This document shows, piece by piece, positions 1 through 64,000 of a stretch of DNA of 64,000 nt; the first letter of the stretch is position 1; the number at the start of each line of letters is the position of its first letter. Position numbers and translations under genes: made by a program. Origin of the DNA: Paenibacillus azoreducens (GTDB lineage Bacteria; Bacillota; Bacilli; Paenibacillales; Paenibacillaceae). The notes under the pieces are model-generated. The model did no database searches, was not told the DNA's origin, and was given only the letters and a program-made list of their open reading frames with translations. Where the stretch lies: contig NZ_AP025343.1 in assembly GCF_021654775.1 (NCBI RefSeq), forward strand, positions 2,571,501 to 2,635,500, read 5' to 3'.

Positions 1-1
1 T

Positions 2-1453
2 TCCGTTTTTACGAAAGAGAATTTTACGACCATGCCCTTTGAGGATTTCAAAAAGCAACCTCTGTATCAGGAGGTGGTGGATCTTAACGGAGTACCGAAG
101 TGGATTGCGCCCCATGAGTATCCTGAGCTTACGGGAACGGAACCGGTTTTCACGCAGATTCGTTTGATAAAAGAGCTGAGCTATTTTAAAAATATCGGCA
201 TTTTGGTGGTGCAGATCAAAAATTGGGACATTGAATCAATCTTCCGCAACCTGTCGCCAACCCAAAGCATGCAATCCACCGATTTTTTTCTGGTCAATGA
301 CGACGGACTGATCGTGTACGATCCGAACCATGACTTGGAAGGAAAACAAATCAGCTCGGTAATGAAAAAAACGGTAAACTTCGGCTCCGGTTATCAAAGC
401 TTCAAAACGGATTTCAACGATGAAAAAAGCATTGTTTCCATATATCATATGAAGGACTATTCCTGGAATTTGGTGGCGGTCACCTCATGGGCGTCGCTGT
501 CTAAGGAAACGCTGGTATTTGCCCAGTGGTTTATCGGCATTACTCTGCTGTGCCTGGTGGCCGCGATCACGTTCAATATGGTGTTCATGAGACGGATTAC
601 GGGTTCGATCGGGCTGATCGTCCGCTTTATGAGAAAGGTGGAAGGCGGGGATTTTAATGTTCGCGTGGATGACCGCGGGAAGGATGAACTTCATATTTTG
701 GCCAAAGGTTTCAATGAACTCGTCGATCAAATCAACAGTTTGTTCAAGCAGATCAAGACCGAGCAGAAGCAGAAAACGCAAGCCGAACTTCGCGTGCTGC
801 AGGCGCAGATCAAGCCGCATTTTTTGTTTAACACGCTTGAATCCATCAATGTGCTGGCCATCCAGAATGAAGGCGAGAAGGTTAGCGAAATGGTACACCG
901 GCTCGGAAATATTTTGCGGATCAGCATTCAGGATAAGGAAGAAATTCCGCTGGACCAGGAAATCGAGCATTTGCAGAGCTATTTGGAAATCCAGAAGTTT
1001 CGGTTTGATGATCTGTTCGATTATGAGCTGGATATACCGCCCGAGCTGAGAAGGCGCAGCGTGCTGAAGCTTACTTTGCAGCCGCTTGTGGAGAATTGCA
1101 TTCAGCACGGGTTTGAAGGCATTCATTATAAAGGGCATATTCATGTTAGCTGTTGGACGGACCGGGGACGTTTTATCCTGCAGGTCCAAGATAACGGAAT
1201 TGGCATGAGCCCCGACCAGCTTTTAAAATTCGAGTATATGAAAATCGACAAGGAAGAGGAATCCGATCATGAGCTTCCGGGGTTGCATGTCAATGAAGAA
1301 CGGAGAGGACTTGGCTTAAGGAGTGTGGCCGACCGAATCCGGATTCACTACGGTGAATATTATGGCTTATATATCTGCTCCTCGCAGTTGACCGGAACGA
1401 TTATTCAATGTGTTATCCCTGATGCAGAATGGAGGGAAAGAGATGATTCTTAA
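2..1453 (+). CDS. YesM-type sensor histidine kinase (5' partial)
   Basis: Membrane sensor kinase that would phosphorylate the response regulator encoded directly downstream. The frame is open from the first bases of the window, so the N-terminus is missing. An ATG at 32 exists but has no ribosome binding site. Counting from that ATG, residues 1-160 look like the distal part of an extracellular Cache-type sensor, a membrane segment follows at about 163-185, then HAMP (186-240). The His_kinase domain has the phosphoacceptor H263 in QIKPHFLFNTLE, an N box PLVENCIQHGF near 351, and G boxes DNGIGM and GLGLRSV. The last 11 bases overlap the regulator gene, indicating translational coupling. Such pairs usually sense carbohydrates or envelope signals; the ligand here is unknown. 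Confidence 0.93.
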   Translation, partial: SVFTKENFTTMPFEDFKKQPLYQEVVDLNGVPKWIAPHEYPELTGTEPVFTQIRLIKELSYFKNIGILVVQIKNWDIESIFRNLSPTQSMQSTDFFLVNDDGLIVYDPNHDLEGKQISSVMKKTVNFGSGYQSFKTDFNDEKSIVSIYHMKDYSWNLVAVTSWASLSKETLVFAQWFIGITLLCLVAAITFNMVFMRRITGSIGLIVRFMRKVEGGDFNVRVDDRGKDELHILAKGFNELVDQINSLFKQIKTEQKQKTQAELRVLQAQIKPHFLFNTLESINVLAIQNEGEKVSEMVHRLGNILRISIQDKEEIPLDQEIEHLQSYLEIQKFRFDDLFDYELDIPPELRRRSVLKLTLQPLVENCIQHGFEGIHYKGHIHVSCWTDRGRFILQVQDNGIGMSPDQLLKFEYMKIDKEEESDHELPGLHVNEERRGLGLRSVADRIRIHYGEYYGLYICSSQLTGTIIQCVIPDAEWRERDDS

Positions 1454-2231
1454 AGTTTTGCTCGTAGACGACGAAGCGCCGATTCTGGGCAATCTGAAAA
1501 GCATTATTCCCTGGAAAGACATGAACATGCAGGTACTGGCGGCCCGGAGCGGGAAAGAAGCGTTGGAACTGTTCGATATCCATAATCCGGACATTATTTT
1601 ATGCGATATCCGGATGCCGGTGATGGACGGCCTGACCCTGGTTGGCGAGCTCCGGCGGCTGGGTTCCAAGGCGGAGATCATTTTGCTGACGGGGTACCAG
1701 GAATTCGAATATGCGAGAGCCGGAATCCGATACAAGGTCCGTGACTATATTTGCAAGCCTATCCACTATAAAGAGCTCGAGAACACCATCCGCTCGATCG
1801 GCGAACAAATTGTCAATAAACGGCTGAAGGATCCTTTCCAGCAAACCGTGACGCGCATTCAGGAGAACGAAGGGGATCAAGCGGTGCGGAAAAACCCGCA
1901 GCAGCTGATGGCGGAGGCCGCCCGCTATATTGCCGACAGGCTTGATACGGATCTGGGCATCGAGGAACTGGCGGGACATTTGGGCATCAGCTGCAGTTAC
2001 TTCAGCCTGCTCTTCAAGAATCACCTGGGCATGACCTTTGTGGAATATGTCACTTCCAAGCGCATTGAAGCCGCCAAATACCTGCTTCTGCATAGCGACA
2101 AAAGCATCACGCAGATTGGCTCTGGCATCGGGTATCATGAACGCCGCTACTTTACGAAGGTGTTTCAGAGATATACCGGCATGACGCCCTCGGAGTTCCG
2201 CGAGCAGGCCAAAAATGCCACCGTAAGTTAG
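1443..2231 (+). CDS. Short YesN-type response regulator with AraC HTH
   Basis: DNA-binding response regulator partnered with the kinase that overlaps it. The start is the ATG at 1443, placed by the GGAGGG about 7 bases before it, giving 262 residues. Residues 1-120 form a receiver domain with acidic pocket D9/D10, phosphoacceptor D55 in LCDIRMP and a conserved lysine in the CKPI segment. Residues about 160-260 carry two AraC helix-turn-helix motifs, ending in the family signature YFTKVFQRYTGMTPSEFR. It is shorter than B. subtilis YesN because there is almost no central region between the two domains. The likely target is the glycosidase gene 57 bases downstream. Confidence 0.93.
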   Translation: MILKVLLVDDEAPILGNLKSIIPWKDMNMQVLAARSGKEALELFDIHNPDIILCDIRMPVMDGLTLVGELRRLGSKAEIILLTGYQEFEYARAGIRYKVRDYICKPIHYKELENTIRSIGEQIVNKRLKDPFQQTVTRIQENEGDQAVRKNPQQLMAEAARYIADRLDTDLGIEELAGHLGISCSYFSLLFKNHLGMTFVEYVTSKRIEAAKYLLLHSDKSITQIGSGIGYHERRYFTKVFQRYTGMTPSEFREQAKNATVS

Positions 2232-2288
2232 TTTTACTGCAATAGGATTTAGCAATGATTATATTTTATATAAGGAGTGTTGAAGAAA

Positions 2289-3908
2289 TTGGATATCTCT
2301 AAACTTTCGTTGGAACAAAAAATCGGTCAAATGTTTATTTGCGGCTTTCATAGCCTTGTGCCTGACGATCAAATCCGCAAGCTGATTGAGGATTATCATC
2401 TGGGAGGCGTCATTTATTTCCGCCGCAATATCGACAAGCCGCAGCAGGTGGCAAGCCTTTCGGCTTCGCTGCAGAAGCTGGCTGCGGATCATGGGAATTT
2501 GCCGCTTTGGATCGCCATCGACCAGGAAGGCGGCATGGTGGCGCGCATCGACCATAAGCAAATAAGCCGCATTCCCGGCAACATGGCGCTTGGCGCAACG
2601 GATCACCCGGATTACAGCTATGAGGTTTCCAAAATAAGTGCAGAGGAACTGTTGCAGTTGGGCATTAACATGAATTTTGCCCCATGCCTGGACGTCAACA
2701 ATAACCCCCATAATCCGGTGATCGGCGTCCGTTCGTTCGGGGAAAATCCGGATAAGGTATCCGAACATGGCGCGGCCGTGATCAAGGCTTTTCAGGAAAA
2801 GGGTTTGTCCGCAGCGGCCAAACATTTTCCGGGACACGGCGATACCAATGTGGACAGCCATATGGGGCTGGCTACGGTGGAGCATGATGTCGAGCGTTTG
2901 CAGCAGGTGGAATTGAAGCCGTTTATCAAAGCTATACAGCAGGGCGTGGATGTGATTATGACCGCACACGTGATTTTCCCGGCGATTGAACCTGAACCGA
3001 TTCCGGCGACGCTGTCCAGATCGGTCCTGACCGGGTTGCTGCGGGAAGATCTGGCCTACGACGGCATCATTGTGACCGATTGTCTGGAAATGCATGCAAT
3101 CGCCAAGTTTTTCGGCGTTGGAGAAGGTGCCGTAAAAGCGGTGGAAGCCGGAGCGGATGTGGTGCTTGTCAGCCATACGCTAAGCGATCAAATCGAAGCC
3201 ATCGAAGCTGTTAAAAATGCCGTGCGATCCGGAAGAATTAGCGAAAAGACGATTGATGCCGCCGTGGAGCGCATTTTGAAGCTGAAGCAAAAACGCCTGA
3301 CCGGCTTGCAGGCTACCGAAGTATCCCAGGTATTCCTTGAAAGACATGAGAAACCTGAGGTCGACCGTCTCCTGAAAGAGATATCCCGGAAAAGCATAAC
3401 CCTCGTCAAAGACCAGGGGCAGCTGCCTTTGAATACGGCGGAACCCGTGCTTGTCATTTGGCCGGAAGTACGCTCCGAAACTCAGGTGGATGAGCCATGG
3501 ACGGAAGTGGTGACGCTTGGCGAGGCGCTTTCAAAGTATGCCGCAAATGTGAAGGAAATCCGGATCAGCGCCGAACCGGGGCAGGAAGAAATCGAGGAAA
3601 CCCTAAATACAGCGGCGTCTTTCTCCCAGGTTGTGTTGGCTACCTATACGGCAGGCAGCACACTACCGGAGGGGCAGATGAGCCTTGCGGAAAAACTGCT
3701 CCGGCAAAATCACGGCAAATTAGTGGTTGCCTCCACCCGGAATCCGTACGACTTGAACGATATTCCGGAGATCCCGGCGTATCTGTGCTGCTATGAAAAC
3801 ACGCCTTACTTCATGGAAGCACTAGCCTCGATCCTAGCCGGCCAAAGCGAAGCTGAAGGCAAACTTCCGGTAAGCCTGGATGAGCCCGGCGTCGCGGCTG
3901 CAAATTAA
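2289..3908 (+). CDS. Family-3 beta-N-acetylhexosaminidase (NagZ-like)
   Basis: Glycoside hydrolase family 3 enzyme expected to release terminal N-acetylglucosamine from muropeptides or chitin-type oligosaccharides. The N-terminal TIM barrel has the NagZ hallmark KHFPGHGDTNVDSH (K178-H191), whose histidine acts in acid/base catalysis, and the nucleophile D264 in VTDCLEMHAI. A C-terminal alpha/beta domain follows, for 539 residues. No signal peptide is seen, so a cytoplasmic location is expected, unlike secreted B. subtilis NagZ. Start choice: AAGGAG at 2272-2277 fits a TTG at 2289 (11-base spacing); the GTG at 2277 overlaps that site. The gene follows the two-component pair and ends at a strong terminator. 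Confidence 0.9.
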   Translation: MDISKLSLEQKIGQMFICGFHSLVPDDQIRKLIEDYHLGGVIYFRRNIDKPQQVASLSASLQKLAADHGNLPLWIAIDQEGGMVARIDHKQISRIPGNMALGATDHPDYSYEVSKISAEELLQLGINMNFAPCLDVNNNPHNPVIGVRSFGENPDKVSEHGAAVIKAFQEKGLSAAAKHFPGHGDTNVDSHMGLATVEHDVERLQQVELKPFIKAIQQGVDVIMTAHVIFPAIEPEPIPATLSRSVLTGLLREDLAYDGIIVTDCLEMHAIAKFFGVGEGAVKAVEAGADVVLVSHTLSDQIEAIEAVKNAVRSGRISEKTIDAAVERILKLKQKRLTGLQATEVSQVFLERHEKPEVDRLLKEISRKSITLVKDQGQLPLNTAEPVLVIWPEVRSETQVDEPWTEVVTLGEALSKYAANVKEIRISAEPGQEEIEETLNTAASFSQVVLATYTAGSTLPEGQMSLAEKLLRQNHGKLVVASTRNPYDLNDIPEIPAYLCCYENTPYFMEALASILAGQSEAEGKLPVSLDEPGVAAAN

Positions 3909-3969
3909 AGTTAAACCATTAGATTTTAGCCACTACAAAGAATTGGTTTGGTTACACCGGTTGCAAGGG

Positions 3970-4007
3970 CGGAAAATCCCCTTAAATCAGGGGATTTTCC
4001 GTTTTTT
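3970..4007 (+). terminator. Rho-independent terminator after the NagZ-like gene
   Basis: Perfect 12-bp stem (CGGAAAATCCCC paired with GGGGATTTTCCG), an 8-base loop, then six T residues. It closes the kinase-regulator-glycosidase unit. Confidence 0.92.
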
Positions 4008-4010
4008 GCG

Positions 4011-4110
4011 GATATAAGAATACATAACTTTAAGAAACGCGCATCCTTATATCGCAAGAAAAACTGCCGCTAAATGCGGCCTGTCTTCAATGGAAGTATG
4101 ACGATAGACC
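4011..4110 (+). repeat. Structured intergenic repeat, family 2, copy 1
   Basis: About 100 bases that match the minus strand of 49131-49233. It begins with GATATAAG (4011-4018), which pairs with CTTATATC (4046-4053) across a 27-base loop. The shared core ATATCGCAAGAAAAACT follows, then a small GCCGC/GCGGC hairpin (4066-4080). In the second copy the outer stem is GATATCAG/CTGATATC, so one base pair has changed on both sides and the loop length is the same. It lies between the preceding terminator and the secreted-protein gene at 4286. With copy A of the MITE-like repeat it fills most of the 377-base gap. Confidence 0.7.
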
Positions 4111-4184
4111 TTTTTCTTTTTTTGTCTCTAAAACTTTAGAAACTTTTTGATGAATTCTGCGTCTAATACTATGTCTATTTTAAG

Positions 4185-4242
4185 TGCGTGTTCAAAAAGG
4201 TCGGTTTTCTTAACAAACGCCTATTTTTTTGAACAACCTCTT
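4185..4242 (-). repeat. MITE-like repeat, copy A (ends only)
   Basis: 58-base remnant made of the two ends of the longer repeat seen at 9911 and 43553. One end reads TGCGTGTTCAAAAAGGTCGG and the other TTTTTTGAACAACCTCTT; the interior is missing. It sits in the promoter region of the gene at 4286. Its right end supplies TTGAAC (4229-4234), 15 bases before a TAAGAT, which could act as a weak promoter. Confidence 0.75.
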
Positions 4243-4285
4243 GTAAGGGTAAGATAGAACTATGGGAGCATAAAGGAGTCTGTAC

Positions 4286-6688
4286 ATGAATTTCAAAAAA
4301 CTAACAGCGATTGCTGTGTTGGCTGCATTTCAGACTGCAATCGTCGTTCCTTCCGCAGGTGCGGAAAGCGCGGTAACGGTTCAGACTGAGACGGTTCAGG
4401 GCATCACCATGAACGCAGCGAACAGCCCGGACAGTACATCAAAGAACGCAGCGAACAGCTCAGACGGAACAGCAAACGTGCAGCAGAACAACACAGCAGG
4501 AGTTGGTGACAGTTCCAATAGCGGTGACAACAAAGACAAACAAAAGGCAGCCGCCGGGAACACTCCAACCACAACAGGAGAAACAAAAGGCGGGGATAAC
4601 GGAACATCAAGTACGGACAACTCCGGCAAAACCGAAGGTACCCCGGCAAATACGTCCAAAGAGGGCGAAAATCAGGGAACCGCAAACGAAAACGCAAACA
4701 CGGGGGATAAGGATAAGGCCGAAGGAGAGAACGGTCAAACCGTAACCACGCCAGAAAAATCGGGAACAACGACCGATGCAACAGATGCTACCGGAACCGA
4801 GGTGCAAGCGGGGCCGGATGAACTGATTCTGATGATGAACAGCAATAAAATGTATCAGGATGGCAAGCTTTATCTTGCAGCCCAGCCCATGACCGTGAAA
4901 AACGGCGTTTCCTATGTGGCTATCCGGGCTATGGTAGAACGCGTAGGATTGAAGCTTACATATGACAACAAGACTCAAGAAACGATTATCATTAAGGACG
5001 GCAACGAACTCCGCTTTAAAACGAACAGCAATGTTTACCGCGTGAACGGCGTTGCCACCAAGATGAAAGGACCGGCTTACCAGCAAAAAGATGTGTTTAT
5101 GGTGCCGCTCACTTCCATTACCCAAGCGCTGAATATTCCCTATAAGGTGGATCAAGCCGGCAAAAGAGTGATTATGACGCTTTCGACCAAACCGGTGGCT
5201 ACCTTTACGGTTCAACCTGCCGAAATATATGTGGGCGAAACGCAAGTAACCTACAACACTTCGCAATCCAAAGCCTCTAACGGTTTGGACATTACGGACG
5301 AGCGTTGGGAAGGCAAAGAAGAAGTGTTCCAAGAGGTTGGTCCTCATACCATAACGCACTATGTACAGGATTCCAACGGCAAATGGAGCGATCCATATTC
5401 GGTAACGATTAATGTGCTGAAACAGAATGAACCGCCTGTAGCCAAATTTACGACCGACAAAGACTCGTACAAAATGGGTGAGGAGATTAAGATCACCGAC
5501 CTGAGCACCGATGACGAGGATGCGATCGTAAACCGGGAATGGTTGAACGACCGCAAGGCGTTTTTCAAGCCGGGTCCAGTCACCATCCGGTTGATTGTAA
5601 CCGATAAACACGGTTTGACCGATGAATTCCAAAAGACCATCAACATTACGAATGAAACGCTGTATACCGAAGACGAGTTTAATAAACTGTTTACGGAAAT
5701 TGGCGGTAAATTTACTTTCGATGGCGGCAGCATATCGCAATGGAATAATCTGTCTTATTCGATTTCATCGGAACCTGCCACGCTGATCCGAAGCAACAGT
5801 CCGGAAGTGGTGCGTTCGGAAGGGGTTCTGTACCGCGAAACGGCTTCGGGCAAGACCCGCTTTATGGTTCACCACGTGAATGCAACCGGAAGAAACATGA
5901 AGATATATGTCATTGCCACGAATAAAAGCATGGATCAGCCATCCCAAATTACGATGGATAGCTTTGGCTTGGCTGGACCGGACCCGCATCCGGAACTGAC
6001 AGGAAAAGTATCTGTTGAACGTTATTTCCAATCGATGCAAAATCACTCCGTCAATCAGGTTACCCGTTTAGAGCCTGGAGAGAGCAAAGTCATTATGACG
6101 GATGTCAGCAAAAACAAACTGAAGAAGGACGACACGATTTCGGTATTTGCCGATGCAGTCAGCGATAATCCGATCGAATATACGTTCATTATGATCGACG
6201 ATACCAAGGATCCGCTGCAAACACTGCCGTATTTGACGAATCTCGATCGCGACGTTCATAACCGGGGCACATATCCCGACTCCGTCCGTTTGATTCGTTA
6301 CGACGAGTCGGTTGGCTCTGCTCCGGCACGTCTGATTCTTGGCGACGATAACCAGGATCCAAACCTGAAAGGCACGGACGGAATTCTGGGAACCGAGGCA
6401 TCCAATGCAGGCAATTTCGGCGTACTGTATAAAATTACATTAAGCCATGTAGCTCCGCGTACATTGATTACATTGAATCCGCGCGGCGGCTTGTATAAAG
6501 GTGTCCTTACCGTTAATGGACAAATCGTACAGGCGTCAAACAATTCGACGATCTATGCGCCGGACCAAGCTGGCGTATTATATCGTACCGGCTATACGGA
6601 GGAAAGCGTAGAGATCATCTTCACTCCTGCACCGGGAAGCTTTTTGCCGGTCAATCTGCTGCTCACGCCATTGCCGCAAATGAAGTAG
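4286..6688 (+). CDS. Secreted stalk/PKD-domain protein of unknown function
   Basis: Exported 800-residue protein with a signal peptide (about 1-26, cleaved near AGAESA). A low-complexity Thr/Asn/Gly/Lys linker follows at about 40-175. A copper-amine-oxidase-N-type stalk domain at 179-302 carries the usual VAIRAMVERVG and MVPLTSITQALN repeats. Two PKD/Ig-like beta domains lie at about 305-378 and 385-455. The 345-residue C-terminal region matches no family I recognise. AAAGGAG precedes the ATG. The stalk domain occurs on many Paenibacillus wall-associated proteins and does not imply amine oxidase activity. A strong terminator follows; the gene appears monocistronic. Function unknown; a surface-binding or scaffold role is an inference. 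Confidence 0.85.
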   Translation: MNFKKLTAIAVLAAFQTAIVVPSAGAESAVTVQTETVQGITMNAANSPDSTSKNAANSSDGTANVQQNNTAGVGDSSNSGDNKDKQKAAAGNTPTTTGETKGGDNGTSSTDNSGKTEGTPANTSKEGENQGTANENANTGDKDKAEGENGQTVTTPEKSGTTTDATDATGTEVQAGPDELILMMNSNKMYQDGKLYLAAQPMTVKNGVSYVAIRAMVERVGLKLTYDNKTQETIIIKDGNELRFKTNSNVYRVNGVATKMKGPAYQQKDVFMVPLTSITQALNIPYKVDQAGKRVIMTLSTKPVATFTVQPAEIYVGETQVTYNTSQSKASNGLDITDERWEGKEEVFQEVGPHTITHYVQDSNGKWSDPYSVTINVLKQNEPPVAKFTTDKDSYKMGEEIKITDLSTDDEDAIVNREWLNDRKAFFKPGPVTIRLIVTDKHGLTDEFQKTINITNETLYTEDEFNKLFTEIGGKFTFDGGSISQWNNLSYSISSEPATLIRSNSPEVVRSEGVLYRETASGKTRFMVHHVNATGRNMKIYVIATNKSMDQPSQITMDSFGLAGPDPHPELTGKVSVERYFQSMQNHSVNQVTRLEPGESKVIMTDVSKNKLKKDDTISVFADAVSDNPIEYTFIMIDDTKDPLQTLPYLTNLDRDVHNRGTYPDSVRLIRYDESVGSAPARLILGDDNQDPNLKGTDGILGTEASNAGNFGVLYKITLSHVAPRTLITLNPRGGLYKGVLTVNGQIVQASNNSTIYAPDQAGVLYRTGYTEESVEIIFTPAPGSFLPVNLLLTPLPQMK

Positions 6689-6730
6689 TAGGTTATTGAA
6701 ATTTTAAATTCTCTCAACTGTTAAAAAGAA

Positions 6731-6781
6731 GAGGCTGCCCCAACGTCTTGAAAGACAATGACGTTGGGGCAGCCTCGTTTT
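6731..6781. terminator. Bidirectional terminator between convergent genes
   Basis: A 17-bp perfect stem (GAGGCTGCCCCAACGTC with its complement) and a 12-base loop, preceded by an A-rich and followed by a T-rich stretch. It can end both the plus-strand gene at 4286-6688 and the minus-strand ABC exporter operon. Confidence 0.88.
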
Positions 6782-6834
6782 ATTCCAATGCGTAAATGAA
6801 CTGTCTGGTTAATACGACTTCCGTAATGAGGAGA

Positions 6835-7509
6835 CTATACAATTAATCCATCCTTCATCGAAATGATGCGATCCGCGTAAGGGAGCATCTCTTCATCATG
6901 CGTGACCATCAGGGTTGTAAGATGCAGTGTTTTGGTCAGATCGCGAATGAGCGTCATCACGTCTCTGGAACGCTTCGAGTCAAGACTCGCCGTCGGTTCA
7001 TCCGCAAACAGGATTTTAGGTTTGTGGATGATGGCGCGGGCGATAGCAACACGCTGTTTTTCCCCACCGGATAAAGAAGAAGGATAAGCATGTCTCCGAT
7101 GATCCATTTCGACTAACTTGAGAACTTTTGCTGCTTCTTCCTTTTGCTCGCGTTTGTTCATTTTGGACTCTGCCACATCAAGCATTAGCATAAGCTGGTC
7201 TTCAACGGTGAGGAAAGGTACCAGGTGAGCAGATTGAAAAACAAAGCCAAACTTGCTTGCGCGAATCTTGCGAATCTCTTCCTGGGTCATCGCGGTCATA
7301 TTGATCCCGTCAAAATGCACATTCCCACCGGAAGCGCGTTGAAGGCCGGCAGCGATGGTTAGCAGCGTGCTTTTTCCTGAACCGGATGCACCTACGAGAG
7401 CTGTGAGTTCTCCTTCCTGCAGGGAGAGGTTGATTCCATTTAGTACTTGTTCAGTAACTTCGCCATTGCTAAATGTTTTGGTGACGTCTTTTATTGTGAA
7501 AGTTGTCAT
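6835..7509 (-). CDS. ABC transporter ATP-binding protein, HrtA/LolD-like
   Basis: 224-residue ATPase of the MacB/LolD/HrtA class, which powers FtsX-type permeases. Walker A is GASGSGKST (40-48), the signature is LSGGEKQRVAIARA, Walker B is ILFADEPTASLD, and the switch histidine is in MVTHDEEM. The start ATG follows GGAGAT. It begins one base after the permease stop codon and is surely co-transcribed with it. Its length and partner resemble Staphylococcus aureus HrtA, the haem-stress exporter ATPase, but no HssRS-type regulator is adjacent and the substrate is not shown by the sequence. Confidence 0.9.
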   Translation of the reverse strand: MTTFTIKDVTKTFSNGEVTEQVLNGINLSLQEGELTALVGASGSGKSTLLTIAAGLQRASGGNVHFDGINMTAMTQEEIRKIRASKFGFVFQSAHLVPFLTVEDQLMLMLDVAESKMNKREQKEEAAKVLKLVEMDHRRHAYPSSLSGGEKQRVAIARAIIHKPKILFADEPTASLDSKRSRDVMTLIRDLTKTLHLTTLMVTHDEEMLPYADRIISMKDGLIV

Positions 7510-7510
7510 G

Positions 7511-8545
7511 TTACATATCTCCTTGTTGAATAGCTTGTAGAGGTTCCACTTTTTTAATCTGCAGGCCGGAAAGCGTAGAACCGATAAATCCGATGATTAA
7601 GAAAATGACGGATAAGAGAATGGTCGCATTCGCCGTCAGACTGAACGGCATGCCTTTCGGTGCGATCAAATTGAAACCTTGGCTTAACGCTATGGAAAAG
7701 AGCAGCGCGATCAAAGTGATGAAGAACATCTGAGACCACATCATCCGGAACAGCGTGCCCGTTTTCACACCGATTGCTTTCAGGATGCCGTATAATCCGA
7801 TTTTCTGAACATTCATCATGTAGAAGAAAATGGCGAACAACATGCCGCTAATGGCAATCAAAAACCAAATGATCATATTGAGGGACATGTTTTCCGCCTT
7901 ATAGCTTGAGATGGTGTTAAGAAACTCATTTTTTGAAAAGGCTTCAAGTCCCGTAATCGACGGCGCTTTATCTTGTCCTGGAATGAACATCAGCTGCATT
8001 CCCTTCGTGCGGTAAATCTCTTTATAGTTATCCATGTTGATAAAGGCGACAGGGGCATGGCTGTATTTCTTTTGATCCACGAATTTAACGACTTTGAACT
8101 CACCCTTGAACTGATTATTCGTTAATACATCTCCGACTTTAATGCCATCCTTCTCCAAGGAACGGTCTAACACAATTTCCCCCGGACTGACTTTTTCGAA
8201 TAGCGGGGAATCCGTCGAAGTCACGAACGCTACGGTATGCTGCTTGTCCCCTGCATCGTTCACAAAGCCCATCTGAATGGAAAATGCCGCGGCATCCTTG
8301 TATTCCTTAGTCACTTGATCCTGTAAGCTTGGATCTATTTTGGAGAGATTATACGTTTGTTTCGCTTCGGTATTCATATAAAAATGTCCCTTGGGCAAAT
8401 CTTTGATTAGGGCCGCATTATCTTGGGACAAACCGTTTGCCAACCCCGAGATGATAAAAGTTAAAAAACTAACCAGAAAAATGATCGACCCTAATATAAT
8501 AAATCTCGCTCTGCTTTTCTTCATTTCTTTCCATGCCATATTCAT
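7511..8545 (-). CDS. FtsX-family ABC permease, HrtB-like
   Basis: 344-residue membrane protein: one N-terminal membrane segment, an extracellular MacB-like domain of about 200 residues, and three C-terminal membrane segments in the FtsX arrangement. The start is the ATG at 8545 behind GGAGGAATCATC; a longer frame to 8575 has no ribosome binding site. The N-terminal FIISGLANGLSQDN resembles the equivalent part of HrtB, which suggests export of a hydrophobic or toxic molecule such as haem. It is first in the operon with the ATPase and divergent from zur across 281 bases. Those bases hold the two promoters but no operator I could identify. Confidence 0.85.
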   Translation of the reverse strand: MNMAWKEMKKSRARFIILGSIIFLVSFLTFIISGLANGLSQDNAALIKDLPKGHFYMNTEAKQTYNLSKIDPSLQDQVTKEYKDAAAFSIQMGFVNDAGDKQHTVAFVTSTDSPLFEKVSPGEIVLDRSLEKDGIKVGDVLTNNQFKGEFKVVKFVDQKKYSHAPVAFINMDNYKEIYRTKGMQLMFIPGQDKAPSITGLEAFSKNEFLNTISSYKAENMSLNMIIWFLIAISGMLFAIFFYMMNVQKIGLYGILKAIGVKTGTLFRMMWSQMFFITLIALLFSIALSQGFNLIAPKGMPFSLTANATILLSVIFLIIGFIGSTLSGLQIKKVEPLQAIQQGDM

Positions 8546-8826
8546 GATGATTCCTCCATTTCTTTGGTACAGCATCAGTATATGCCCAATCTATGAACGG
8601 AGTATGAACGAAACATTACATTTAAGGCGAATCGGGTACGGCGGATGGCGATTCCTGTCCGCGGCGAAATGAATCTTTTGAGGACATCCGCTGCTTCGAT
8701 TGACTGCAATATCGTTTTGAGGCATTATTAAAAGTATCAGAATGCTGCAAAATTCGATTTTTCAGGGAAAAGCAAGGGTTACCGAAATAGTGATTTGTGC
8801 TTTATATAAACGGGAGGATGAGCGTT

Positions 8827-9294
8827 ATGCTTTCGACAGAACAGATTATTGACGCCATGTCGGAACAGGGATTGCGCATAACCGACCAGCGGAAGACGCT
8901 CGCCAGATTATTTGGTGAACATTCGGGTTATTTGTCGGCCAAGGATGTTTATGATTTTATGTGCAAAAAATATAGCGGTCTCAGCTTTGATACGGTATAC
9001 AGGAATCTAAGGGTAATGCAGGAGCTTGGAGTGCTGGAGCAGGTGGTATTCGAGGACGGCATGAAATTTAAAGCGAGCTGCAGCGAGGAGCATCACCATC
9101 ATCACATGATTTGTCTGCAGTGCCAAAAAACCTATCCGATCCACTTCTGCCCGGTGAATTTTACGGATGCTCCGGAGCAATTTCAGGTTGTGACGCATAA
9201 ATTCGAGGTGTTCGGATATTGTAAGGACTGCCAGCGTTCCACTTCGGATGTAGACCCGCACAAGGCGGCGACCAAAGCTGACGGGAGACGATAA
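8827..9294 (+). CDS. zur: Zinc uptake repressor, Fur family
   Basis: Metal-sensing repressor of 155 residues. The N-terminal winged helix contains the recognition segment [17 protein letters not shown], nearly identical to Bacillus Zur. The C-terminal half carries the [11 protein letters not shown] stretch and paired cysteines CLQC and CKDC, which form the structural zinc site. [15 protein letters not shown] fits Zur better than Fur or PerR. The start is the ATG at 8827, nine bases after GGGAGG; a GTG at 8797 in the same frame lies upstream of that site. It overlaps no gene but is one base from yidD. A Zur-box-like site before znuA supports the assignment. Confidence 0.9.
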
Positions 9295-9295
9295 T

Positions 9296-9568
9296 ATGGG
9301 ACTTTCCCGTAAAATGGTTCAAGGTCCGATTCTTTTTTACCGTAAATATATTTCGCCGCTGAAGCCGCCAACCTGCAGGTTCTATCCGACATGTTCCGCG
9401 TATGCCATGGAAGCGGTTGAAGTGCATGGAGCGCTAAAAGGTTCCTGGCTCGCTGCCAAGCGAATAGCCAAATGCCAGCCGTTTCACCCGGGAGGGCTCG
9501 ACCCTGTTCCGCCCCGCAAGGAGAAACGCGATAAACGCCCGCAAGAAGGCAGCAGTCATCTGACTTGA
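9296..9568 (+). CDS. yidD: Membrane protein insertion efficiency factor YidD
   Basis: 90-residue YidD family protein that assists YidC-dependent membrane insertion, probably at the inner membrane face. The hallmark [19 protein letters not shown] and the [10 protein letters not shown] motif are intact. It starts one base after the zur stop codon, with GGGAG upstream, so the two are probably co-transcribed. Its stop codon overlaps the -35 box of the metG leader promoter. Confidence 0.95.
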
Positions 9569-9594
9569 CTTTAAGGCGAAAGGTTCAGTATATT
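9565..9594 (+). promoter_or_regulatory. Sigma-A promoter for the metG leader
   Basis: TTGACT (9565-9570), an 18-base spacer and TATATT (9589-9594), placed just before the T-box leader and overlapping the end of yidD. Confidence 0.6.
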
Positions 9595-9600
9595 AAGGGA

Positions 9601-9907
9601 TATATGATATGTCCAATGAACGGATGAGTAGGAGAACTTAAGCTTAGTACAGAGAGCCGGAAATGCTGAGAACCGGTCTAAGACGTTCACTGAAGATGGT
9701 CCCGGAGGAACTGCTTTTGAGCGATAAACCGATATGAAAGATGCAGTTCGGTTGACGTAAAGGAGCGGCGTGTTCCAGCGTTAATGGACGGTAACCGGCG
9801 CAAGCCGAAGGAACCGATGGAGCCTGTCTTCCGGGAGGAAGCGGGGAATTTGGGTGGTAACACGTGAGAGAACTCTCGTCCCATATGGGGCAGGGTTTTT
9901 TTGTCTT
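9601..9907 (+). ncRNA. T-box riboswitch leader, probably tRNA-Met responsive
   Basis: The 300-base leader has the conserved T-box segment TGGGTGGTAACACG (9851-9864). After it comes an attenuator hairpin (CTCTCGTCCC, ATAT loop, GGGGCAGGG, about 9874-9896) and a run of seven T residues. In stem I, AGTA near 9626-9629 and TGAAG before ATG (9696-9698) look like the specifier loop, making AUG the likely specifier codon. That agrees with methionyl-tRNA synthetase downstream. T-box RNAs read through the terminator when uncharged tRNA binds. A MITE-like repeat separates the attenuator from metG. Confidence 0.9.
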
Positions 9908-9910
9908 TTT

Positions 9911-10088
9911 AAGAGGTTGTTCAAAAAGTCCGCTTTTGATCACGAAGTGAATCAGGAAGCGGATTCGACATCGAATCTTGAATTCAGCCGGGCCTTCCGG
10001 TGCTCACGTACCCAGAACGTACGCTCCGCTCCTCAGTCCCTATCTTCATCCAATCTTCTCGGTGCTGAAAACCGACCTTTTTGAACAC
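9911..10088 (+). repeat. MITE-like repeat, copy B (complete)
   Basis: 178-base element running from AGAGGTTGTTCAAAAAG to CTTTTTGAACAC. The inner parts fold: a long arm with TCCGCTT/AAGCGGA, and a central CGTAC/GTACG hairpin whose 7-base loop differs between copies. It has no open reading frame of its own. It lies immediately after the metG T-box terminator and 62 bases before the metG start. With the T-box it fills the 582-base gap before metG. Confidence 0.85.
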
Positions 10089-10147
10089 TTATTTTAAGTT
10101 TCTGTGTTCCAGCAAAAAAATGGAAGTATTTTAGGAGGATGAACTGA

Positions 10148-12124
<1,977 letters not shown>

Positions 12125-12170
12125 ACCCGGGTTAGCTTGGTCTGAAAGAGGCCAAATATTGGAATAATAA

Positions 12171-12214
12171 AGATGGAGTACCTTTGTAACGTATAAGGTA
12201 TTCCGTCTTTTTTT
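12171..12214 (+). terminator. Terminator after metG
   Basis: A 14-bp imperfect stem (AGATGGAGTACCTT with AAGGTATTCCGTCT), a 10-base loop and seven T residues. Confidence 0.85.
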
Positions 12215-12246
12215 GATCGCGCCTGATTGAAGCGAAAATCAAGTAG

Positions 12247-12276
12247 TTGACAAATTTTCAATGCCCATTCTATAAT
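12247..12276 (+). promoter_or_regulatory. Sigma-A promoter of znuA
   Basis: Perfect consensus boxes: TTGACA (12247-12252), an 18-base spacer and TATAAT (12271-12276). A Zur-box-like palindrome begins six bases downstream, around the start of transcription. Confidence 0.85.
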
Positions 12277-12281
12277 TTATT

Positions 12282-12294
12282 AGTAAAAATTACG
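12282..12294 (+). promoter_or_regulatory. Zur operator candidate
   Basis: AGTAAAAATTACG matches the CGTAATNATTACG core of the Bacillus Zur box at all but two positions, and GATT follows as in the extended site. It lies just downstream of a perfect -10 box and 20 bases before the znuA start, where bound Zur would block transcription when zinc is plentiful. Confidence 0.75.
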
Positions 12295-12314
12295 ATTAAG
12301 GAAGGTTTCAAACA

Positions 12315-13274
12315 GTGAAAAAGAATTCATGGTTCCGGACCATACCGCTATGGGTCCTCGTCCTGCTGATGGGGATAGCCGCCGCAGGTTGCGGTCCGGA
12401 AAATCAGGCGAAAATCGTTGAAGGAAAGGTCAATGTCGTGACGACGTTTTATCCGATATATGAATTTGCCAAAGCAATCGGCGGAGATGATGCCAACGTC
12501 ATCAACCTGCTGCCTGCCGGCGTCGAACCTCATGACTGGACGCCTAAAAGCCAGGATATCGTAAACACGTCCAAAGCGCAGCTGTTTTTCTATAACGGCG
12601 CGGGATTGGAAGGTTGGGTTCCTCAATTTCTGAAAGGATTGAACCGCGACAGCAAGATAAAGGCGGTTGAAGTCAGTCAGGGAATCAAGCTGATTGAAGC
12701 GGATGAGGAAAAGGATCAGCATCATGAGGGTGAAGGGCCGCAAACGAGACATCATATTGATCCGCATACATGGGTTAGCCCTAAATCGGCTATGATCATG
12801 GCCGAAAATATGAAGGAAAGCTACATCGAGGCCGATCCTGCCCATAAAGAAGCATATACGAGCCGATATATGGATCTGAAAAAAAAGCTGGAAGAGCTGG
12901 ATGGAGAGTTCAGTTCCAAGCTGGCGGCAATGCCGCGCAAGGAGATCGTCGTGTCGCATGAAGCTTTTGGTTATATGGCCCGGGATTACGGGCTCACCCA
13001 ACATGCAATCATGGGGTTGTCTCCGGATGCCGAACCGCGGGCTCAGGACTTGCTGAACCTTTCCAAATTGGTGAAGGAAGAGGGCATTCATTATATCTTT
13101 TTCGAGGAATTGGTATCGGATCGCTTGGCCAAAACATTGGCATCGGAAACGGGTGCGGAAGTGTTGGTGTTGAACCCTGTTGAGGGGCTTACGGAGGAGC
13201 AGCTGAAGCAGGGAGATGATTATTTTTCGCTGATGCGCAAAAATTTGCAGAACCTGATATTGGCGCTGCAATAG
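12315..13274 (+). CDS. znuA: Zinc ABC transporter substrate-binding lipoprotein
   Basis: Cell-surface zinc receptor of 319 residues. The signal peptide ends in lipobox AAAGC, with the lipidated cysteine at C26. Family metal ligands appear in VEPHDWTP, in HHIDPHTWVSP and in VSHEAFGYMARDYG. A short histidine/acidic loop (DQHHEGEG ... RHH, near 135-148) is typical of zinc rather than manganese receptors. The start is a GTG at 12315 after AAGGAAGG. It heads a znuA-znuC-znuB order under a promoter with a Zur-box-like site, so zinc-repressed expression is expected. Confidence 0.93.
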   Translation: MKKNSWFRTIPLWVLVLLMGIAAAGCGPENQAKIVEGKVNVVTTFYPIYEFAKAIGGDDANVINLLPAGVEPHDWTPKSQDIVNTSKAQLFFYNGAGLEGWVPQFLKGLNRDSKIKAVEVSQGIKLIEADEEKDQHHEGEGPQTRHHIDPHTWVSPKSAMIMAENMKESYIEADPAHKEAYTSRYMDLKKKLEELDGEFSSKLAAMPRKEIVVSHEAFGYMARDYGLTQHAIMGLSPDAEPRAQDLLNLSKLVKEEGIHYIFFEELVSDRLAKTLASETGAEVLVLNPVEGLTEEQLKQGDDYFSLMRKNLQNLILALQ

Positions 13275-13351
13275 TCAATGGCAAAGTATTAGAACTCTAA
13301 TTTCCATATTGAGCTTGAGATAGGCAATTTTTAAGAAAGGGTGGGTGTCAC

Positions 13352-14104
13352 ATGTTTACGCCAAGCAGCGATGAATGTCATCAACCTGTGGTAGAGCTTG
13401 AACATATTTCTTTTTCCTACCGTGATCAACAGGTCATTTCAGATTTAAGTTTTGCCGTCAAGGAAAGGGATTTTGTCGGCATTATCGGTTCAAATGGTGC
13501 GGGTAAATCCACTTTGCTGCGGATGATTGTGGGATTGCTGCCTATGGCACAAGGAGAAATCAAGTTATTCGGCGAACCGATCCGGAAATTCAAGGACTGG
13601 GAACGGATTGGTTACGTCCCGCAAAAAAAAGCGTTTAATCCGCTTTTTCCGGCAACGGTAAGAGAGGTCGTATTATCAGGATTGTACAATAAGAAAAATC
13701 TGTTCCGCAGAGTCAGCAAAAGCCAGCAGCAGCAATGCGATGATGCGCTTGAGGTGATGGGCATCCAGTCGATCGCCGGCAAAAGGATCGGGGAGCTTTC
13801 GGGCGGGCAGCAGCAGCGGGCTTTTTTGGCCAGAGCGATGATCAATCATCCGGATCTGCTTATTTTGGATGAGCCTACCGTCGGGATTGACGCCAAAACC
13901 CAGGCCGATTTCTTCGAATTGATCACTCATATGCATCAGCATCATCACATGACGTTTCTGATGGTATCCCATGATATGTACATGATGGAAAATTACCTGG
14001 GTAAAGAGCCGAAGCAGTCGAGCGGCAGCATCCAATTCTACGTCCGCCATTCCCATGAAATACAAAATTGCGAAGTTCGCGATCTGCAGCATTCGCTGTC
14101 CTGA
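13352..14104 (+). CDS. znuC: Zinc ABC transporter ATP-binding protein
   Basis: 250-residue ATPase energising the zinc importer. Walker A is GSNGAGKST, the Q-loop region is GYVPQKKAFNPLFPATVREVV, the signature is LSGGQQQRAFLARA, Walker B is LLILDEPTVGID, and the switch histidine is in MVSHDMYMM. The start ATG at 13352 follows AAAGGGTGGG. It lies 77 bases after znuA with no terminator between, and 33 bases before the permease gene. The tail after residue 220 is divergent, as is common in this family. Confidence 0.93.
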   Translation: MFTPSSDECHQPVVELEHISFSYRDQQVISDLSFAVKERDFVGIIGSNGAGKSTLLRMIVGLLPMAQGEIKLFGEPIRKFKDWERIGYVPQKKAFNPLFPATVREVVLSGLYNKKNLFRRVSKSQQQQCDDALEVMGIQSIAGKRIGELSGGQQQRAFLARAMINHPDLLILDEPTVGIDAKTQADFFELITHMHQHHHMTFLMVSHDMYMMENYLGKEPKQSSGSIQFYVRHSHEIQNCEVRDLQHSLS

Positions 14105-14137
14105 TCCGGATATTTTTGCAAGAAGGAGTCGTTTTAT

Positions 14138-14947
14138 TTGGCTATCGATATTATGCTAAGTGATTTTTTTCAGCGGGCTTTGACCGGCGGTATTCTGATC
14201 GGGATCACTGCTCCGCTTATCGGTATTTTTTTGGTGCTCCGCAGATTGTCCATGATCGGGGACACGTTAGCGCATGTAACCATAGCTGGCGTAGCCCTGG
14301 GGTTCTTGATCGAGGTGTATCCGCTGGGTACCGGGCTTGTTTTCGCCGTACTTGCATCCTTTGCGATCGAAAAACTGCGGAAAGCCTATAAAAGTTACGC
14401 AGAGTTGTCCATCGCGATCATTATGTCCGGCGGAGTCGCGCTTGCCTCTTTGTTTTTTACACTCGGTATGGGTTACAATACAGATGTGATGAGTTATTTG
14501 TTCGGAAGCATTTATACGTTGGATACGCAGGATTTGTATGTGGTTGGAGCCGTTACGCTGGTTGTCGTCGTCGTGATTCTTTTGTTTTTCAAAGAGTTTT
14601 TTCTGCTCAGCTTTGAGGAAGATGCCGCGAGCGTCAATGGACTGCCTGTGCGACTGCTCAACATGCTGATAACCGTATTAACGGCGCTTGTCATCAGCAC
14701 GGCGATCAAAATTGTGGGGGCGCTGCTGGTTTCGGCTCTGCTGACCATTCCGGTTGCCATCAGTCTGCTGATTGCGAGAAGCTTCAAATCCTCCGTCATA
14801 TTATCCGTCGTCATTTCCGAAATTGCCGTCATTATCGGACTCGTCATCGCCGGCATTTGGAATTTGGCGCCAGGGGCAACGATCGTTCTTCTATTGATTG
14901 CACTGCTTATTTTGACCATGGCCGGCAAAAAAGGTTTTTCGATATAG
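14138..14947 (+). CDS. znuB: Zinc ABC transporter permease
   Basis: 269-residue integral membrane protein of the ABC-3 family with about eight membrane segments. The family pattern GDTLAHVTIAGVALGFL lies near the N-terminus. The TTG start at 14138 is placed by AAGGAG nine bases upstream; the first ATG in frame lies five codons further in. It follows znuC in the zinc operon and is followed 21 bases later by ccdA. Confidence 0.93.
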   Translation: MAIDIMLSDFFQRALTGGILIGITAPLIGIFLVLRRLSMIGDTLAHVTIAGVALGFLIEVYPLGTGLVFAVLASFAIEKLRKAYKSYAELSIAIIMSGGVALASLFFTLGMGYNTDVMSYLFGSIYTLDTQDLYVVGAVTLVVVVVILLFFKEFFLLSFEEDAASVNGLPVRLLNMLITVLTALVISTAIKIVGALLVSALLTIPVAISLLIARSFKSSVILSVVISEIAVIIGLVIAGIWNLAPGATIVLLLIALLILTMAGKKGFSI

Positions 14948-14968
14948 AACATTGTAGGAGGAACGGCA

Positions 14969-15682
14969 TTGTCAAACTTGAATATTGGGATCGCGTTTTT
15001 GGCGGGGCTGGCTTCCTTCATTTCTCCGTGCTGCCTGCCGCTGTATCCGTCGTATTTATCCTATATTACAGGCATGTCGGTACAGCAGCTCAAAACGGAG
15101 CAGAACAAACGGGAAGTCCGGTTCCGGACCATGACGCATACGCTCGCATTTATTTTAGGTTTTTCCGTCGTTTTTTACACGCTTGGCGTCAGCGCGGGTT
15201 TTTTGGGCAACTTTTTCTATAATAACCGCGATCTGATCCGCCAGCTATCCGCTATTTTGATTATTGTCATGGGACTGTTTCTGCTTGGCATATTCCAGCC
15301 TAAATTTCTGATGCGCGATTATAAGATGGACCTGAAATTCAAGCCTGCCGGATACATAGGATCTTTTATTTTCGGAATCGGTTTTTCTGCAGGATGGTCT
15401 CCTTGCGTCGGACCCATTCTCACCGCGATCATCGGACTTGCGGCAACGCAGCCCGGTTCGTGGTTTTCGCTGATTACGGCCTATACGCTGGGATTTGCCG
15501 TACCGTTTTTCGTTTTGGCTTTTTTTATCGGATCGACAAAGTGGATCGTAAAGTATTCGGGCCTCATGATGAAGATCGGCGGCGCATTGATGCTGCTGAT
15601 GGGCGTTCTGTTGTTTACGAACCAAATGACCAAAATTACGATCTGGCTGCAGATGATTACCCCGGATTGGCTGAAATTCTAA
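14969..15682 (+). CDS. ccdA: Cytochrome c biogenesis protein CcdA
   Basis: 237-residue membrane protein of six segments that carries reducing equivalents from cytoplasmic thioredoxin to extracytoplasmic thiol proteins, used in cytochrome c maturation and spore cortex formation. Two conserved redox cysteines are visible in FISPCCLPLYPSY and GWSPCVGPIL. The start is a TTG at 14969 behind TAGGAGGAACGGCA. It lies 21 bases after znuB, so it may be expressed with the zinc operon. A weak hairpin follows. Confidence 0.92.
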   Translation: MSNLNIGIAFLAGLASFISPCCLPLYPSYLSYITGMSVQQLKTEQNKREVRFRTMTHTLAFILGFSVVFYTLGVSAGFLGNFFYNNRDLIRQLSAILIIVMGLFLLGIFQPKFLMRDYKMDLKFKPAGYIGSFIFGIGFSAGWSPCVGPILTAIIGLAATQPGSWFSLITAYTLGFAVPFFVLAFFIGSTKWIVKYSGLMMKIGGALMLLMGVLLFTNQMTKITIWLQMITPDWLKF

Positions 15683-15722
15683 GTGAAGTAATCGATTGCA
15701 GCCGATGGAAAATGCTCAAAAA

Positions 15723-15760
15723 TACGCTCTGTGCTAAATTCGCGCAGGGCGTAATTTCTT
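15723..15760 (+). terminator. Probable weak terminator after ccdA
   Basis: TACGCTCTGTGC pairs with GCGCAGGGCGTA (12 bp with two G-U pairs) over a 7-base loop. Only a short T-rich tail (ATTTCTT) follows, so termination may be partial. Confidence 0.5.
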
Positions 15761-15912
15761 CGATATTGGCGTAGACACGCACATACGGCATGGCCCCGAG
15801 CGTAGTTTAAAGATAACCATAATGGAAATGACCCATGCAGCTGGCAGAGACCGGAATGGCGTAATGAAGCATTTGAGGCAAGCGTGGAAATAAGGCGGTT
15901 TCTCGGCAGGAC

Positions 15913-15942
15913 TTGCCAAGTCCTTACGGAAACATGTATCAT
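15913..15942 (+). promoter_or_regulatory. Candidate mntR promoter
   Basis: TTGCCA (15913-15918), an 18-base spacer and TATCAT (15937-15942) preceded by TG as in an extended -10 element. It is 58 bases before the mntR start. No MntR box was recognised. Confidence 0.4.
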
Positions 15943-16000
15943 TACAAGAGCAGGATTTTTTTTATGATTGATTGCTTAAAAAGAGAAAAGAGGGAAGCAG

Positions 16001-16426
16001 ATGCCAACGCCGAGCATGGAAGATTATTTGGAGCGCATCTACAAGCTGATTGATGAAAAGGGGTATGCTCGCGTCTCGGATATTGCCGAAGGCCTTGAGG
16101 TTCATCCTTCATCCGTCACCAAAATGATTCAAAAGCTGGATAAGGATGAATACTTGATTTATGAGAAATACCGCGGACTTGTCTTGACCAGCAAAGGCAA
16201 AAAAGTGGGTAAACGTTTAGTGGACCGCCATCAACTTTTGGAAGAGTTTTTGACGATGATCGGTGTATCCGATGAGCATATCTATACGGACGTGGAAGGA
16301 ATCGAGCATCATTTGAGCTGGGATTCCATCACGCATATCGAAACGCTTGTGGAATATTTCCGCCGGGATGAACAGCGTCTTCAGGAATTGCGGAGCATTC
16401 ACAATGAACTAGTGGGAGATTCGTAA
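16001..16426 (+). CDS. mntR: Manganese-dependent transcriptional regulator MntR
   Basis: DtxR/MntR family repressor of manganese uptake genes, 141 residues against 142 in B. subtilis. The winged helix occupies about 1-70 and the dimerisation domain 71-141. Ligands for the binuclear manganese site are at the expected places: D8 and E11 in [10 protein letters not shown]77 in DRHQ, and the EGIEHHLS segment holding the later Glu and His ligands. The start ATG follows GAGGGAAGC. It is transcribed alone and followed by two terminators. No manganese transporter gene is in the window. Confidence 0.95.
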
Positions 16427-16446
16427 ATCAGGCATTTGTCCCTTCC

Positions 16447-16473
16447 CAAAGAGACGGATGCCTCTTTGTTTTT
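16447..16473 (+). terminator. Terminator after mntR
   Basis: CAAAGAG pairs with CTCTTTG over an 8-base loop and is followed by TTTTT. Confidence 0.75.
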
Positions 16474-16503
16474 AATGAGAACTGATCGAAATAGTGCGGC
16501 AAG

Positions 16504-16530
16504 GACACCGGCCATTCCGGTGTTTCTCTT
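16504..16530 (+). terminator. Second terminator-like hairpin after mntR
   Basis: ACACCGG and CCGGTGT enclose CCATT and are followed by the T-rich tail TTCTCTT. It lies 36 bases before the next coding start and may also act as a leader hairpin. Confidence 0.5.
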
Positions 16531-16565
16531 GCTCGTAAATCTATCAAGTCTGGAGGATTACTAGA

Positions 16566-18212
16566 ATGAGGTATTGGAAGTTTCAAAAGTGGATGATTCT
16601 GGCGCTTGTCTTGATTTTATTGCTGCCTGTGACCGGCCGCTCTGTTCAAGCGCAATCAACAAAACGCTCCATCAGCATCACGTTGGATGGAAATTCAATC
16701 AACAGTGACGTATCCCCGTATATCATACCGGGAGTTGATGTTACGATGGTGCCTCTTGCCGTGATTAGCCAGGGATTAGGGGCATTTGTGAACTGGAACC
16801 ATACGGAAAAAACCGTCGTGATTCAGCAGAACGGTTCGACGATGTCCCTCACCAAAGGGAAGAAGACCGCTTTGGTTAACGGAAACAATGTCGATTTGGA
16901 TGCATCCGTCGAAATCAAAAACGGCAGAACGATGGTGCCTCTGCGTTTTGTAGGTGAGAACCTGGGCCTTCAGGTAAACTGGAATCAAGCGGAGCAAAGC
17001 ATCGTGATGTATTCCGGCCAATACATACCTAACCGTCCCGACCCGGTAGAGCCGAACCAACCTAATCAACCGAATCAGCCGCAACAACCTAATCCCGGCC
17101 AAGGAAATGGACAGCAGACACAAGGTCTGCATGGCGCCTGGATTTCTACCGTAGCGAATCTGGATTGGCCCACAACGAAATCCGTGGGGAAAGAGGAACA
17201 GCAGAAACAGGAATTTACCGCGATGCTGGACAAGCTGCAAACCATCGGCATTAATGCCGTTTACGTGCAAGTACGTCCTGCAGGCGATGCGTTCTACCCT
17301 TCGCAGCTCGTGCCTTGGTCCAAATATTTGACCGGTACGCAAGGCAAAGATCCGGGTTATGACCCGCTGCAGTTCATGATTGATGAAGCCCATAAGCGGG
17401 GAATGCAATTCCATGCCTGGTTTAACCCGTTCCGGGCCAGCATGGATACCGCTACAAGCAAATTGGCTGCTAATCATGTCGCCATCGAACATCCGGATTG
17501 GATCGTACCGGCGAATAATCAGCTGATCATCAATCCGGGAATTCCGGAAGCACGCCAGCATATTATCGATGTCGTGATGGAAGTCGTGAACAAATATAAT
17601 ATTGACGGCGTTCATTTGGATGATTATTTCTATCCGACCAGCGGTACTTTTAATGACGACGCCACTTATAAAACCTACAACTCGTCAGGCCTTTCCAAAG
17701 ATAATTGGCGCCGCGACAACATTAACCGGTTTGTGCAGCAGCTCGGCCAGTCGATACATGCAGCGAAGCCGTCCGCACAATTTGGCATCAGCCCATTTGG
17801 CGTATGGCGCAATAAAGCAAACGATTCAACGGGATCGGATACAAAAGCCGGCATTACGGCATATGATTCCTATTTCGCGGATGTCAGAACATGGATTCAA
17901 AATCATTGGATCGATTATGTAGCGCCGCAAATTTATTGGAGCATGTCCTTTAAAAATGCGCAATACGATAAGCTTGTCGATTGGTGGGTAAACGAAGTCA
18001 AAGGTACGGGTGTCAATCTGTATATCGGCCAGGCTGCCTACAAGCTTGGAACGTCGGAAGCGGGCTGGCAGAGCTCGCAAGAAATCATCAATCAATTACA
18101 GTACAACACCCAATATCCGGAAGTAAAAGGCAACATTTTCTTCAGAGCTGGCAATCTGATAAATAACCCGCTCGGACTTGTTCAGGCGCTTGCCGCATAT
18201 TATCAACAATAA
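16566..18212 (+). CDS. Secreted GHL10-family glycosidase with stalk domain
   Basis: 548-residue exported protein. A signal peptide (about 1-30, ending near VQAQS) is followed by a copper-amine-oxidase-N-type domain (about 35-155) with VPLAVISQGLGA and MVPLRFVGENLGL repeats. A Pro/Asn/Gln linker lies at about 158-180. The catalytic region from about 183 belongs to glycoside-hydrolase-like family 10 (YngK type), with LHGAWISTVANLDWP, VQVRPAGDAFYPS, FHAWFNPFR and GVHLDDYFYP as marks. It probably acts on cell-wall or extracellular glycans. GGAGGATTACTAGA precedes the ATG. It appears monocistronic, ending near a truncated MITE-like repeat. Confidence 0.92.
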   Translation: MRYWKFQKWMILALVLILLLPVTGRSVQAQSTKRSISITLDGNSINSDVSPYIIPGVDVTMVPLAVISQGLGAFVNWNHTEKTVVIQQNGSTMSLTKGKKTALVNGNNVDLDASVEIKNGRTMVPLRFVGENLGLQVNWNQAEQSIVMYSGQYIPNRPDPVEPNQPNQPNQPQQPNPGQGNGQQTQGLHGAWISTVANLDWPTTKSVGKEEQQKQEFTAMLDKLQTIGINAVYVQVRPAGDAFYPSQLVPWSKYLTGTQGKDPGYDPLQFMIDEAHKRGMQFHAWFNPFRASMDTATSKLAANHVAIEHPDWIVPANNQLIINPGIPEARQHIIDVVMEVVNKYNIDGVHLDDYFYPTSGTFNDDATYKTYNSSGLSKDNWRRDNINRFVQQLGQSIHAAKPSAQFGISPFGVWRNKANDSTGSDTKAGITAYDSYFADVRTWIQNHWIDYVAPQIYWSMSFKNAQYDKLVDWWVNEVKGTGVNLYIGQAAYKLGTSEAGWQSSQEIINQLQYNTQYPEVKGNIFFRAGNLINNPLGLVQALAAYYQQ

Positions 18213-18226
18213 ATAACCTTATAACT

Positions 18227-18371
18227 GTCGGTTTTCAGCACCGAGAAGATTGGATGAAGTTAGGGACTGAGGAGCGGAGCGTACTTTTGGTACGTGAGCA
18301 CCGTAAGGCCCGGCTGAATTCAAGTTTCGATGCCGTGTCCGCTTCCTGATTCACTTCGTGATCAAAAGCGA
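18227..18371 (-). repeat. MITE-like repeat, copy C (both tips missing)
   Basis: 145 bases matching the interior of the repeat seen complete at 9911 and 43553, in reverse orientation. It lacks the terminal TTCAAAAAG arms on both sides. The central hairpin is kept with a changed loop (CGTAC, TTTTG, GTACG). It occupies most of the gap between the GHL10 gene and the patatin gene. Confidence 0.85.
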
Positions 18372-18386
18372 TCTGTCATGAATCGA

Positions 18387-18433
18387 CCCCCGTTCTCATA
18401 GATTATGTTGAATACATGAGGACGGGGGTTTTC
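18387..18433 (+). terminator. Hairpin directly before the patatin gene
   Basis: CCCCCGTTCTCAT (18387-18399) pairs with ATGAGGACGGGGG (18416-18428), 13 bp with one G-U pair, followed by TTTTCC. It may terminate the upstream GHL10 transcript. Its 3' strand is also the only Shine-Dalgarno-like sequence for the patatin gene, seven bases before that ATG. Confidence 0.6.
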
Positions 18434-18435
18434 CT

Positions 18436-19350
18436 ATGCTCATTAATGCGGTTTTCGAGGGCGGTGGCGTTAAAGGCATCTCGCTTGCGGGGGCGGTTAA
18501 GGCGGCGGAAGATTCGGGAGTCGTTTTTAACCGTGTAGCGGGCACCTCTTCGGGTTCGATTGTGGCTGCGCTGCTTGCGGCCGGATTCACGGCAGATGAA
18601 ATGAGCGAAATCGTCAAGGCGACTCCTTATGCTTCTTTTTTGTACAGAGCTCCCATTTTCAATATAAAAATTATCGGACCCGCGATACGGCTGTGGATCA
18701 AAAAAGGGCTCTATTCCGGAGAAGCGCTGGAATATTGGATCTATAACATTTTAAAATCAAAGGGAATACGGACTTTCTCGGATATTCCTCCAGGCAAGCT
18801 GATGATTATCGCTTCGGATATTACGAATGGAAAAATCCTAGTACTTCCTGATGATTTGATCAAGCTGGGAATGAATCCGGCAACTTTCGAGGTGTCCAAG
18901 GCCGTCCGCATGAGTACGAGCATACCGTACTTCTTCGATCCGGTGATTTTAAGGATGTGCGGACAGGCGGCCCGCGGGAAATCTTTTAAAGATCAATTTG
19001 TATATGTTGTCGATGGCGGACTTCTCAGCAATTTCCCGCTATGGCTGTTTGACGTCCCGCCAGGCCAACCGCAGCTGCAAACCATCGGATTCCAAATGGT
19101 CGGGCGAACCACCGGCAGACCACATATCATCAGAGGGCCGATCAGCATGCTGACGGCGATGTTCGAGACGATGCTTTCCGCCCATGATGAAAGATACATC
19201 GAGCAGGTAAACCGGTTCAGGACGATCAAAATCCCGACGCTAGGCGTAGGGACGACCCAATTCCAAATATCACCGGATAAAATCACAGAGTTGTATGAAT
19301 CCGGCGTAAATGCAGGTAAGAAATTTTTTAGGAATTGGAAGCCGTCGTGA
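18436..19350 (+). CDS. Patatin-like phospholipase
   Basis: 304-residue serine acyl hydrolase, probably cytoplasmic or membrane-associated, expected to release fatty acids from glycerolipids. The family parts are all visible: oxyanion motif EGGGVKG (8-14), nucleophile elbow GTSSGS with the serine near 37-38, and DGG in VVDGGLLSNFP, giving a Ser-Asp dyad. No signal peptide. The only ribosome-binding-like sequence (GGGGG) lies in the 3' arm of a 13-bp hairpin that ends seven bases before the ATG, so translation may be limited by RNA folding. Confidence 0.9.
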   Translation: MLINAVFEGGGVKGISLAGAVKAAEDSGVVFNRVAGTSSGSIVAALLAAGFTADEMSEIVKATPYASFLYRAPIFNIKIIGPAIRLWIKKGLYSGEALEYWIYNILKSKGIRTFSDIPPGKLMIIASDITNGKILVLPDDLIKLGMNPATFEVSKAVRMSTSIPYFFDPVILRMCGQAARGKSFKDQFVYVVDGGLLSNFPLWLFDVPPGQPQLQTIGFQMVGRTTGRPHIIRGPISMLTAMFETMLSAHDERYIEQVNRFRTIKIPTLGVGTTQFQISPDKITELYESGVNAGKKFFRNWKPS

Positions 19351-19416
19351 TATCGGCGTCATGAAGCCGGGAATGAGTGGTTTTATTCGTGCGGCTAAAC
19401 CCGTTTTCATCGGCGC

Positions 19417-21663
19417 TCACTGCCTGTCACGGAATTGAGTTGGCGTCATGCCGGTCGCTTTTTTGAACACGGTGAAGAAATGGCTTTTTGTTTGAAAACC
19501 GGCTCGCATTCCAACATCTGTGACGGGCCAGTTCGTTGACAACAGCAGTTCCTTGACCTTGGCGATGCGCTCTTGCAAAATGTAGTCTGAAAGCGTCTGG
19601 TCGAAGGTCTCTTTAAACAACTGTCGGACATGCCTTGTCGATAATGAGACATGTTCGGCTATATCTTCGATTGTAAGCATCGGATCGGGGAGGTTTTGCT
19701 TGACGTATTCCACGATTTCGGACACGATTTCTTCACGCCGACTGGAGCTTTTGCGGTTGCCGTTTTCGTTGATAATGTCAAGCAGTTCTTTTTCAAGCCA
19801 TGTTCTTACCTCGCCCAGCGTATCAAACGCCTCTAGCATTTTTTCGATATCTTCCACGGATTGGATGGAAGGAAGCTTGTTGAATGTTTTGAACAAGGTG
19901 TAAAGCAATAACAGCAGCTGGAATTTGCTTTGTATGTAATGCATGGCATGCATGTGCACGAATATAAGATCCAGAATCCCCGTTATTTTCTCCGTTCTTC
20001 CCATTCTGATTTGCTTGATAAGCTCATCCAGTAAATCATCGTTCAGCGTCTGGGCGCGGTGCATATAATCCTCATAATCGCGCTCAATGAACACCTTATC
20101 CTCGCCGGAAATGAATTTTAGCATCGTCAGTTCGTGAATATGCTGATAAACGATGCGCAAATCGTCGCTAAACATCCGTGAACCGCTCACAGCTACCGTT
20201 ACTTGGATATTCGTCCACTGCCTAATCTGTTTCCCGGCTTCCTCCATGGCTCCGATTAATTCATCCATCTGAACGTTATCTCCAGATATGAACAGGACAA
20301 GATGGTCGCTCCCCAAATCGACTGATTCCGCATACCAGTTTCGGCGGACCACTTCCTCAGCAATATTGCCGATGGCATATTTCAATAACTTTCTGGAAGC
20401 AAAATTATACTTTTTATTAAACGCGCTATATTCATTAATGCGGATGACACTTATATAGAGAGCTTCATGCCCAAACAGCCCGGAATTCTCATGCAGGTAC
20501 TGTGTAACGGGCGATGACAGCTTTCCTTGAAGGATCCACTGCCGCAAATACTCCGCTTTGATTACATTTTGGTGCTCGCGCATGGATGAATCAAGTTGAA
20601 TCATCCGATCCTCCAGCATTTCAATTCCGTGTCGGATGACTTTGAACTCGGCCATGGCAATGTCTTTATACTTGTTCTTGGAATGGAGCCCCAATTTTGT
20701 CTCCAATTGATTCGCCAGCTGCGTGAAAGGTTTATAGGTACGCCGCGAATTCCAGAACAAAATGACAATCAGCAGGGCGTCAAGACCAGCGACGACGATG
20801 ACAAATTTTGTCCGGAACGAGTTGAAATCGGCACGCATGCCCTCCAGTTTGGCCATTTGATAGATGATCCAGCCTTGAGGTTCGATCATTGCGTATTGCA
20901 CGGCCCAGGACTCCCCCTCATAGGTGCGTGTAAAACTGCCTGCTTCGCCCACTGAATTGACGGTTAATCCGGCATACAGGTCTTCCGAATCCTGAGGGCC
21001 GAGCATGACCTGTCCGCTTTTGTCAAGAATGAACGACCGGATTTCCTGGCTGGAATCCCCTTTGAGCAAATATTGCTGCATCAAATTGTCATTCAAGATA
21101 AGGGCGAGATAGCCAAATGATTGCTGTCCGGAGGGCACTGTCGGAATAATGAGCGCGAGCTGCTGGGTACCGTTCACTTTATGTACGAAAAAACGCAAGT
21201 AGGAGCTTCGGGATTGTCTGACCCGATCCAACATATCCTGATCGCGAAATTGGGGAAAGGAAGCGATGCCGTATTTTAAATCAATGGCGTGTTTTGTCCT
21301 CATGTTGATCAAATACACATTATCGAGGAAGGGTTCGGTCGTCATATATTTGGTTGCCGCCTCAATGGCCTCGACTTGGGCTTCCTGCGATTCCGATCCT
21401 GCCCTCATCCAGGACTGGATGCTTTTGTCGGCGTACATGTTTAGCCCATACGAAATGAGTTTATTAAAAATGAATTTTGCATTGTCTCGGGAATGAGCTA
21501 TCTCCGTTTTGTTCACTTTGTCGATTTGCCTCATCGCATAGATGGAGAATTGATGCGACATCAAGTACACAAACGGTATAGGGACCAAGATAAACAAGAT
21601 ACATAAACTCAGGAAAATCCGGATGTATGTTTGCTTAGGGATAAACCACCGGCTCACTTGCAT
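19417..21663 (-). CDS. Membrane-bound AraC-family regulator
   Basis: 748-residue one-component regulator. A membrane segment at about 12-34, an extracellular Cache-like sensor (about 35-280) and a second membrane segment at about 285-303 lead to a cytoplasmic linker with a degenerate GGDEF-like or coiled segment. A C-terminal AraC helix-turn-helix pair sits at about 650-748 (IEDIAEHVSLSTRHVRQLFKETF ... FFTVFKKATGMTPTQFR). It is divergent from the sugar transporter operon, which it probably activates when an extracellular oligosaccharide binds. Start choice: GAGGGGG abuts the ATG at 21663, so the GTG two codons later (21657, 6-base spacing) may be the real start. Confidence 0.9.
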   Translation of the reverse strand: MQVSRWFIPKQTYIRIFLSLCILFILVPIPFVYLMSHQFSIYAMRQIDKVNKTEIAHSRDNAKFIFNKLISYGLNMYADKSIQSWMRAGSESQEAQVEAIEAATKYMTTEPFLDNVYLINMRTKHAIDLKYGIASFPQFRDQDMLDRVRQSRSSYLRFFVHKVNGTQQLALIIPTVPSGQQSFGYLALILNDNLMQQYLLKGDSSQEIRSFILDKSGQVMLGPQDSEDLYAGLTVNSVGEAGSFTRTYEGESWAVQYAMIEPQGWIIYQMAKLEGMRADFNSFRTKFVIVVAGLDALLIVILFWNSRRTYKPFTQLANQLETKLGLHSKNKYKDIAMAEFKVIRHGIEMLEDRMIQLDSSMREHQNVIKAEYLRQWILQGKLSSPVTQYLHENSGLFGHEALYISVIRINEYSAFNKKYNFASRKLLKYAIGNIAEEVVRRNWYAESVDLGSDHLVLFISGDNVQMDELIGAMEEAGKQIRQWTNIQVTVAVSGSRMFSDDLRIVYQHIHELTMLKFISGEDKVFIERDYEDYMHRAQTLNDDLLDELIKQIRMGRTEKITGILDLIFVHMHAMHYIQSKFQLLLLLYTLFKTFNKLPSIQSVEDIEKMLEAFDTLGEVRTWLEKELLDIINENGNRKSSSRREEIVSEIVEYVKQNLPDPMLTIEDIAEHVSLSTRHVRQLFKETFDQTLSDYILQERIAKVKELLLSTNWPVTDVGMRAGFQTKSHFFTVFKKATGMTPTQFRDRQ

Positions 21664-22018
21664 CCCCCTCGTCCTTTATTCAAATTTGTAAGATTCATTA
21701 TAGCAGCCAAGATCCCGGATTGAAGCGCTTAACCCAAAATATGCAATACGAGTATAACACATAAAAACGGGATCCGGTTGTAGTCCGAAGTTTTGCACTT
21801 TTCATGCGAAATTGCCCGTAAATTGGGCAAAGTCCGGCCTAAAGGGAGCATTTATTTCCGGTTTGCATACCCGATTTCCATAATAAGAACCTGCCCTGCA
21901 GGCTGTTTTGGATCAGCCATTTCCTAGATCAGAACTATACAGGGCAGAGAGGAATGCCATAAACTTGGTCGTATTATAACGAATTACAATGGTGGCAAGA
22001 GAGGAGGCCCGTGTAAAG
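21664..22018. promoter_or_regulatory. Divergent regulatory region of the polysaccharide locus
   Basis: 355 bases between the AraC regulator and the first transporter gene. It contains an inverted repeat TTGCCC (21812-21817) and GGGCAA (21825-21830), a palindromic GAAGCGCTT near 21723, and a distant pair CTGCCCTG (21891) and CAGGGCAG (21950). Any of these could be an operator, but none matches a known site. The AGGAGG at 22002 is the ribosome binding site of the permease gene. Confidence 0.45.
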
Positions 22019-22930
22019 GTGGCTGTATTCAGAGAAATTTTAAAGAACAAATATTTGTATCTCCTGGCGCTTCCCGGATTGCTGTTTTTGCTTGTATTTG
22101 CCTATCTTCCGATGACCGGTTATTTAATCGCTTTCAAAAAATACCGATTATCAGACGGTTTATGGGGCAGCGAATGGGTCAGGTTCGACAACTTCAAATT
22201 TTTCTTCATGGGCAGCGATTGGTACAAGGTGACGTTTAATACGATCTTTCTCAACGGATTATTTATTGTTTGCGGCCTTGGAATTGCTCTGCTGCTGGCG
22301 ATCTTTCTAAATGAAGTACGGAATCTGGTCTTCAAAAAAATGGCGCAAACCTTTATTTTCATGCCGTATTTTATTTCATGGCTGGTTGTCAGCATGATGG
22401 TATTCGCTTTTCTGAATACGACTGACGGTATTCTTAACCGCACTTTGGCTGCTTACGGCATACAGGGGGGGAATTGGTACCTAATGCCGGGGATTTGGCC
22501 CGCTGTACTCACGATCATCTATATATGGAAGTTTGCCGGATACTACTCGATCATCTTTTTGGCTGCCATAACCGGGATTTCGGGCGAGTATTACGAAAGT
22601 GCGCGGATCGATGGAGCCAGCAGGTACCAGCAAATCATTCATATTACGATTCCATTGATCCGCAATGTGCTGGTCGTTCTTGCCTTGCTGGGGGTCGGCC
22701 GCATTTTCTACGGCGATTTCGGGATGATTTACGGGATTATCGGCGATAATGCGCCGTTGTATCCGACGACCGATGTTATCGACACCTACTCATTCCGGGC
22801 GCTTCGCCAATTAGGTGATTTCAGCAAATCATCCGCCGTAATTTTGTATCAGGCCGTTATGGGGCTTGTGACGATCGTGCTTTTTAATGCGATAGCGAAA
22901 AAAATCGATAAGGATTCTAGTTTGTTCTAA
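22019..22930 (+). CDS. Sugar ABC transporter permease, LplB type (system 1)
   Basis: First membrane subunit of a CUT1-type oligosaccharide importer, about 303 residues and six membrane segments. The permease loop EYYESARIDGASRYQQIIHITIPLI carries the EAA motif that docks the ATPase. Start choice: a GTG at 22019 lies 11 bases after AGGAGG, whereas the ATG at 21989 has no ribosome binding site. No ATPase gene is in the locus; such systems normally share an MsmX-type ATPase encoded elsewhere. It is followed after 12 bases by the second permease. The AraC regulator opposite probably controls it. Confidence 0.93.
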   Translation: MAVFREILKNKYLYLLALPGLLFLLVFAYLPMTGYLIAFKKYRLSDGLWGSEWVRFDNFKFFFMGSDWYKVTFNTIFLNGLFIVCGLGIALLLAIFLNEVRNLVFKKMAQTFIFMPYFISWLVVSMMVFAFLNTTDGILNRTLAAYGIQGGNWYLMPGIWPAVLTIIYIWKFAGYYSIIFLAAITGISGEYYESARIDGASRYQQIIHITIPLIRNVLVVLALLGVGRIFYGDFGMIYGIIGDNAPLYPTTDVIDTYSFRALRQLGDFSKSSAVILYQAVMGLVTIVLFNAIAKKIDKDSSLF

Positions 22931-22942
22931 CAGAAAGCGGGG

Positions 22943-23878
22943 ATGGACATGGAAAATTCACTCGTTCAAATCAGGACGATGGAAGCAAAAAGGGGAAAGA
23001 TGGGCAGCTCCTTATCCGAAAAAATATTTATGATCTTTATCTATATATTCACAGGCGCGTTTGCATTGGCTTGCTTTCTTCCATTCTGGCTGGTGCTGAT
23101 TAATTCCTTTGCCGCAGAGTCGAACATCAAGCTGCATGGCTATCAGCTGTTCCCGAAAGAGTTTTCTCTGGCTTCCTATCAATATTTGCTGGAAGGCAAG
23201 CAGGTCTTAAGCAGCTATATTGTATCTACTAGCGTAACCGTTGCGGGAACCATTCTCGCCGTCGCGGTTACTTCCATGTACGCCTATACGCTGGCTCATC
23301 CGAAAGTGAGATACCGCAATATCCTGTCGTTTCTCACTTATTTTACGATGATTTTCGGCACCGGGCTGGTCGGGTTTTATATCCTCGTCGCCAACTGGCT
23401 TGGTCTCAAGGATACGTTATGGGCGCTGATTCTTCCATACGTTTTGAATCCGTTTTTCGCTTTTATTATGGTTTCTTTTTTTCGAACGTTGCCTTACGAG
23501 ATTAATGAGGCGGCGACGGTGGATGGAGCCAATGATCTCACGATTTTCTTTAAAATCATTATTCCAATCTCGAAGCCGGTTATCGCGACAGTCAGTTTAT
23601 TCTACGCCTTGCAATACTGGAACGATTTCTTTCTGGCGCTCTTGTTCATCGACGATTACAAGCTGCATCCGCTGCAAATGATGATCCGTCAGCTTATTTC
23701 CAACATCAATATCGGTGCGTATGTCAGCGGCAGCCAAACAACGTATACGCAGCCATTGCCAACTTATGGCGTACAATTAGCGACCGTATGTTTGACGATC
23801 GGTCCGATTATTTTGCTGTATCCATTCACTCAGAAATTTTTTGTGAAGGGGATTACAATCGGCGCCTTGAAAGGTTAG
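22943..23878 (+). CDS. Sugar ABC transporter permease, YtcP type (system 1)
   Basis: Second membrane subunit of the importer, 311 residues with six membrane segments and the EAA motif in EINEAATVDGANDLTIFFKIIIPISKPV. The C-terminal FVKGITIGALKG is typical of the YtcP subgroup that pairs with LplB-type permeases. Two possible starts, ATG 22943 and ATG 22949, follow AAAGCGGGG. The gap to the binding-protein gene is unusually long (181 bases) and contains structured repeats. Confidence 0.93.
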   Translation: MDMENSLVQIRTMEAKRGKMGSSLSEKIFMIFIYIFTGAFALACFLPFWLVLINSFAAESNIKLHGYQLFPKEFSLASYQYLLEGKQVLSSYIVSTSVTVAGTILAVAVTSMYAYTLAHPKVRYRNILSFLTYFTMIFGTGLVGFYILVANWLGLKDTLWALILPYVLNPFFAFIMVSFFRTLPYEINEAATVDGANDLTIFFKIIIPISKPVIATVSLFYALQYWNDFFLALLFIDDYKLHPLQMMIRQLISNINIGAYVSGSQTTYTQPLPTYGVQLATVCLTIGPIILLYPFTQKFFVKGITIGALKG

Positions 23879-23952
23879 CTACAAATTTTTGCTTATCTAT
23901 ACAAGTTGAACCAATAATTGAACGGATGAAGGCAGCCGGGTGAAATGTTTGT

Positions 23953-24043
23953 CTATTCAAAGCAGCACGCAAAAACAAAGCATATGCTTTCGAAGCAAGT
24001 TTTTGCTTAACTTAGTCGCCTATTCAAAGCAGCACGCAAAAAC
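23953..24043 (+). promoter_or_regulatory. Duplicated segment and competing hairpins before the binding-protein gene
   Basis: A 24-base segment beginning CTATTCAAAGCAGC occurs twice, at 23953-23976 and 24020-24043. Each copy ends in GCAAAAAC. Between them lie a 14-base palindrome AAAGCATATGCTTT (23977-23990) and GTTTTTGC (23999-24006). GTTTTTGC can pair with the GCAAAAAC of either copy, so two mutually exclusive hairpins are possible. The second ends six bases before the AGGAGG of the lipoprotein gene. It may stabilise or process the operon mRNA, or tune translation. Confidence 0.6.
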
Positions 24044-24059
24044 TTTTAGGAGGTCAAAA

Positions 24060-25598
24060 ATGAAAACCAAAAAGATTATGGCAATGATGTTGGCATTTTT
24101 TCTGGTAATGACAGGAATCATCGGGTGCAGCAAATCAGGCGATTCTTCCCCAGGCAATGTAAGCGCGGGCTCAGGCGGGAAGCTCGATCCGGTTACACTG
24201 AAGATTGTACTGCCTGGCGACCGCCCGGCCGATATGGATGTCGTCATCAAGGAAGCTGAGCGAAGAATGGCCGATACGCTTAATGTCAAGCTCGATATTG
24301 TCTTCGTGCCCTGGTCCGATTTGGCCCAGAAAACGCAGATGATGCTCGCTTCCGGCGAAAGTGTCGATCTGATCTTCGATGCGCCGTGGCTGCATATGGA
24401 GCAGATGATCAGCTCGGGGTACTATGAACCGTTGGAAGATTTGCTGGACAAATACGGGCAGGATGCGCTCAAAGTCCGATCGCAGCAAATGTTTGACGCA
24501 AATAAATTCCAGGGCAAAATTTATGCGCTGCCTTTGGGCAATACCCATCTGGCGGGAAGAACGTATCTGGTCCGCAAAGATCTTCGTGAAAAATACGGTC
24601 TGCCGCCGATCAAAACGTATGACGATCTGATACAGTTCGCATACAAGGTGAAAGAAAACGAAAAGGATGTCATCCCGCTGCTCGCTTACGGCCAACCGGG
24701 ACAAAAGGACGTGTCGTGGGGCGCTTTCAGAGCTTTCATGGAATATGATCCGCAAATTCTGAGATCGGATGCGCTCGGGCAAAGCCTTGTCTTGTACTAC
24801 AAAAATAACGACGGCAAAGTATATAACCTTTTTGACGAGATGGAGCCGCGGGTATGGTCCTGGATTGAAGAGGCGAGAAAGCTCTATACGGATGGGCTTA
24901 TTCATCCGGACATTCTTGCACTGAAGGATGTCAATTCGGTGATCGAATCCGGCAAAATTGCCGTGGCAGTCTACAATGAATTCGGTGTTCCTACTCAGTT
25001 TGAAACAGCGGTAGCACGCAATGTACCAGGCGCGGAATTGGAAGCGGTCACTTTTATCAAGTCGGAAAAAGGAAAAAACATTACGAATTTCAAACAAGCA
25101 AACTTTCAGGCGATCCCGAAAGTCAGCAAAAATAAAGAGCGTGCCATGATGTTTTTGAATTGGGCCGCCCAGAAGGAAAATTACGATCTGCTCGCTTACG
25201 GGATCGAAGGTACGCATTACAAGGCAAAAGGCGACGATCAATACGAGCAAATCGGTTCCGGTTATTCGTACTTCCCGTATGCATGGATCTGGAATCCGAC
25301 GACAGACCGGTTAAACGCCGGATTTGATGCGGATTCGATTGCGCATTATCAATTCAATAAAAATGCGGATAATTTGACGTCAAGCATATTAACCGGTTTC
25401 TCCTTCGACCCGGGGCCTGTTATGAACGAAATATCACTCTATAATGCGGTTGAAGATAAATACTACAATGCTTTGTTCGATGGCGTCTTTGATCCGGCCG
25501 AGCAGTGGAACAAGCTGAAAGCAGAAGGCGAAGGCTACGTCAAAAAGATTCAGGTCGAGCTGCAGAAGCAAATCGACGCCTTTTTGGCTCAAAAATAG
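24060..25598 (+). CDS. Sugar-binding lipoprotein, LipO type (system 1)
   Basis: Extracellular receptor of the importer, 512 residues. The signal peptide ends with lipobox GIIGC and the lipidated cysteine is C23. The mature part has the solute-binding protein family 1 fold, with a C-terminal region typical of LplA/LipO receptors (near 440-512). The start is the ATG at 24060 directly behind TTTTAGGAGGTCAAAA; the frame runs open to 23940 but has no ribosome binding site there. It is probably transcribed with the two permease genes and made in excess of them through the RNA structures upstream. Confidence 0.93.
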   Translation: MKTKKIMAMMLAFFLVMTGIIGCSKSGDSSPGNVSAGSGGKLDPVTLKIVLPGDRPADMDVVIKEAERRMADTLNVKLDIVFVPWSDLAQKTQMMLASGESVDLIFDAPWLHMEQMISSGYYEPLEDLLDKYGQDALKVRSQQMFDANKFQGKIYALPLGNTHLAGRTYLVRKDLREKYGLPPIKTYDDLIQFAYKVKENEKDVIPLLAYGQPGQKDVSWGAFRAFMEYDPQILRSDALGQSLVLYYKNNDGKVYNLFDEMEPRVWSWIEEARKLYTDGLIHPDILALKDVNSVIESGKIAVAVYNEFGVPTQFETAVARNVPGAELEAVTFIKSEKGKNITNFKQANFQAIPKVSKNKERAMMFLNWAAQKENYDLLAYGIEGTHYKAKGDDQYEQIGSGYSYFPYAWIWNPTTDRLNAGFDADSIAHYQFNKNADNLTSSILTGFSFDPGPVMNEISLYNAVEDKYYNALFDGVFDPAEQWNKLKAEGEGYVKKIQVELQKQIDAFLAQK

Positions 25599-25621
25599 CA
25601 ACCGTAGCCGAGAAGGCAATA

Positions 25622-25630
25622 GAAAGGAGG
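25622..25630 (+). promoter_or_regulatory. STAB-SD-like sequence without a start codon
   Basis: GAAAGGAGG, identical to the mRNA-stabilising STAB-SD of Bacillus thuringiensis cry3A leaders. No ATG, GTG or TTG lies at a suitable distance after it. It is 110 bases before the start of the giant enzyme gene, in the gap after the binding-protein gene. Confidence 0.5.
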
Positions 25631-25740
25631 TAAGAGAGAGTATACAACGGTTAATAACTTAAGCTCCGAATGCAGGTCATGCTTGGATTGGCAGTCATTT
25701 TTCAAAGCGATAACGAATGGGAAATGGAGTTGATTTGAAG

Positions 25741-28700
25741 ATGGCGGGAAAAAGCAGGAAAGTGATCTGTTTGTTGCTAGCCCTCACGTTTGCCTTTTGC
25801 AATCTGCCTGTGCTGCAGGCTGCAGAAAGCGAGCAGACGTCGAAGGTTAATTTACTGGCAGCGGATATGGATTCAACGTTTAGTGATGGGATAAGCCCGT
25901 TCAAGCTGGAAGTCAGCACATCCGGAGGAACTCAGCGCATTGTTCAGATTGACGGCAACAACGCGCTCGAACTCCGCGACGCCTCCCTGGGTTCGAACGC
26001 AGCGAGCTATTTCTATTATCAGCTGGACAGCGGCAGGCTTAAGGATCGCATTAATGAAATCTACAACATGCCGCAAGGAAGCCCGCCGGTTGAGCTCGTC
26101 TTGGAGTATAAGTTGAAGCGCAGCGCTGCGAGCGACAAGCCCGTAGCCAAGGATATTTATGCCCAGATCCATTTCGGCAATTCTGATAACAACCTGATTC
26201 CCCGCTTTCCTGTGGGGACGTCGAGCATTTCTAGCACCGCAGCCTATACAAGCAGTGACCAGACGAAGTTAAAGACAGTTAATGACGCGGATCTTCCCGA
26301 ATACCGGTTTAAGATCGTACCGAATGGCGGGCAGCGCATGATTTCGAGTGTGAAACTGGCCTTCTCCGTTCGTGTCGATACAGGCGGTACGGATGAAGCC
26401 TACGTGATTGATGATTTGGCTGTTTACGAACTGAATTCAGCCCAGCCGCAGGATGATGAACCGCCTACGACGCCGGCGGATTTGAAGGCCGTAGGAATTT
26501 TGGACACGAGTGTCAAATTGTCCTGGACTGCTTCGACAGACAATGTCGGAGTAACCGGATATACGATTTATCAGGATGGGGCCCCTGTGCTTAAAGTAAG
26601 CGGGACAACAACCAGCGCAGCTATCGTTGGATTAACGCCGAATACAAACTACCGTTTTACCGTTAAGGCCAGGGATGGAGCGGGGAATATTTCAACTGCC
26701 AGCAACGAGGTTTCGGTGACGACGAATCCTTCGGCCAGCGGGCTGCCCGAGCCATTCGGCAACGGAGATATCGGCAATATCAGACTTCCGGGCAGCGCGA
26801 GCTATGATAAAGATACCGGTACGTTCAAAGTCAAAGGCTCCGGGGCCGATATCTGGGGCAAGGAGGATGCGTTCCATTACGTATACCGGCCATGGACAGG
26901 AGATGGCGAGATTGTGGCACGCGTCTCCAAGATGGAAAATACGGTGGTTTGGACCAAGCCCGGCATCATGATTCGCGGAAGCACATCGGCACAGGCTCCC
27001 TATGTGATGATGGCAGTGACGCCAGCAAACGGGGTCATATACCAAAATCGGCTGCAGCCTGGCGGGGAATCTACGCAATCATGGGGTTCTTCTTCTGCCG
27101 TACCGCATTGGTTGAAGCTGGTACGGAAAAGCAACTTAATCACTGCCTACGAATCGAGTGACGGGACGCATTGGGCGCTGATTAAAAAAGATATAGTTAA
27201 CCTGCCGGATACCGTTTACGTCGGCTTGGCGTTAACCAGTCACGACATCAACAAGCTAAGTACGGCGGAATTTGACAATGTGAGCGTCGGCCCCATCTCG
27301 CCTAACACCAATAATTCGCCTTTCCCGGGCACACCCGAGACAAGGCGCCAATGGGTGTGGGATAAAACGAAGTTGATGTCGGAGATTGACGGTCAGTTGA
27401 ATATTTCCCAAATTGTCGCACAAATTCTAGACGGGCAGAATGAAGCCGTAAACCTGCAGAAGCTTGACAAGATGTTTCAGACTTATGATTGGGAGCAGTA
27501 CAAGACAGTGGCAAAAATGTATGCTTATTTGATGGTAGGCGACCGCTTCAGCAGCGTTATGACGGAACATGCCAGGGATTATTTCTCCAAATACGCATAC
27601 GGCAAGCTGTCGCAGACCGAAAACTTGAGAATGAGCAATTATACGGCCGGCTATTTGGTAGGCCAATACCTTCCCGATCTTCGCGATTTGAATGGCGCAT
27701 CCGGAACGGCACTGAAAAATGCGAACCGAAGCAACATCGAGGAGATGTTGGATGCGGGAGTTCATGGAGGTTGGGCGGAGTATGAAAGCCCGGAATACAC
27801 GATTATGACATACCTATGCCTGAATGCGCTATACCAATATTCGGATGAGCCGGATTTCAAGCAGAAGGCCAAAATGGCCATGGACGTGATGTGGTACGAG
27901 TGGGCGAATGATTGGATCAATGGCACATTTATATCCACCTCCAGCAGAGCGAAGGGAGACGGAGTGACCGTAAACGACCAGACATGGAGAGGAGCGGATC
28001 ATACGGCATTATCCTGGATTTATTTCGGTGGGCACCGCGCTCAAGAGGGATTCGGCGACTCGGATAGCTTGGCCCCGGCAGCTTACCGTCCTTATCTGGA
28101 GTATTTGGGGATGCTGGCCTACAGCGGAATGAATTATTCGCCGCCAGAGATGGCCATCCGCATCGGTCAGGACGTCAACAAAAGCTATTCATCCCGTAAA
28201 ACCAATCTGCAAAATTCGGGCGGCAACCATTTGAAAACTTACCGTTCGGCTTATGTGCAGCCGACATGGGGACTCTCGACCGAGGTGACATATAATCGGG
28301 TCGACAACTGGATCGAAGATATTCCGGTCGTTCTGCGTTGGCTCTCTAATTCGCCGGCTTCCGTATTCAGATTGTCGGTCGATCAGGCAGACAGTCCGAT
28401 CGGCAATTATGATCAGCCCGAAAATCATCGTATCATGCAGGACGATAAGGCGGCCGTGGGCGTATTTAAATCACTTAGCGCGCCGGGAACAAACGTTAAC
28501 TTTATCAATGCGATGTTCCCGGACACAGGGGCGATTCAGAAGCGGGATGAGCAGTCCGGCTGGGTATTCAGCGATACGGGAAAGATGTATTTCGCCTTCA
28601 AGATGATTAAGCCTTACGCGTGGTATTATCAAACTCCGACCGATCCGGCAAACAAGATCAAACAGATGCAGCCCCACCCTACAAAGCAGCTGCATTATAA

Positions 28701-30453
28701 CTATAATATTCTTCGCAGCCAGGCAGACAAAAACGGCTGGGTGCTGCAGACTTCAGATGCTTCCGATTATCCGGATTTCGCCAGCTTCAAAAATGCGGTT
28801 TTGGCGAAAACGACATTGGATGCCTCGCATATTAACGATGCCAATCCGCGCCTCATCTACAAGAACTTAGACGGGCATGCCATGGACATTACCTTTGATT
28901 TAGCCTCAGGTTCTTATAACAACACCCATAAAATCAATGGCAATGCCATCGATTATTCCGCTTACAAGCTTTTTGATACGCCATGGCTTCAGCAGGAGCA
29001 AAATGCCGATTTGTTCACCGTTTCCTATGGCGGCGAAACATTCACTTATAATTTTGCCAATTGGACGATAACCAAAGGCAGAGAAGCCCTAACAGTTCCT
29101 AACGGCGGCTTTGACACGGGATCGGAGGGTTCCGAAGGCCCCGCCGGCTGGATGTTCAAAAGCTTGGATGGCTCGCCGGCCGGTACCTGGGACGATGGTA
29201 CGTTCAGAAGTCCGGGCCATTCTGTGAAAATTTCGAATACTGCCGATGCCAATGAGGGCAGATGGACTCTAACGGACAACAACAGAATCGAGGTTAAACC
29301 GGGCAGCGCCTATACTTTCAAAGCTTGGGCAAAAACCAGCGAGGCCAGCGCGACAGACGGCGCCTATGCTGCCATCGCTTTTTATAAGAGCGATGGCAGC
29401 CCGGCTGAAGGCAGCCCGGTCTTCTCTAACTATCTGAAGGGGACAAACGACTGGACCCGCATCGAGGTTACGGCTGTGCCGCCCGCCGATGCCGTCTGGA
29501 TGGGGTTCGGTCTGGGGCTTAAAGGCTCCGGGACGGCCTGGTTCGACGATGCCGAACTGATCACAAAAACGTATACCGCTGTAAACGGTATATCACTGGA
29601 CCCGTCCACACTATCCTTAGGCGTCGGCAAAACGTCTACTTTGAAAGCGGTGATTGAACCGTCAAATGCGACAAACCGGGCGGTGATGTGGAAATCAAAC
29701 AATCCGTCCGTGGCCGCTGTCGATGGCAGTGGTAAAGTGACGGGGGCAGCGCCGGGTACGGCTGTTATTACAGCAACTACGGCAGAAGGATCTTTTAATG
29801 CGGAGTGTACGGTAACCGTAGTCACGGCACCGACGGAACCGTTATTTGCGGACAATTTTTCCGGAGGGCTCGATCACTGGGATTTGTTCGGCAGTACAGA
29901 CTGGAAAATCCAGGGCAGCGGAGAGGAAGCCGCGCTTACCGGCTCAACGACGGCCGGATTTCCGCAGCGTGCGGTGGTGAAGACATCTTCGCTTTCTTAC
30001 GATTCCCGGGATTACAACCTTAAGTTCAACGCGCAGGGCGACCGGTTTCGGACCATGTTCCGGTATACGTCAGGCACCGGTTATTATTTTTTGGAATTTA
30101 AAAATACAAAGGAAGTCGAGCTGTGGAAGTATCCCAACGCGTCTACCCCTGAACTGGTCGGGACAACGGTTAACATTGATGATGTGATCCCCGGCTTTGC
30201 ATTGACGGATTGGCATCCCTACAGAGTAGAAGTAAGCGGAGAAAAGTTCAGGCTTTTCATTAACGATACGCTTGTTGCGGAATTTCAGGATTCCTCGCTT
30301 GCGGCCGGCGGAATCGGCTTTTCTGTCAAAAGCGTAGGTCCGGCTGCCAATGTGAATCTGAAGCAGGTCTTGGTTGAGCCGATGATGGTTTCCCCGGAAC
30401 CGGTAAAGACTCCCGCTGCTCCCTTTGACCCGACTGAGCCGAATTTCCAGTAG
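25741..30453 (+). CDS. Giant secreted modular protein, putative polysaccharide-degrading enzyme
   Basis: 1570-residue exported protein. Signal peptide about 1-28 (cut near LQAAES); an N-terminal beta domain to about 235; fibronectin type III at about 242-328; a DUF1349/LamG-like sandwich at about 332-525. A 580-residue helical then beta-rich core spans about 540-1110. A carbohydrate-binding CBM4/9-like module lies at about 1118-1275, a Big2 domain at 1281-1360, and a concanavalin-like module at 1368-1550. The core has repeated aromatic helices (NYTAGYLVGQYLP, AEYESPEYTIMTYLCLNALYQYSD, ADHTALSWIYFGGHRA) before a beta-rich part. This resembles an alpha/alpha-toroid polysaccharide lyase, but no family was identified with confidence. 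Start: ATG 25741 after GGAG; the ATG at 25717 lacks a site. Confidence 0.85.
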   Translation: MAGKSRKVICLLLALTFAFCNLPVLQAAESEQTSKVNLLAADMDSTFSDGISPFKLEVSTSGGTQRIVQIDGNNALELRDASLGSNAASYFYYQLDSGRLKDRINEIYNMPQGSPPVELVLEYKLKRSAASDKPVAKDIYAQIHFGNSDNNLIPRFPVGTSSISSTAAYTSSDQTKLKTVNDADLPEYRFKIVPNGGQRMISSVKLAFSVRVDTGGTDEAYVIDDLAVYELNSAQPQDDEPPTTPADLKAVGILDTSVKLSWTASTDNVGVTGYTIYQDGAPVLKVSGTTTSAAIVGLTPNTNYRFTVKARDGAGNISTASNEVSVTTNPSASGLPEPFGNGDIGNIRLPGSASYDKDTGTFKVKGSGADIWGKEDAFHYVYRPWTGDGEIVARVSKMENTVVWTKPGIMIRGSTSAQAPYVMMAVTPANGVIYQNRLQPGGESTQSWGSSSAVPHWLKLVRKSNLITAYESSDGTHWALIKKDIVNLPDTVYVGLALTSHDINKLSTAEFDNVSVGPISPNTNNSPFPGTPETRRQWVWDKTKLMSEIDGQLNISQIVAQILDGQNEAVNLQKLDKMFQTYDWEQYKTVAKMYAYLMVGDRFSSVMTEHARDYFSKYAYGKLSQTENLRMSNYTAGYLVGQYLPDLRDLNGASGTALKNANRSNIEEMLDAGVHGGWAEYESPEYTIMTYLCLNALYQYSDEPDFKQKAKMAMDVMWYEWANDWINGTFISTSSRAKGDGVTVNDQTWRGADHTALSWIYFGGHRAQEGFGDSDSLAPAAYRPYLEYLGMLAYSGMNYSPPEMAIRIGQDVNKSYSSRKTNLQNSGGNHLKTYRSAYVQPTWGLSTEVTYNRVDNWIEDIPVVLRWLSNSPASVFRLSVDQADSPIGNYDQPENHRIMQDDKAAVGVFKSLSAPGTNVNFINAMFPDTGAIQKRDEQSGWVFSDTGKMYFAFKMIKPYAWYYQTPTDPANKIKQMQPHPTKQLHYNYNILRSQADKNGWVLQTSDASDYPDFASFKNAVLAKTTLDASHINDANPRLIYKNLDGHAMDITFDLASGSYNNTHKINGNAIDYSAYKLFDTPWLQQEQNADLFTVSYGGETFTYNFANWTITKGREALTVPNGGFDTGSEGSEGPAGWMFKSLDGSPAGTWDDGTFRSPGHSVKISNTADANEGRWTLTDNNRIEVKPGSAYTFKAWAKTSEASATDGAYAAIAFYKSDGSPAEGSPVFSNYLKGTNDWTRIEVTAVPPADAVWMGFGLGLKGSGTAWFDDAELITKTYTAVNGISLDPSTLSLGVGKTSTLKAVIEPSNATNRAVMWKSNNPSVAAVDGSGKVTGAAPGTAVITATTAEGSFNAECTVTVVTAPTEPLFADNFSGGLDHWDLFGSTDWKIQGSGEEAALTGSTTAGFPQRAVVKTSSLSYDSRDYNLKFNAQGDRFRTMFRYTSGTGYYFLEFKNTKEVELWKYPNASTPELVGTTVNIDDVIPGFALTDWHPYRVEVSGEKFRLFINDTLVAEFQDSSLAAGGIGFSVKSVGPAANVNLKQVLVEPMMVSPEPVKTPAAPFDPTEPNFQ

Positions 30454-30484
30454 CTAGCGCCTGACAGGTCCGGCACGACGACAG

Positions 30485-30513
30485 TCTGCGGGTATCTGCA
30501 GGGTACCCGCAGA
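30485..30513 (+). terminator. Hairpin after the giant enzyme gene, no T-run
   Basis: Perfect 10-bp stem TCTGCGGGTA/TACCCGCAGA around a 9-base loop, without a downstream T-tract. It could be an mRNA 3'-end stabiliser or a weak terminator. Confidence 0.5.
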
Positions 30514-30622
30514 TGATAGGGGTTTGCTTGCATGTATTTAAGCAGTCCAAAGCGACTTTTCCCATGGATTATAGTCCTCCGCTCCGGTTTTCCGTTCTCC
30601 CGATTTCAAGTAAGCTTACAAA

Positions 30623-30636
30623 TGTAAGCACTTTCA
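30623..30636 (+). promoter_or_regulatory. cre-like site before the second transporter operon
   Basis: TGTAAGCACTTTCA agrees with the CcpA operator consensus TGWAANCGNTNWCA except at the central G, which is A here. It lies 46 bases before the permease start, where CcpA-mediated glucose repression would be expected. One mismatch at the core makes it only a candidate. Confidence 0.4.
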
Positions 30637-30682
30637 ATCTATAGGAGAGTGAGTTGAGAGAGGATGCTTGAAGGAGGTAGAC

Positions 30683-31633
30683 ATGGGACTCGCGACTGCA
30701 GTACCCGCCAAAAAAGCGGAGAAGCCCCTCAAGAGAGGGCTTAATCAGATCTGGAGATTCAAACTGCTGTATCTTTTGTTGCTGCCTGCTTTTGTATGGG
30801 TGCTCCTTTTCGATTACCTGCCCCTCTACGGGATCAGCATCGCATTCATGGACTACAATGTCATTCAGGGATGGTCCGGAAGCGAGTGGGCAGGTCTAAA
30901 ATATTTTCGGATGCTGTTCGAATCCGAGATGTTCCGCAATGCGTTCAGGAACACTTTGCTTATCAGCCTGTACAAAATGATCAGCGGCTTCGTGTGTCCG
31001 ATTTTGCTGGCGCTTGCGCTAAATGAAATCCGGACCGCCTGGTTCAAAAAGACGCTGCAAACCGCGGTTTACTTGCCGAGATTCGTTTCCTGGGTCGTGT
31101 ACGGCGGAATTATTACGCTGCTGCTTTCGCCTGAAACCGGCATTATCAACAAACTGATCGAGTTGTTCGGAGGCAAACCGGCGTATTTGCTTGTTGAACC
31201 TGCTTATTTCCGGACGATCCTGGTTGTCACCGATGCGATGAAGGAAATGGGATGGGCGGCTATTATCTATATAGCTGCCATTGCCGGACTCAACCCCGAG
31301 GTTTATGAGGCGGCCATTATGGATGGGGCAACACGGTTTCGGCGAATCCTTCATGTGACTTTGCCTGGCATTGCGGGAACGATTGTCGTCATCTTTATCC
31401 TTCGGGTCGGAACCGTCATGAGCGCCGGGCTGGATCAGGTCATTAATTTATACAATCCGATGGTGTTTGAAGTCGGGGATATTCTCGATACGTACATTTA
31501 TCGGGTCGGCATCGAACAGTTCAGCCTCAGTTTGGCGGCGGCGGCCGATGTTGTCAAAGGCCTGATCGGACTCGCGATGGTGCTCATTGTAAACCACATT
31601 GCCAAGCGCATCAACGATTCCGGGATTTTCTAA
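30683..31633 (+). CDS. Sugar ABC transporter permease, LplB type (system 2)
   Basis: First membrane subunit of a second CUT1-type importer, 316 residues and six membrane segments. The ATPase-docking loop is EVYEAAIMDGATRFRRILHVTLPGI. The ATG at 30683 lies just after AAGGAGG. It belongs to the same subfamily as the system 1 permease at 22019 but is clearly divergent, so the two importers probably take different products. It opens an operon of two permeases, a binding protein and a glycosidase. It relies on an ATPase encoded elsewhere. Confidence 0.93.
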   Translation: MGLATAVPAKKAEKPLKRGLNQIWRFKLLYLLLLPAFVWVLLFDYLPLYGISIAFMDYNVIQGWSGSEWAGLKYFRMLFESEMFRNAFRNTLLISLYKMISGFVCPILLALALNEIRTAWFKKTLQTAVYLPRFVSWVVYGGIITLLLSPETGIINKLIELFGGKPAYLLVEPAYFRTILVVTDAMKEMGWAAIIYIAAIAGLNPEVYEAAIMDGATRFRRILHVTLPGIAGTIVVIFILRVGTVMSAGLDQVINLYNPMVFEVGDILDTYIYRVGIEQFSLSLAAAADVVKGLIGLAMVLIVNHIAKRINDSGIF

Positions 31634-31651
31634 AGAAGGGGAAGCTGGTTT

Positions 31652-32527
31652 ATGAAGCTAACGAGAGGCGAAAGCGTCTTCGTCACGACCAACTATATTC
31701 TGCTTACCGTTATAACTCTAATCATCATTGTTCCATTCTGGTATGTCATTTCCGTATCCGTTACGCCTTATCATATTTTTAGCGAAAAGAACGGGCTGGT
31801 GCTTTTTCCGACATCCTTCAGCTTTCAATACTACGAGTACCTGCTCAAGGAAGGCTCGATGATCTATAACGCTTACGGAATTACGATCCGCAATACGGTG
31901 TTCGGGGTCCTGCTGGCCCTGATCCTTACGGCAACGGCAGCCTACGCTTTGGCGGAAAAAAAGCTGCCCGGCCGGCGGCTCATCATGTTGTTTTTCGTTT
32001 TTACGATGCTGTTCAAGGGCGGGATGATTCCAACCTATATCACGATCAAATCGCTGGGCCTGCTGAATACGGACTACGTGCTGATTTTGGTTATGGCTTA
32101 TACGGCTTTTAATATGATCATCATGAAATCGTTTTTTGAAGGGATTCCCGAGAACCTGAAAGAATCCGCCGCCATTGACGGAGCTTCGGAACTCAGGATT
32201 TTATGGCGGATCGTTCTGCCGCTTTCCATGCCGGTTATCGCGTCGATTGGACTGCTCTATCTGGTCACATACTGGAACGATTTTTTCAATGCGCTGTTGT
32301 ATGTTACGGATTGGCATAAAGCGCCGGTGCAGCTCGTGCTGCGGACCATCATTGCCAGTTCCAGTCTGCCGCCGGAATTGCTGGAAGCTGCCGGGACGAC
32401 GCCACCGCCTACGATCGGTATCCAGATGGCGGCAATCGTGATCGTAGCCCTGCCGATGATGATCATTTATCCGTTCGTCCAGAAATATTTTGAGCAAGGC
32501 ATGCTGATCGGATCGGTGAAAGGGTAA
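31652..32527 (+). CDS. Sugar ABC transporter permease, YtcP type (system 2)
   Basis: Second membrane subunit of the second importer, 291 residues, six membrane segments and the EAA loop ENLKESAAIDGASELRILWRIVLPLSMPV. The tail FEQGMLIGSVKG matches the subgroup. It lies 18 bases after the first permease with AGAAGGGG as ribosome binding site, and 70 bases before the binding-protein gene. Confidence 0.93.
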   Translation: MKLTRGESVFVTTNYILLTVITLIIIVPFWYVISVSVTPYHIFSEKNGLVLFPTSFSFQYYEYLLKEGSMIYNAYGITIRNTVFGVLLALILTATAAYALAEKKLPGRRLIMLFFVFTMLFKGGMIPTYITIKSLGLLNTDYVLILVMAYTAFNMIIMKSFFEGIPENLKESAAIDGASELRILWRIVLPLSMPVIASIGLLYLVTYWNDFFNALLYVTDWHKAPVQLVLRTIIASSSLPPELLEAAGTTPPPTIGIQMAAIVIVALPMMIIYPFVQKYFEQGMLIGSVKG

Positions 32528-32597
32528 CAAGCCGTCTCATTGACAACGGTTTATCCTGATTGGGTAAATATAGTTTTCATAAGGGGGAACATTTTCC

Positions 32598-34241
32598 ATG
32601 TTAAAGCAAAGAAAAGGCTGGTCATACGGAGCGATTTCCGCCGTGCTCATCGGAGCGCTCGCGGTAACAGGCTGCGGCAAAAGCAACGAGGCGGGAGGAA
32701 ATTCCGGTACACCGCCGGAAGGAAATTCGGCGTCCAAACCTTCGGCTCAGGCGGAAGCGGGTCCATATGAACTCAAATGGTTGAAAGCCCAGGATATTTC
32801 CCTGCCGTACGATGCTTCGAAGGATGTCGTCAAGCAAGCCATCGAGAAGAAGCTTAATATTAAAATCGTTCCGGAGCTCGTGGATGTGCAGCAGTATAAG
32901 ACCAAACTCAATCTGAAAATGTCCAGCAGCGACATTCCGGACGTGGCGAGAATCGATTTTGCCGACGACTTCCAAAAATATGCCCAGCAAGGCGCATTCG
33001 TTGATCTTACCGGCCTTATTAATGAAAAGGATACGCCGAATATTATGAAAGAAGTACCGCCGGAAATATTCGAACAGGCAAAAGTAAACGGCAAAATATA
33101 CGGGATCCCTTATCAAGGCGGACCAGGCGCCGGGTACCGTTGGAATCTGGTTATGCGGAAGGATTACATGGAATCCGTCGGCGCCGACGTGCCGAAAACG
33201 CTCGAAGAATATTATAACCTCTTGAAGAAGATCAAAGCGGAAAAGCCGGAGGTCATTCCGCTTGGAGGATATACGGCCCAGATTGGCGAAACCAAATATG
33301 CCAACAATTCATTTGACAACGTTTTTGGCGCGTTTGGCGTTACGCCGGGCTTTTTCACGGAGAAAGACGGCAAATTCAGCAATTATGACATCGATCCGAA
33401 AATGAGGGAAGCGCTGCTCTTCCTGCAAAAAATGTATGCCGAAGGGCTGATCGATAAGGAGTTCGCGACAATTAAAGAAGAGCAGCTGCGCGCGAAGCTG
33501 TACAGCGGCAAGCTGTTCTCTTGGATGGGCTGGTGGTCGACGGCCAACGACTACGATACGCAGATCGAGACGAGCGAGCTGATGAAAAGCGGCAAGCTGG
33601 CATCGGACGGAAAATTGCCAAACCAGGCCGAAGAGCCGTTCAAATATTTGAAGCTGACTGGTTCGCTCCTGGGTGCGGACGGGACGGCTGTAGCTCCATC
33701 CGGCGCTCCGTTTTCGCAAATGAATGCAATAAGCGCCAAAACGAAAGATCCGAAGAAGGTGCTTTCCATTATTGAGGAGTCCCTATCTCCCGAAAATCAA
33801 ATGCTGACGGTTTGGGGGATTGAAGGCGAAGATTACAAGCTCGAGAACGGCAAGCTTAAAGTAGATACGAATTTGGTCGATCCAAAGACGCAGCAGGATA
33901 AGAACGGAAATTTCCGCGGCACGCAAAGCTACTTGTTCGCTCCCGGCTTGAACGGCTGGCCGCATTATCTGGAGTCGCTTCCGCTTCGGTATTCCGAAGC
34001 GCTGGATGTAGCAATCAGCAATCCTCACCAGATTACCGATGCTTCCAATTATTTGGAATCGCCAACGAAAATCGCCAAAATGGTAGAACTGAACACGATG
34101 CGCGATTCGGTCTTCACGCAAATCATCATGGGAGGCGATATCAAAAAGTTTGATGATTTCGTAGAAAAGTGGAATTCGCAAGGCGGTTCGCAAATTTTGA
34201 AGGAGCTGGAAGAGTCTTTCAAGAAAAAATCGGGCAAATAA
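32598..34241 (+). CDS. Sugar-binding lipoprotein, LipO type (system 2)
   Basis: Extracellular receptor of the second importer, 547 residues. The signal peptide ends in LAVTGC with the lipidated cysteine at C26. A Ser/Pro/Gly linker then leads into a family 1 solute-binding fold. Family-like segments include PYQGGPGAGYRWNLVMRKDYMESVG, and the hinge and ligand face are aromatic-rich. AAGGGGG lies about 11 bases before the ATG. A 14-bp hairpin separates it from the glycosidase gene, a common place for processing that leaves receptor mRNA more abundant. Confidence 0.93.
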   Translation: MLKQRKGWSYGAISAVLIGALAVTGCGKSNEAGGNSGTPPEGNSASKPSAQAEAGPYELKWLKAQDISLPYDASKDVVKQAIEKKLNIKIVPELVDVQQYKTKLNLKMSSSDIPDVARIDFADDFQKYAQQGAFVDLTGLINEKDTPNIMKEVPPEIFEQAKVNGKIYGIPYQGGPGAGYRWNLVMRKDYMESVGADVPKTLEEYYNLLKKIKAEKPEVIPLGGYTAQIGETKYANNSFDNVFGAFGVTPGFFTEKDGKFSNYDIDPKMREALLFLQKMYAEGLIDKEFATIKEEQLRAKLYSGKLFSWMGWWSTANDYDTQIETSELMKSGKLASDGKLPNQAEEPFKYLKLTGSLLGADGTAVAPSGAPFSQMNAISAKTKDPKKVLSIIEESLSPENQMLTVWGIEGEDYKLENGKLKVDTNLVDPKTQQDKNGNFRGTQSYLFAPGLNGWPHYLESLPLRYSEALDVAISNPHQITDASNYLESPTKIAKMVELNTMRDSVFTQIIMGGDIKKFDDFVEKWNSQGGSQILKELEESFKKKSGK

Positions 34242-34249
34242 CTTCGAAT

Positions 34250-34287
34250 CCCCCCGTAAATGCCGGCATATCCGCATTAACGGGGGG
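34250..34287 (+). terminator. Intra-operon hairpin between receptor and glycosidase genes
   Basis: CCCCCCGTAAATGC pairs with GCATTAACGGGGGG (14 bp, one mismatch) over a 10-base loop. A T-run is lacking, so partial termination or mRNA stabilisation is more likely than full termination. Confidence 0.6.
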
Positions 34288-34318
34288 ATATCTTGCCATT
34301 TTCCGGAGGCGTTCATAA

Positions 34319-37300
34319 ATGAATACGTGGATCAGGAGTATAAGCACGTTATTGATTGTGGCCTTGATAGTCAATTTCTTTCCGTTCCCGGCTAAAGCAG
34401 AGGCGGAAGCTCCGCAGCTGCTGTTCGAGGACAGCTTCTCTGTCGGCCTGGGGCAATGGGATTTGTTTGGCAGTACGGCATGGCAAACGCAAGGAAATGA
34501 ATCGGAATCCTGGTTGGCAGGCGAAACAACGGCAACCTCCCCCCAGCGGACAGTGGTGAAAGCTTCCGTACTTTCTTACAGTTCCAACGACTATCGCCTG
34601 TCATTTCGGGCGCAGGGTAACAGATTTCGTTCCCTGTTCCGGTATACATCGGGATCAAGTTACTATTTTTTGGAGTTTAAAAATACGAAATCGGTTGAAT
34701 TATGGAAGTATCCCGGCTCGTCATCCAATGTACAGGTAGGCAGCACTGTTGATATCGGCGGCGTATTACCGGGTTTCAATCTGGCGGAATGGCACCAATA
34801 TGATATTGAGATTCGGGGCGACGAGTTCAAATTGTTTGTCGATGGCAAATCGGTAACCGCTTTCAAGGATTCTTCCCTGTCTAGCGGCGGGATCGGGTTC
34901 TCGATCAAAAGCATCGGAACTGCCGTCAACGTGAAAGTCAGCCAGGTGAAGGTGGAGGCGCTGTCCGCTCCGGAGCGGCCGTTAACGATCAGCCATTCGC
35001 CTGTAACCACAGTGCCATACAATACGAATGTAGCTGTTTCCTTTTCGCTTATGGATTCAGGCTCCCCAGTTACGGCCAAGGTTTATTATGCCTATGGAGA
35101 AGAGACGGCCGAAAATTCGGTTGAAGCAGCGAAGCGGGAAGGCGGGGCATACGCGGCTGTCATTCCAGGAACGAACCGGACGGATCAAATCCGCTACTAC
35201 ATTGCTGCTAATGATGAACTAGGCCATTCCGGTCGTTATCCTGAGAGTGGATACATCACGGTCGACGTTGGGAAAATGGCTCCATATCGGAACGATTTTG
35301 AAGGTGATCGTGCGGGCTCGGCTCCGGCCGGCTGGACCACAGGAGGAAACGCGAAGGTGATTGAGCTCCCTGACGGCAGCAAAGCGTTTAATCTAAACGG
35401 ATCAAGCAGCGCAAAATTGAACCTGCCCATGTACCAAAACGCGGATAATTTTGTCGTCAAGTTCAGGGCCAAATACGAGCGGACGGGTTCGGCCGTACAG
35501 AACACATGGCGCCTCCGCTATCGCGCTGTGGACGATATGAACAATAATGCGATGGAATGGGCGACGCATAATTCGAAATATTTTTTAATGCGCAAGACGG
35601 AGCTCGGAGGCAACTATTATATTGCTAACTATGTGAAATCGCTGCTTGACGATTGGCATGAGTATGAACTACGGGTGAGCGGCATAACCCATAAGCTGTT
35701 CATTGACGGGATAGAGGTAGCCGGCGGGGACGATTCCGATCCGTTGGCTCTGCAGAAAGGTTATTTTCAATGGAACGTCGTCGGCGGGATCAATCTGATG
35801 ATTGACAATTTCTCCATCGAACCGATTGCGGCTCCTTATGTACTTGATCTTCAGCCTGCAGGCAACTATGCAGGCATTTATGAACAAGGGGAAGCACCGG
35901 GTCTTGCACTTTCGCTCAACGCCGGGGCATCGGCGCATGAGTTTGCGCTGAATTATACACTGCGTCGGGCGGATGGAGGCAAGGCCGTTGTTGCATCCGG
36001 GGAGAAAACCTATCATTTGGATAAATACGCTGAAACATCCGACTCATTTGCTTTTGAGCCTGCAGTGAATGAAATCGGCACTTATGAGGTAACAGCCGAA
36101 TTTACGGTTGACGGGGTAAAATTGCCGGATAAATCGAAAAAAATGCGCATGGCCGTCATAAATAAAGCGGCAAAGATTCGTGATCCCGATCTGGACAATG
36201 AAAGCAAATTCGGATTGAATACACACTACGCGTTGAATTGGAAGGACGATATCATCGACGGTGCCCGGAAAATGGGAGCGCGCCACCATCGTTCCGGTAT
36301 CTCCTGGGATGAGGCGGACCGGAATGTAAAGGATGCATCAGGGAAAACGGTATATGATTACAGCGCCATAGATGCCAGACTGGATAAATTATTTACCTTC
36401 GGATTCAACCAGATTACGGTACTCGGCATTGACAGAAATGGATATTATCAGGAGGGAACCGCAAATACGCCTGCAGCCTTAAAAGCGATGGGCGACTTTG
36501 TTTATGATGCCGTCAGCCGCTATAAGGGGAAAATCAGGCAGTGGGAGATGCCGAACGAGCCCGAGATTTTCTCCAAGCCCTATGTACCTGCCGAATTCGT
36601 GCAGCTGCAAAAGACCGCCTATCTCAACATGAAGAAGGCTGACTCGAACGCGATGCTTCTCGCAGGTGATCATACTTCCAGCGTAAGCAGCGTGCTGCCG
36701 AAAGAGCTCGAGCTTGGTTCCTTCGATTATGCCGATGCATATTCCTTTCATCCGTATGTGTATAATGCCATGCCAGACGACAATTTGCAGAATTTGCTGG
36801 ACAGCGTTAAAGAGCTTGTCAACAAATATGGGGGATGGAAGGACTACTATTTGACGGAAGGCGGTTGGCCGACGGCCAAAGCGGGCTATCCTTCGGTTAC
36901 GGAGGAGACGCAGCGCGACTATATCGTCCGCGCTTTCCTGAATTATATGATTACGGACCAGGTGAAGGCCTTCGAATATTACAATTATAAAAATGACGGT
37001 ACGGATGACCGTTATTACGATATATTCTGGGGGATCACGGACAATGACGGAAGACCGAAGCTGGCCTATGCCGCAGTCAATCAGCTGATGACCAGCCTGG
37101 ATAAAGCGAGGTATGCGGGGACATGGGATACGGGAGACCCAGGCGTTGCCGTTCACGTGTTCGTAAATGGAGGGAAGCCGGTGATCGCGGCCTGGAAAAA
37201 GACGGATCATAACAATCCTGACGTCAAACCGCCGACTAGCGAGATCACACTGCCTTTTGCCGCTTCTGGACTTCAAATCAAGGATATTAACGGCGCTGAA

Positions 37301-39223
37301 ATTCCGATAACAGAAGATGGCGGAAGTACCCGGATTGTCGTATCCGGCTCGCCTATTTATGTTACGGGAGTTCCTGCAGACTTTGTATTTCAGTCAGCGA
37401 CTCAGCTGCTGCAGGAGAAGGAGCGTGGGGCAGTTGCCAGACTGATGGCTCTGAAGACGCAAGAAAATGCTGCGCTCATTGATGGCGATAAGGCGGAGCT
37501 TGAGCAAATAACGGCTCAACTGATCAAAGCCGCAGGCGAGAATGCTGCTGCAGGGTTAGAACAAGGAATCAAAAATATTTATGTTTTGATGCAGCAAATC
37601 GCCGGCCAGATCGCCGACGGCTCCGTAAGTAGAGCACCGGGCTATGTCGCACTGGAGGCTTTGTACAATATGGCCGAGAACGCGTCGGTTGCCCTGTCGT
37701 ATGCTCTTGAACGTTCCGAGCCTGCCTCCGTCGGCCCGAACAACCATCCCGATTATGCCGCTGCCGCATTTAACGACATTAAAGGCGGATACAGCGTCAT
37801 GCCTGTTTCCGAGTCGGCGGTGCTGCGCATGAAACGTTATGGCAGACTGGCGGATGCCGCGTACGCACAGGGAAGCTATGCGGACAGCTATGCCTATAAT
37901 CTGCTTGCAAGGGAATTCGCAGGTGCGGTAAAAGCGATGGCCGCTTCCGAGCCGCCGAAATTTAATGGAGTGATGGCGAGCATCGTACCCGTGCAGGCGA
38001 ATGGCGAGGCCGGCAACGCCACTACGTTCACCCTTTCGCTTGTTAACGAAACGGATCTTCCCCAGGATGTGACTGTACGCCTGCGCCTGCCGGACGGGTG
38101 GGCTTCATCTCAAAACGAGCCGGCTGAAGTTTTGTTGACTGTCCCGGCAAAGGGGATGCTGGATCGGTCCTACCATGTTCTTGTACCGGAGGATACTGTC
38201 AAGGGACGATATGACATCGCCGCCGACATCATATACAATGGGGCGGTTTTTGATACGAAGATCGTTCAGTTGACGGTGGAAGAGGGAGTCGAAGCCAAAA
38301 TTGTTCCCGTTAAGAAAACGATCAAGGATCTGGACGTGATCACCTTGGAATTGACGGGAACGTCTTCAGCCGAAAAGTCGGGTAGAGTGATCATGAAAGA
38401 TCCTGACGGTAACGTGCTGCAGCCCGTGAATACCGATTCCTTCAGCGGGTTGAAGAAAGGAGATACCGTCCGGCTCGATTTCCGTTGGACGTACCATACA
38501 TTCGCCCCATTCAATGAATATCCCGTCGACGTGCAAGTGGAGGAAACGGCCGCGGGAAGAGTGATTTTCCATGATCCTGCCATGACGCTTGATTTCAATC
38601 TGGTTCAGCGCGCGGGAAATTTGACGATCGACGGCAGCCTTAAGGGTTGGGAAGATGCTTACCCGTTTCATCTGCGCCGAAATGATCAGAATGCGAGCGG
38701 ATACCATGACCCCGGCAAACTAGAGGCGACGGCTTATGCCAAATGGGCGGAAGATGGCCTTTATTTTGCCGTTTCGGTACATGACAATGTACACAAGCAA
38801 TCGGAGAACGCGGCGAACTTGTGGAAGAACGACTCCATTCAGATCAGTCTCGATCCATTAAACAACCGGGAATCCCCGTATGGGCAGGACGATGTGGAGT
38901 GGGGCTACGCTTTGGCGGATGACGGCAGGCTGCTCGTCAATATTTTTAATTCGATGCCGCCCAATCCGAGCGGAGAGATGAGCGGGCGAGTACCATTTAT
39001 GGCGCTCCGGGATGAAGCGAACGGCAGAACTCTGTATGAGCTTCAAATTCCAGCCGAGTACGTTAAGGATCTGAAACCGTCCATGGGCGGAATCATCGGA
39101 TTGAACGTTGCCGTCAACGATGCCAACTATCAGAACGGGCGGGATAATTTTATCCAATGGACTAAAGGGACGGCGGATTCGAAAAATACATCATTGTATG
39201 ATTCCTTTTTGTTTATCGATTAA
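34319..39223 (+). CDS. Giant secreted GH-A-clan glycosidase with CBM9
   Basis: 1634-residue exported enzyme. Signal peptide about 1-28; a concanavalin-like module at about 32-222, homologous to residues 1368-1550 of the protein at 25741; an Ig-like domain at about 223-317; a second LamG-like module at 320-507. The catalytic TIM barrel spans about 620-930, with acid/base E747 in WEMPNEPE and nucleophile E847 in YLTEGGWP, 100 residues apart as in clan GH-A and closest to GH39-type enzymes. A helical segment (about 1020-1170), an NEW3/CARDB-like domain (about 1195-1430) and a CBM9 module (1435-1634, LTIDGSLKGWEDAYP) follow. The ATG follows CCGGAGGCG. Substrate unknown. Confidence 0.9.
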   Translation: MNTWIRSISTLLIVALIVNFFPFPAKAEAEAPQLLFEDSFSVGLGQWDLFGSTAWQTQGNESESWLAGETTATSPQRTVVKASVLSYSSNDYRLSFRAQGNRFRSLFRYTSGSSYYFLEFKNTKSVELWKYPGSSSNVQVGSTVDIGGVLPGFNLAEWHQYDIEIRGDEFKLFVDGKSVTAFKDSSLSSGGIGFSIKSIGTAVNVKVSQVKVEALSAPERPLTISHSPVTTVPYNTNVAVSFSLMDSGSPVTAKVYYAYGEETAENSVEAAKREGGAYAAVIPGTNRTDQIRYYIAANDELGHSGRYPESGYITVDVGKMAPYRNDFEGDRAGSAPAGWTTGGNAKVIELPDGSKAFNLNGSSSAKLNLPMYQNADNFVVKFRAKYERTGSAVQNTWRLRYRAVDDMNNNAMEWATHNSKYFLMRKTELGGNYYIANYVKSLLDDWHEYELRVSGITHKLFIDGIEVAGGDDSDPLALQKGYFQWNVVGGINLMIDNFSIEPIAAPYVLDLQPAGNYAGIYEQGEAPGLALSLNAGASAHEFALNYTLRRADGGKAVVASGEKTYHLDKYAETSDSFAFEPAVNEIGTYEVTAEFTVDGVKLPDKSKKMRMAVINKAAKIRDPDLDNESKFGLNTHYALNWKDDIIDGARKMGARHHRSGISWDEADRNVKDASGKTVYDYSAIDARLDKLFTFGFNQITVLGIDRNGYYQEGTANTPAALKAMGDFVYDAVSRYKGKIRQWEMPNEPEIFSKPYVPAEFVQLQKTAYLNMKKADSNAMLLAGDHTSSVSSVLPKELELGSFDYADAYSFHPYVYNAMPDDNLQNLLDSVKELVNKYGGWKDYYLTEGGWPTAKAGYPSVTEETQRDYIVRAFLNYMITDQVKAFEYYNYKNDGTDDRYYDIFWGITDNDGRPKLAYAAVNQLMTSLDKARYAGTWDTGDPGVAVHVFVNGGKPVIAAWKKTDHNNPDVKPPTSEITLPFAASGLQIKDINGAEIPITEDGGSTRIVVSGSPIYVTGVPADFVFQSATQLLQEKERGAVARLMALKTQENAALIDGDKAELEQITAQLIKAAGENAAAGLEQGIKNIYVLMQQIAGQIADGSVSRAPGYVALEALYNMAENASVALSYALERSEPASVGPNNHPDYAAAAFNDIKGGYSVMPVSESAVLRMKRYGRLADAAYAQGSYADSYAYNLLAREFAGAVKAMAASEPPKFNGVMASIVPVQANGEAGNATTFTLSLVNETDLPQDVTVRLRLPDGWASSQNEPAEVLLTVPAKGMLDRSYHVLVPEDTVKGRYDIAADIIYNGAVFDTKIVQLTVEEGVEAKIVPVKKTIKDLDVITLELTGTSSAEKSGRVIMKDPDGNVLQPVNTDSFSGLKKGDTVRLDFRWTYHTFAPFNEYPVDVQVEETAAGRVIFHDPAMTLDFNLVQRAGNLTIDGSLKGWEDAYPFHLRRNDQNASGYHDPGKLEATAYAKWAEDGLYFAVSVHDNVHKQSENAANLWKNDSIQISLDPLNNRESPYGQDDVEWGYALADDGRLLVNIFNSMPPNPSGEMSGRVPFMALRDEANGRTLYELQIPAEYVKDLKPSMGGIIGLNVAVNDANYQNGRDNFIQWTKGTADSKNTSLYDSFLFID

Positions 39224-39241
39224 TATTTAATACGAACCTCT

Positions 39242-39260
39242 CGGCCGGCATTGCCGGCCG
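39242..39260 (+). repeat. GC-rich perfect palindrome before the kinase gene
   Basis: CGGCCGGCA and TGCCGGCCG around a single T, 18 bases after the glycosidase stop. There is no T-tract, so it is not a typical terminator. It may separate the enzyme message from the kinase-regulator message. Confidence 0.5.
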
Positions 39261-39295
39261 GAGGGATTCGCGGGGCCAGAAGTTAGGAGGAGACC

Positions 39296-41149
39296 ATGTT
39301 CGTAACTAACCGGAACCGGACTCGGAAAGATAAAGCGAGCTTACTGACGAGGCTCAGCATTCCGATCTTTGCGCTCATCGTCACATTCATCGCACTTTTT
39401 TCAACGGCTGCCAGCTACATCCTCATCCATGTACAAAACGATCACAACCGCAAGATGGCGGAGCAATCGATGAAATTTGTCTACAGGAACGTATGGTACC
39501 AGTTCGATACGATGAATAATGTGGCGGCGTTTATTTTGACGAACCAATCGATCGAAAATTTACTGGAAAACGCTCATCGGGAAACGTTCGATGCGGTCGA
39601 CGATTTTTTCGCCTTGCAGACCAATCTTCAAAACCTGTCCTTGCTGTCCCTCGTAAACGATATCGGTTCGCAAAACGCTCCGCAGCAGTCCTACAACGTG
39701 TCCCTGGCACTGGACCCCGGAAGCGGGCTTTATCCCCTGGCTACGGATCATTTCTATCCGGTGACAGGCATTTTCAAATCGGAAGATTTGCGGGATGAGT
39801 CGTGGTTCCGCAGTTTGGGCCAAGGAGGAAGGAAGACTGTATGGTGGGGACAAAAGACGGGCAGGTCAGGCGCCCAAATGATCTATTCGGCGAGAAAGAA
39901 AACAAGCATCAAGGATGGCCGCAATATAGGAACTGTTATCGTCGGGGCTGATATCGGAAGCATTAAAGGCGTGTTCGAAAACGCTCCGCTCGAAAAGGGA
40001 TTCCATCTGCTGCTGGACGAAAGCGACCGGGTCATTTATAGCGAGCGCTACGGATTTCTGGAGTTGATGGGAGATCATCCTTACATCCAGGGAATCACGG
40101 GTACAAAGGGTTCATTTGCGACGAAAGTAGACGGGAAAATGGACCGGGTCATGTTCGAAACGCTGGAAAACGGCTGGAAGCTGTTAACGGTCGTCCCGGA
40201 AAGCCACTTCAACCAATACACCTTTGCGATCTCGGCGATCGGAGCCGTTACCGCGGCCGCGGCCGTCATCGTTGCGGGGGTTTGGCTGCGCAGAATCGTC
40301 GTTCGGGTAACGGTACCGATCACGAGACTCGTCAATGCGATTCAGCGCCCTGAAGTAGTGGAGTTCAAAGAGCCGCTTCCACGCCAAAAATCGGGAATCT
40401 ATGAAGTGGATGAACTGAATGAGAAGTTTGCTTCCATGCTCGTCACGATCCACGGTCTGATCGAAAAATCGTTCGCCGAAGAGATGGAGCGCCGCCAGTT
40501 GCAGCTGGAGCTGCTGCATGCCCAGATCAATCCTCATTTTCTGTACAACACGCTGGACTTGATCAACTGTCGGGCCATTATGGCCGGAGACATGGAAGCA
40601 AGCCGGATTGTCCGCTCCCTTGCCAACGTTTTTCGTTTCGGCCTGAATCAGGGCCAGACATGGATTTCTCTGGGTGATGAAATGAAGCAGGTCGAAGCCT
40701 ATCTCCAAATTCAGCAAATCATGATGGATCATTTGCGGGTGGAAATAAAGGTGCCGGAAGAGCTACTTTCTTCAACGGTTATCCACCTATGCCTGCAGCC
40801 TTTAGCGGAAAACTCCATCATTCACGGGTTTGCCGATCAGCCGGCCGCCTGCCGTATTGCAATTACGGCGCAAACGGATGAAACAAATCTTGTATTGTGC
40901 GTCGAAGACAACGGCAGAGGCTGCGATGCGGAGCGGATGAACCAGGCTCTGCAGGAACATGAGGAGCAGCCTGTAGGCTTCCCGGGCGGACAGCTGCATG
41001 AAAACGGAGCCGGTTACGGCACAATGAACGTCCACCGCAGAATTCAACTCCATTGCGGCAAAGCGTATGGATTGCGTTATAAGAAGACGGATATTGGGAC
41101 TTGCGTCGAAGTCGTGTTCCCCTTGCGGTTTGCTTCGCCCGGGTCTTGA
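39296..41149 (+). CDS. YesM-type sensor histidine kinase
   Basis: 617-residue membrane kinase. A membrane segment at about 21-45, an extracellular Cache-type sensor (about 46-300) and a second membrane segment at about 305-330 lead to HAMP. The His_kinase domain has phosphoacceptor H414 in HAQINPHFLYNTLD, N box PLAENSIIHGF and G boxes DNGRGCD and GYGTMNV. TTAGGAGGAGACC precedes the ATG. It is next to the polysaccharide locus and 15 bases from its response regulator, so it probably senses the locus substrate or a breakdown product. Confidence 0.94.
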   Translation: MFVTNRNRTRKDKASLLTRLSIPIFALIVTFIALFSTAASYILIHVQNDHNRKMAEQSMKFVYRNVWYQFDTMNNVAAFILTNQSIENLLENAHRETFDAVDDFFALQTNLQNLSLLSLVNDIGSQNAPQQSYNVSLALDPGSGLYPLATDHFYPVTGIFKSEDLRDESWFRSLGQGGRKTVWWGQKTGRSGAQMIYSARKKTSIKDGRNIGTVIVGADIGSIKGVFENAPLEKGFHLLLDESDRVIYSERYGFLELMGDHPYIQGITGTKGSFATKVDGKMDRVMFETLENGWKLLTVVPESHFNQYTFAISAIGAVTAAAAVIVAGVWLRRIVVRVTVPITRLVNAIQRPEVVEFKEPLPRQKSGIYEVDELNEKFASMLVTIHGLIEKSFAEEMERRQLQLELLHAQINPHFLYNTLDLINCRAIMAGDMEASRIVRSLANVFRFGLNQGQTWISLGDEMKQVEAYLQIQQIMMDHLRVEIKVPEELLSSTVIHLCLQPLAENSIIHGFADQPAACRIAITAQTDETNLVLCVEDNGRGCDAERMNQALQEHEEQPVGFPGGQLHENGAGYGTMNVHRRIQLHCGKAYGLRYKKTDIGTCVEVVFPLRFASPGS

Positions 41150-41164
41150 AAGGAGAGATACTGC

Positions 41165-41971
41165 ATGTTTAAGCTGCTTATAGCCGAGGATGTAAGGACT
41201 GTTCGGGAAGCGCTGGTTCACTCCGTTCCCTGGGAGAAAATCGGCATTTCGCTGCTCGGGACCGCAGCAAACGGCGAAGAAGCTCTGGCCTTGCTGGACC
41301 GCGAAGTGCCGGACCTGCTGTTGACGGATATCGGCATGCCGAGAATGAACGGGTTGGAATTGATCGAGGCCGTTAAATTACGGAATCCGGATATCAGTTG
41401 CATCATCTTATCCGGATTAAACGAGTTTGAGCATGCGAGGCAGGCAATCAAGCTGCAAGTGCTGGATTACATCCTGAAACCGATCGATCCGGATGACATT
41501 GAACGGGTGATGTCGAAAGCGGTAGCCGAAATGAGAAAGCAGCGGGCAGAACGTCATGAAGTGGCTGTTGCGGAGCAAACGATTAAGGCCGCGCTGCCGA
41601 ATTTGTCGCAGACGCTGTCTCCGGAGAATTGGTCCGGCGGCTTAAAGAAAAAGAAGCTGGTCGAGCAGGCGATTCAGTATATAAAGGAATCGTATTGCCG
41701 CAAAAATTTGACGCTGTCGGATGTGGCGGAAGTGGTTGGCTTAAGCGACAAATATTTGAACCTGCTAGTCAAGGAAGCCACCGGCACGACAACAAACCAT
41801 TTGATCATTCGATTCCGTATGGAGGAAGCTGCACGCCTGCTGAAGGATCCCGCCAATAAAATCTACGAGATCTGCGACAAGATCGGATACGCGGACCAGG
41901 ATCATTTCCGGGAGACCTTCAAAAAGCTGTATGGCTTGACGCCGACCGAATACCGCAACAGGTCGCTATAA
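41165..41971 (+). CDS. Short YesN-type response regulator with AraC HTH
   Basis: 268-residue partner of the preceding kinase. The receiver domain (1-120) has E8/D9, phosphoacceptor D55 in LLTDIGMP and lysine in ILKPID. An AraC DNA-binding domain covers about 165-268 and ends in DHFRETFKKLYGLTPTEYR. AAAGGAGAG precedes the ATG. Like the regulator at 1443 it lacks the long central region of larger YesN proteins. It is the most likely activator of the operon starting at 30683. A strong terminator follows. Confidence 0.94.
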   Translation: MFKLLIAEDVRTVREALVHSVPWEKIGISLLGTAANGEEALALLDREVPDLLLTDIGMPRMNGLELIEAVKLRNPDISCIILSGLNEFEHARQAIKLQVLDYILKPIDPDDIERVMSKAVAEMRKQRAERHEVAVAEQTIKAALPNLSQTLSPENWSGGLKKKKLVEQAIQYIKESYCRKNLTLSDVAEVVGLSDKYLNLLVKEATGTTTNHLIIRFRMEEAARLLKDPANKIYEICDKIGYADQDHFRETFKKLYGLTPTEYRNRSL

Positions 41972-42000
41972 CAGACTCGAGGCGTATACAAGCGTATATA

Positions 42001-42046
42001 AAAAGGCATCCGCCTTTCTCGTACCAGAGAAGCGAATGCCTTTTTT
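42001..42046 (+). terminator. Terminator after the two-component pair
   Basis: Stem of about 20 bp (AAAAGGCATCCGCCTTTCTC with GAGAAGCGAATGCCTTTT, with a bulge), loop GTACCA, and a six-T run. Confidence 0.88.
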
Positions 42047-42065
42047 GAAGATTATAGTTTTTGGG

Positions 42066-42179
42066 ACCCCACAAAGTTGGAATAAGCATTGAAGCATAGG
42101 CTCCACTCAGTACTTTTGCTCCGCAAAAGCGCCCCTCTTAGAAGGGCGTCGGACTTCTTTCCGATACTCTTTGTGGGGT
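42066..42179. repeat. 114-base three-hairpin element between convergent genes
   Basis: Closed by a perfect 11-bp stem ACCCCACAAAG (42066-42076) with CTTTGTGGGGT (42169-42179). Inside lie three hairpins in series: CTTTTGC/GCAAAAG (42113-42129), GCCCCTC/GAAGGGC with one mismatch (42131-42147), and TCGGA/TCCGA (42149-42164). It contains no reading frame. It lies between the plus-strand regulator and the minus-strand gene at 42197. It could be a mobile miniature element, a bidirectional terminator or a structured RNA; no second copy was noticed in this window. Confidence 0.65.
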
Positions 42180-42196
42180 TATTTTGCGCTTGAGGT

Positions 42197-42520
42197 TCAA
42201 TGATATTTTGGCTGCTGGTCATCATTTTTGCCTTTGGAGCCTTCGATAACCCGGAAAGGATACTGCTTCCGCTGTTTTCCTGCCGATCGGCTGCGTTTGG
42301 CCGCATTCACTTTTTCCATCGTACGCGCAGAAGGTTTAACCTTTGGCCGTTTGGCATACCGGCGAGGCGGAAATTTGTAAAGCAGGAACACGATTCCAAA
42401 TACTGCAAACGGTATGAGCAGCTGGGCCAAACCTGCAAAATCTCCAAAGATAATATTGGAGATTAGGCCTATAGCGGCCAGCACTATCGCAATCCAAAAG
42501 ATCAGGGCATGCCTTTTCAT
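42197..42520 (-). CDS. Small membrane protein of unknown function
   Basis: 107 residues with two membrane segments (about 6-26 and 30-48) and a basic cytoplasmic tail rich in Lys, Arg and Ser (KRPKVKPSARTMEKVNAAKRSR). I do not recognise a named family. It starts seven bases after the yqhQ stop codon with GGATGAGG upstream and is surely in the same transcript. The basic tail could bind nucleic acid or anionic lipid heads, but nothing in the sequence proves a function. Confidence 0.75.
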   Translation of the reverse strand: MKRHALIFWIAIVLAAIGLISNIIFGDFAGLAQLLIPFAVFGIVFLLYKFPPRRYAKRPKVKPSARTMEKVNAAKRSRSAGKQRKQYPFRVIEGSKGKNDDQQPKYH

Positions 42521-42527
42521 GATATCC

Positions 42528-43523
42528 TCATCCTTTCAGGGGATCCAAGACTCCGGTTCGGACAGGCTGGTTGGGGGCAGGCGAATTTTCCATCTGCGCA
42601 TCAAGCTCAAGCATTCGTTTGAAGGAAGCAATGGATACTTCCACTTGGTCATCCTTTGGCTCTTTGGTAGTCAAAAGCTGCAGCCACAAGCCCGGATAAC
42701 CGAGAAAACGGAGTACGGGAACTTCTCTGAGGGCATTGGTCATTTTCAGAAATTCAAACGATACGGCAATGACAACGGGAAGCAAAATAATCCGCTGCAG
42801 GATCCGCTGCGTCATATTATCCCACGGTACAAGGGAATAAATAAGCACGCCCAGTACAATCGAAAGCATCATGAAACTGCTGCCGCAGCGGTAATGAAGG
42901 CGGCTATGTTTCTGCACGTTTGCCACGGTCAGCTCTTCTCCGGCTTCATAGGTGGTAATAACCTTGTGTTCTGCGCCGTGATACTGGAACAGGCGCTTAA
43001 TAACCGGTGTTTGGGATATGCCCCAAAGGTAAGCGAGCAGAAGCAGCAGCTTAATGCCCCCTTCGATTAAGTTGTGCAAAATGTAGTTTTCAAAAAGTTT
43101 TCCGAACAAAATGCTTTCCAAAAAGACGGGCAGAAGCGTCAAAACCAGCTTGCCGAAGATAAAGGACAGAACACCTACCGCGGCGACGCCGATTATCATG
43201 CTCAGGCTCCACTTGGATTCTTCCTTTTTCTTGAGCGCGGCCCGTTCTTCGGGTTCGAGCTCATCATCCGCGTAAGCGTCTGCGGAGTAGTTCAAATGCT
43301 TTGTACCTTTGGCGCTGGAATCTATGATACTTACGATACCCCGCAGAAAAGGAACTTTGCGCAGCTTGCGCGTCCAATCCTTGTCCTGCTTCGGCACTTC
43401 CAAAAATGTGATTTCCTGATTTTTGCGACGTACGGCTGTCACATTGACATATTTGCCGCCAAACATAACGCCTTCAATGACGGCTTGGCCTCCGTAGCTG
43501 ACAGGTTTCGAGTGTTGCGACAA
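42528..43523 (-). CDS. yqhQ: DUF1385 membrane protein YqhQ
   Basis: 331-residue conserved membrane protein of unknown biochemical role. The family opening YGGQAVIEGVMFGG and the HCxxxHHGAEHKV-like segment LFQYHGAEHKVITTYEAGE are present, with about four membrane segments. Start choice: TTG 43523 follows the AAGGTG at 43536-43531; the frame is open to 43547 but a TTG there has no ribosome binding site. It is divergent from yqhR, as in Bacillus, but here a complete MITE-like repeat lies between the two. Confidence 0.88.
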   Translation of the reverse strand: MSQHSKPVSYGGQAVIEGVMFGGKYVNVTAVRRKNQEITFLEVPKQDKDWTRKLRKVPFLRGIVSIIDSSAKGTKHLNYSADAYADDELEPEERAALKKKEESKWSLSMIIGVAAVGVLSFIFGKLVLTLLPVFLESILFGKLFENYILHNLIEGGIKLLLLLAYLWGISQTPVIKRLFQYHGAEHKVITTYEAGEELTVANVQKHSRLHYRCGSSFMMLSIVLGVLIYSLVPWDNMTQRILQRIILLPVVIAVSFEFLKMTNALREVPVLRFLGYPGLWLQLLTTKEPKDDQVEVSIASFKRMLELDAQMENSPAPNQPVRTGVLDPLKG

Positions 43524-43552
43524 CCATTTCACCTTCCCTGATTTCAATAATT

Positions 43553-43731
43553 AGAGGTTGTTCAAAAAGTCCGCTTTTGATCACGAAGTAAAACAGGAAG
43601 AAGCTCGGCATCGAATCTTGAATTCACCCGGGTCTTCCGGTGCTCACGTACCTTTTACGTACGCTCCGCTCCTCAGCCCCTAGCTTCATTCAACCTTCTC
43701 GGTGCTGAAAACCGCCCTTTTTGAACACGCA
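43553..43731 (+). repeat. MITE-like repeat, copy D (complete)
   Basis: 179 bases from AGAGGTTGTTCAAAAAG to CTTTTTGAACACGCA, closely matching copy B at 9911 but with several substitutions. The central hairpin is CGTAC/GTACG around CTTTTAC. It fills most of the 308-base divergent region between yqhQ and yqhR, so both promoters must lie in or beside it. Confidence 0.88.
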
Positions 43732-43831
43732 ATATTACTACCATTGTATCTAATTTCCGGTTTGATTTCTAGTTGGTTTAGGTTAGGGGGGACTCGCGCA
43801 TACTAAGGAAAACTAAAGGAGGCATAGAAAA

Positions 43832-44341
43832 TTGGGAACTCATGCCGCCGCATATAGTCAAAAGACGCAAGAGGGAAACACCAATCCGCTGATATTTGCC
43901 GTGGAGATCGGCTTTTTCGCTGGGTTTATCTGGGGAGGTGTTCATTGGCTATTTTACGTGCTTCATTTTACGAAAGTTACTCCGGGGTTTCTGGGCGAGC
44001 CTTTTTTAAGGCATTCGTTCCTGGAAAGCGGCTTAGGACAGCTGGCGGGCTGGTTGCTTTTTATCGCTCTTTCGGTGATCGCATCCATAATATACGTGTT
44101 TTTATTCCGTAAAATCAAAGGTCCTTGGCCGGGGATCATCTACGGAATTGTATGGTGGTGCGTAATTTTCGCTCTGGCAGGGCCTTCGCTGGGCATGGTC
44201 GAACCATTGAACCGAATCGGCTGGAATACGATCGTCAGCGAGTTTTGCCTGTTTTTGCTTTGGGGGTTGTTTATTGGTTACACGATCGCTTTTGAATTCA
44301 CAGACGAACGCAAGCGCGAACCGGAGAAGGCCAAGGTCTAG
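43832..44341 (+). CDS. yqhR: Conserved membrane protein YqhR
   Basis: 169-residue membrane protein with about four membrane segments (starting near 24, 70, 102 and 139). Function unknown; the family is found next to aroQ in many Bacilli. The TTG start at 43832 is set by AAAGGAGG ten bases upstream. Membrane-segment order and the GPWPGIIYGIVWWCVIF stretch match YqhR. It is followed by aroQ after 84 bases. Confidence 0.88.
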   Translation: MGTHAAAYSQKTQEGNTNPLIFAVEIGFFAGFIWGGVHWLFYVLHFTKVTPGFLGEPFLRHSFLESGLGQLAGWLLFIALSVIASIIYVFLFRKIKGPWPGIIYGIVWWCVIFALAGPSLGMVEPLNRIGWNTIVSEFCLFLLWGLFIGYTIAFEFTDERKREPEKAKV

Positions 44342-44425
44342 GACATGCAAAAAAACTTCTCAAGTAGACATTCCCTATGTTAAAATAGCAGTTGGTTATT
44401 TGACAGTAAGGGTGGGGAATCCATT

Positions 44426-44872
44426 TTGAGAACCATTTGGGTGATCAACGGACCGAACCTGAATTTGCTCGGGCTGCGGGAGCCCGGTGTTTACGGCTCT
44501 CAAAGCCTGCAAGCGATTGAGGAAGGCTTGCTTCGAAAGGCCGAAGCTTTGGGGGTATCCGTTACATTTTATCAATCCAATCATGAAGGCGACATTATCG
44601 ACCGGATCCATGGCGCGCTTGGCCATGCCGACGGTATCGTTCTGAATCCGGGCGCGCTGACCCATTACAGCTATGCTGTACGCGATGCCATCAGTTCGGT
44701 GCGGATCCCGACGGTTGAGGTGCATTTATCCAACATCCATGCGCGGGAAGAATTCCGCCATACATCGGTGATTGCTCCGGTGGCCGTTGGACAAATCGCC
44801 GGATTCGGTGCTGTCAGCTATGAGCTGGGATTGATTGCCCTGCTTCGCCACTTGGAAAGTCAGGGACAATAG
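44426..44872 (+). CDS. aroQ: 3-dehydroquinate dehydratase, type II
   Basis: Third step of the shikimate pathway: converts 3-dehydroquinate to 3-dehydroshikimate. 148 residues, the usual type II length. Active-site pieces are [18 protein letters not shown] with catalytic Y23, the NPGALTHYS loop, and [16 protein letters not shown], which supplies the histidines. A TTG start at 44426 follows GGTGGGGAA. It begins a run aroQ-papA-efp that is conserved in Bacilli. Confidence 0.96.
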
Positions 44873-44923
44873 TCGCTGCCTCCTTCAGGGTGAAGCTGTG
44901 AAGAGAGAGGAGACGAATAGCTA

Positions 44924-46000
44924 ATGAGCAACCATCGTGTACTTAAACTGCGTGAAGCGATGCAGCAAAAAAATGTGGAGGCGCTGTTCGTAACAAGCGC
45001 CATCAACCGCCGTTATTTGACGGGATTTTCAGGTTCTTCTGGTTATGTGCTGATTACGATGAATGACGCGTATCTGCTGACCGACTTCCGTTATATGACC
45101 CAGGCGACGCAGCAGGTGAAAGATTTCCAGGTTGTCGAACATGTGCAGGGGGTTTCGGCTACAGTAAAAGAATTGCTGGCTTCCGCCAAAATCGGCAAGC
45201 TTGCGTTTGAACAAGATGATGTATCATTCGCCGCTTACAGTACATATGCGGAACAGCTTAAGCCGATTGGGCTTGTGCCGGTTTCGGGACTGGTGGAACA
45301 GCTGCGGATGTTCAAGGACGCGGAAGAGCTGAAAATCATGCAGCGAGCCGCCGATCTTGCCGACGAAACTTTTAAGCATCTCCTTGGTTTTGTGAAAACG
45401 GGCATGACCGAACGCGAAGTTGATTTGGAGATGGAGCTTTTCATGCGTCGTCATGGCGCGACTTCTTCCTCGTTCGATACGATTGTCGCCTCCGGAGAAC
45501 GCTCCGCAATGCCGCACGGTGTGGCCAGTGAACGCGTGATTGCTGGCAATGAGCTCATTACGTTTGATTTTGGGGCGCTGCTCGATGGCTACTGCTCGGA
45601 TTTGACCCGCACCATTGCCGTTGGCAAGCCGGATCCGAAGCTGAAGGAAATCTATGACATTGTTCTGGAGGCCCAGCTTCATGCCCTTGAGCATATTAAA
45701 CCCGGAATGACCGGCCGCGAAGCCGATGCACTGGCCCGCGACATCATTGCGAAATATGGTTATGGCGATCAGTTCGGCCACAGCACGGGGCATGGTCTCG
45801 GCATGGAAGTGCATGAAAATCCGCGCCTTTCCAAGGTGAGCGATGATATCCTGAAGCCTGGAATGGTTGTAACCGTTGAACCTGGTATATACCTTTCAGG
45901 CCTCGGCGGCGTCCGCATCGAAGACGATATTGTGATCACTGAGACGGGAATTACGATTTTGACGCATTCGTCGAAGGAATTTACCGTATTGCCGGTGTGA
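44924..46000 (+). CDS. papA: Xaa-Pro aminopeptidase/dipeptidase (YqhT/PapA type)
   Basis: Cytoplasmic metallopeptidase of 358 residues that removes residues next to proline. The N-terminal creatinase-like domain covers about 1-130 and the pita-bread M24 domain 135-358. The five metal ligands are in TFDFGALLDGYCSDLTRT, the GHSTGHGLGMEVHE histidine, TVEPGIYL and the RIEDDI glutamate. GAGAGGAGACG precedes the ATG. It lies directly upstream of efp, matching the Bacillus order. Confidence 0.94.
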   Translation: MSNHRVLKLREAMQQKNVEALFVTSAINRRYLTGFSGSSGYVLITMNDAYLLTDFRYMTQATQQVKDFQVVEHVQGVSATVKELLASAKIGKLAFEQDDVSFAAYSTYAEQLKPIGLVPVSGLVEQLRMFKDAEELKIMQRAADLADETFKHLLGFVKTGMTEREVDLEMELFMRRHGATSSSFDTIVASGERSAMPHGVASERVIAGNELITFDFGALLDGYCSDLTRTIAVGKPDPKLKEIYDIVLEAQLHALEHIKPGMTGREADALARDIIAKYGYGDQFGHSTGHGLGMEVHENPRLSKVSDDILKPGMVVTVEPGIYLSGLGGVRIEDDIVITETGITILTHSSKEFTVLPV

Positions 46001-46037
46001 TTGACGCAATATATATTTTATTTTAGGAGGCATTTTT

Positions 46038-46595
46038 GTGATTTCAGTTAACGACTTTAAAACAGGCCTTACGGTAGAAGTGGATGGCGATATTTTTACC
46101 GTTCTTGATTTCCAGCACGTAAAACCTGGCAAAGGTGCGGCATTCGTTCGCTCCAAGCTGAAAAACCTGCGCAATGGCAACACCGTGGAGCGTACGTTCC
46201 GTGCCGGTGAAACAATCGGCCGCGCAATCATCGAAAACCGCGGAGTTTCGTATCTCTACGCCAGCGGACAAGATCATACATTTATGGATAACGAAACTTA
46301 TGACCAGTTCACGCTTGATAGCAAGCAACTGGAGTGGGAACTCAACTTCCTGAAAGAAAACATGAATGTAAACATTGTCAGCTACCAAGGAGAAATTCTC
46401 GGTATCAATCTGCCGACGAGCGTTGAGCTGAAGGTTGTTGAAACAGAACCTGGCATCAAAGGCAACACCGCGACCGGGGCCACCAAAAATGCCAAGGTGG
46501 AAACCGGTCTTAACGTTCAGGTTCCGTTGTTCATCAACGAAGGCGACGTGCTGCTGATCGATACCCGCGAAGGCAAATACATTTCGCGCGCGTAG
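46038..46595 (+). CDS. efp: Translation elongation factor P
   Basis: Relieves ribosome stalling at polyproline stretches. 185 residues forming three beta-barrel domains. K32 in [12 protein letters not shown] is the residue that carries the 5-aminopentanol modification in B. subtilis. The GTG start at 46038 follows TTAGGAGGC. It is the last gene of its run and ends at a strong terminator. Confidence 0.97.
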
Positions 46596-46631
46596 TGTTT
46601 TTCACGCTATAGCGGGCTACCTTTGACTTTT

Positions 46632-46678
46632 AAAAAGCTGCCTCAAATGGTCCATGGATCGTTTGAGGCAGCTTTTTT
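46632..46678 (+). terminator. Terminator after efp
   Basis: AAAAGCTGCCTCAAA pairs with TTTGAGGCAGCTTTT around GGTCCATGGATCG and is followed by T residues. Confidence 0.92.
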
Positions 46679-46879
46679 GCGTTTGTGGGAATTTCCTTCT
46701 CCACGCTAAAAACTGCTTCCCAAAAAAATTCTGCCTGCTTTATACTGTGTTTATGTATTCCGGGAAACCACCCGCCCTGCCGGCCCAAAAAAAGTCTACC
46801 TATCCGGTGGACTTTCGTATTATACTAATTTAAAGCGTGAAATAGACATTTGCATAAATGAGTGGGGAGTGAATCGAAG

Positions 46880-48133
46880 TTGTCACTGTACGTCATGAAA
46901 TTCGGGGGCAGTTCCGTAGGAGATACCGAGCGGATGAAACGCGTTGCCAAACGCATCGTTGAGAAACAAGATGAAGGACATCAATGCGTTGTGGTTGTGT
47001 CCGCCATGGGAGACACCACGGACGACCTGATCGATCAGGCTAAACTTCTCAATCCGGCGCCTCCGGCACGGGAAATGGATATGCTGATGACGACCGGAGA
47101 ACAGATTTCAATATCTCTGTTGTCGATGGCCATTCACCAGCTCGGCCGCAGCGCCGTTTCGATGACAGGCTGGCAGGCGGGTTTTCGCACGGAACCCGTA
47201 CACGGCAAGGCTCGGATCACCAATATTGTTCCGGAACGCGTGCAAGCTGCTCTTGATGAGGGGCAGATCGTCATTGTAGCCGGATTCCAAGGCATGACTG
47301 AGGACGGGGAAATAACGACTTTTGGCCGCGGAGGTTCGGATACGACGGCGGTTGCGCTTGCGGCAGCCATTCAGGCGGATGTATGCGAGATTTATACCGA
47401 CGTGGACGGCATCTATTCGACGGATCCGCGCATCGTCAAGTGCGCGCGCAAACTTAAGGAGATTTCCTATGACGAAATGCTGGAGCTCGCCAATTTGGGA
47501 GCTGCTGTCCTGCACCCGCGGGCAGTGGAATACGCCAAGCATCACAAGGTGCATCTGGTGGTCAGATCCAGCTTTAACTATAACGAAGGCACAGCGGTTA
47601 AGGAGGAAGCTAGCGTGGAACAGGGAGTAGTGGTAAGCGGTATCGCTTATGATAAAAATGTGGCGAGAATCAGCATTCTCGGCGTGGAAGACATACCGGG
47701 TGTTCTGGCCCAGGTATTCGGAGCGCTTGCAGAGGCTTCGATAAATGTGGATATTATTGTGCAAAGCGGCGTACAGGACGGCAAAGCCGACTTCTCCTTC
47801 ACGACATCCTTGTCTGAAAGCAAACAAGCGCTGGACGTGATCCATGGCCTTAAATCCAGACTCCCGTATCGCGAAGTAACATCCGAAACCGACTTGGTAA
47901 AAGTTTCTATTGTTGGTGCCGGCATGATCAGCCATCCGGGCGTGGCGGCGCATATGTTTGACGTGATTTCCAAGCAGGGTGTCAGCATCAAGATGGTAAG
48001 TACCTCGGAGATCAAAACTTCCTGCGTGATCGAAAACAGCAAATTGGAGCAGGTCGTTCAAGCGCTGCATACCGCTTATAACCTGGATACCGATGCGCAA
48101 GTTTTCGTTGGCGGACCACAGGTAAGACGCTAA
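46880..48133 (+). CDS. lysC: Aspartate kinase with ACT domains
   Basis: First step of the aspartate family pathway to lysine, threonine, methionine and diaminopimelate. 417 residues. The kinase domain has the KFGGSSVGD opening, TTFGRGGSDTTA and YTDVDGIYSTDPR; two ACT domains follow at about 270-417 for amino-acid feedback. A TTG at 46880 fits GGGGAG ten bases upstream better than the in-frame GTG at 46862. Which Bacillus isozyme it matches (lysC or dapG) cannot be settled. The 265-base leader shows a small hairpin (46788-46814) but no lysine riboswitch. Insertion between efp and the spoIIIA region differs from B. subtilis. Confidence 0.93.
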   Translation: MSLYVMKFGGSSVGDTERMKRVAKRIVEKQDEGHQCVVVVSAMGDTTDDLIDQAKLLNPAPPAREMDMLMTTGEQISISLLSMAIHQLGRSAVSMTGWQAGFRTEPVHGKARITNIVPERVQAALDEGQIVIVAGFQGMTEDGEITTFGRGGSDTTAVALAAAIQADVCEIYTDVDGIYSTDPRIVKCARKLKEISYDEMLELANLGAAVLHPRAVEYAKHHKVHLVVRSSFNYNEGTAVKEEASVEQGVVVSGIAYDKNVARISILGVEDIPGVLAQVFGALAEASINVDIIVQSGVQDGKADFSFTTSLSESKQALDVIHGLKSRLPYREVTSETDLVKVSIVGAGMISHPGVAAHMFDVISKQGVSIKMVSTSEIKTSCVIENSKLEQVVQALHTAYNLDTDAQVFVGGPQVRR

Positions 48134-48169
48134 AGTCAGACCGCATTTAGCGGATGTTTTTCATAATCT

Positions 48170-48204
48170 AAAAAAAGCCTGGAGCATAAAGCTTCAGGCT
48201 TTTT
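48170..48204. terminator. Terminator between lysC and the convergent comB-type gene
   Basis: AAAAAGCCTGGAGC pairs with GCTTCAGGCTTTTT over a 4-5 base loop and ends in six T residues. A-rich and T-rich flanks allow use in both directions. Confidence 0.9.
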
Positions 48205-48247
48205 TGGCGTTTGGCTGCGAGTACCTGTGTGGACTAAAGGATACCGA

Positions 48248-48964
48248 TTAATAGAGAGGCGTTAGAATCAAATCCTTTTTGGTGATCGGTACGACCGGAA
48301 CTGTGTCGATCCCCGTACAATATTCCACGTCATGGGCAAAGCCTAGCTTGACGAGCTGTTTGGCAGAAGCACCTTCCATGACGGTCTCATACAGGTTATG
48401 ACGACACTGCCGGTAGGCAAGCTTCATTGCCGCCCCCAGATCGTTTAGGCGCACTGGCTTACCCAGATGAGATTCCAAGGCATCGATAATCATACCTGCA
48501 CATAAACCGTCTTCCAGCGAAAATTCATTTTTACAGCCTGCACAAAGCAAAATAACATCTCGTTCAAAGTTTGCCAGGGCGGACGCACAGGCCGTACCGT
48601 TCATAAATGATGCGGCAAGCAGCCGGGATGCGCGCTGCGATTTCAGGAGGCCGCGGGTTCCGTTTGAGGTCGTGAGCACAACGAGCTTGCCTGCAACTTC
48701 CTCCGACATATAGTCATGGGGAGAATTGCCTGCCTGAAACCCGGGAATCTTCTTGTAATAGCGTTCTCCGCCGACAAAAGTATGTTTACTTCGTTTACTT
48801 TGGGCCTCGGGGACGGTTTCAACGGGAAGCAGGCCGCAAGCACCCTTGGCTAACGCCGTAATCATCGTGCTTGTGGCGCGCAGCACATCGATCACAACCG
48901 CGCTTTTCTGTATAAAATCCTCCGATCTGATATCGTCCACATTGGCAATCACATCCACCCGCAT
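48248..48964 (-). CDS. 2-phosphosulfolactate phosphatase family protein (ComB/YitC)
   Basis: 238-residue member of the ComB family, which dephosphorylates 2-phosphosulfolactate to sulfolactate in a magnesium-dependent step. Family features are VVIDVLRATSTM, GNSPHDYMSEEVAGK, LTTSNGTRGL and CAGCKNEFSLEDGLCAG. In Bacilli sulfolactate accumulates in developing spores, which fits the sporulation genes next door. The ATG at 48964 lies behind AAGGAGGA; the frame runs open further upstream without a ribosome binding site. A structured repeat (49131-49233) lies in its leader. Confidence 0.9.
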   Translation of the reverse strand: MRVDVIANVDDIRSEDFIQKSAVVIDVLRATSTMITALAKGACGLLPVETVPEAQSKRSKHTFVGGERYYKKIPGFQAGNSPHDYMSEEVAGKLVVLTTSNGTRGLLKSQRASRLLAASFMNGTACASALANFERDVILLCAGCKNEFSLEDGLCAGMIIDALESHLGKPVRLNDLGAAMKLAYRQCRHNLYETVMEGASAKQLVKLGFAHDVEYCTGIDTVPVVPITKKDLILTPLY

Positions 48965-49130
48965 GGAAAAAATCCTCCTTAAGCCCTTATATGTTCGGAT
49001 CTCTATCAGCCTCTTCCGGCCGCAGAGATTTGTAACTTTAAAGCTAATATATGCAGCAGATTTGGAAATGTTCCGCAAGGCTTTCTTTTAAAAGATATCT
49101 AAAAAGAGAGAGTGCAGCATAGCTATATAA

Positions 49131-49233
49131 AAACGTCTACTGACGTACTTTCAAAGAAGAAGGACCGCTTTTAGCTGAAGTTTTTCTTGCGATATCAGGA
49201 TGCGTTTCCCGGCAGTTTACGTTTTCTGATATC
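49131..49233 (-). repeat. Structured intergenic repeat, family 2, copy 2
   Basis: 103 bases on the minus strand matching 4011-4110. The outer stem is GATATCAG (49233-49226) with CTGATATC (49198-49191), around a 27-base loop. The shared core ATATCGCAAGAAAAACT follows, then GCTAAAAGCGG. It points towards the comB-type gene and ends 166 bases before that start codon; copy 1 ends 175 bases before its own downstream gene. Confidence 0.7.
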
Positions 49234-49265
49234 TAAAAAAATGGTTCGTAAGGAGGTTTCCCTCA

Positions 49266-49529
49266 TTGGACAAGTTCGTAATCAGTATGGCAACGCTGCG
49301 CATGATTTCCGGCACCATCGAAATCGCGGCGGCACTGTTTATGTTAAGGCTGGCACAAGTCGATAAGGCGCTTGCGGTAAATTCGCTGCTTGCTATTGTA
49401 GGGCCCACGGTCCTGATCCTGACGACTTCGATCGGGCTGGTGGGACTCGCCGACAAACTTTCATGGGGAAAGATTGCTTGGATCTTCGCAGGGGTATCCT
49501 GTCTCTTAATCGGAATTTTAAAAAAATGA
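49266..49529 (+). CDS. yqhV: YqhV family membrane protein
   Basis: 87-residue protein with three predicted membrane segments (about 12-28, 38-60, 68-85), matching the small YqhV protein found just upstream of spoIIIA in Bacilli. Function unknown; sporulation involvement is suggested only by position. The TTG start at 49266 is placed by AAGGAGG nine bases upstream. A sigma-E-like promoter follows for the spoIIIA operon. Confidence 0.88.
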   Translation: MDKFVISMATLRMISGTIEIAAALFMLRLAQVDKALAVNSLLAIVGPTVLILTTSIGLVGLADKLSWGKIAWIFAGVSCLLIGILKK

Positions 49530-49540
49530 TAGATTCGGGC

Positions 49541-49569
49541 GTCATAAATTTGGAGTACAAGCATAAACA
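49541..49569 (+). promoter_or_regulatory. Candidate sigma-E promoter of the spoIIIA operon
   Basis: GTCATAAA (49541-49548), 13 bases, then CATAAACA (49562-49569). This is close to the sigma-E pattern of KMATATT, 13-15 bases, CATACAHT. It is in the right place for the mother-cell operon, about 70 bases before the first ribosome binding site. Confidence 0.55.
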
Positions 49570-49646
49570 TGGAGGTATAAAACATCTACTAGACTATAAA
49601 ACGCAAAGATTACGCGATTAAGAGAAGACAGCTTGGGGGTGGTCTT

Positions 49647-50639
49647 ATTACGAATCCAAACTGGCTCGAATTGTTTCCCGACCGGATCAAGTCCATCCTG
49701 CTGGAGCTTCCGCGGGATCATCTCGCAAGGCTCGAGGAAGTCCGCCTGCGTGAAGGCAGACCGCTCGAGGTGAACGAGTCGGGGGGACATCGTTTCGTAA
49801 CCGGTCAAGGGATGCTTACATTAGATGAGGACAAGGCGTACAGGCCCAGCCGGGATGACGGGCGCAGATTTTTGGATCTGATCAGCAATCATTCCTTGTA
49901 TACGCTCGAAGAAGAGCTCCGCAAAGGGTTCATTACGGTTCCAGGCGGACACCGTATCGGTCTTGCGGGCAGAACCGTTCTGTCGGGTGGCAAAGTGGAG
50001 CATATCCGCGATATCAGCGGCTTTAACATCCGGATCGCACGGGAGGTACGGGGCGCGGGGGATGAAATTCTGCCGTATCTCCGTGACGATAAAGAACGAA
50101 GAATCAAGCATGCGCTGATCATCTCCCCGCCGCAGCATGGCAAGACGACGCTCCTGAGGGATTTGGCCAGACAGATCAGCAGCGGAAAGATAGGGGAAGT
50201 GCCGCCAAGCGGATTGGGAATGAAAGTTGGCATCATTGACGAACGGTCGGAAATTGCCGGAAGCTTGCGCGGCGTCCCGACATTTGATGTTGGACCGCGG
50301 ACGGACGTGATGGATGCGTGCCCGAAAGCCGAAGGCATGATGATGATGATCCGTTCAATGTCCCCGGATGTTCTTATCGTTGATGAGATAGGACGGGAAG
50401 AAGATGCGGAGGCGGTCACTGAGGCGCTGAATGCCGGCATCACCGTCATAGCTTCGGCCCATGGCAGCAGTCTTGAAGAGCTTCAGAACCGCCCGGCCTT
50501 GAAGAGGCTGGCGGATAACCGGATGTTTGAGCTGTATGTTCTCCTGCACCGGAGCCGGGGAAAGACGGCGTTTCGCCTCATGGATCGGCAAATGCGGGTA
50601 CTGCAGCTTTCGGCAAAGGGGGAGGCTTGGCATGCTTAA
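49647..50639 (+). CDS. spoIIIAA: Stage III sporulation protein AA (ATPase)
   Basis: Cytoplasmic ATPase of the mother-cell SpoIIIA channel complex, resembling secretion ATPases. P-loop SPPQHGKTTLL, Walker B VLIVDEIG and the ASAHG motif are present. The start is unusual. The frame has no ATG, GTG or TTG between the stop at 49590 and a TTG at 49671, and that TTG has no ribosome binding site. GGGGGTGG at 49635-49642 instead fits an ATT codon at 49647, which adds eight residues (xTNPNWLE) before LFPDRIK. Homologues I know of also have about eight to ten residues there. With the TTG the protein would be 322 residues. It heads spoIIIAA-AH. Confidence 0.93.
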   Translation: MTNPNWLELFPDRIKSILLELPRDHLARLEEVRLREGRPLEVNESGGHRFVTGQGMLTLDEDKAYRPSRDDGRRFLDLISNHSLYTLEEELRKGFITVPGGHRIGLAGRTVLSGGKVEHIRDISGFNIRIAREVRGAGDEILPYLRDDKERRIKHALIISPPQHGKTTLLRDLARQISSGKIGEVPPSGLGMKVGIIDERSEIAGSLRGVPTFDVGPRTDVMDACPKAEGMMMMIRSMSPDVLIVDEIGREEDAEAVTEALNAGITVIASAHGSSLEELQNRPALKRLADNRMFELYVLLHRSRGKTAFRLMDRQMRVLQLSAKGEAWHA

Positions 50640-51150
50640 ACTCTTTGGAGCGGTGCTCATTTTGCTGTCCGGAACGCTGGCGGGTTTTCATCAGGCGGCC
50701 CGGTTTGCGGCAAGACCGAAGCAGATCAGGGAATTGATTCTAGCGCTGCAGCGGCTTGAAACGGAAATATCCTACGGATTTACTCCTCTCCCCGATGCAT
50801 TCAGAAGGATGGCTGAACAACTTGGAGAACCGCTGCGGAGCATCTTTGGAAGCGCCTCGCAACATATGACATCGGGAAGAGGGATGACGGCCCAGGAAAG
50901 CATCCAGCGGTCCCTGCGCGAGAACTGGAAGCGGACCGCAATGAAGGCGCCGGAACGTGATATTTTGCATCAACTCAGCTTTACGCTGGGAACAAGCGAC
51001 AGGCAGGATCAGATCAAGCATATTGCCCTGGCCGCCCAGCAGCTGAAACATGAAGAAGCGGCAGCAAGAGACGAGCAGGCCAAATATGAAAAGATCAGCA
51101 GAAGTCTCGGGTTATTGATTGGAGCATTGATCGTCATTTTGATCTTTTAG
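50632..51150 (+). CDS. spoIIIAB: Stage III sporulation protein AB
   Basis: 172-residue membrane protein of the SpoIIIA complex, similar to GspF-type secretion components, with a membrane segment at each end (about 3-20 and 155-171) and a helical cytoplasmic body. The ATG at 50632 follows GGGGGAGG; a longer frame reaching into spoIIIAA is not used. It overlaps the spoIIIAA stop codon by eight bases. Confidence 0.95.
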   Translation: MLKLFGAVLILLSGTLAGFHQAARFAARPKQIRELILALQRLETEISYGFTPLPDAFRRMAEQLGEPLRSIFGSASQHMTSGRGMTAQESIQRSLRENWKRTAMKAPERDILHQLSFTLGTSDRQDQIKHIALAAQQLKHEEAAARDEQAKYEKISRSLGLLIGALIVILIF

Positions 51151-51164
51151 CGAGGTGCCAAGGA

Positions 51165-51368
51165 ATGAACTTTGAAGTGAACGCAATTTTCCAGATTGCG
51201 GGAATCGGCATCATCATTGCGATGATTCATACGGTACTCAAGCAAATGGGGAAAGAGGATATGGCTCATTGGGTGACGGTCATCGGCTTTGTCGTGGTGC
51301 TGTTCATGGTCGTCCGGCTGCTTGATAACCTGCTGCAGGAGATCAAAACCATTTTTCTGTTCCACTAG
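51165..51368 (+). CDS. spoIIIAC: Stage III sporulation protein AC
   Basis: 67-residue membrane protein with two membrane segments, the usual size and layout of SpoIIIAC. The ATG follows GCGAGGTGCCAAGGA. It is part of the mother-cell channel needed for sigma-G activity in the forespore. The next gene begins nine bases later. Confidence 0.95.
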   Translation: MNFEVNAIFQIAGIGIIIAMIHTVLKQMGKEDMAHWVTVIGFVVVLFMVVRLLDNLLQEIKTIFLFH

Positions 51369-51377
51369 GGGTTGCAT

Positions 51378-51767
51378 ATGGAAATTATACAGGTGGTGGG
51401 TCTTGGAATCATAGCTACAATTCTGATTCTGGTCGTCAAAGAGCAAAAACCGATGTTTGCTTTTCTGCTGGCTGCGGCAACAGGCGTCATGATCTTCATG
51501 TTCCTTATGGGGAAAATCGGCACAGTCATCTCGGAACTTGAGCGGATGGCCAGATCCTCCGGCGTCGAAATGATCTACCTTAAAACCATACTCAAAATTA
51601 TCGGTATTGCCTACATCGCCGAATTTGGCGCACAGGTGGTAAGGGATGCTGGACAGGAGAACATCGCTTCAAAAATCGAGTTGGCTGGCAAAATGCTGAT
51701 CATGGTGCTTGCTGTACCAATCATCGGCATCATTATCGAAACTGTACTGAAATTGCTGCCCTCATAA
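51378..51767 (+). CDS. spoIIIAD: Stage III sporulation protein AD
   Basis: 129-residue membrane protein with four membrane segments, related to SpoIIIAC in its N-terminal half. The ATG at 51378 fits AGGGG; a TTG two codons earlier is closer to that site. It lies between spoIIIAC and spoIIIAE in the standard order. Confidence 0.95.
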   Translation: MEIIQVVGLGIIATILILVVKEQKPMFAFLLAAATGVMIFMFLMGKIGTVISELERMARSSGVEMIYLKTILKIIGIAYIAEFGAQVVRDAGQENIASKIELAGKMLIMVLAVPIIGIIIETVLKLLPS

Positions 51768-51785
51768 AAGAAAGTGGGAATACCC

Positions 51786-52973
51786 ATGCTTGAAATTAAG
51801 CGGCGGGATCATCGGCACTTCATCATTTTTCTGGTTTTGTTTTTGCTGGTAGGGACAACTCGGGTGTTCGCGACTTCGCCGGCCGATGAATGGATCAAAC
51901 AGCAGGCGGAAATGTTGCCGAAAGATCAGGTGGAATCTTACTGGGAAAACTTGATGAAGGATTACGGAGGTTTTTTCCCGGATCAGAAAGTTCCTTCCTT
52001 TATGGATATATTGCTTCCCGGTGGTGAAAGCTTCAACGTCAAAAGCGTGTTATCAGCCTTGGGTTCCTTTATGTGGCATGAAGTGGTGTATAACGGAAAG
52101 CTGCTGGTGACCATCGTGATGCTGAGCATCATGAGCATGATTTTGGAGACGCTGCAATCGGCTTTTGAACGAAAAACCGTCAGCAAAGTTGCATATTCGC
52201 TGTGTTACATGGTCATTATCGTTTTAGCCATCAACAGTTTTAATGTGGCGATCGGATACGCCAAGGAAGCGATCGACCGCATGATCGATTTTATGATGGC
52301 CATGCTGCCGCTGCTGTTCGCGCTCCTTGCATCCATGGGCAACGTGGTCACGGTCTCGGTAACGCATCCGCTCATTATTTTCATGATCAATACCGTCGGG
52401 ACGCTGATTTATACATTGATTTTTCCCCTTCTTTTCTTTTCGGCGGTACTGCATCTCGTCAGCTCGCTATCCGATAAATACAAGCTCACGCAGCTGGCGA
52501 ATCTGCTCCGCAACATCAGCGTAGGGTTTCTCGGCGTGCTGCTAACGATTTTTTTGGGAGTCATTTCGGTCCAAGGGATTACCAGCTCGGTTACCGACGG
52601 AGTCACGATCAGGGCGGCTAAATATGTATCGGGCAGTTTCATCCCGGTTGTGGGGAAAATGTTCGCGGATGCCAGCGATACAGTCATTTCTGCTTCACTG
52701 CTTATCAAAAATTCCATCGGTCTGGTTGGAGTTATCATTATCCTTTTCCTATGTGCATTTCCGGCTGTCAAAATATTGGTTCTTGCTCTCATTTACAATG
52801 TCTCGGCCGCCATTATGCAGCCGCTGGGCGATTCGCCGATCACAACCTGCCTGGAAACGATAGGGAAAAGCATGCTGTACGTCTTCGCCGCATTGGCAGC
52901 GGTCGGACTGATGTTTTTTCTGGCGATCACGATCATGCTTACGGCGGGGAATGTGACTGTCATGATGAGGTGA
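51786..52973 (+). CDS. spoIIIAE: Stage III sporulation protein AE
   Basis: Largest membrane subunit of the channel, 395 residues with a signal-like N-terminus (about 1-29, ending RVFATS) and about seven further membrane segments. GVISVQGITSSVTDGVTIRAAKYVSGSFIPVVGK is a family hallmark. The ATG at 51786 follows AGTGGGAA, a weak site; a GTG in frame at 51774 overlaps it. Confidence 0.94.
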   Translation: MLEIKRRDHRHFIIFLVLFLLVGTTRVFATSPADEWIKQQAEMLPKDQVESYWENLMKDYGGFFPDQKVPSFMDILLPGGESFNVKSVLSALGSFMWHEVVYNGKLLVTIVMLSIMSMILETLQSAFERKTVSKVAYSLCYMVIIVLAINSFNVAIGYAKEAIDRMIDFMMAMLPLLFALLASMGNVVTVSVTHPLIIFMINTVGTLIYTLIFPLLFFSAVLHLVSSLSDKYKLTQLANLLRNISVGFLGVLLTIFLGVISVQGITSSVTDGVTIRAAKYVSGSFIPVVGKMFADASDTVISASLLIKNSIGLVGVIIILFLCAFPAVKILVLALIYNVSAAIMQPLGDSPITTCLETIGKSMLYVFAALAAVGLMFFLAITIMLTAGNVTVMMR

Positions 52974-52988
52974 GGAAGGAGGCGGAAG

Positions 52989-53732
52989 ATGAGCTGGCTT
53001 AGCGGTTGGCTGAAAGAAATCATCATGGTGGTGCTGCTGGCTACCTTCGTGGATCTGATCCTCCCAAGCAGGTCCATGGAGCGTTACGTCAAGCTGGTAT
53101 TGAGCCTTCTGATATTGCTCACTCTTCTTAGCCCCTTGATCAAATTGCTGACGGAAGCGACAGACCTCAAACTTGCAGGCGCTTTTAACCGGATTAATCA
53201 ACAGTCCGGAGCCGCCGGACCAAGCCTTAGGCAAATTATGAACCAAGCGGACCAGATGAAAAGCCGCCAGCAGCAGCAGTCGCTGGAATGGGCCGCAAAA
53301 GAAGTTGCCGCGCAGATGAAAGAGCAGGTTCAAAAAGAAAGCGGCAAGCGCGCCGCTTCCGTCAAGGTAGTCCTGGGCATGCAGGAGGGGCGTGAAGCCG
53401 GGGGATCGGGCGGCCAACCGTATATCAAAGCGGTTACCGTGGTTTTGCAGCCTGAAGAAAAGCCCTCTTCAAAGCAGGATCAACCAGAGGGTTCGGAACC
53501 TTCCGGAGATATCGGCATCGAGCCTGTGAAGCCCGTGCAGGTTGAGGTCGATATGAATGAGGACAATCATTCGGACTCCGGGAATGCTCCTGCGAAAACA
53601 GCGGGAACGGCCATAGACGACGACAGCGGAGAACAGGCAAAAGCCATTAAAAGGATGCTGGAAAACAACTGGGGGATCGAACAGGAATCCATCGTGGTCC
53701 AAACCGGGCCGTCGGAGAACCGCAAGCTTTAA
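52989..53732 (+). CDS. spoIIIAF: Stage III sporulation protein AF
   Basis: 247-residue protein with two N-terminal membrane segments (about 8-25 and 34-53) and an extracytoplasmic part with a ring-building-motif-like C-terminus. The ATG follows AAGGAGGCGGAAG. A Gln/Lys/Glu-rich segment of about 60 residues near 150-210 makes it longer than B. subtilis SpoIIIAF. Confidence 0.94.
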   Translation: MSWLSGWLKEIIMVVLLATFVDLILPSRSMERYVKLVLSLLILLTLLSPLIKLLTEATDLKLAGAFNRINQQSGAAGPSLRQIMNQADQMKSRQQQQSLEWAAKEVAAQMKEQVQKESGKRAASVKVVLGMQEGREAGGSGGQPYIKAVTVVLQPEEKPSSKQDQPEGSEPSGDIGIEPVKPVQVEVDMNEDNHSDSGNAPAKTAGTAIDDDSGEQAKAIKRMLENNWGIEQESIVVQTGPSENRKL

Positions 53733-53749
53733 TAAAAGAGGTGATAAGC

Positions 53750-54391
53750 GTGGGGAAGTGGTTCAAAAAGCTGGAGCAATGGATCGGCGGTGGCGGGCAG
53801 GGGAGCGGCAACAGGATCAACACCTTCCGCTGGCTGATCATCGTCGGTCTGATCGGGGTGGCGATCATACTCTTCAATTCATTCGTCAATGTCAAAAAAA
53901 TTGATAATGAAAATATCGGCAGAGAGCCGCCGGCGGCATCGACAACGAAGGAAACCTTCCAGAATAACGCCGCGGAGCCGAATGCATTCATCAGTATAGA
54001 GGAAGCCGCCGAGGACAAGATGAAAGGGATTTTGGAAAAAATAGTCGGCGTGGGTACGGTGGACATCATGGTTACCGTAGACTCTACAGAAGAAATCGTA
54101 TACCAGAAAAATGTAAAGGATTCGCAGCAGCAGTCGGACGAAAATGATGCAAACGGAGGCAAACGGCATACAACGCAGTACACACGGGACGGCGAAATTG
54201 TGACCTATGAGCAGTCAGGAGCGCAAACCCCCATCATCACCAAAAGAGTGAAGCCGCAAATCCGCGGCGTGCTGATTGTAGCCAAAGGCGCGGAAAACGA
54301 GGTCGTCAAGGAGTTGATCGTCGATGCGGTAGAGAAGGGGCTTAATGTTCCGGGATACCGGATCTCGGTGGTGCCGCGTAAACAGGGGTAA
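53750..54391 (+). CDS. spoIIIAG: Stage III sporulation protein AG
   Basis: 213-residue single-pass protein (membrane segment about 27-44) whose extracytoplasmic domain forms the large ring of the feeding-tube channel. The ring-building motif lies near 85-115 (KMKGILEKIVGVGTVDIMVTVD) and 160-213. A GTG at 53750 lies five bases after AGAGGTGA; the GTG at 53741 is part of that site. A shortened MITE-like repeat follows before spoIIIAH. Confidence 0.95.
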   Translation: MGKWFKKLEQWIGGGGQGSGNRINTFRWLIIVGLIGVAIILFNSFVNVKKIDNENIGREPPAASTTKETFQNNAAEPNAFISIEEAAEDKMKGILEKIVGVGTVDIMVTVDSTEEIVYQKNVKDSQQQSDENDANGGKRHTTQYTRDGEIVTYEQSGAQTPIITKRVKPQIRGVLIVAKGAENEVVKELIVDAVEKGLNVPGYRISVVPRKQG

Positions 54392-54404
54392 GCAAACTTC
54401 CAAA

Positions 54405-54492
54405 TGCGTGTTCAAAAAGGGCGGTTTTCAGCACCGAGAAGATTGGATGAAGTTAGGGACTGATCAAAAGTGGACTTTTTGAACAACTTCTT
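54405..54492 (-). repeat. MITE-like repeat, copy E, inside the spoIIIA operon
   Basis: 88-base internally deleted copy lying between spoIIIAG and spoIIIAH. It keeps both ends (TGCGTGTTCAAAAAGGGCGG and CTTTTTGAACAACTTCTT) and the segment to GGGACTGA, which joins directly to TCAAAAG. The missing part is flanked by TGA on both sides in longer copies, as expected for a deletion by microhomology. Confidence 0.85.
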
Positions 54493-54528
54493 TAAATAAT
54501 CAGTTCAAAAATGAGGAGGATTTAAGTA

Positions 54529-55377
54529 ATGAACAGTAAAAGACAAACGATTTGGTTAGTATCCATGCTGAGCTTGATGGTCGTGTTATCCGCTTACTAC
54601 CTGTTTACGGATGACTCGGGTCCAACGAAAACGCCAGCGCCGGTTGCGGAGCAGGTGAACAGTAAGGATAAAACGCCTGCCAAGGGGACAACTGCCGAAA
54701 CCAAGGAAAACGGAGTCGGCGTTACCGAAGTGATTACAGACGGCAAAGTCAATGACAATGCCGGGGCGGTCAAAACGGATGAAAGCGGCAAAGACGCCGC
54801 CAAGAACACACCGAAAGATACGGCCAAAAATACGGCGGGCGACAGCACGGGCAAATCGACAGAGAAAACGGATGGCAAGGATCAAAAGGATCAAGCCGCA
54901 GCGGATAAAGCGGCGGCCGGCAAAACGGCTTCCACCGGCAAGAAGGACGATAAATCCACAGCTCAGACAGGGAAAAGCGATGATGATGTGCTGAAGGAAG
55001 TAGCTGCGCAAAAGAGCAGCGGAGCCAGCAAAATTGAAGACTATCTTTTCAAACGCTCACAGGACAATGTGAAAAAACATAATGATCTGATGGCTGCGAT
55101 GAATGACATGAGCAAAGATCCGGCCGAAACGGCCAAGGCAAGCGAAGAAATTACCGCTTTGGAAAATAAAGAAAGCAAAATTGAGGGAATCGAAGAAGAG
55201 CTGCAGCAGAAATATTCCTTCGCCAACGCTGTCGTGAAAGAAGAAAACGATAAGTACCAAGTGCTCGTTCTCAGCGATAAACCTGATGTCAAACAGGCAG
55301 TAAGCATTGTTCAACTGGTTATGAAAGAGCTGAACGTCACTCAAGACAAAGTAAGCGTTCAGTATATGGCGCCTTAA
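54529..55377 (+). CDS. spoIIIAH: Stage III sporulation protein AH, long linker
   Basis: Mother-cell half of the SpoIIIAH-SpoIIQ channel. Membrane segment at about 8-25; the YscJ-like ring domain is at about 160-282 (FANAVVKEENDKYQVLVLSDKPDVKQAVSIVQLVMKEL). Total length 282 against 218 in B. subtilis. The excess is a Lys/Ala/Thr/Gly-rich repeat-like linker at about 35-155 (KNTPKDTAKNTAGD). AATGAGGAGGATTTAAGT precedes the ATG. The MITE-like repeat between it and spoIIIAG does not contain a terminator, so co-transcription is still likely. Confidence 0.94.
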   Translation: MNSKRQTIWLVSMLSLMVVLSAYYLFTDDSGPTKTPAPVAEQVNSKDKTPAKGTTAETKENGVGVTEVITDGKVNDNAGAVKTDESGKDAAKNTPKDTAKNTAGDSTGKSTEKTDGKDQKDQAAADKAAAGKTASTGKKDDKSTAQTGKSDDDVLKEVAAQKSSGASKIEDYLFKRSQDNVKKHNDLMAAMNDMSKDPAETAKASEEITALENKESKIEGIEEELQQKYSFANAVVKEENDKYQVLVLSDKPDVKQAVSIVQLVMKELNVTQDKVSVQYMAP

Positions 55378-55405
55378 AAATACGCGAGAACACTTGAAAA
55401 ATGTC

Positions 55406-55445
55406 GAAAGAGCCCCGGATATCCTTGGGCTCTTTCCATTTCTTT
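55406..55445 (+). terminator. Terminator after spoIIIAH
   Basis: GAAAGAGCCC pairs with GGGCTCTTTC over an 11-base loop, followed by CATTTCTTTC. It ends the spoIIIA operon. Confidence 0.8.
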
Positions 55446-55522
55446 CGTTTGTGTTATAATACATATCGTTATGTGTATGTATGTCCGGAAGCCGACGCTT
55501 CCCTTGAAGGAGTGAATTGTAT

Positions 55523-56014
55523 ATGTTGAAGTTAAGCGAAATCAAGGAATTAATACAATTGGTCGATCAGACCTCTGTGCATGAACTGGATATTGAATTG
55601 GAAGGCACGCATTTGACCATCCGCAAGGCCAAACCTGCTGAAATCGTTACAGCGCAGGCTGCACCTCAGTATATCCAGGTTCCTCAGCAGGCCGCTCCTC
55701 AATTTCAGACAGCGCCAGCAGCGGCCGAATCCGTTCAACCAGCAGCGGGCGCCGAACAAGCTGCCGATCCTTCCCTACATAAAATCGTATCTCCTATGGT
55801 CGGCACTTTCTACAGAGCCCCATCCCCTGAAGCGGGTCCTTTTGTTAACGTCGGAGATAAAGTGAACGAAAAATCAACCGTCTGCATTATCGAAGCGATG
55901 AAGCTGATGAATGAGCTTGAAGCCGAAGTTAAAGGCGAAATCGTTGAAGTCCTTGTGGAAAACGGACAATTGGTTGAATTCGGACAGCCTCTGTTTCTGG
56001 TGAAAACGGAATAA
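55523..56014 (+). CDS. accB: Biotin carboxyl carrier protein of acetyl-CoA carboxylase
   Basis: Carries the carboxylated biotin in the first step of fatty-acid synthesis. 163 residues: an N-terminal helical part, an Ala/Pro/Gln linker (about 40-85) and the C-terminal biotinyl domain with K127 in EAMKLMNE, the biotinylation site. The ATG at 55523 lies eight bases after GAAGGAGTG; the TTG at 55517 is too close. It pairs with accC 30 bases downstream. Confidence 0.96.
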
Positions 56015-56044
56015 ACACCGCATGATGAAAGGGAGGTTACTTGC

Positions 56045-57388
56045 ATGAAATTTCATAAAATCCTGATTGCCAACCGCGGCGAAATCGCCGTCCGCATCAT
56101 CCGGGCCTGCCGGGAACTCGGCATTTCCACGGTTGCCGTCTACTCTGAAGCGGACAAGGAAGCACTTCATGTCCGTTTGGCGGACGAAGCTTACTGCATC
56201 GGTCCAAAGCTGTCCAAAGATAGTTATTTGAACTTTACCAATATTATGAGCGTAGCCACTTTGACCGAATGCGATGCGGTTCATCCGGGATATGGTTTCC
56301 TGGCCGAAAATGCCGACTTCGCTGAAATCTGCGAATCCTGCAACATTGCTTTTATCGGACCGTCTGCGGATGCCATTAACAAGATGGGGGATAAATCCGT
56401 AGCGAAACAAACGATGAAAGCGGCCGGGGTACCGGTAATTCCGGGTTCCGATGGTTTGGTGCAGGACTTGGACGAAGCGGTGATGATCGGCCGGGACATC
56501 GGTTATCCCTTGATTATCAAGGCTACCGCAGGCGGTGGAGGCAAAGGCATCCGGATCGCCGAGGACGAGCAGGCATTGATCAAGCAAATTACCGCTGCCC
56601 AGCAGGAAGCGCAGAAAGCTTTCGGCAACGCTGGCGTTTACCTTGAAAAGTTCCTGACTGGCATGAAGCATGTGGAGATTCAAATCATGGCCGACAAACA
56701 CGGCAATGCGGTGCATTTGGGCGAACGCGATTGTTCGGTTCAGCGCCGCAGACAAAAGCTTGTCGAAGAATCCCCATGTCCGGTATTGACGCAGGAAGTC
56801 CGCGAGCGCATGGGAGAAGCTGCGGTGCGTGCAGCCAAAGCGGTTGACTATAGCGGTGCGGGCACGCTCGAGTTTCTGCTTGGACCCGACGGACAATTTT
56901 ATTTCATGGAAATGAATACGCGCATTCAAGTAGAGCATCCGGTAACGGAAATGGTTACTGGCGTGGATTTGATCAAAGAAATGATTTCGGTTGCGGAAGG
57001 CAATCCGCTATCATTCTCCCAGGGCGACATCGTGATCAACGGCAGTTCGATCGAATGCCGAATCAATGCGGAAGATCCGGATCGCAACTTCATGCCTGCA
57101 CCTGGTAAAATCGAGTTTTACCTGCCTCCGGGCGGACCGGGGGTACGGGTGGATAGCGCCGCTTATCAGGGCTATTCGATCCCTCCGTTTTACGATTCCA
57201 TGATTGCCAAATTGATCGTGTGGGCGCCGACCCGTGAAGAGGCAATCGCCAAAATGAAGCGGGCGTTGTCCGAGTTCGCCGTTGAAGGCATTCATACGAC
57301 GATTCCGTTCCATTTGAAACTGATGGAGCATCCTGTTTTTAATAGAGGCGATTTTGATATCAAATTCCTGGAGGAAAACGACATCTGA
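56045..57388 (+). CDS. accC: Biotin carboxylase subunit of acetyl-CoA carboxylase
   Basis: ATP-dependent carboxylation of the biotin on AccB. 447 residues of ATP-grasp type: N-terminal [18 protein letters not shown], glycine-rich ATP loop [27 protein letters not shown] in the active site, and the C-terminal carboxylase domain. GGGAGG precedes the ATG. The 230 bases after it hold no gene. Confidence 0.97.
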
Positions 57389-57618
57389 TCTTCATGAGGA
57401 TGTTTGTCATGATTCTCCTTTAATGTTATATTATGAGGATAAGAACACATCTATCGGCGTGCTTTTCTGAAGAAACAGAGGCCATGATTGGCGGATGTTC
57501 CTGAGAAATATGAACTTCCGGCGAAGCGTGAGACGCTTAAATTGGGTGCTCTGTGAAGGGAAGCACTCCGACTGGGTGTAGCGGTTATCTATTCCATCTG
57601 AAAGGTGTGTAAGCCTTA

Positions 57619-58026
57619 ATGAGCACAGTACCGAATGAATTTGAACGTACGGATATCGGTGAAATACAGATTGCACCTGAAGTGATTGAGGTTATCGCGG
57701 GTCTTGCGACGGTTGAAGTCAAAGGTGTTGCCGGAATGAGCGCGGGGTTTGGCGGCGGCATTGCCGAACTGCTGGGACGCAAAAATTTGTCCAAAGGCGT
57801 AAAGGTTCAAGTCGGCCAACGCGAAGCTTCCGTGGAGGTTTCCGTCATTATTGAATATGGCCATCGTCTGCCGGAAGTGGCTTCGGAGATCCAGCGCAAT
57901 ATTAAGCGGTCCATCGAAATGATGACAGGCCTTAACGTTATTGAAGTGAATGTGCATATCCACGATGTGCATTTCAAAAGCGCCGAAAAAACGGAAGAAA
58001 CCGATCCCGGACAGCGCGTGAAATAA
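57619..58026 (+). CDS. yqhY: Asp23/Gls24 envelope stress protein (YqhY)
   Basis: 135-residue Asp23-family protein. In Staphylococcus Asp23 is recruited to the membrane by AmaP, and B. subtilis YqhY links to acetyl-CoA carboxylase control. The family pattern GEIQIAPEVIEVIAGLATVEVKGVAGMS and VNVHIHDV are visible. AAAGGTGTG precedes the ATG. Position directly after accBC supports the YqhY subgroup, and the AmaP-like gene follows. Confidence 0.94.
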   Translation: MSTVPNEFERTDIGEIQIAPEVIEVIAGLATVEVKGVAGMSAGFGGGIAELLGRKNLSKGVKVQVGQREASVEVSVIIEYGHRLPEVASEIQRNIKRSIEMMTGLNVIEVNVHIHDVHFKSAEKTEETDPGQRVK

Positions 58027-58087
58027 AGAAGGACTGCGGGAATGGACTAAAGCATAACAGGCTTTGGTTCATTCTATCATGTCATGT

Positions 58088-58112
58088 AACCCCCGACATA
58101 TGTCGAGGGTTT
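58088..58112 (+). terminator. Short hairpin between yqhY and amaP
   Basis: AACCCCCGACA and TGTCGAGGGTT form an almost perfect stem with little loop and no real T-run. It could be a partial terminator or mRNA stabiliser within the operon. Confidence 0.45.
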
Positions 58113-58140
58113 ACTCTAATTTAAGGAGGCTGTGCTGTTC

Positions 58141-58680
58141 ATGGCCAAAATACTGGATAGACTTTTGCTGTTTATTTACAGCTTAAGCATCGCAATCATA
58201 AGTGCATATGCCATCCTCCGTTGGAGTGGTTTGGTTCCCGGGTTGCAAGAGTACTTAAACTCAACCCAGCTCCAAGTGGTAAGCATTACGGTTTCGGCTG
58301 TGCTGCTTTTGCTTAGTGTCCGGTTTTTCTATATTTCCATCCGGCGCGAGCGCGTCCATATTCCATCAATCGATCAGCGCACGGAATATGGCGATATTCA
58401 AATTTCGGTGGAAACCATCGAGAACTTGAGCCTTAAGGCTGCAGCAAGAGTTCGTGGAGCCAGAGATTTGAAAGCACGGATCCGCGTGACGGAGGCAGGA
58501 CTTGAAATCATGATACGTGCCGTCGTGGAAGGCGATCTTTCGATTCCGACCATGACAACGGACATTCAGAAGCAGGTTCATGATTATCTTCAAGAAACAA
58601 CAGGGATACCGGTATCGAGCGTGGCTGTATATATTGCCAACGTTGCCCAGTCGACGGCGATTAAGAGCAGAGTGGAATAG
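58141..58680 (+). CDS. amaP: Alkaline shock response membrane anchor protein AmaP
   Basis: 179-residue protein with two N-terminal membrane segments (about 7-28 and 50-68) and a cytoplasmic domain related to Asp23, which anchors Asp23-type proteins to the membrane. The ATG at 58141 lies 11 bases after AAGGAGG; the upstream GTG at 58132 is too close. Its order yqhY-amaP-DUF2273 matches the Staphylococcus asp23 locus. Confidence 0.92.
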   Translation: MAKILDRLLLFIYSLSIAIISAYAILRWSGLVPGLQEYLNSTQLQVVSITVSAVLLLLSVRFFYISIRRERVHIPSIDQRTEYGDIQISVETIENLSLKAAARVRGARDLKARIRVTEAGLEIMIRAVVEGDLSIPTMTTDIQKQVHDYLQETTGIPVSSVAVYIANVAQSTAIKSRVE

Positions 58681-58694
58681 AGGTGATCATCCCA

Positions 58695-58928
58695 ATGATT
58701 TGGAAGGAAATATGGGAGAGTCACAGAGGACGGATTATCGGCATTGCCGGTGGAATCTTTTTTGGTTTTATTTATTTGTTTGCTGGTTTTTGGGATATGT
58801 TGTTCTTTGCATTGGTTGTGTTCATAGGATATACTGCCGGCAAAAGGAAGGACTTGCGTCTAGGGTCTTTTTTTCGCTGGAGTGAAATAGGACAGTGGCT
58901 CTCCGAGCGCTGGCGCCCCTTTAAATGA
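58695..58928 (+). CDS. DUF2273 small membrane protein
   Basis: 77-residue protein with two membrane segments (about 14-31 and 33-49) and a basic C-terminus, of the DUF2273 family found beside amaP and asp23 genes. The ATG at 58695 lies six bases after AGAGGTGATC. Function unknown; an accessory role in the membrane stress complex is inferred from position. Confidence 0.88.
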   Translation: MIWKEIWESHRGRIIGIAGGIFFGFIYLFAGFWDMLFFALVVFIGYTAGKRKDLRLGSFFRWSEIGQWLSERWRPFK

Positions 58929-59094
58929 ACCCCGTGATATCTTTCTCCGGAAAAAAGAGCTGCAGCTTCAACATGCCCATTTTCTGGTGAAATATATTGC
59001 GGATTTTTTTTGAGATTATAGGATTGTGCAACAATCTTTGTTCAGCAACCCATACTAATGAAAGTGCATTTATGACTGGTTCAGGAGGAACATA

Positions 59095-59556
59095 ATGAAA
59101 AGACGCTTAGCAAGGGAAATCGTCGTGCAAAGTTTATATCAAATGGAAATGAATGAGGTGGACAGCGCAGAAGCGGTGGAGATGCTGCTGAATGAAGCGG
59201 CGGAAGAAAATGACACCGAACGCGTCATCACCAATGAAATCAAGCTGAAGGAATATGTGCTTGATCTTGTTAACGGCATTTGGAGCCATAAACAAGTGAT
59301 TGACGGTCTGCTGGAAAACTACCTGAAAGGTTGGCAAATCAGCCGACTGTCGAGAGTGGACCGCCAAGTTCTGCGATTGGCTGCATATGAGCTGCTGTAT
59401 TCGGATGATGTGCCCGCTAAAGTTGCGGTTAATGAAGCGATCGAACTTTCCAAGCATTTCGGTACCGAAGAATCGGGCAAATTCGTTAACGGAGTTCTGG
59501 GGAACATGATCCGCGAGCTGGACAAGTTAAAACAAGGGGAAAAAGATCCTTCCTGA
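59095..59556 (+). CDS. nusB: Transcription antitermination factor NusB
   Basis: 153-residue helical protein that binds boxA RNA with NusE and permits rRNA operon antitermination. The family opening KRRLAREIVVQSLYQMEM and the C-terminal VNEAIELSKHFGTEESGKFVNGVLG are clear. TTCAGGAGGAACATA precedes the ATG. It starts the nusB-folD-xseA-xseB-ispA-dxs run. Confidence 0.96.
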   Translation: MKRRLAREIVVQSLYQMEMNEVDSAEAVEMLLNEAAEENDTERVITNEIKLKEYVLDLVNGIWSHKQVIDGLLENYLKGWQISRLSRVDRQVLRLAAYELLYSDDVPAKVAVNEAIELSKHFGTEESGKFVNGVLGNMIRELDKLKQGEKDPS

Positions 59557-59634
59557 ATTACGGCTTTACTGTGGCTGAAGGCAGGAACCGGATGTAAATC
59601 ATAGGATCCATTCAAAGAAGGGGGAGAGAGTGTA

Positions 59635-60492
59635 ATGACAGCAACTATTATCAGCGGTAAACAGGTTTCTGAGGAAATCCGCGGCAGTATTGCCGTAGAA
59701 GTAAAGGCATTGGCAGCCAAAGGCGTCGTTCCAGGTCTTGCCGTTGTCCTTGTGGGCGAAGATCCGGCTTCCCAGGTATATGTTCGCAATAAGGAAAAAG
59801 CATGTCATGATTTGGGCTTTTACTCCGAGGTTCATCGTCTGCCTGCGGAAACATCGCAAGCCGATTTGCTTGCGCTCGTGGAGAAGCTGAACAGTCAAAA
59901 TAATATCGACGGCATTTTGGTGCAGCTGCCGTTGCCCGGACATGTTGATGAAAAAGCGGTCATTAATGCGATTGCCGTGGATAAGGACGTGGATGGATTC
60001 CATCCGGTCAACGTGGGGAATCTGGTGATTGGCGACGACAGCCTGCTTCCATGCACCCCGGCCGGCGTGATCGAACTCATCAAACGCGCGGGCATTTCGT
60101 TGTCAGGCAAACATGCCGTAGTGATCGGCCGCAGCAATATCGTAGGCAAGCCGGTCTCGCTGCTGCTGCAGCGGGAAAACGCAACGGTAACGATGTGCCA
60201 TTCGCGTACAGCGAATATGGCAGAAATCACACGCCAGGCGGATGTGCTCGTAGTGGCGATCGGCCGCGCCAATTTCATTGATGCAAGTTACGTGAAACCG
60301 GGCGCGGTTGTGATCGATGTCGGCATGAACCGGCTTGATAATGGCAAGCTGGCCGGCGACGTGGATTTTGAAAGCGTGAAGGAAGTATCGGGTCCGATTA
60401 CTCCGGTGCCTGGAGGCGTGGGTCCGATGACTATAACGATGCTGATGCAAAATACGCTGCTTGCGGCAAAACGCCATCACGGCCTCGCGTGA
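59635..60492 (+). CDS. folD: Bifunctional methylenetetrahydrofolate dehydrogenase/cyclohydrolase
   Basis: Interconverts methylene-, methenyl- and formyl-tetrahydrofolate in one-carbon metabolism. 285 residues, close to B. subtilis Fol[15 protein letters not shown] carries the catalytic lysine, [13 protein letters not shown] and [15 protein letters not shown] are family signatures, and GRSNIVGKP forms the nucleotide-binding loop. AAGGGGGAGAG precedes the ATG. xseA begins 11 bases after its stop codon. Confidence 0.97.
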
Positions 60493-60503
60493 GGGGTTCT
60501 GAC

Positions 60504-61859
60504 ATGGAATCACAGCGTGTTTTATCAATCAAAGACCTGAACAGATATATCCGGATGAAGCTAGATTCGGATAACTTATTGTCCGATGTGTGGATTCGCG
60601 GCGAAATATCGAATTTTACCCATCACTCCAGCGGCCATATGTATTTTACCCTCAAAGACGAAGGCAGCCGCATTCGGGCCATTATGTTTGCTTCGCATAA
60701 CCAGCGGCTGCCCTTTGTGCCGAAGGAAGGCTCCAAAGTGATTGCAAGAGGCAACGTGACGGTTTACGAACGTGACGGCCAGTACCAGTTTTATGCAACG
60801 CATATGCAGCCTGACGGCATCGGCAGTTTGTATCTGGCATTTGAGCAGCTGAAGAAAAAACTGGAAGAGGAGGGTCTCTTTGCTGTAGAGCGCAAGCGGC
60901 CCATACCTAAATTTCCGGAAACGATCGGCGTCATTACTTCTCCTACCGGGGCGGCCGTCCGGGATATTATGATCACGCTTGGACGGCGTTATCCGCAGGC
61001 GAGAGTCATTTTGTATCCCGTGCTTGTCCAGGGCAAAGGGGCGGCACCTTCAATTGTCCGTGCAATCCGGGACATGAATGAGATGGAAGAAGCCGATGTG
61101 CTGATCGTTGGCCGCGGCGGAGGTTCTCTCGAGGAATTATGGGCATTTAACGAGGAGCAGGTGGCCAGAGCGATCCGCGCATCCTTTATTCCGGTTATAT
61201 CGGCGGTAGGCCATGAAACAGACTTTACCATTGCCGATTTTGCGGCTGATCTTAGGGCCGCTACACCGACCGCTGCAGCCGAGCTTGCGGTTCCGCATTC
61301 GGCGGAGCTTCGCGCCGGAATCGAGCAGCGCCAGCGTCTCTTGAAGCAGCTGCTGCTTGAGCGGGTGAAACGAAGCCGCCAGCAGCTTGCTTCACTGCAG
61401 CGCTCTCCTGTGCTTGTACATCCGCGCAGGTACTTGCTGCAGCATGCCGAGCGGCTGGATATGCTGAAGCAGCGCCTGCAAGGGAGTATGCGGGCCAAGC
61501 TGAGTCAGAGCCGGGAGAAGCAAAGCCGGCTCCACCACGGGCTGATGCGGCATCATCCGCAGGAACAGCTCGCTTATGCCAAGAAACGGTGCGAGTTAAA
61601 CAGCAAGCAGCTGACAGCTTTAATGCAGGCGCTGCTGAAAAACAAACAGTCGCAGCTGCGCTCGTCGATCAGACAGCTTGACGCCTTGAGTCCACTGAAG
61701 GTCATGGCGCGCGGCTACAGCCTCGTTTATGACGAGCAGGAGCAGCGACTCATCAAATCGGTCAATGATGCACAGCTTGGGGATCTGGTCCGAATCAAAG
61801 TCAGCGACGGTCAGCTCTCATGCCAAGTATGGGGAATGAAGGAGGATGGACAAGGGTGA
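60504..61859 (+). CDS. xseA: Exonuclease VII large subunit
   Basis: Large subunit of the single-strand-specific exonuclease VII. 451 residues: an N-terminal OB fold (about 1-100), a catalytic core with GVITSPTGAAVRDI and the VGRGGGSLEELWAFN motif, and a long coiled-coil C-terminus that binds XseB. The ATG at 60504 lies seven bases after GAGGGG; the GTG at 60489 overlaps folD. The stop overlaps the xseB start. Confidence 0.96.
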   Translation: MESQRVLSIKDLNRYIRMKLDSDNLLSDVWIRGEISNFTHHSSGHMYFTLKDEGSRIRAIMFASHNQRLPFVPKEGSKVIARGNVTVYERDGQYQFYATHMQPDGIGSLYLAFEQLKKKLEEEGLFAVERKRPIPKFPETIGVITSPTGAAVRDIMITLGRRYPQARVILYPVLVQGKGAAPSIVRAIRDMNEMEEADVLIVGRGGGSLEELWAFNEEQVARAIRASFIPVISAVGHETDFTIADFAADLRAATPTAAAELAVPHSAELRAGIEQRQRLLKQLLLERVKRSRQQLASLQRSPVLVHPRRYLLQHAERLDMLKQRLQGSMRAKLSQSREKQSRLHHGLMRHHPQEQLAYAKKRCELNSKQLTALMQALLKNKQSQLRSSIRQLDALSPLKVMARGYSLVYDEQEQRLIKSVNDAQLGDLVRIKVSDGQLSCQVWGMKEDGQG

Positions 61860-62119
61860 CGGATAAGGACAATGAATTGAAATTTGAAGATGCGATGATC
61901 CAGCTTGAGGACATCGTTGGGGAGCTGGAGCATGGCGATGTTCCGCTGGAAAAGGCCATTGAATTGTTCCAGCAAGGAATGAAGCTGTCGCAGCTATGCA
62001 GCCAAAAGCTCGAAGAGGTGGAACGGAAAATTGAAACGATCGTGATCGATGCCGACGGGCTGCGTAAAAAGCCGTTCGGCGCCTCAATTGATGCAAACGG
62101 TGGTGACGTACTTGAGTGA
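61856..62119 (+). CDS. xseB: Exonuclease VII small subunit
   Basis: 87-residue helical subunit that wraps the XseA coiled coil. The family motif FEDAMIQLEDIVGELEHGDVPLEKAIELFQQGMKLS is intact. The GTG at 61856 follows AAGGAGG by ten bases and overlaps the xseA stop as GTGA, so translation is coupled. A longer in-frame extension to 61820 is not needed. Confidence 0.94.
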   Translation: MTDKDNELKFEDAMIQLEDIVGELEHGDVPLEKAIELFQQGMKLSQLCSQKLEEVERKIETIVIDADGLRKKPFGASIDANGGDVLE

Positions 62120-63017
62120 ACCGGTCTCCTTCAGAGAATATCAACAGCACATCATTGATCGGGTTGCCCAAAGACTGAAGGAGAGTGTGCCTGCGCATTG
62201 GCAGGTGCCGTCCACGCTGCGCGAAGCCATGCTGTACTCCTTGATGGCCGGAGGGAAACGTATGCGTCCCCTGCTGGTCATGGCTGCTTGCGAGGCTTTG
62301 GAAGGGAATGCGGAGGCGGCGCTTGACGCCGCATGTGCAGTTGAGATGGTGCATACCTACTCATTGATCCATGATGATTTGCCTGCTATGGACAATGATG
62401 ATTACCGGCGCGGAAAGCTGACGAATCACAAAGTGTTTGGGGAAGCGGCGGCCATTCTGGCCGGCGACGCGCTTCTTACGCACGCCTTTTATTTGGTGGC
62501 GCAGCTTAATCGTACTCACGGCGTTCCAGCCGATAGAGTGGTTAATATTACGATGGATTTATCAGAATTGTCCGGCCCTAGAGGCATGGTAGGAGGACAA
62601 GCAGCTGATATGGAGGGCGAGCAGGGGCTGACGGAGCTTGCGCAGCTCGAATATATTCACCTTCACAAAACGGCCGATCTGATCGCATTTTCCCTGCTGG
62701 CGGGCGGACGAATCGCCGGGGCGAACGAATTACAGCTTGATGCGCTGCGCGTTTTCGGACAAAAGCTCGGGCTTGCATTCCAAATCCAGGACGATATTTT
62801 GGATTTGGTAGGCGATGAAACCAAACTGGGCAAAAAAACACAAAGCGACATCAAACAGGAGAAAGTAACATATCCGTATTTTATCGGGCTTGAAGCTTCA
62901 AAACGGGAAGTGCGGCGGCTGACCGATGAAGCCAAGGCCGCAGTGGCCGAAGCCGGGTTTTCGAACCCTACGCGGCTGCTCGAAATCGCCGATTTTCTGA
63001 TGAATAGGGATCATTAA
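62112..63017 (+). CDS. ispA: Farnesyl diphosphate synthase
   Basis: Condenses isopentenyl diphosphate with dimethylallyl and geranyl diphosphates to make farnesyl diphosphate. About 301 residues. The first aspartate-rich motif is in LIHDDLPAMDNDDYRRG and the second in FQIQDDILDLVGD. A TTG at 62112 lies five bases after GGTGGTGA and overlaps the xseB stop by eight bases; an ATG at 62091 within xseB is a possible alternative. It is followed by dxs of the same isoprenoid pathway. Confidence 0.95.
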   Translation: MSEPVSFREYQQHIIDRVAQRLKESVPAHWQVPSTLREAMLYSLMAGGKRMRPLLVMAACEALEGNAEAALDAACAVEMVHTYSLIHDDLPAMDNDDYRRGKLTNHKVFGEAAAILAGDALLTHAFYLVAQLNRTHGVPADRVVNITMDLSELSGPRGMVGGQAADMEGEQGLTELAQLEYIHLHKTADLIAFSLLAGGRIAGANELQLDALRVFGQKLGLAFQIQDDILDLVGDETKLGKKTQSDIKQEKVTYPYFIGLEASKREVRRLTDEAKAAVAEAGFSNPTRLLEIADFLMNRDH

Positions 63018-63050
63018 ACGGCAAACAGTTTATGTTTGCGTAACGTTTTG

Positions 63051-63059
63051 TGATATAAT
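63051..63059 (+). promoter_or_regulatory. Extended -10 promoter candidate for dxs
   Basis: TGATATAAT is a perfect extended -10 element (TG, one base, TATAAT). No good -35 box stands at 17-18 bases, as is allowed with an extended -10. Confidence 0.5.
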
Positions 63060-63180
63060 GACGAAAAGAATCGCTGTTTCCATATGGAAAGCGTAACCAA
63101 ATGAAATGAAAAGAGGCTTTTACATGGAAGCCGGACATAATGAAAATATTGATACCATCGAGGAAAGCGGGGAGAACGAC

Positions 63181-64000
63181 GTGCTGCTTCCACAAATTAA
63201 TCAGCCTGAACAAATCAAATCTTTATCGGTTGAAAAACTCACTTCTCTGGCGGCCGAAATCCGTCAATTTCTGATTGAAAAGCTGTCCGTAACCGGAGGG
63301 CATCTCGCATCGAATTTGGGAGTGGTGGAACTCACGCTGGCCCTGCATTACTGTTATGACAGTCCACGCGACAAATTTATTTTTGATGTCGGGCATCAGG
63401 CTTATGTTCACAAAATATTGACCGGCCGGATGGATCAATTCGATACCCTCCGCAAGTACAAAGGTCTGTGCGGTTTTGTGAAAAGAAGTGAAAGCGAGCA
63501 CGACGTTTGGGAGGCCGGACATAGCAGCACATCGCTGTCCGCGGCGATGGGGATGGCGCTGGCCCGGGACTTAAAAGGCGAAAATAATAAAGTCATCGCC
63601 GTTATTGGCGACGGCGCCTTGACCGGGGGGATGGCTTTCGAAGCCTTGAACCATATCGGCCATGAGCAAAAAGATTTGATGGTCGTTTTAAACGACAATG
63701 AAATGTCGATCGCTCCGAATGTCGGCGCGATGCATAATTATCTGAGCAAAATCCGCTCCGACCGCCATTATCTTCGGGCCAAGGAAGAACTTGAGATTAT
63801 GCTGAAGAAAATTCCGGCAATCGGCGGCATGTTGGCCAAAACGGGCTCCCGCCTGAAGGAGAGCCTGAAATATATGATGGTGCCCGGCGTGTTGTTCGAA
63901 GAGCTGGGACTTACGTATCTCGGTCCGGTTGACGGGCATGACCTGCAGAAGCTGATCGAGACATTTAAACAGGCAGATAACGTGCGCGGCCCGGTGTTTG
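63181..64000 (+). CDS. dxs: 1-deoxy-D-xylulose-5-phosphate synthase (3' partial)
   Basis: Thiamine-diphosphate enzyme that joins pyruvate and glyceraldehyde 3-phosphate at the start of the MEP isoprenoid pathway. The frame runs off the right edge; about 273 codons are visible. Family features include [34 protein letters not shown], the [14 protein letters not shown] segment and the diphosphate-binding [15 protein letters not shown]. The GTG at 63181 lies six bases after GGGGAG and gives the usual N-terminus ([15 protein letters not shown]). An in-frame ATG at 63124 would add 19 residues behind a weaker site. Confidence 0.95.

Follow-up and report, generated by a model that had tools for sequence, protein, structure and literature searches.

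The closest described counterparts of the locus analysed here are Gram-positive loci of the LplB/YtcP/LipO plus YesMN type, names that presumably fit its transporters and regulators. Such loci have two-permease importers with lipoprotein substrate-binding proteins (SBPs), no local ATPase gene, and control by a membrane AraC regulator plus a kinase/regulator pair. The present locus is alike in all of these respects. For its two giant proteins, the closest counterparts are, respectively, lyases of the uronate-lyase clan, built of an (alpha/alpha)n toroid and an antiparallel beta-sheet, and the GH39 and PslG glycosidases. In the lyase clan, the published residue numbers place the neutralising Asn about 53-63 residues from the catalytic Tyr, and some published members carry Arg, Glu or Asp instead of the Asn.

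The locus occupies positions 19417-41971 of the window, the whole 64,000-nucleotide stretch of Paenibacillus azoreducens DNA that was analysed. Open reading frames and Pfam matches confirmed the eleven-gene run described in an earlier, sequence-only reading: a divergent AraC regulator gene, set apart by 325 bases, and ten plus-strand genes separated by nine gaps of 12-214 bases. The plus-strand order is permease, permease, SBP, P0001, permease, permease, SBP, P0002, YesM-like kinase and YesN-like regulator. The run thereby brings together genes for a sensor, for SBP-dependent import and for secreted CAZyme-type proteins, as in a glycan-utilisation locus of the Gram-positive type. Its features are:

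19417..21663, minus strand, membrane AraC-type regulator with Cache-like sensor region (HTH_18, 75.5 bits)
21989..22930, plus strand, ABC permease 1, LplB-type (BPD_transp_1, 52 bits)
22943..23878, plus strand, ABC permease 2, YtcP-type (BPD_transp_1, 48.5 bits)
23940..25598, plus strand, substrate-binding lipoprotein 1 with DUF3502 C-terminus (SBP_bac_1, 70.1 bits; DUF3502, 49.9 bits)
25717..30453, plus strand, P0001, 1578-residue multidomain protein, secreted as judged by eye (Big_2 and fn3 over cut-off)
27319..29106, plus strand, P0001 core, residues 535-1130, predicted lyase-clan catalytic domain (AF2 model)
29836..30423, plus strand, P0001 C-terminal module, residues 1374-1569 (56% identical to P0002 residues 33-229)
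30668..31633, plus strand, ABC permease 3 (BPD_transp_1, 38.1 bits)
31652..32527, plus strand, ABC permease 4 (BPD_transp_1, 43.7 bits)
32598..34241, plus strand, substrate-binding lipoprotein 2, lipobox by eye (SBP_bac_1, 62.1 bits)
34319..39223, plus strand, P0002, 1634-residue multidomain protein, secreted as judged by eye (CBM9_1, NPCBM_assoc and PF06439 over cut-off)
34415..35005, plus strand, P0002 N-terminal module, residues 33-229 (196-residue module that P0001 also carries)
36194..37372, plus strand, P0002 GH39/PslG-like barrel with the beta domain after it, residues 626-1018
37376..37948, plus strand, P0002 helical region that follows the barrel (helices predicted at model residues 510-700)
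38006..38230, plus strand, P0002 NEW3-type domain (NPCBM_assoc, 39.3 bits)
38705..39199, plus strand, P0002 CBM9-like C-terminal domain (CBM9_1, 58.5 bits)
39296..41149, plus strand, YesM-like sensor histidine kinase with Cache-like region (His_kinase, 74.6 bits)
41165..41971, plus strand, YesN-like response regulator with AraC domain (Response_reg, 79.6 bits; HTH_18, 74.4 bits)

P0001 is indeed a single giant modular protein; the 1570 residues first given for it apply to a start at 25741, and the first ATG (25717) yields 1578. Signal peptides of the locus proteins were judged by eye. Matches of P0001 to CBM_4_9 and PF06439 fell under the Pfam cut-off, as did those of the AraC regulator (26.5 bits; cut-off 45) and the kinase (27.9 bits) to dCache_1. 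Largely the same genes are found together in other loci of Paenibacillus and Cohnella (in several, the AraC gene has a different position), so the run is not a chance assembly. Of 26 Paenibacillaceae loci, 19 have a homologue of the AraC regulator (E ≤ 1e-20). The closest protein records, 98-99% identical over the parts searched, carry the names Paenibacillus donghaensis and P. azoreducens. The flanking genes that were scanned seem unrelated (zinc uptake, GHL10, patatin, M24 peptidase); near the locus, 16566-18212 joins a copper amine oxidase N-terminal-like domain to a GHL10 domain. Rfam models at gathering scores and a tRNA scan gave no match in the window, and promoter and terminator sites between 21600 and 41500 were no more numerous than in shuffled sequence.

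The reading frames and their BPD_transp_1 and SBP_bac_1 matches bear out two importer sets without an ATPase gene, none being found within 19417-41971. Elsewhere in the genome, one gene (G000:C1:7091355-7092455) scored above the NCBIfam UgpC cut-off (478.8 versus 432 bits). The lipobox start of SBP 1 is probably at 24060. This protein has a homologue in 23 of the 26 Paenibacillaceae loci; SBP 2 is matched in 17 of them (E ≤ 1e-20), with identity as low as 25%.

The AF2 model of the P0001 core (pLDDT 80.4, pTM 0.84) has a predicted two-domain fold, an (alpha/alpha) toroid plus a beta-sheet domain, of the uronate-lyase type. Lyases made up 27 of the best 28 Foldseek chains, and in the VIA structure alignment the lyase rows span about 395-457 residues, covering both domains. 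The structural scores are modest, with low TM-scores and 6-12% identity to lyases in structure alignments. N636 (27622-27624), E688, Y694 (27796-27798) and R744 are invariant in all 23 rows of the family alignment, which was built from the window sequence together with 8 of the 36 close loci and 14 of the 17 distant ones (L088, L092 and L093 left out). The spacing from N636 to Y694 is 58 in P0001 and 51-53 in the distant groups. No His is conserved throughout these 23 rows; H762 and H987 (positions 229 and 454 of the first row of alignment A3) are invariant in 32 rows of the close subfamily. The residue after the Asn is Leu in the P0001 subfamily and His or Gln in distant relatives.

Sequence comparisons agreed with the first impression that the core could not be placed in a family. 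Residues 535-1130 had no Pfam match (E ≤ 0.01), including to Hepar_II_III_C and Lyase_8, which were among the families searched and gave no significant match, and no NCBIfam match (E ≤ 1). A 32-row core profile gave 33 matches to PDB sequences at E ≤ 10 (best 0.066), mostly antibody chains, which are chance matches; an 8-row profile that included distant relatives gave four (best E 0.47). Scores of the core profile against library families in hhalign were weak and non-significant (GH88 control, E 0.34-0.39). A plasmid search with the core gave no match, and no publication on the family was among the literature matches listed, mostly open-access literature. The core family is thus new to the libraries searched (Pfam, NCBIfam and PDB sequences). 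Computation supports the suggestion that the core may be a new type of lyase or hydrolase, its predicted fold resembling uronate lyases.

P0002 had been assigned to the GH-A clan, and the assignment held: its fold is closest to GH39 and PslG. The barrel carries a Glu pair at the GH-A positions, with E747 (36557-36559) the proposed acid/base and E847 (36857-36859) the proposed nucleophile. A phmmer search matched P0002 to 5jvk (E 9.9e-9); no Pfam barrel family, GH39 included, matched the barrel at E ≤ 0.01. Searching the genome with the module common to the two giant proteins returned P0001, P0002 and a weak second match inside P0002 (E 7e-4), and no third protein at E ≤ 0.001. The module occurs in the core protein or a P0002-like cluster gene in 24 of the 26 Paenibacillaceae loci, in both in 15; it lies in a fragment in L042 and has no match in L041.

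Of 394 Paenibacillaceae genomes, 39 have a core match (E ≤ 1e-20); it is close in 20 (at least 64% identity) and distant in 19 (26-34%). A close P0002 is present in 21, including all 20 genomes with the close core; the remaining one (G203) has no core match. Relatedness of the genomes inflates these co-occurrence counts. Core and P0002 share a contig in 17 of the 20 genomes and lie on different contigs in three. P0002 was present in all 19 named Paenibacillaceae records searched and, within the stretch examined, in none of ten actinomycete loci. A phmmer search of the core against 5.8 billion proteins, in which the best 7989 candidates by words in common were scored, gave at least 66 clusters, all at least 53% identical; the named clusters among the matches listed belong to Paenibacillus, Cohnella and Actinomycetota. 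A profile search of proteins added only fragments, the protein searches stopping at about 53% identity, and the relatives at 26-34% were found by whole-genome search. Stand-alone relatives are 577-601 residues long.

Of 20 places with a distant core, 17 were taken in. Alignments A1, A2 and A3 comprised 28 of 66 proteins, 22 of 54, and 31 of 36 loci, respectively; near-duplicate or broken loci (L010, L017, L040, L041 and L042) were left out of A3. Gene calls outside the window came from codon-score scripts, in which small genes and starts are unreliable and L093, L108 and L120 are partly wrong. Two unusual copies were seen: P0038 from Streptomyces scopuliridis joins a GH2-type protein in frame with the core domain, which could reflect a genuine fusion or an error of assembly, and G158:C22:95277-95948, a partial core homologue with an internal stop beside a P0002-like gene, seems to be a decayed copy.

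Neighbouring genes in relatives bear on the substrate. Of 19 named Paenibacillaceae records, 11 have a PF07470 (GH88/105-type) gene no more than 6 kb from the P0002-like domain; in the other eight, none was near it among the matches listed. The order P0002, YesM, YesN, PF07470 was seen in nine of the ten such stretches examined (L108 was not readable). Seven of 26 Paenibacillaceae loci and five of ten actinomycete loci contain GH42; DUF4432 of two types occurs in 19 of the 26, and a melibiase/GH31-like gene in 9; UxuA-like and SDR genes occur in 6 of the 10 actinomycete loci. Of 17 distant core loci, four have PF07470 genes (two weak, 33 and 41 bits) and three a P0002-like gene. In L089, KduD, KDPG aldolase, KduI and PfkB kinase genes begin about 3 kb from the core relative; kduD, the KDPG aldolase gene and kduI are on its strand, with an MFS transporter and a regulator in between. 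Together, these neighbours suggest a polymer containing uronic acid and galactose, the sugars to which the GH88/105-type enzyme and the GH42/GH2 beta-galactosidases near relatives' loci point. Arabinogalactan-type gums and acidic bacterial exopolysaccharides are candidate substrates on this gene content.

The PF07470 neighbours were not accepted as proven unsaturated-uronide hydrolases. Of eight such proteins (six by the system or its relatives, two unlinked in the own genome), six matched NCBIfam 'beta-galactosidase BglB' below its cut-off (227-254 versus 420 bits) and two matched nothing. In the own genome there is no PF07470 gene within 1.4 Mb of the locus and no strong GH42, the best scoring 85.8 bits versus 435-508 for relatives' GH42 proteins. 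No PF07470 match was obtained in six of the nine actinomycete core records searched (of ten; one of the six is a MAG). This is hard to square with a simple endo-lyase that supplies such a hydrolase; either these loci would need an exo-lyase or some other enzyme, or lyase is the wrong assignment for the core.

Several other neighbours were recorded. A trio made up of a DeoC/LacD-type aldolase, a Gfo/Idh oxidoreductase and a PfkB kinase adjoins the system in L037, L039, L029, L031 and L111 and was counted in 2 of 10 actinomycete and 2 of 26 Paenibacillaceae loci; as it recurs in two phyla, the sugar that is set free may take an unusual path. L015 reads GH2, two permeases, SBP, P0002, kinase/regulator pair and PF07470, then aldolase, Gfo/Idh, PfkB, one more small gene, DUF4432 and DeoR. 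L089:9131-17447 includes a stand-alone, 582-residue distant core relative with no signal peptide by eye. Beside other distant relatives lie a weakly Hepar_II_III-like protein (L081:4944-6812; 16.3 bits, under cut-off) and a DUF2264 protein (L082:11245-12444), possibly further enzymes of the same pathway. Pn3Pase is reportedly a capsule-degrading enzyme from Paenibacillus sp. 32352; a link to the P0001 and P0002 genes is unsupported, none being found among the literature matches listed.

The preference of Foldseek for lyases, the alignments over both domains, and the PF07470 and kdu neighbours in relatives all speak against a core that has the lyase-clan fold and acts as a glycoside hydrolase, epimerase or dehydratase rather than a uronate lyase. 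We consider such a core unlikely, with the actinomycetes that lack PF07470 as the observation it would accommodate. Far less probable is a core that does not catalyse at all and serves in carbohydrate binding or adhesion. Several binding-type domains do occur in both P0001 and P0002, but the core has relatives that stand alone and polar residues that are invariant even in distant ones. Structure prediction returned the toroid plus beta-sheet fold of an enzyme, and on this the adhesin reading was rejected.

A rival of another kind accepts the enzymes and separates their substrates: the two modules would act on different glycans and be neighbours only as complete importer sets, the shared module being generic. 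Each module does have its own sensor and importer, the modules can lie on different contigs, G203 has a close P0002 and no core match, and in actinomycete loci the core occurs with no P0002 in its vicinity. Against this stand the co-occurrence in every genome with a close core and the confinement of the shared module to P0001 and P0002 in the genome. The same two observations support the sequence-only reading's proposal of one glycan; its proposal of two separate sensors fits a two-module layout with halves on different contigs in some genomes. We judge different glycans to be rather improbable and, from these sequence patterns, read the modules as separable yet serving the same food source in Paenibacillaceae.

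We therefore favour, as the probable reading, a Gram-positive two-module locus for one polymer containing uronate and probably galactose, with P0001 representing an undescribed lyase family. It rests on computed features (which genes are present, how their products are predicted to fold, which residues are conserved, the module in common and the co-occurrence); from them we infer catalysis, mechanism, substrate, import and induction. Module 1 would comprise the AraC/Cache sensor, the first importer and P0001, and module 2 the second importer, P0002 and the kinase/regulator pair. Secreted and targeted by its accessory domains, P0001 would cut the uronate-containing polymer by beta-elimination, N636 neutralising the carboxylate and Y694 acting as acid or base. 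P0002, bearing the same module, would be a retaining hydrolase (E747/E847) of a glycosidic bond in this polymer. The resulting fragments would enter through the two importers, driven by a common UgpC/MsmX-type ATPase encoded elsewhere, and the galactosidase and GH88/105-type steps would fall to unlinked genes in the own genome.

A bolder version of this proposal is offered tentatively. The core may define an undescribed lyase family of Paenibacillaceae, Actinomycetota and wider relatives that keeps the Asn and Tyr and dispenses with the His; with its module-sharing, GH39-like partner, it may dismantle an acidic galactose-containing polymer without a described dedicated bacterial pathway. If true, a lyase family unrecognised by the sequence libraries searched would gain concrete candidate catalytic residues, and a two-enzyme system would be conserved among soil bacteria. 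Proteins whose records, where they carry a name, read 'fibronectin type III domain-containing', 'Ig-like domain-containing' or 'sugar-binding protein' would gain a function.

Overall, the locus is of a known kind and its core family is new to the libraries searched. Unlike the LplB/YtcP/LipO plus YesMN-type loci, it has two full importer sets and two giant module-sharing enzymes. P0002 shares the barrel fold and GH-A Glu pair with GH39 (5jvk from Bacteroides cellulosilyticus WH2; xylosidases) and PslG, but is 13-20% identical to them in structure alignments and has an extra helical region and binding modules. The P0001 core resembles PL33, PL35, PL17, PL15, PL12 and PL39 (and PL8) in its predicted two-domain fold and in an Asn and Tyr at matching spacing; it differs from them in its low identity, in having no significant library-family match and in the absence of a family-wide His.
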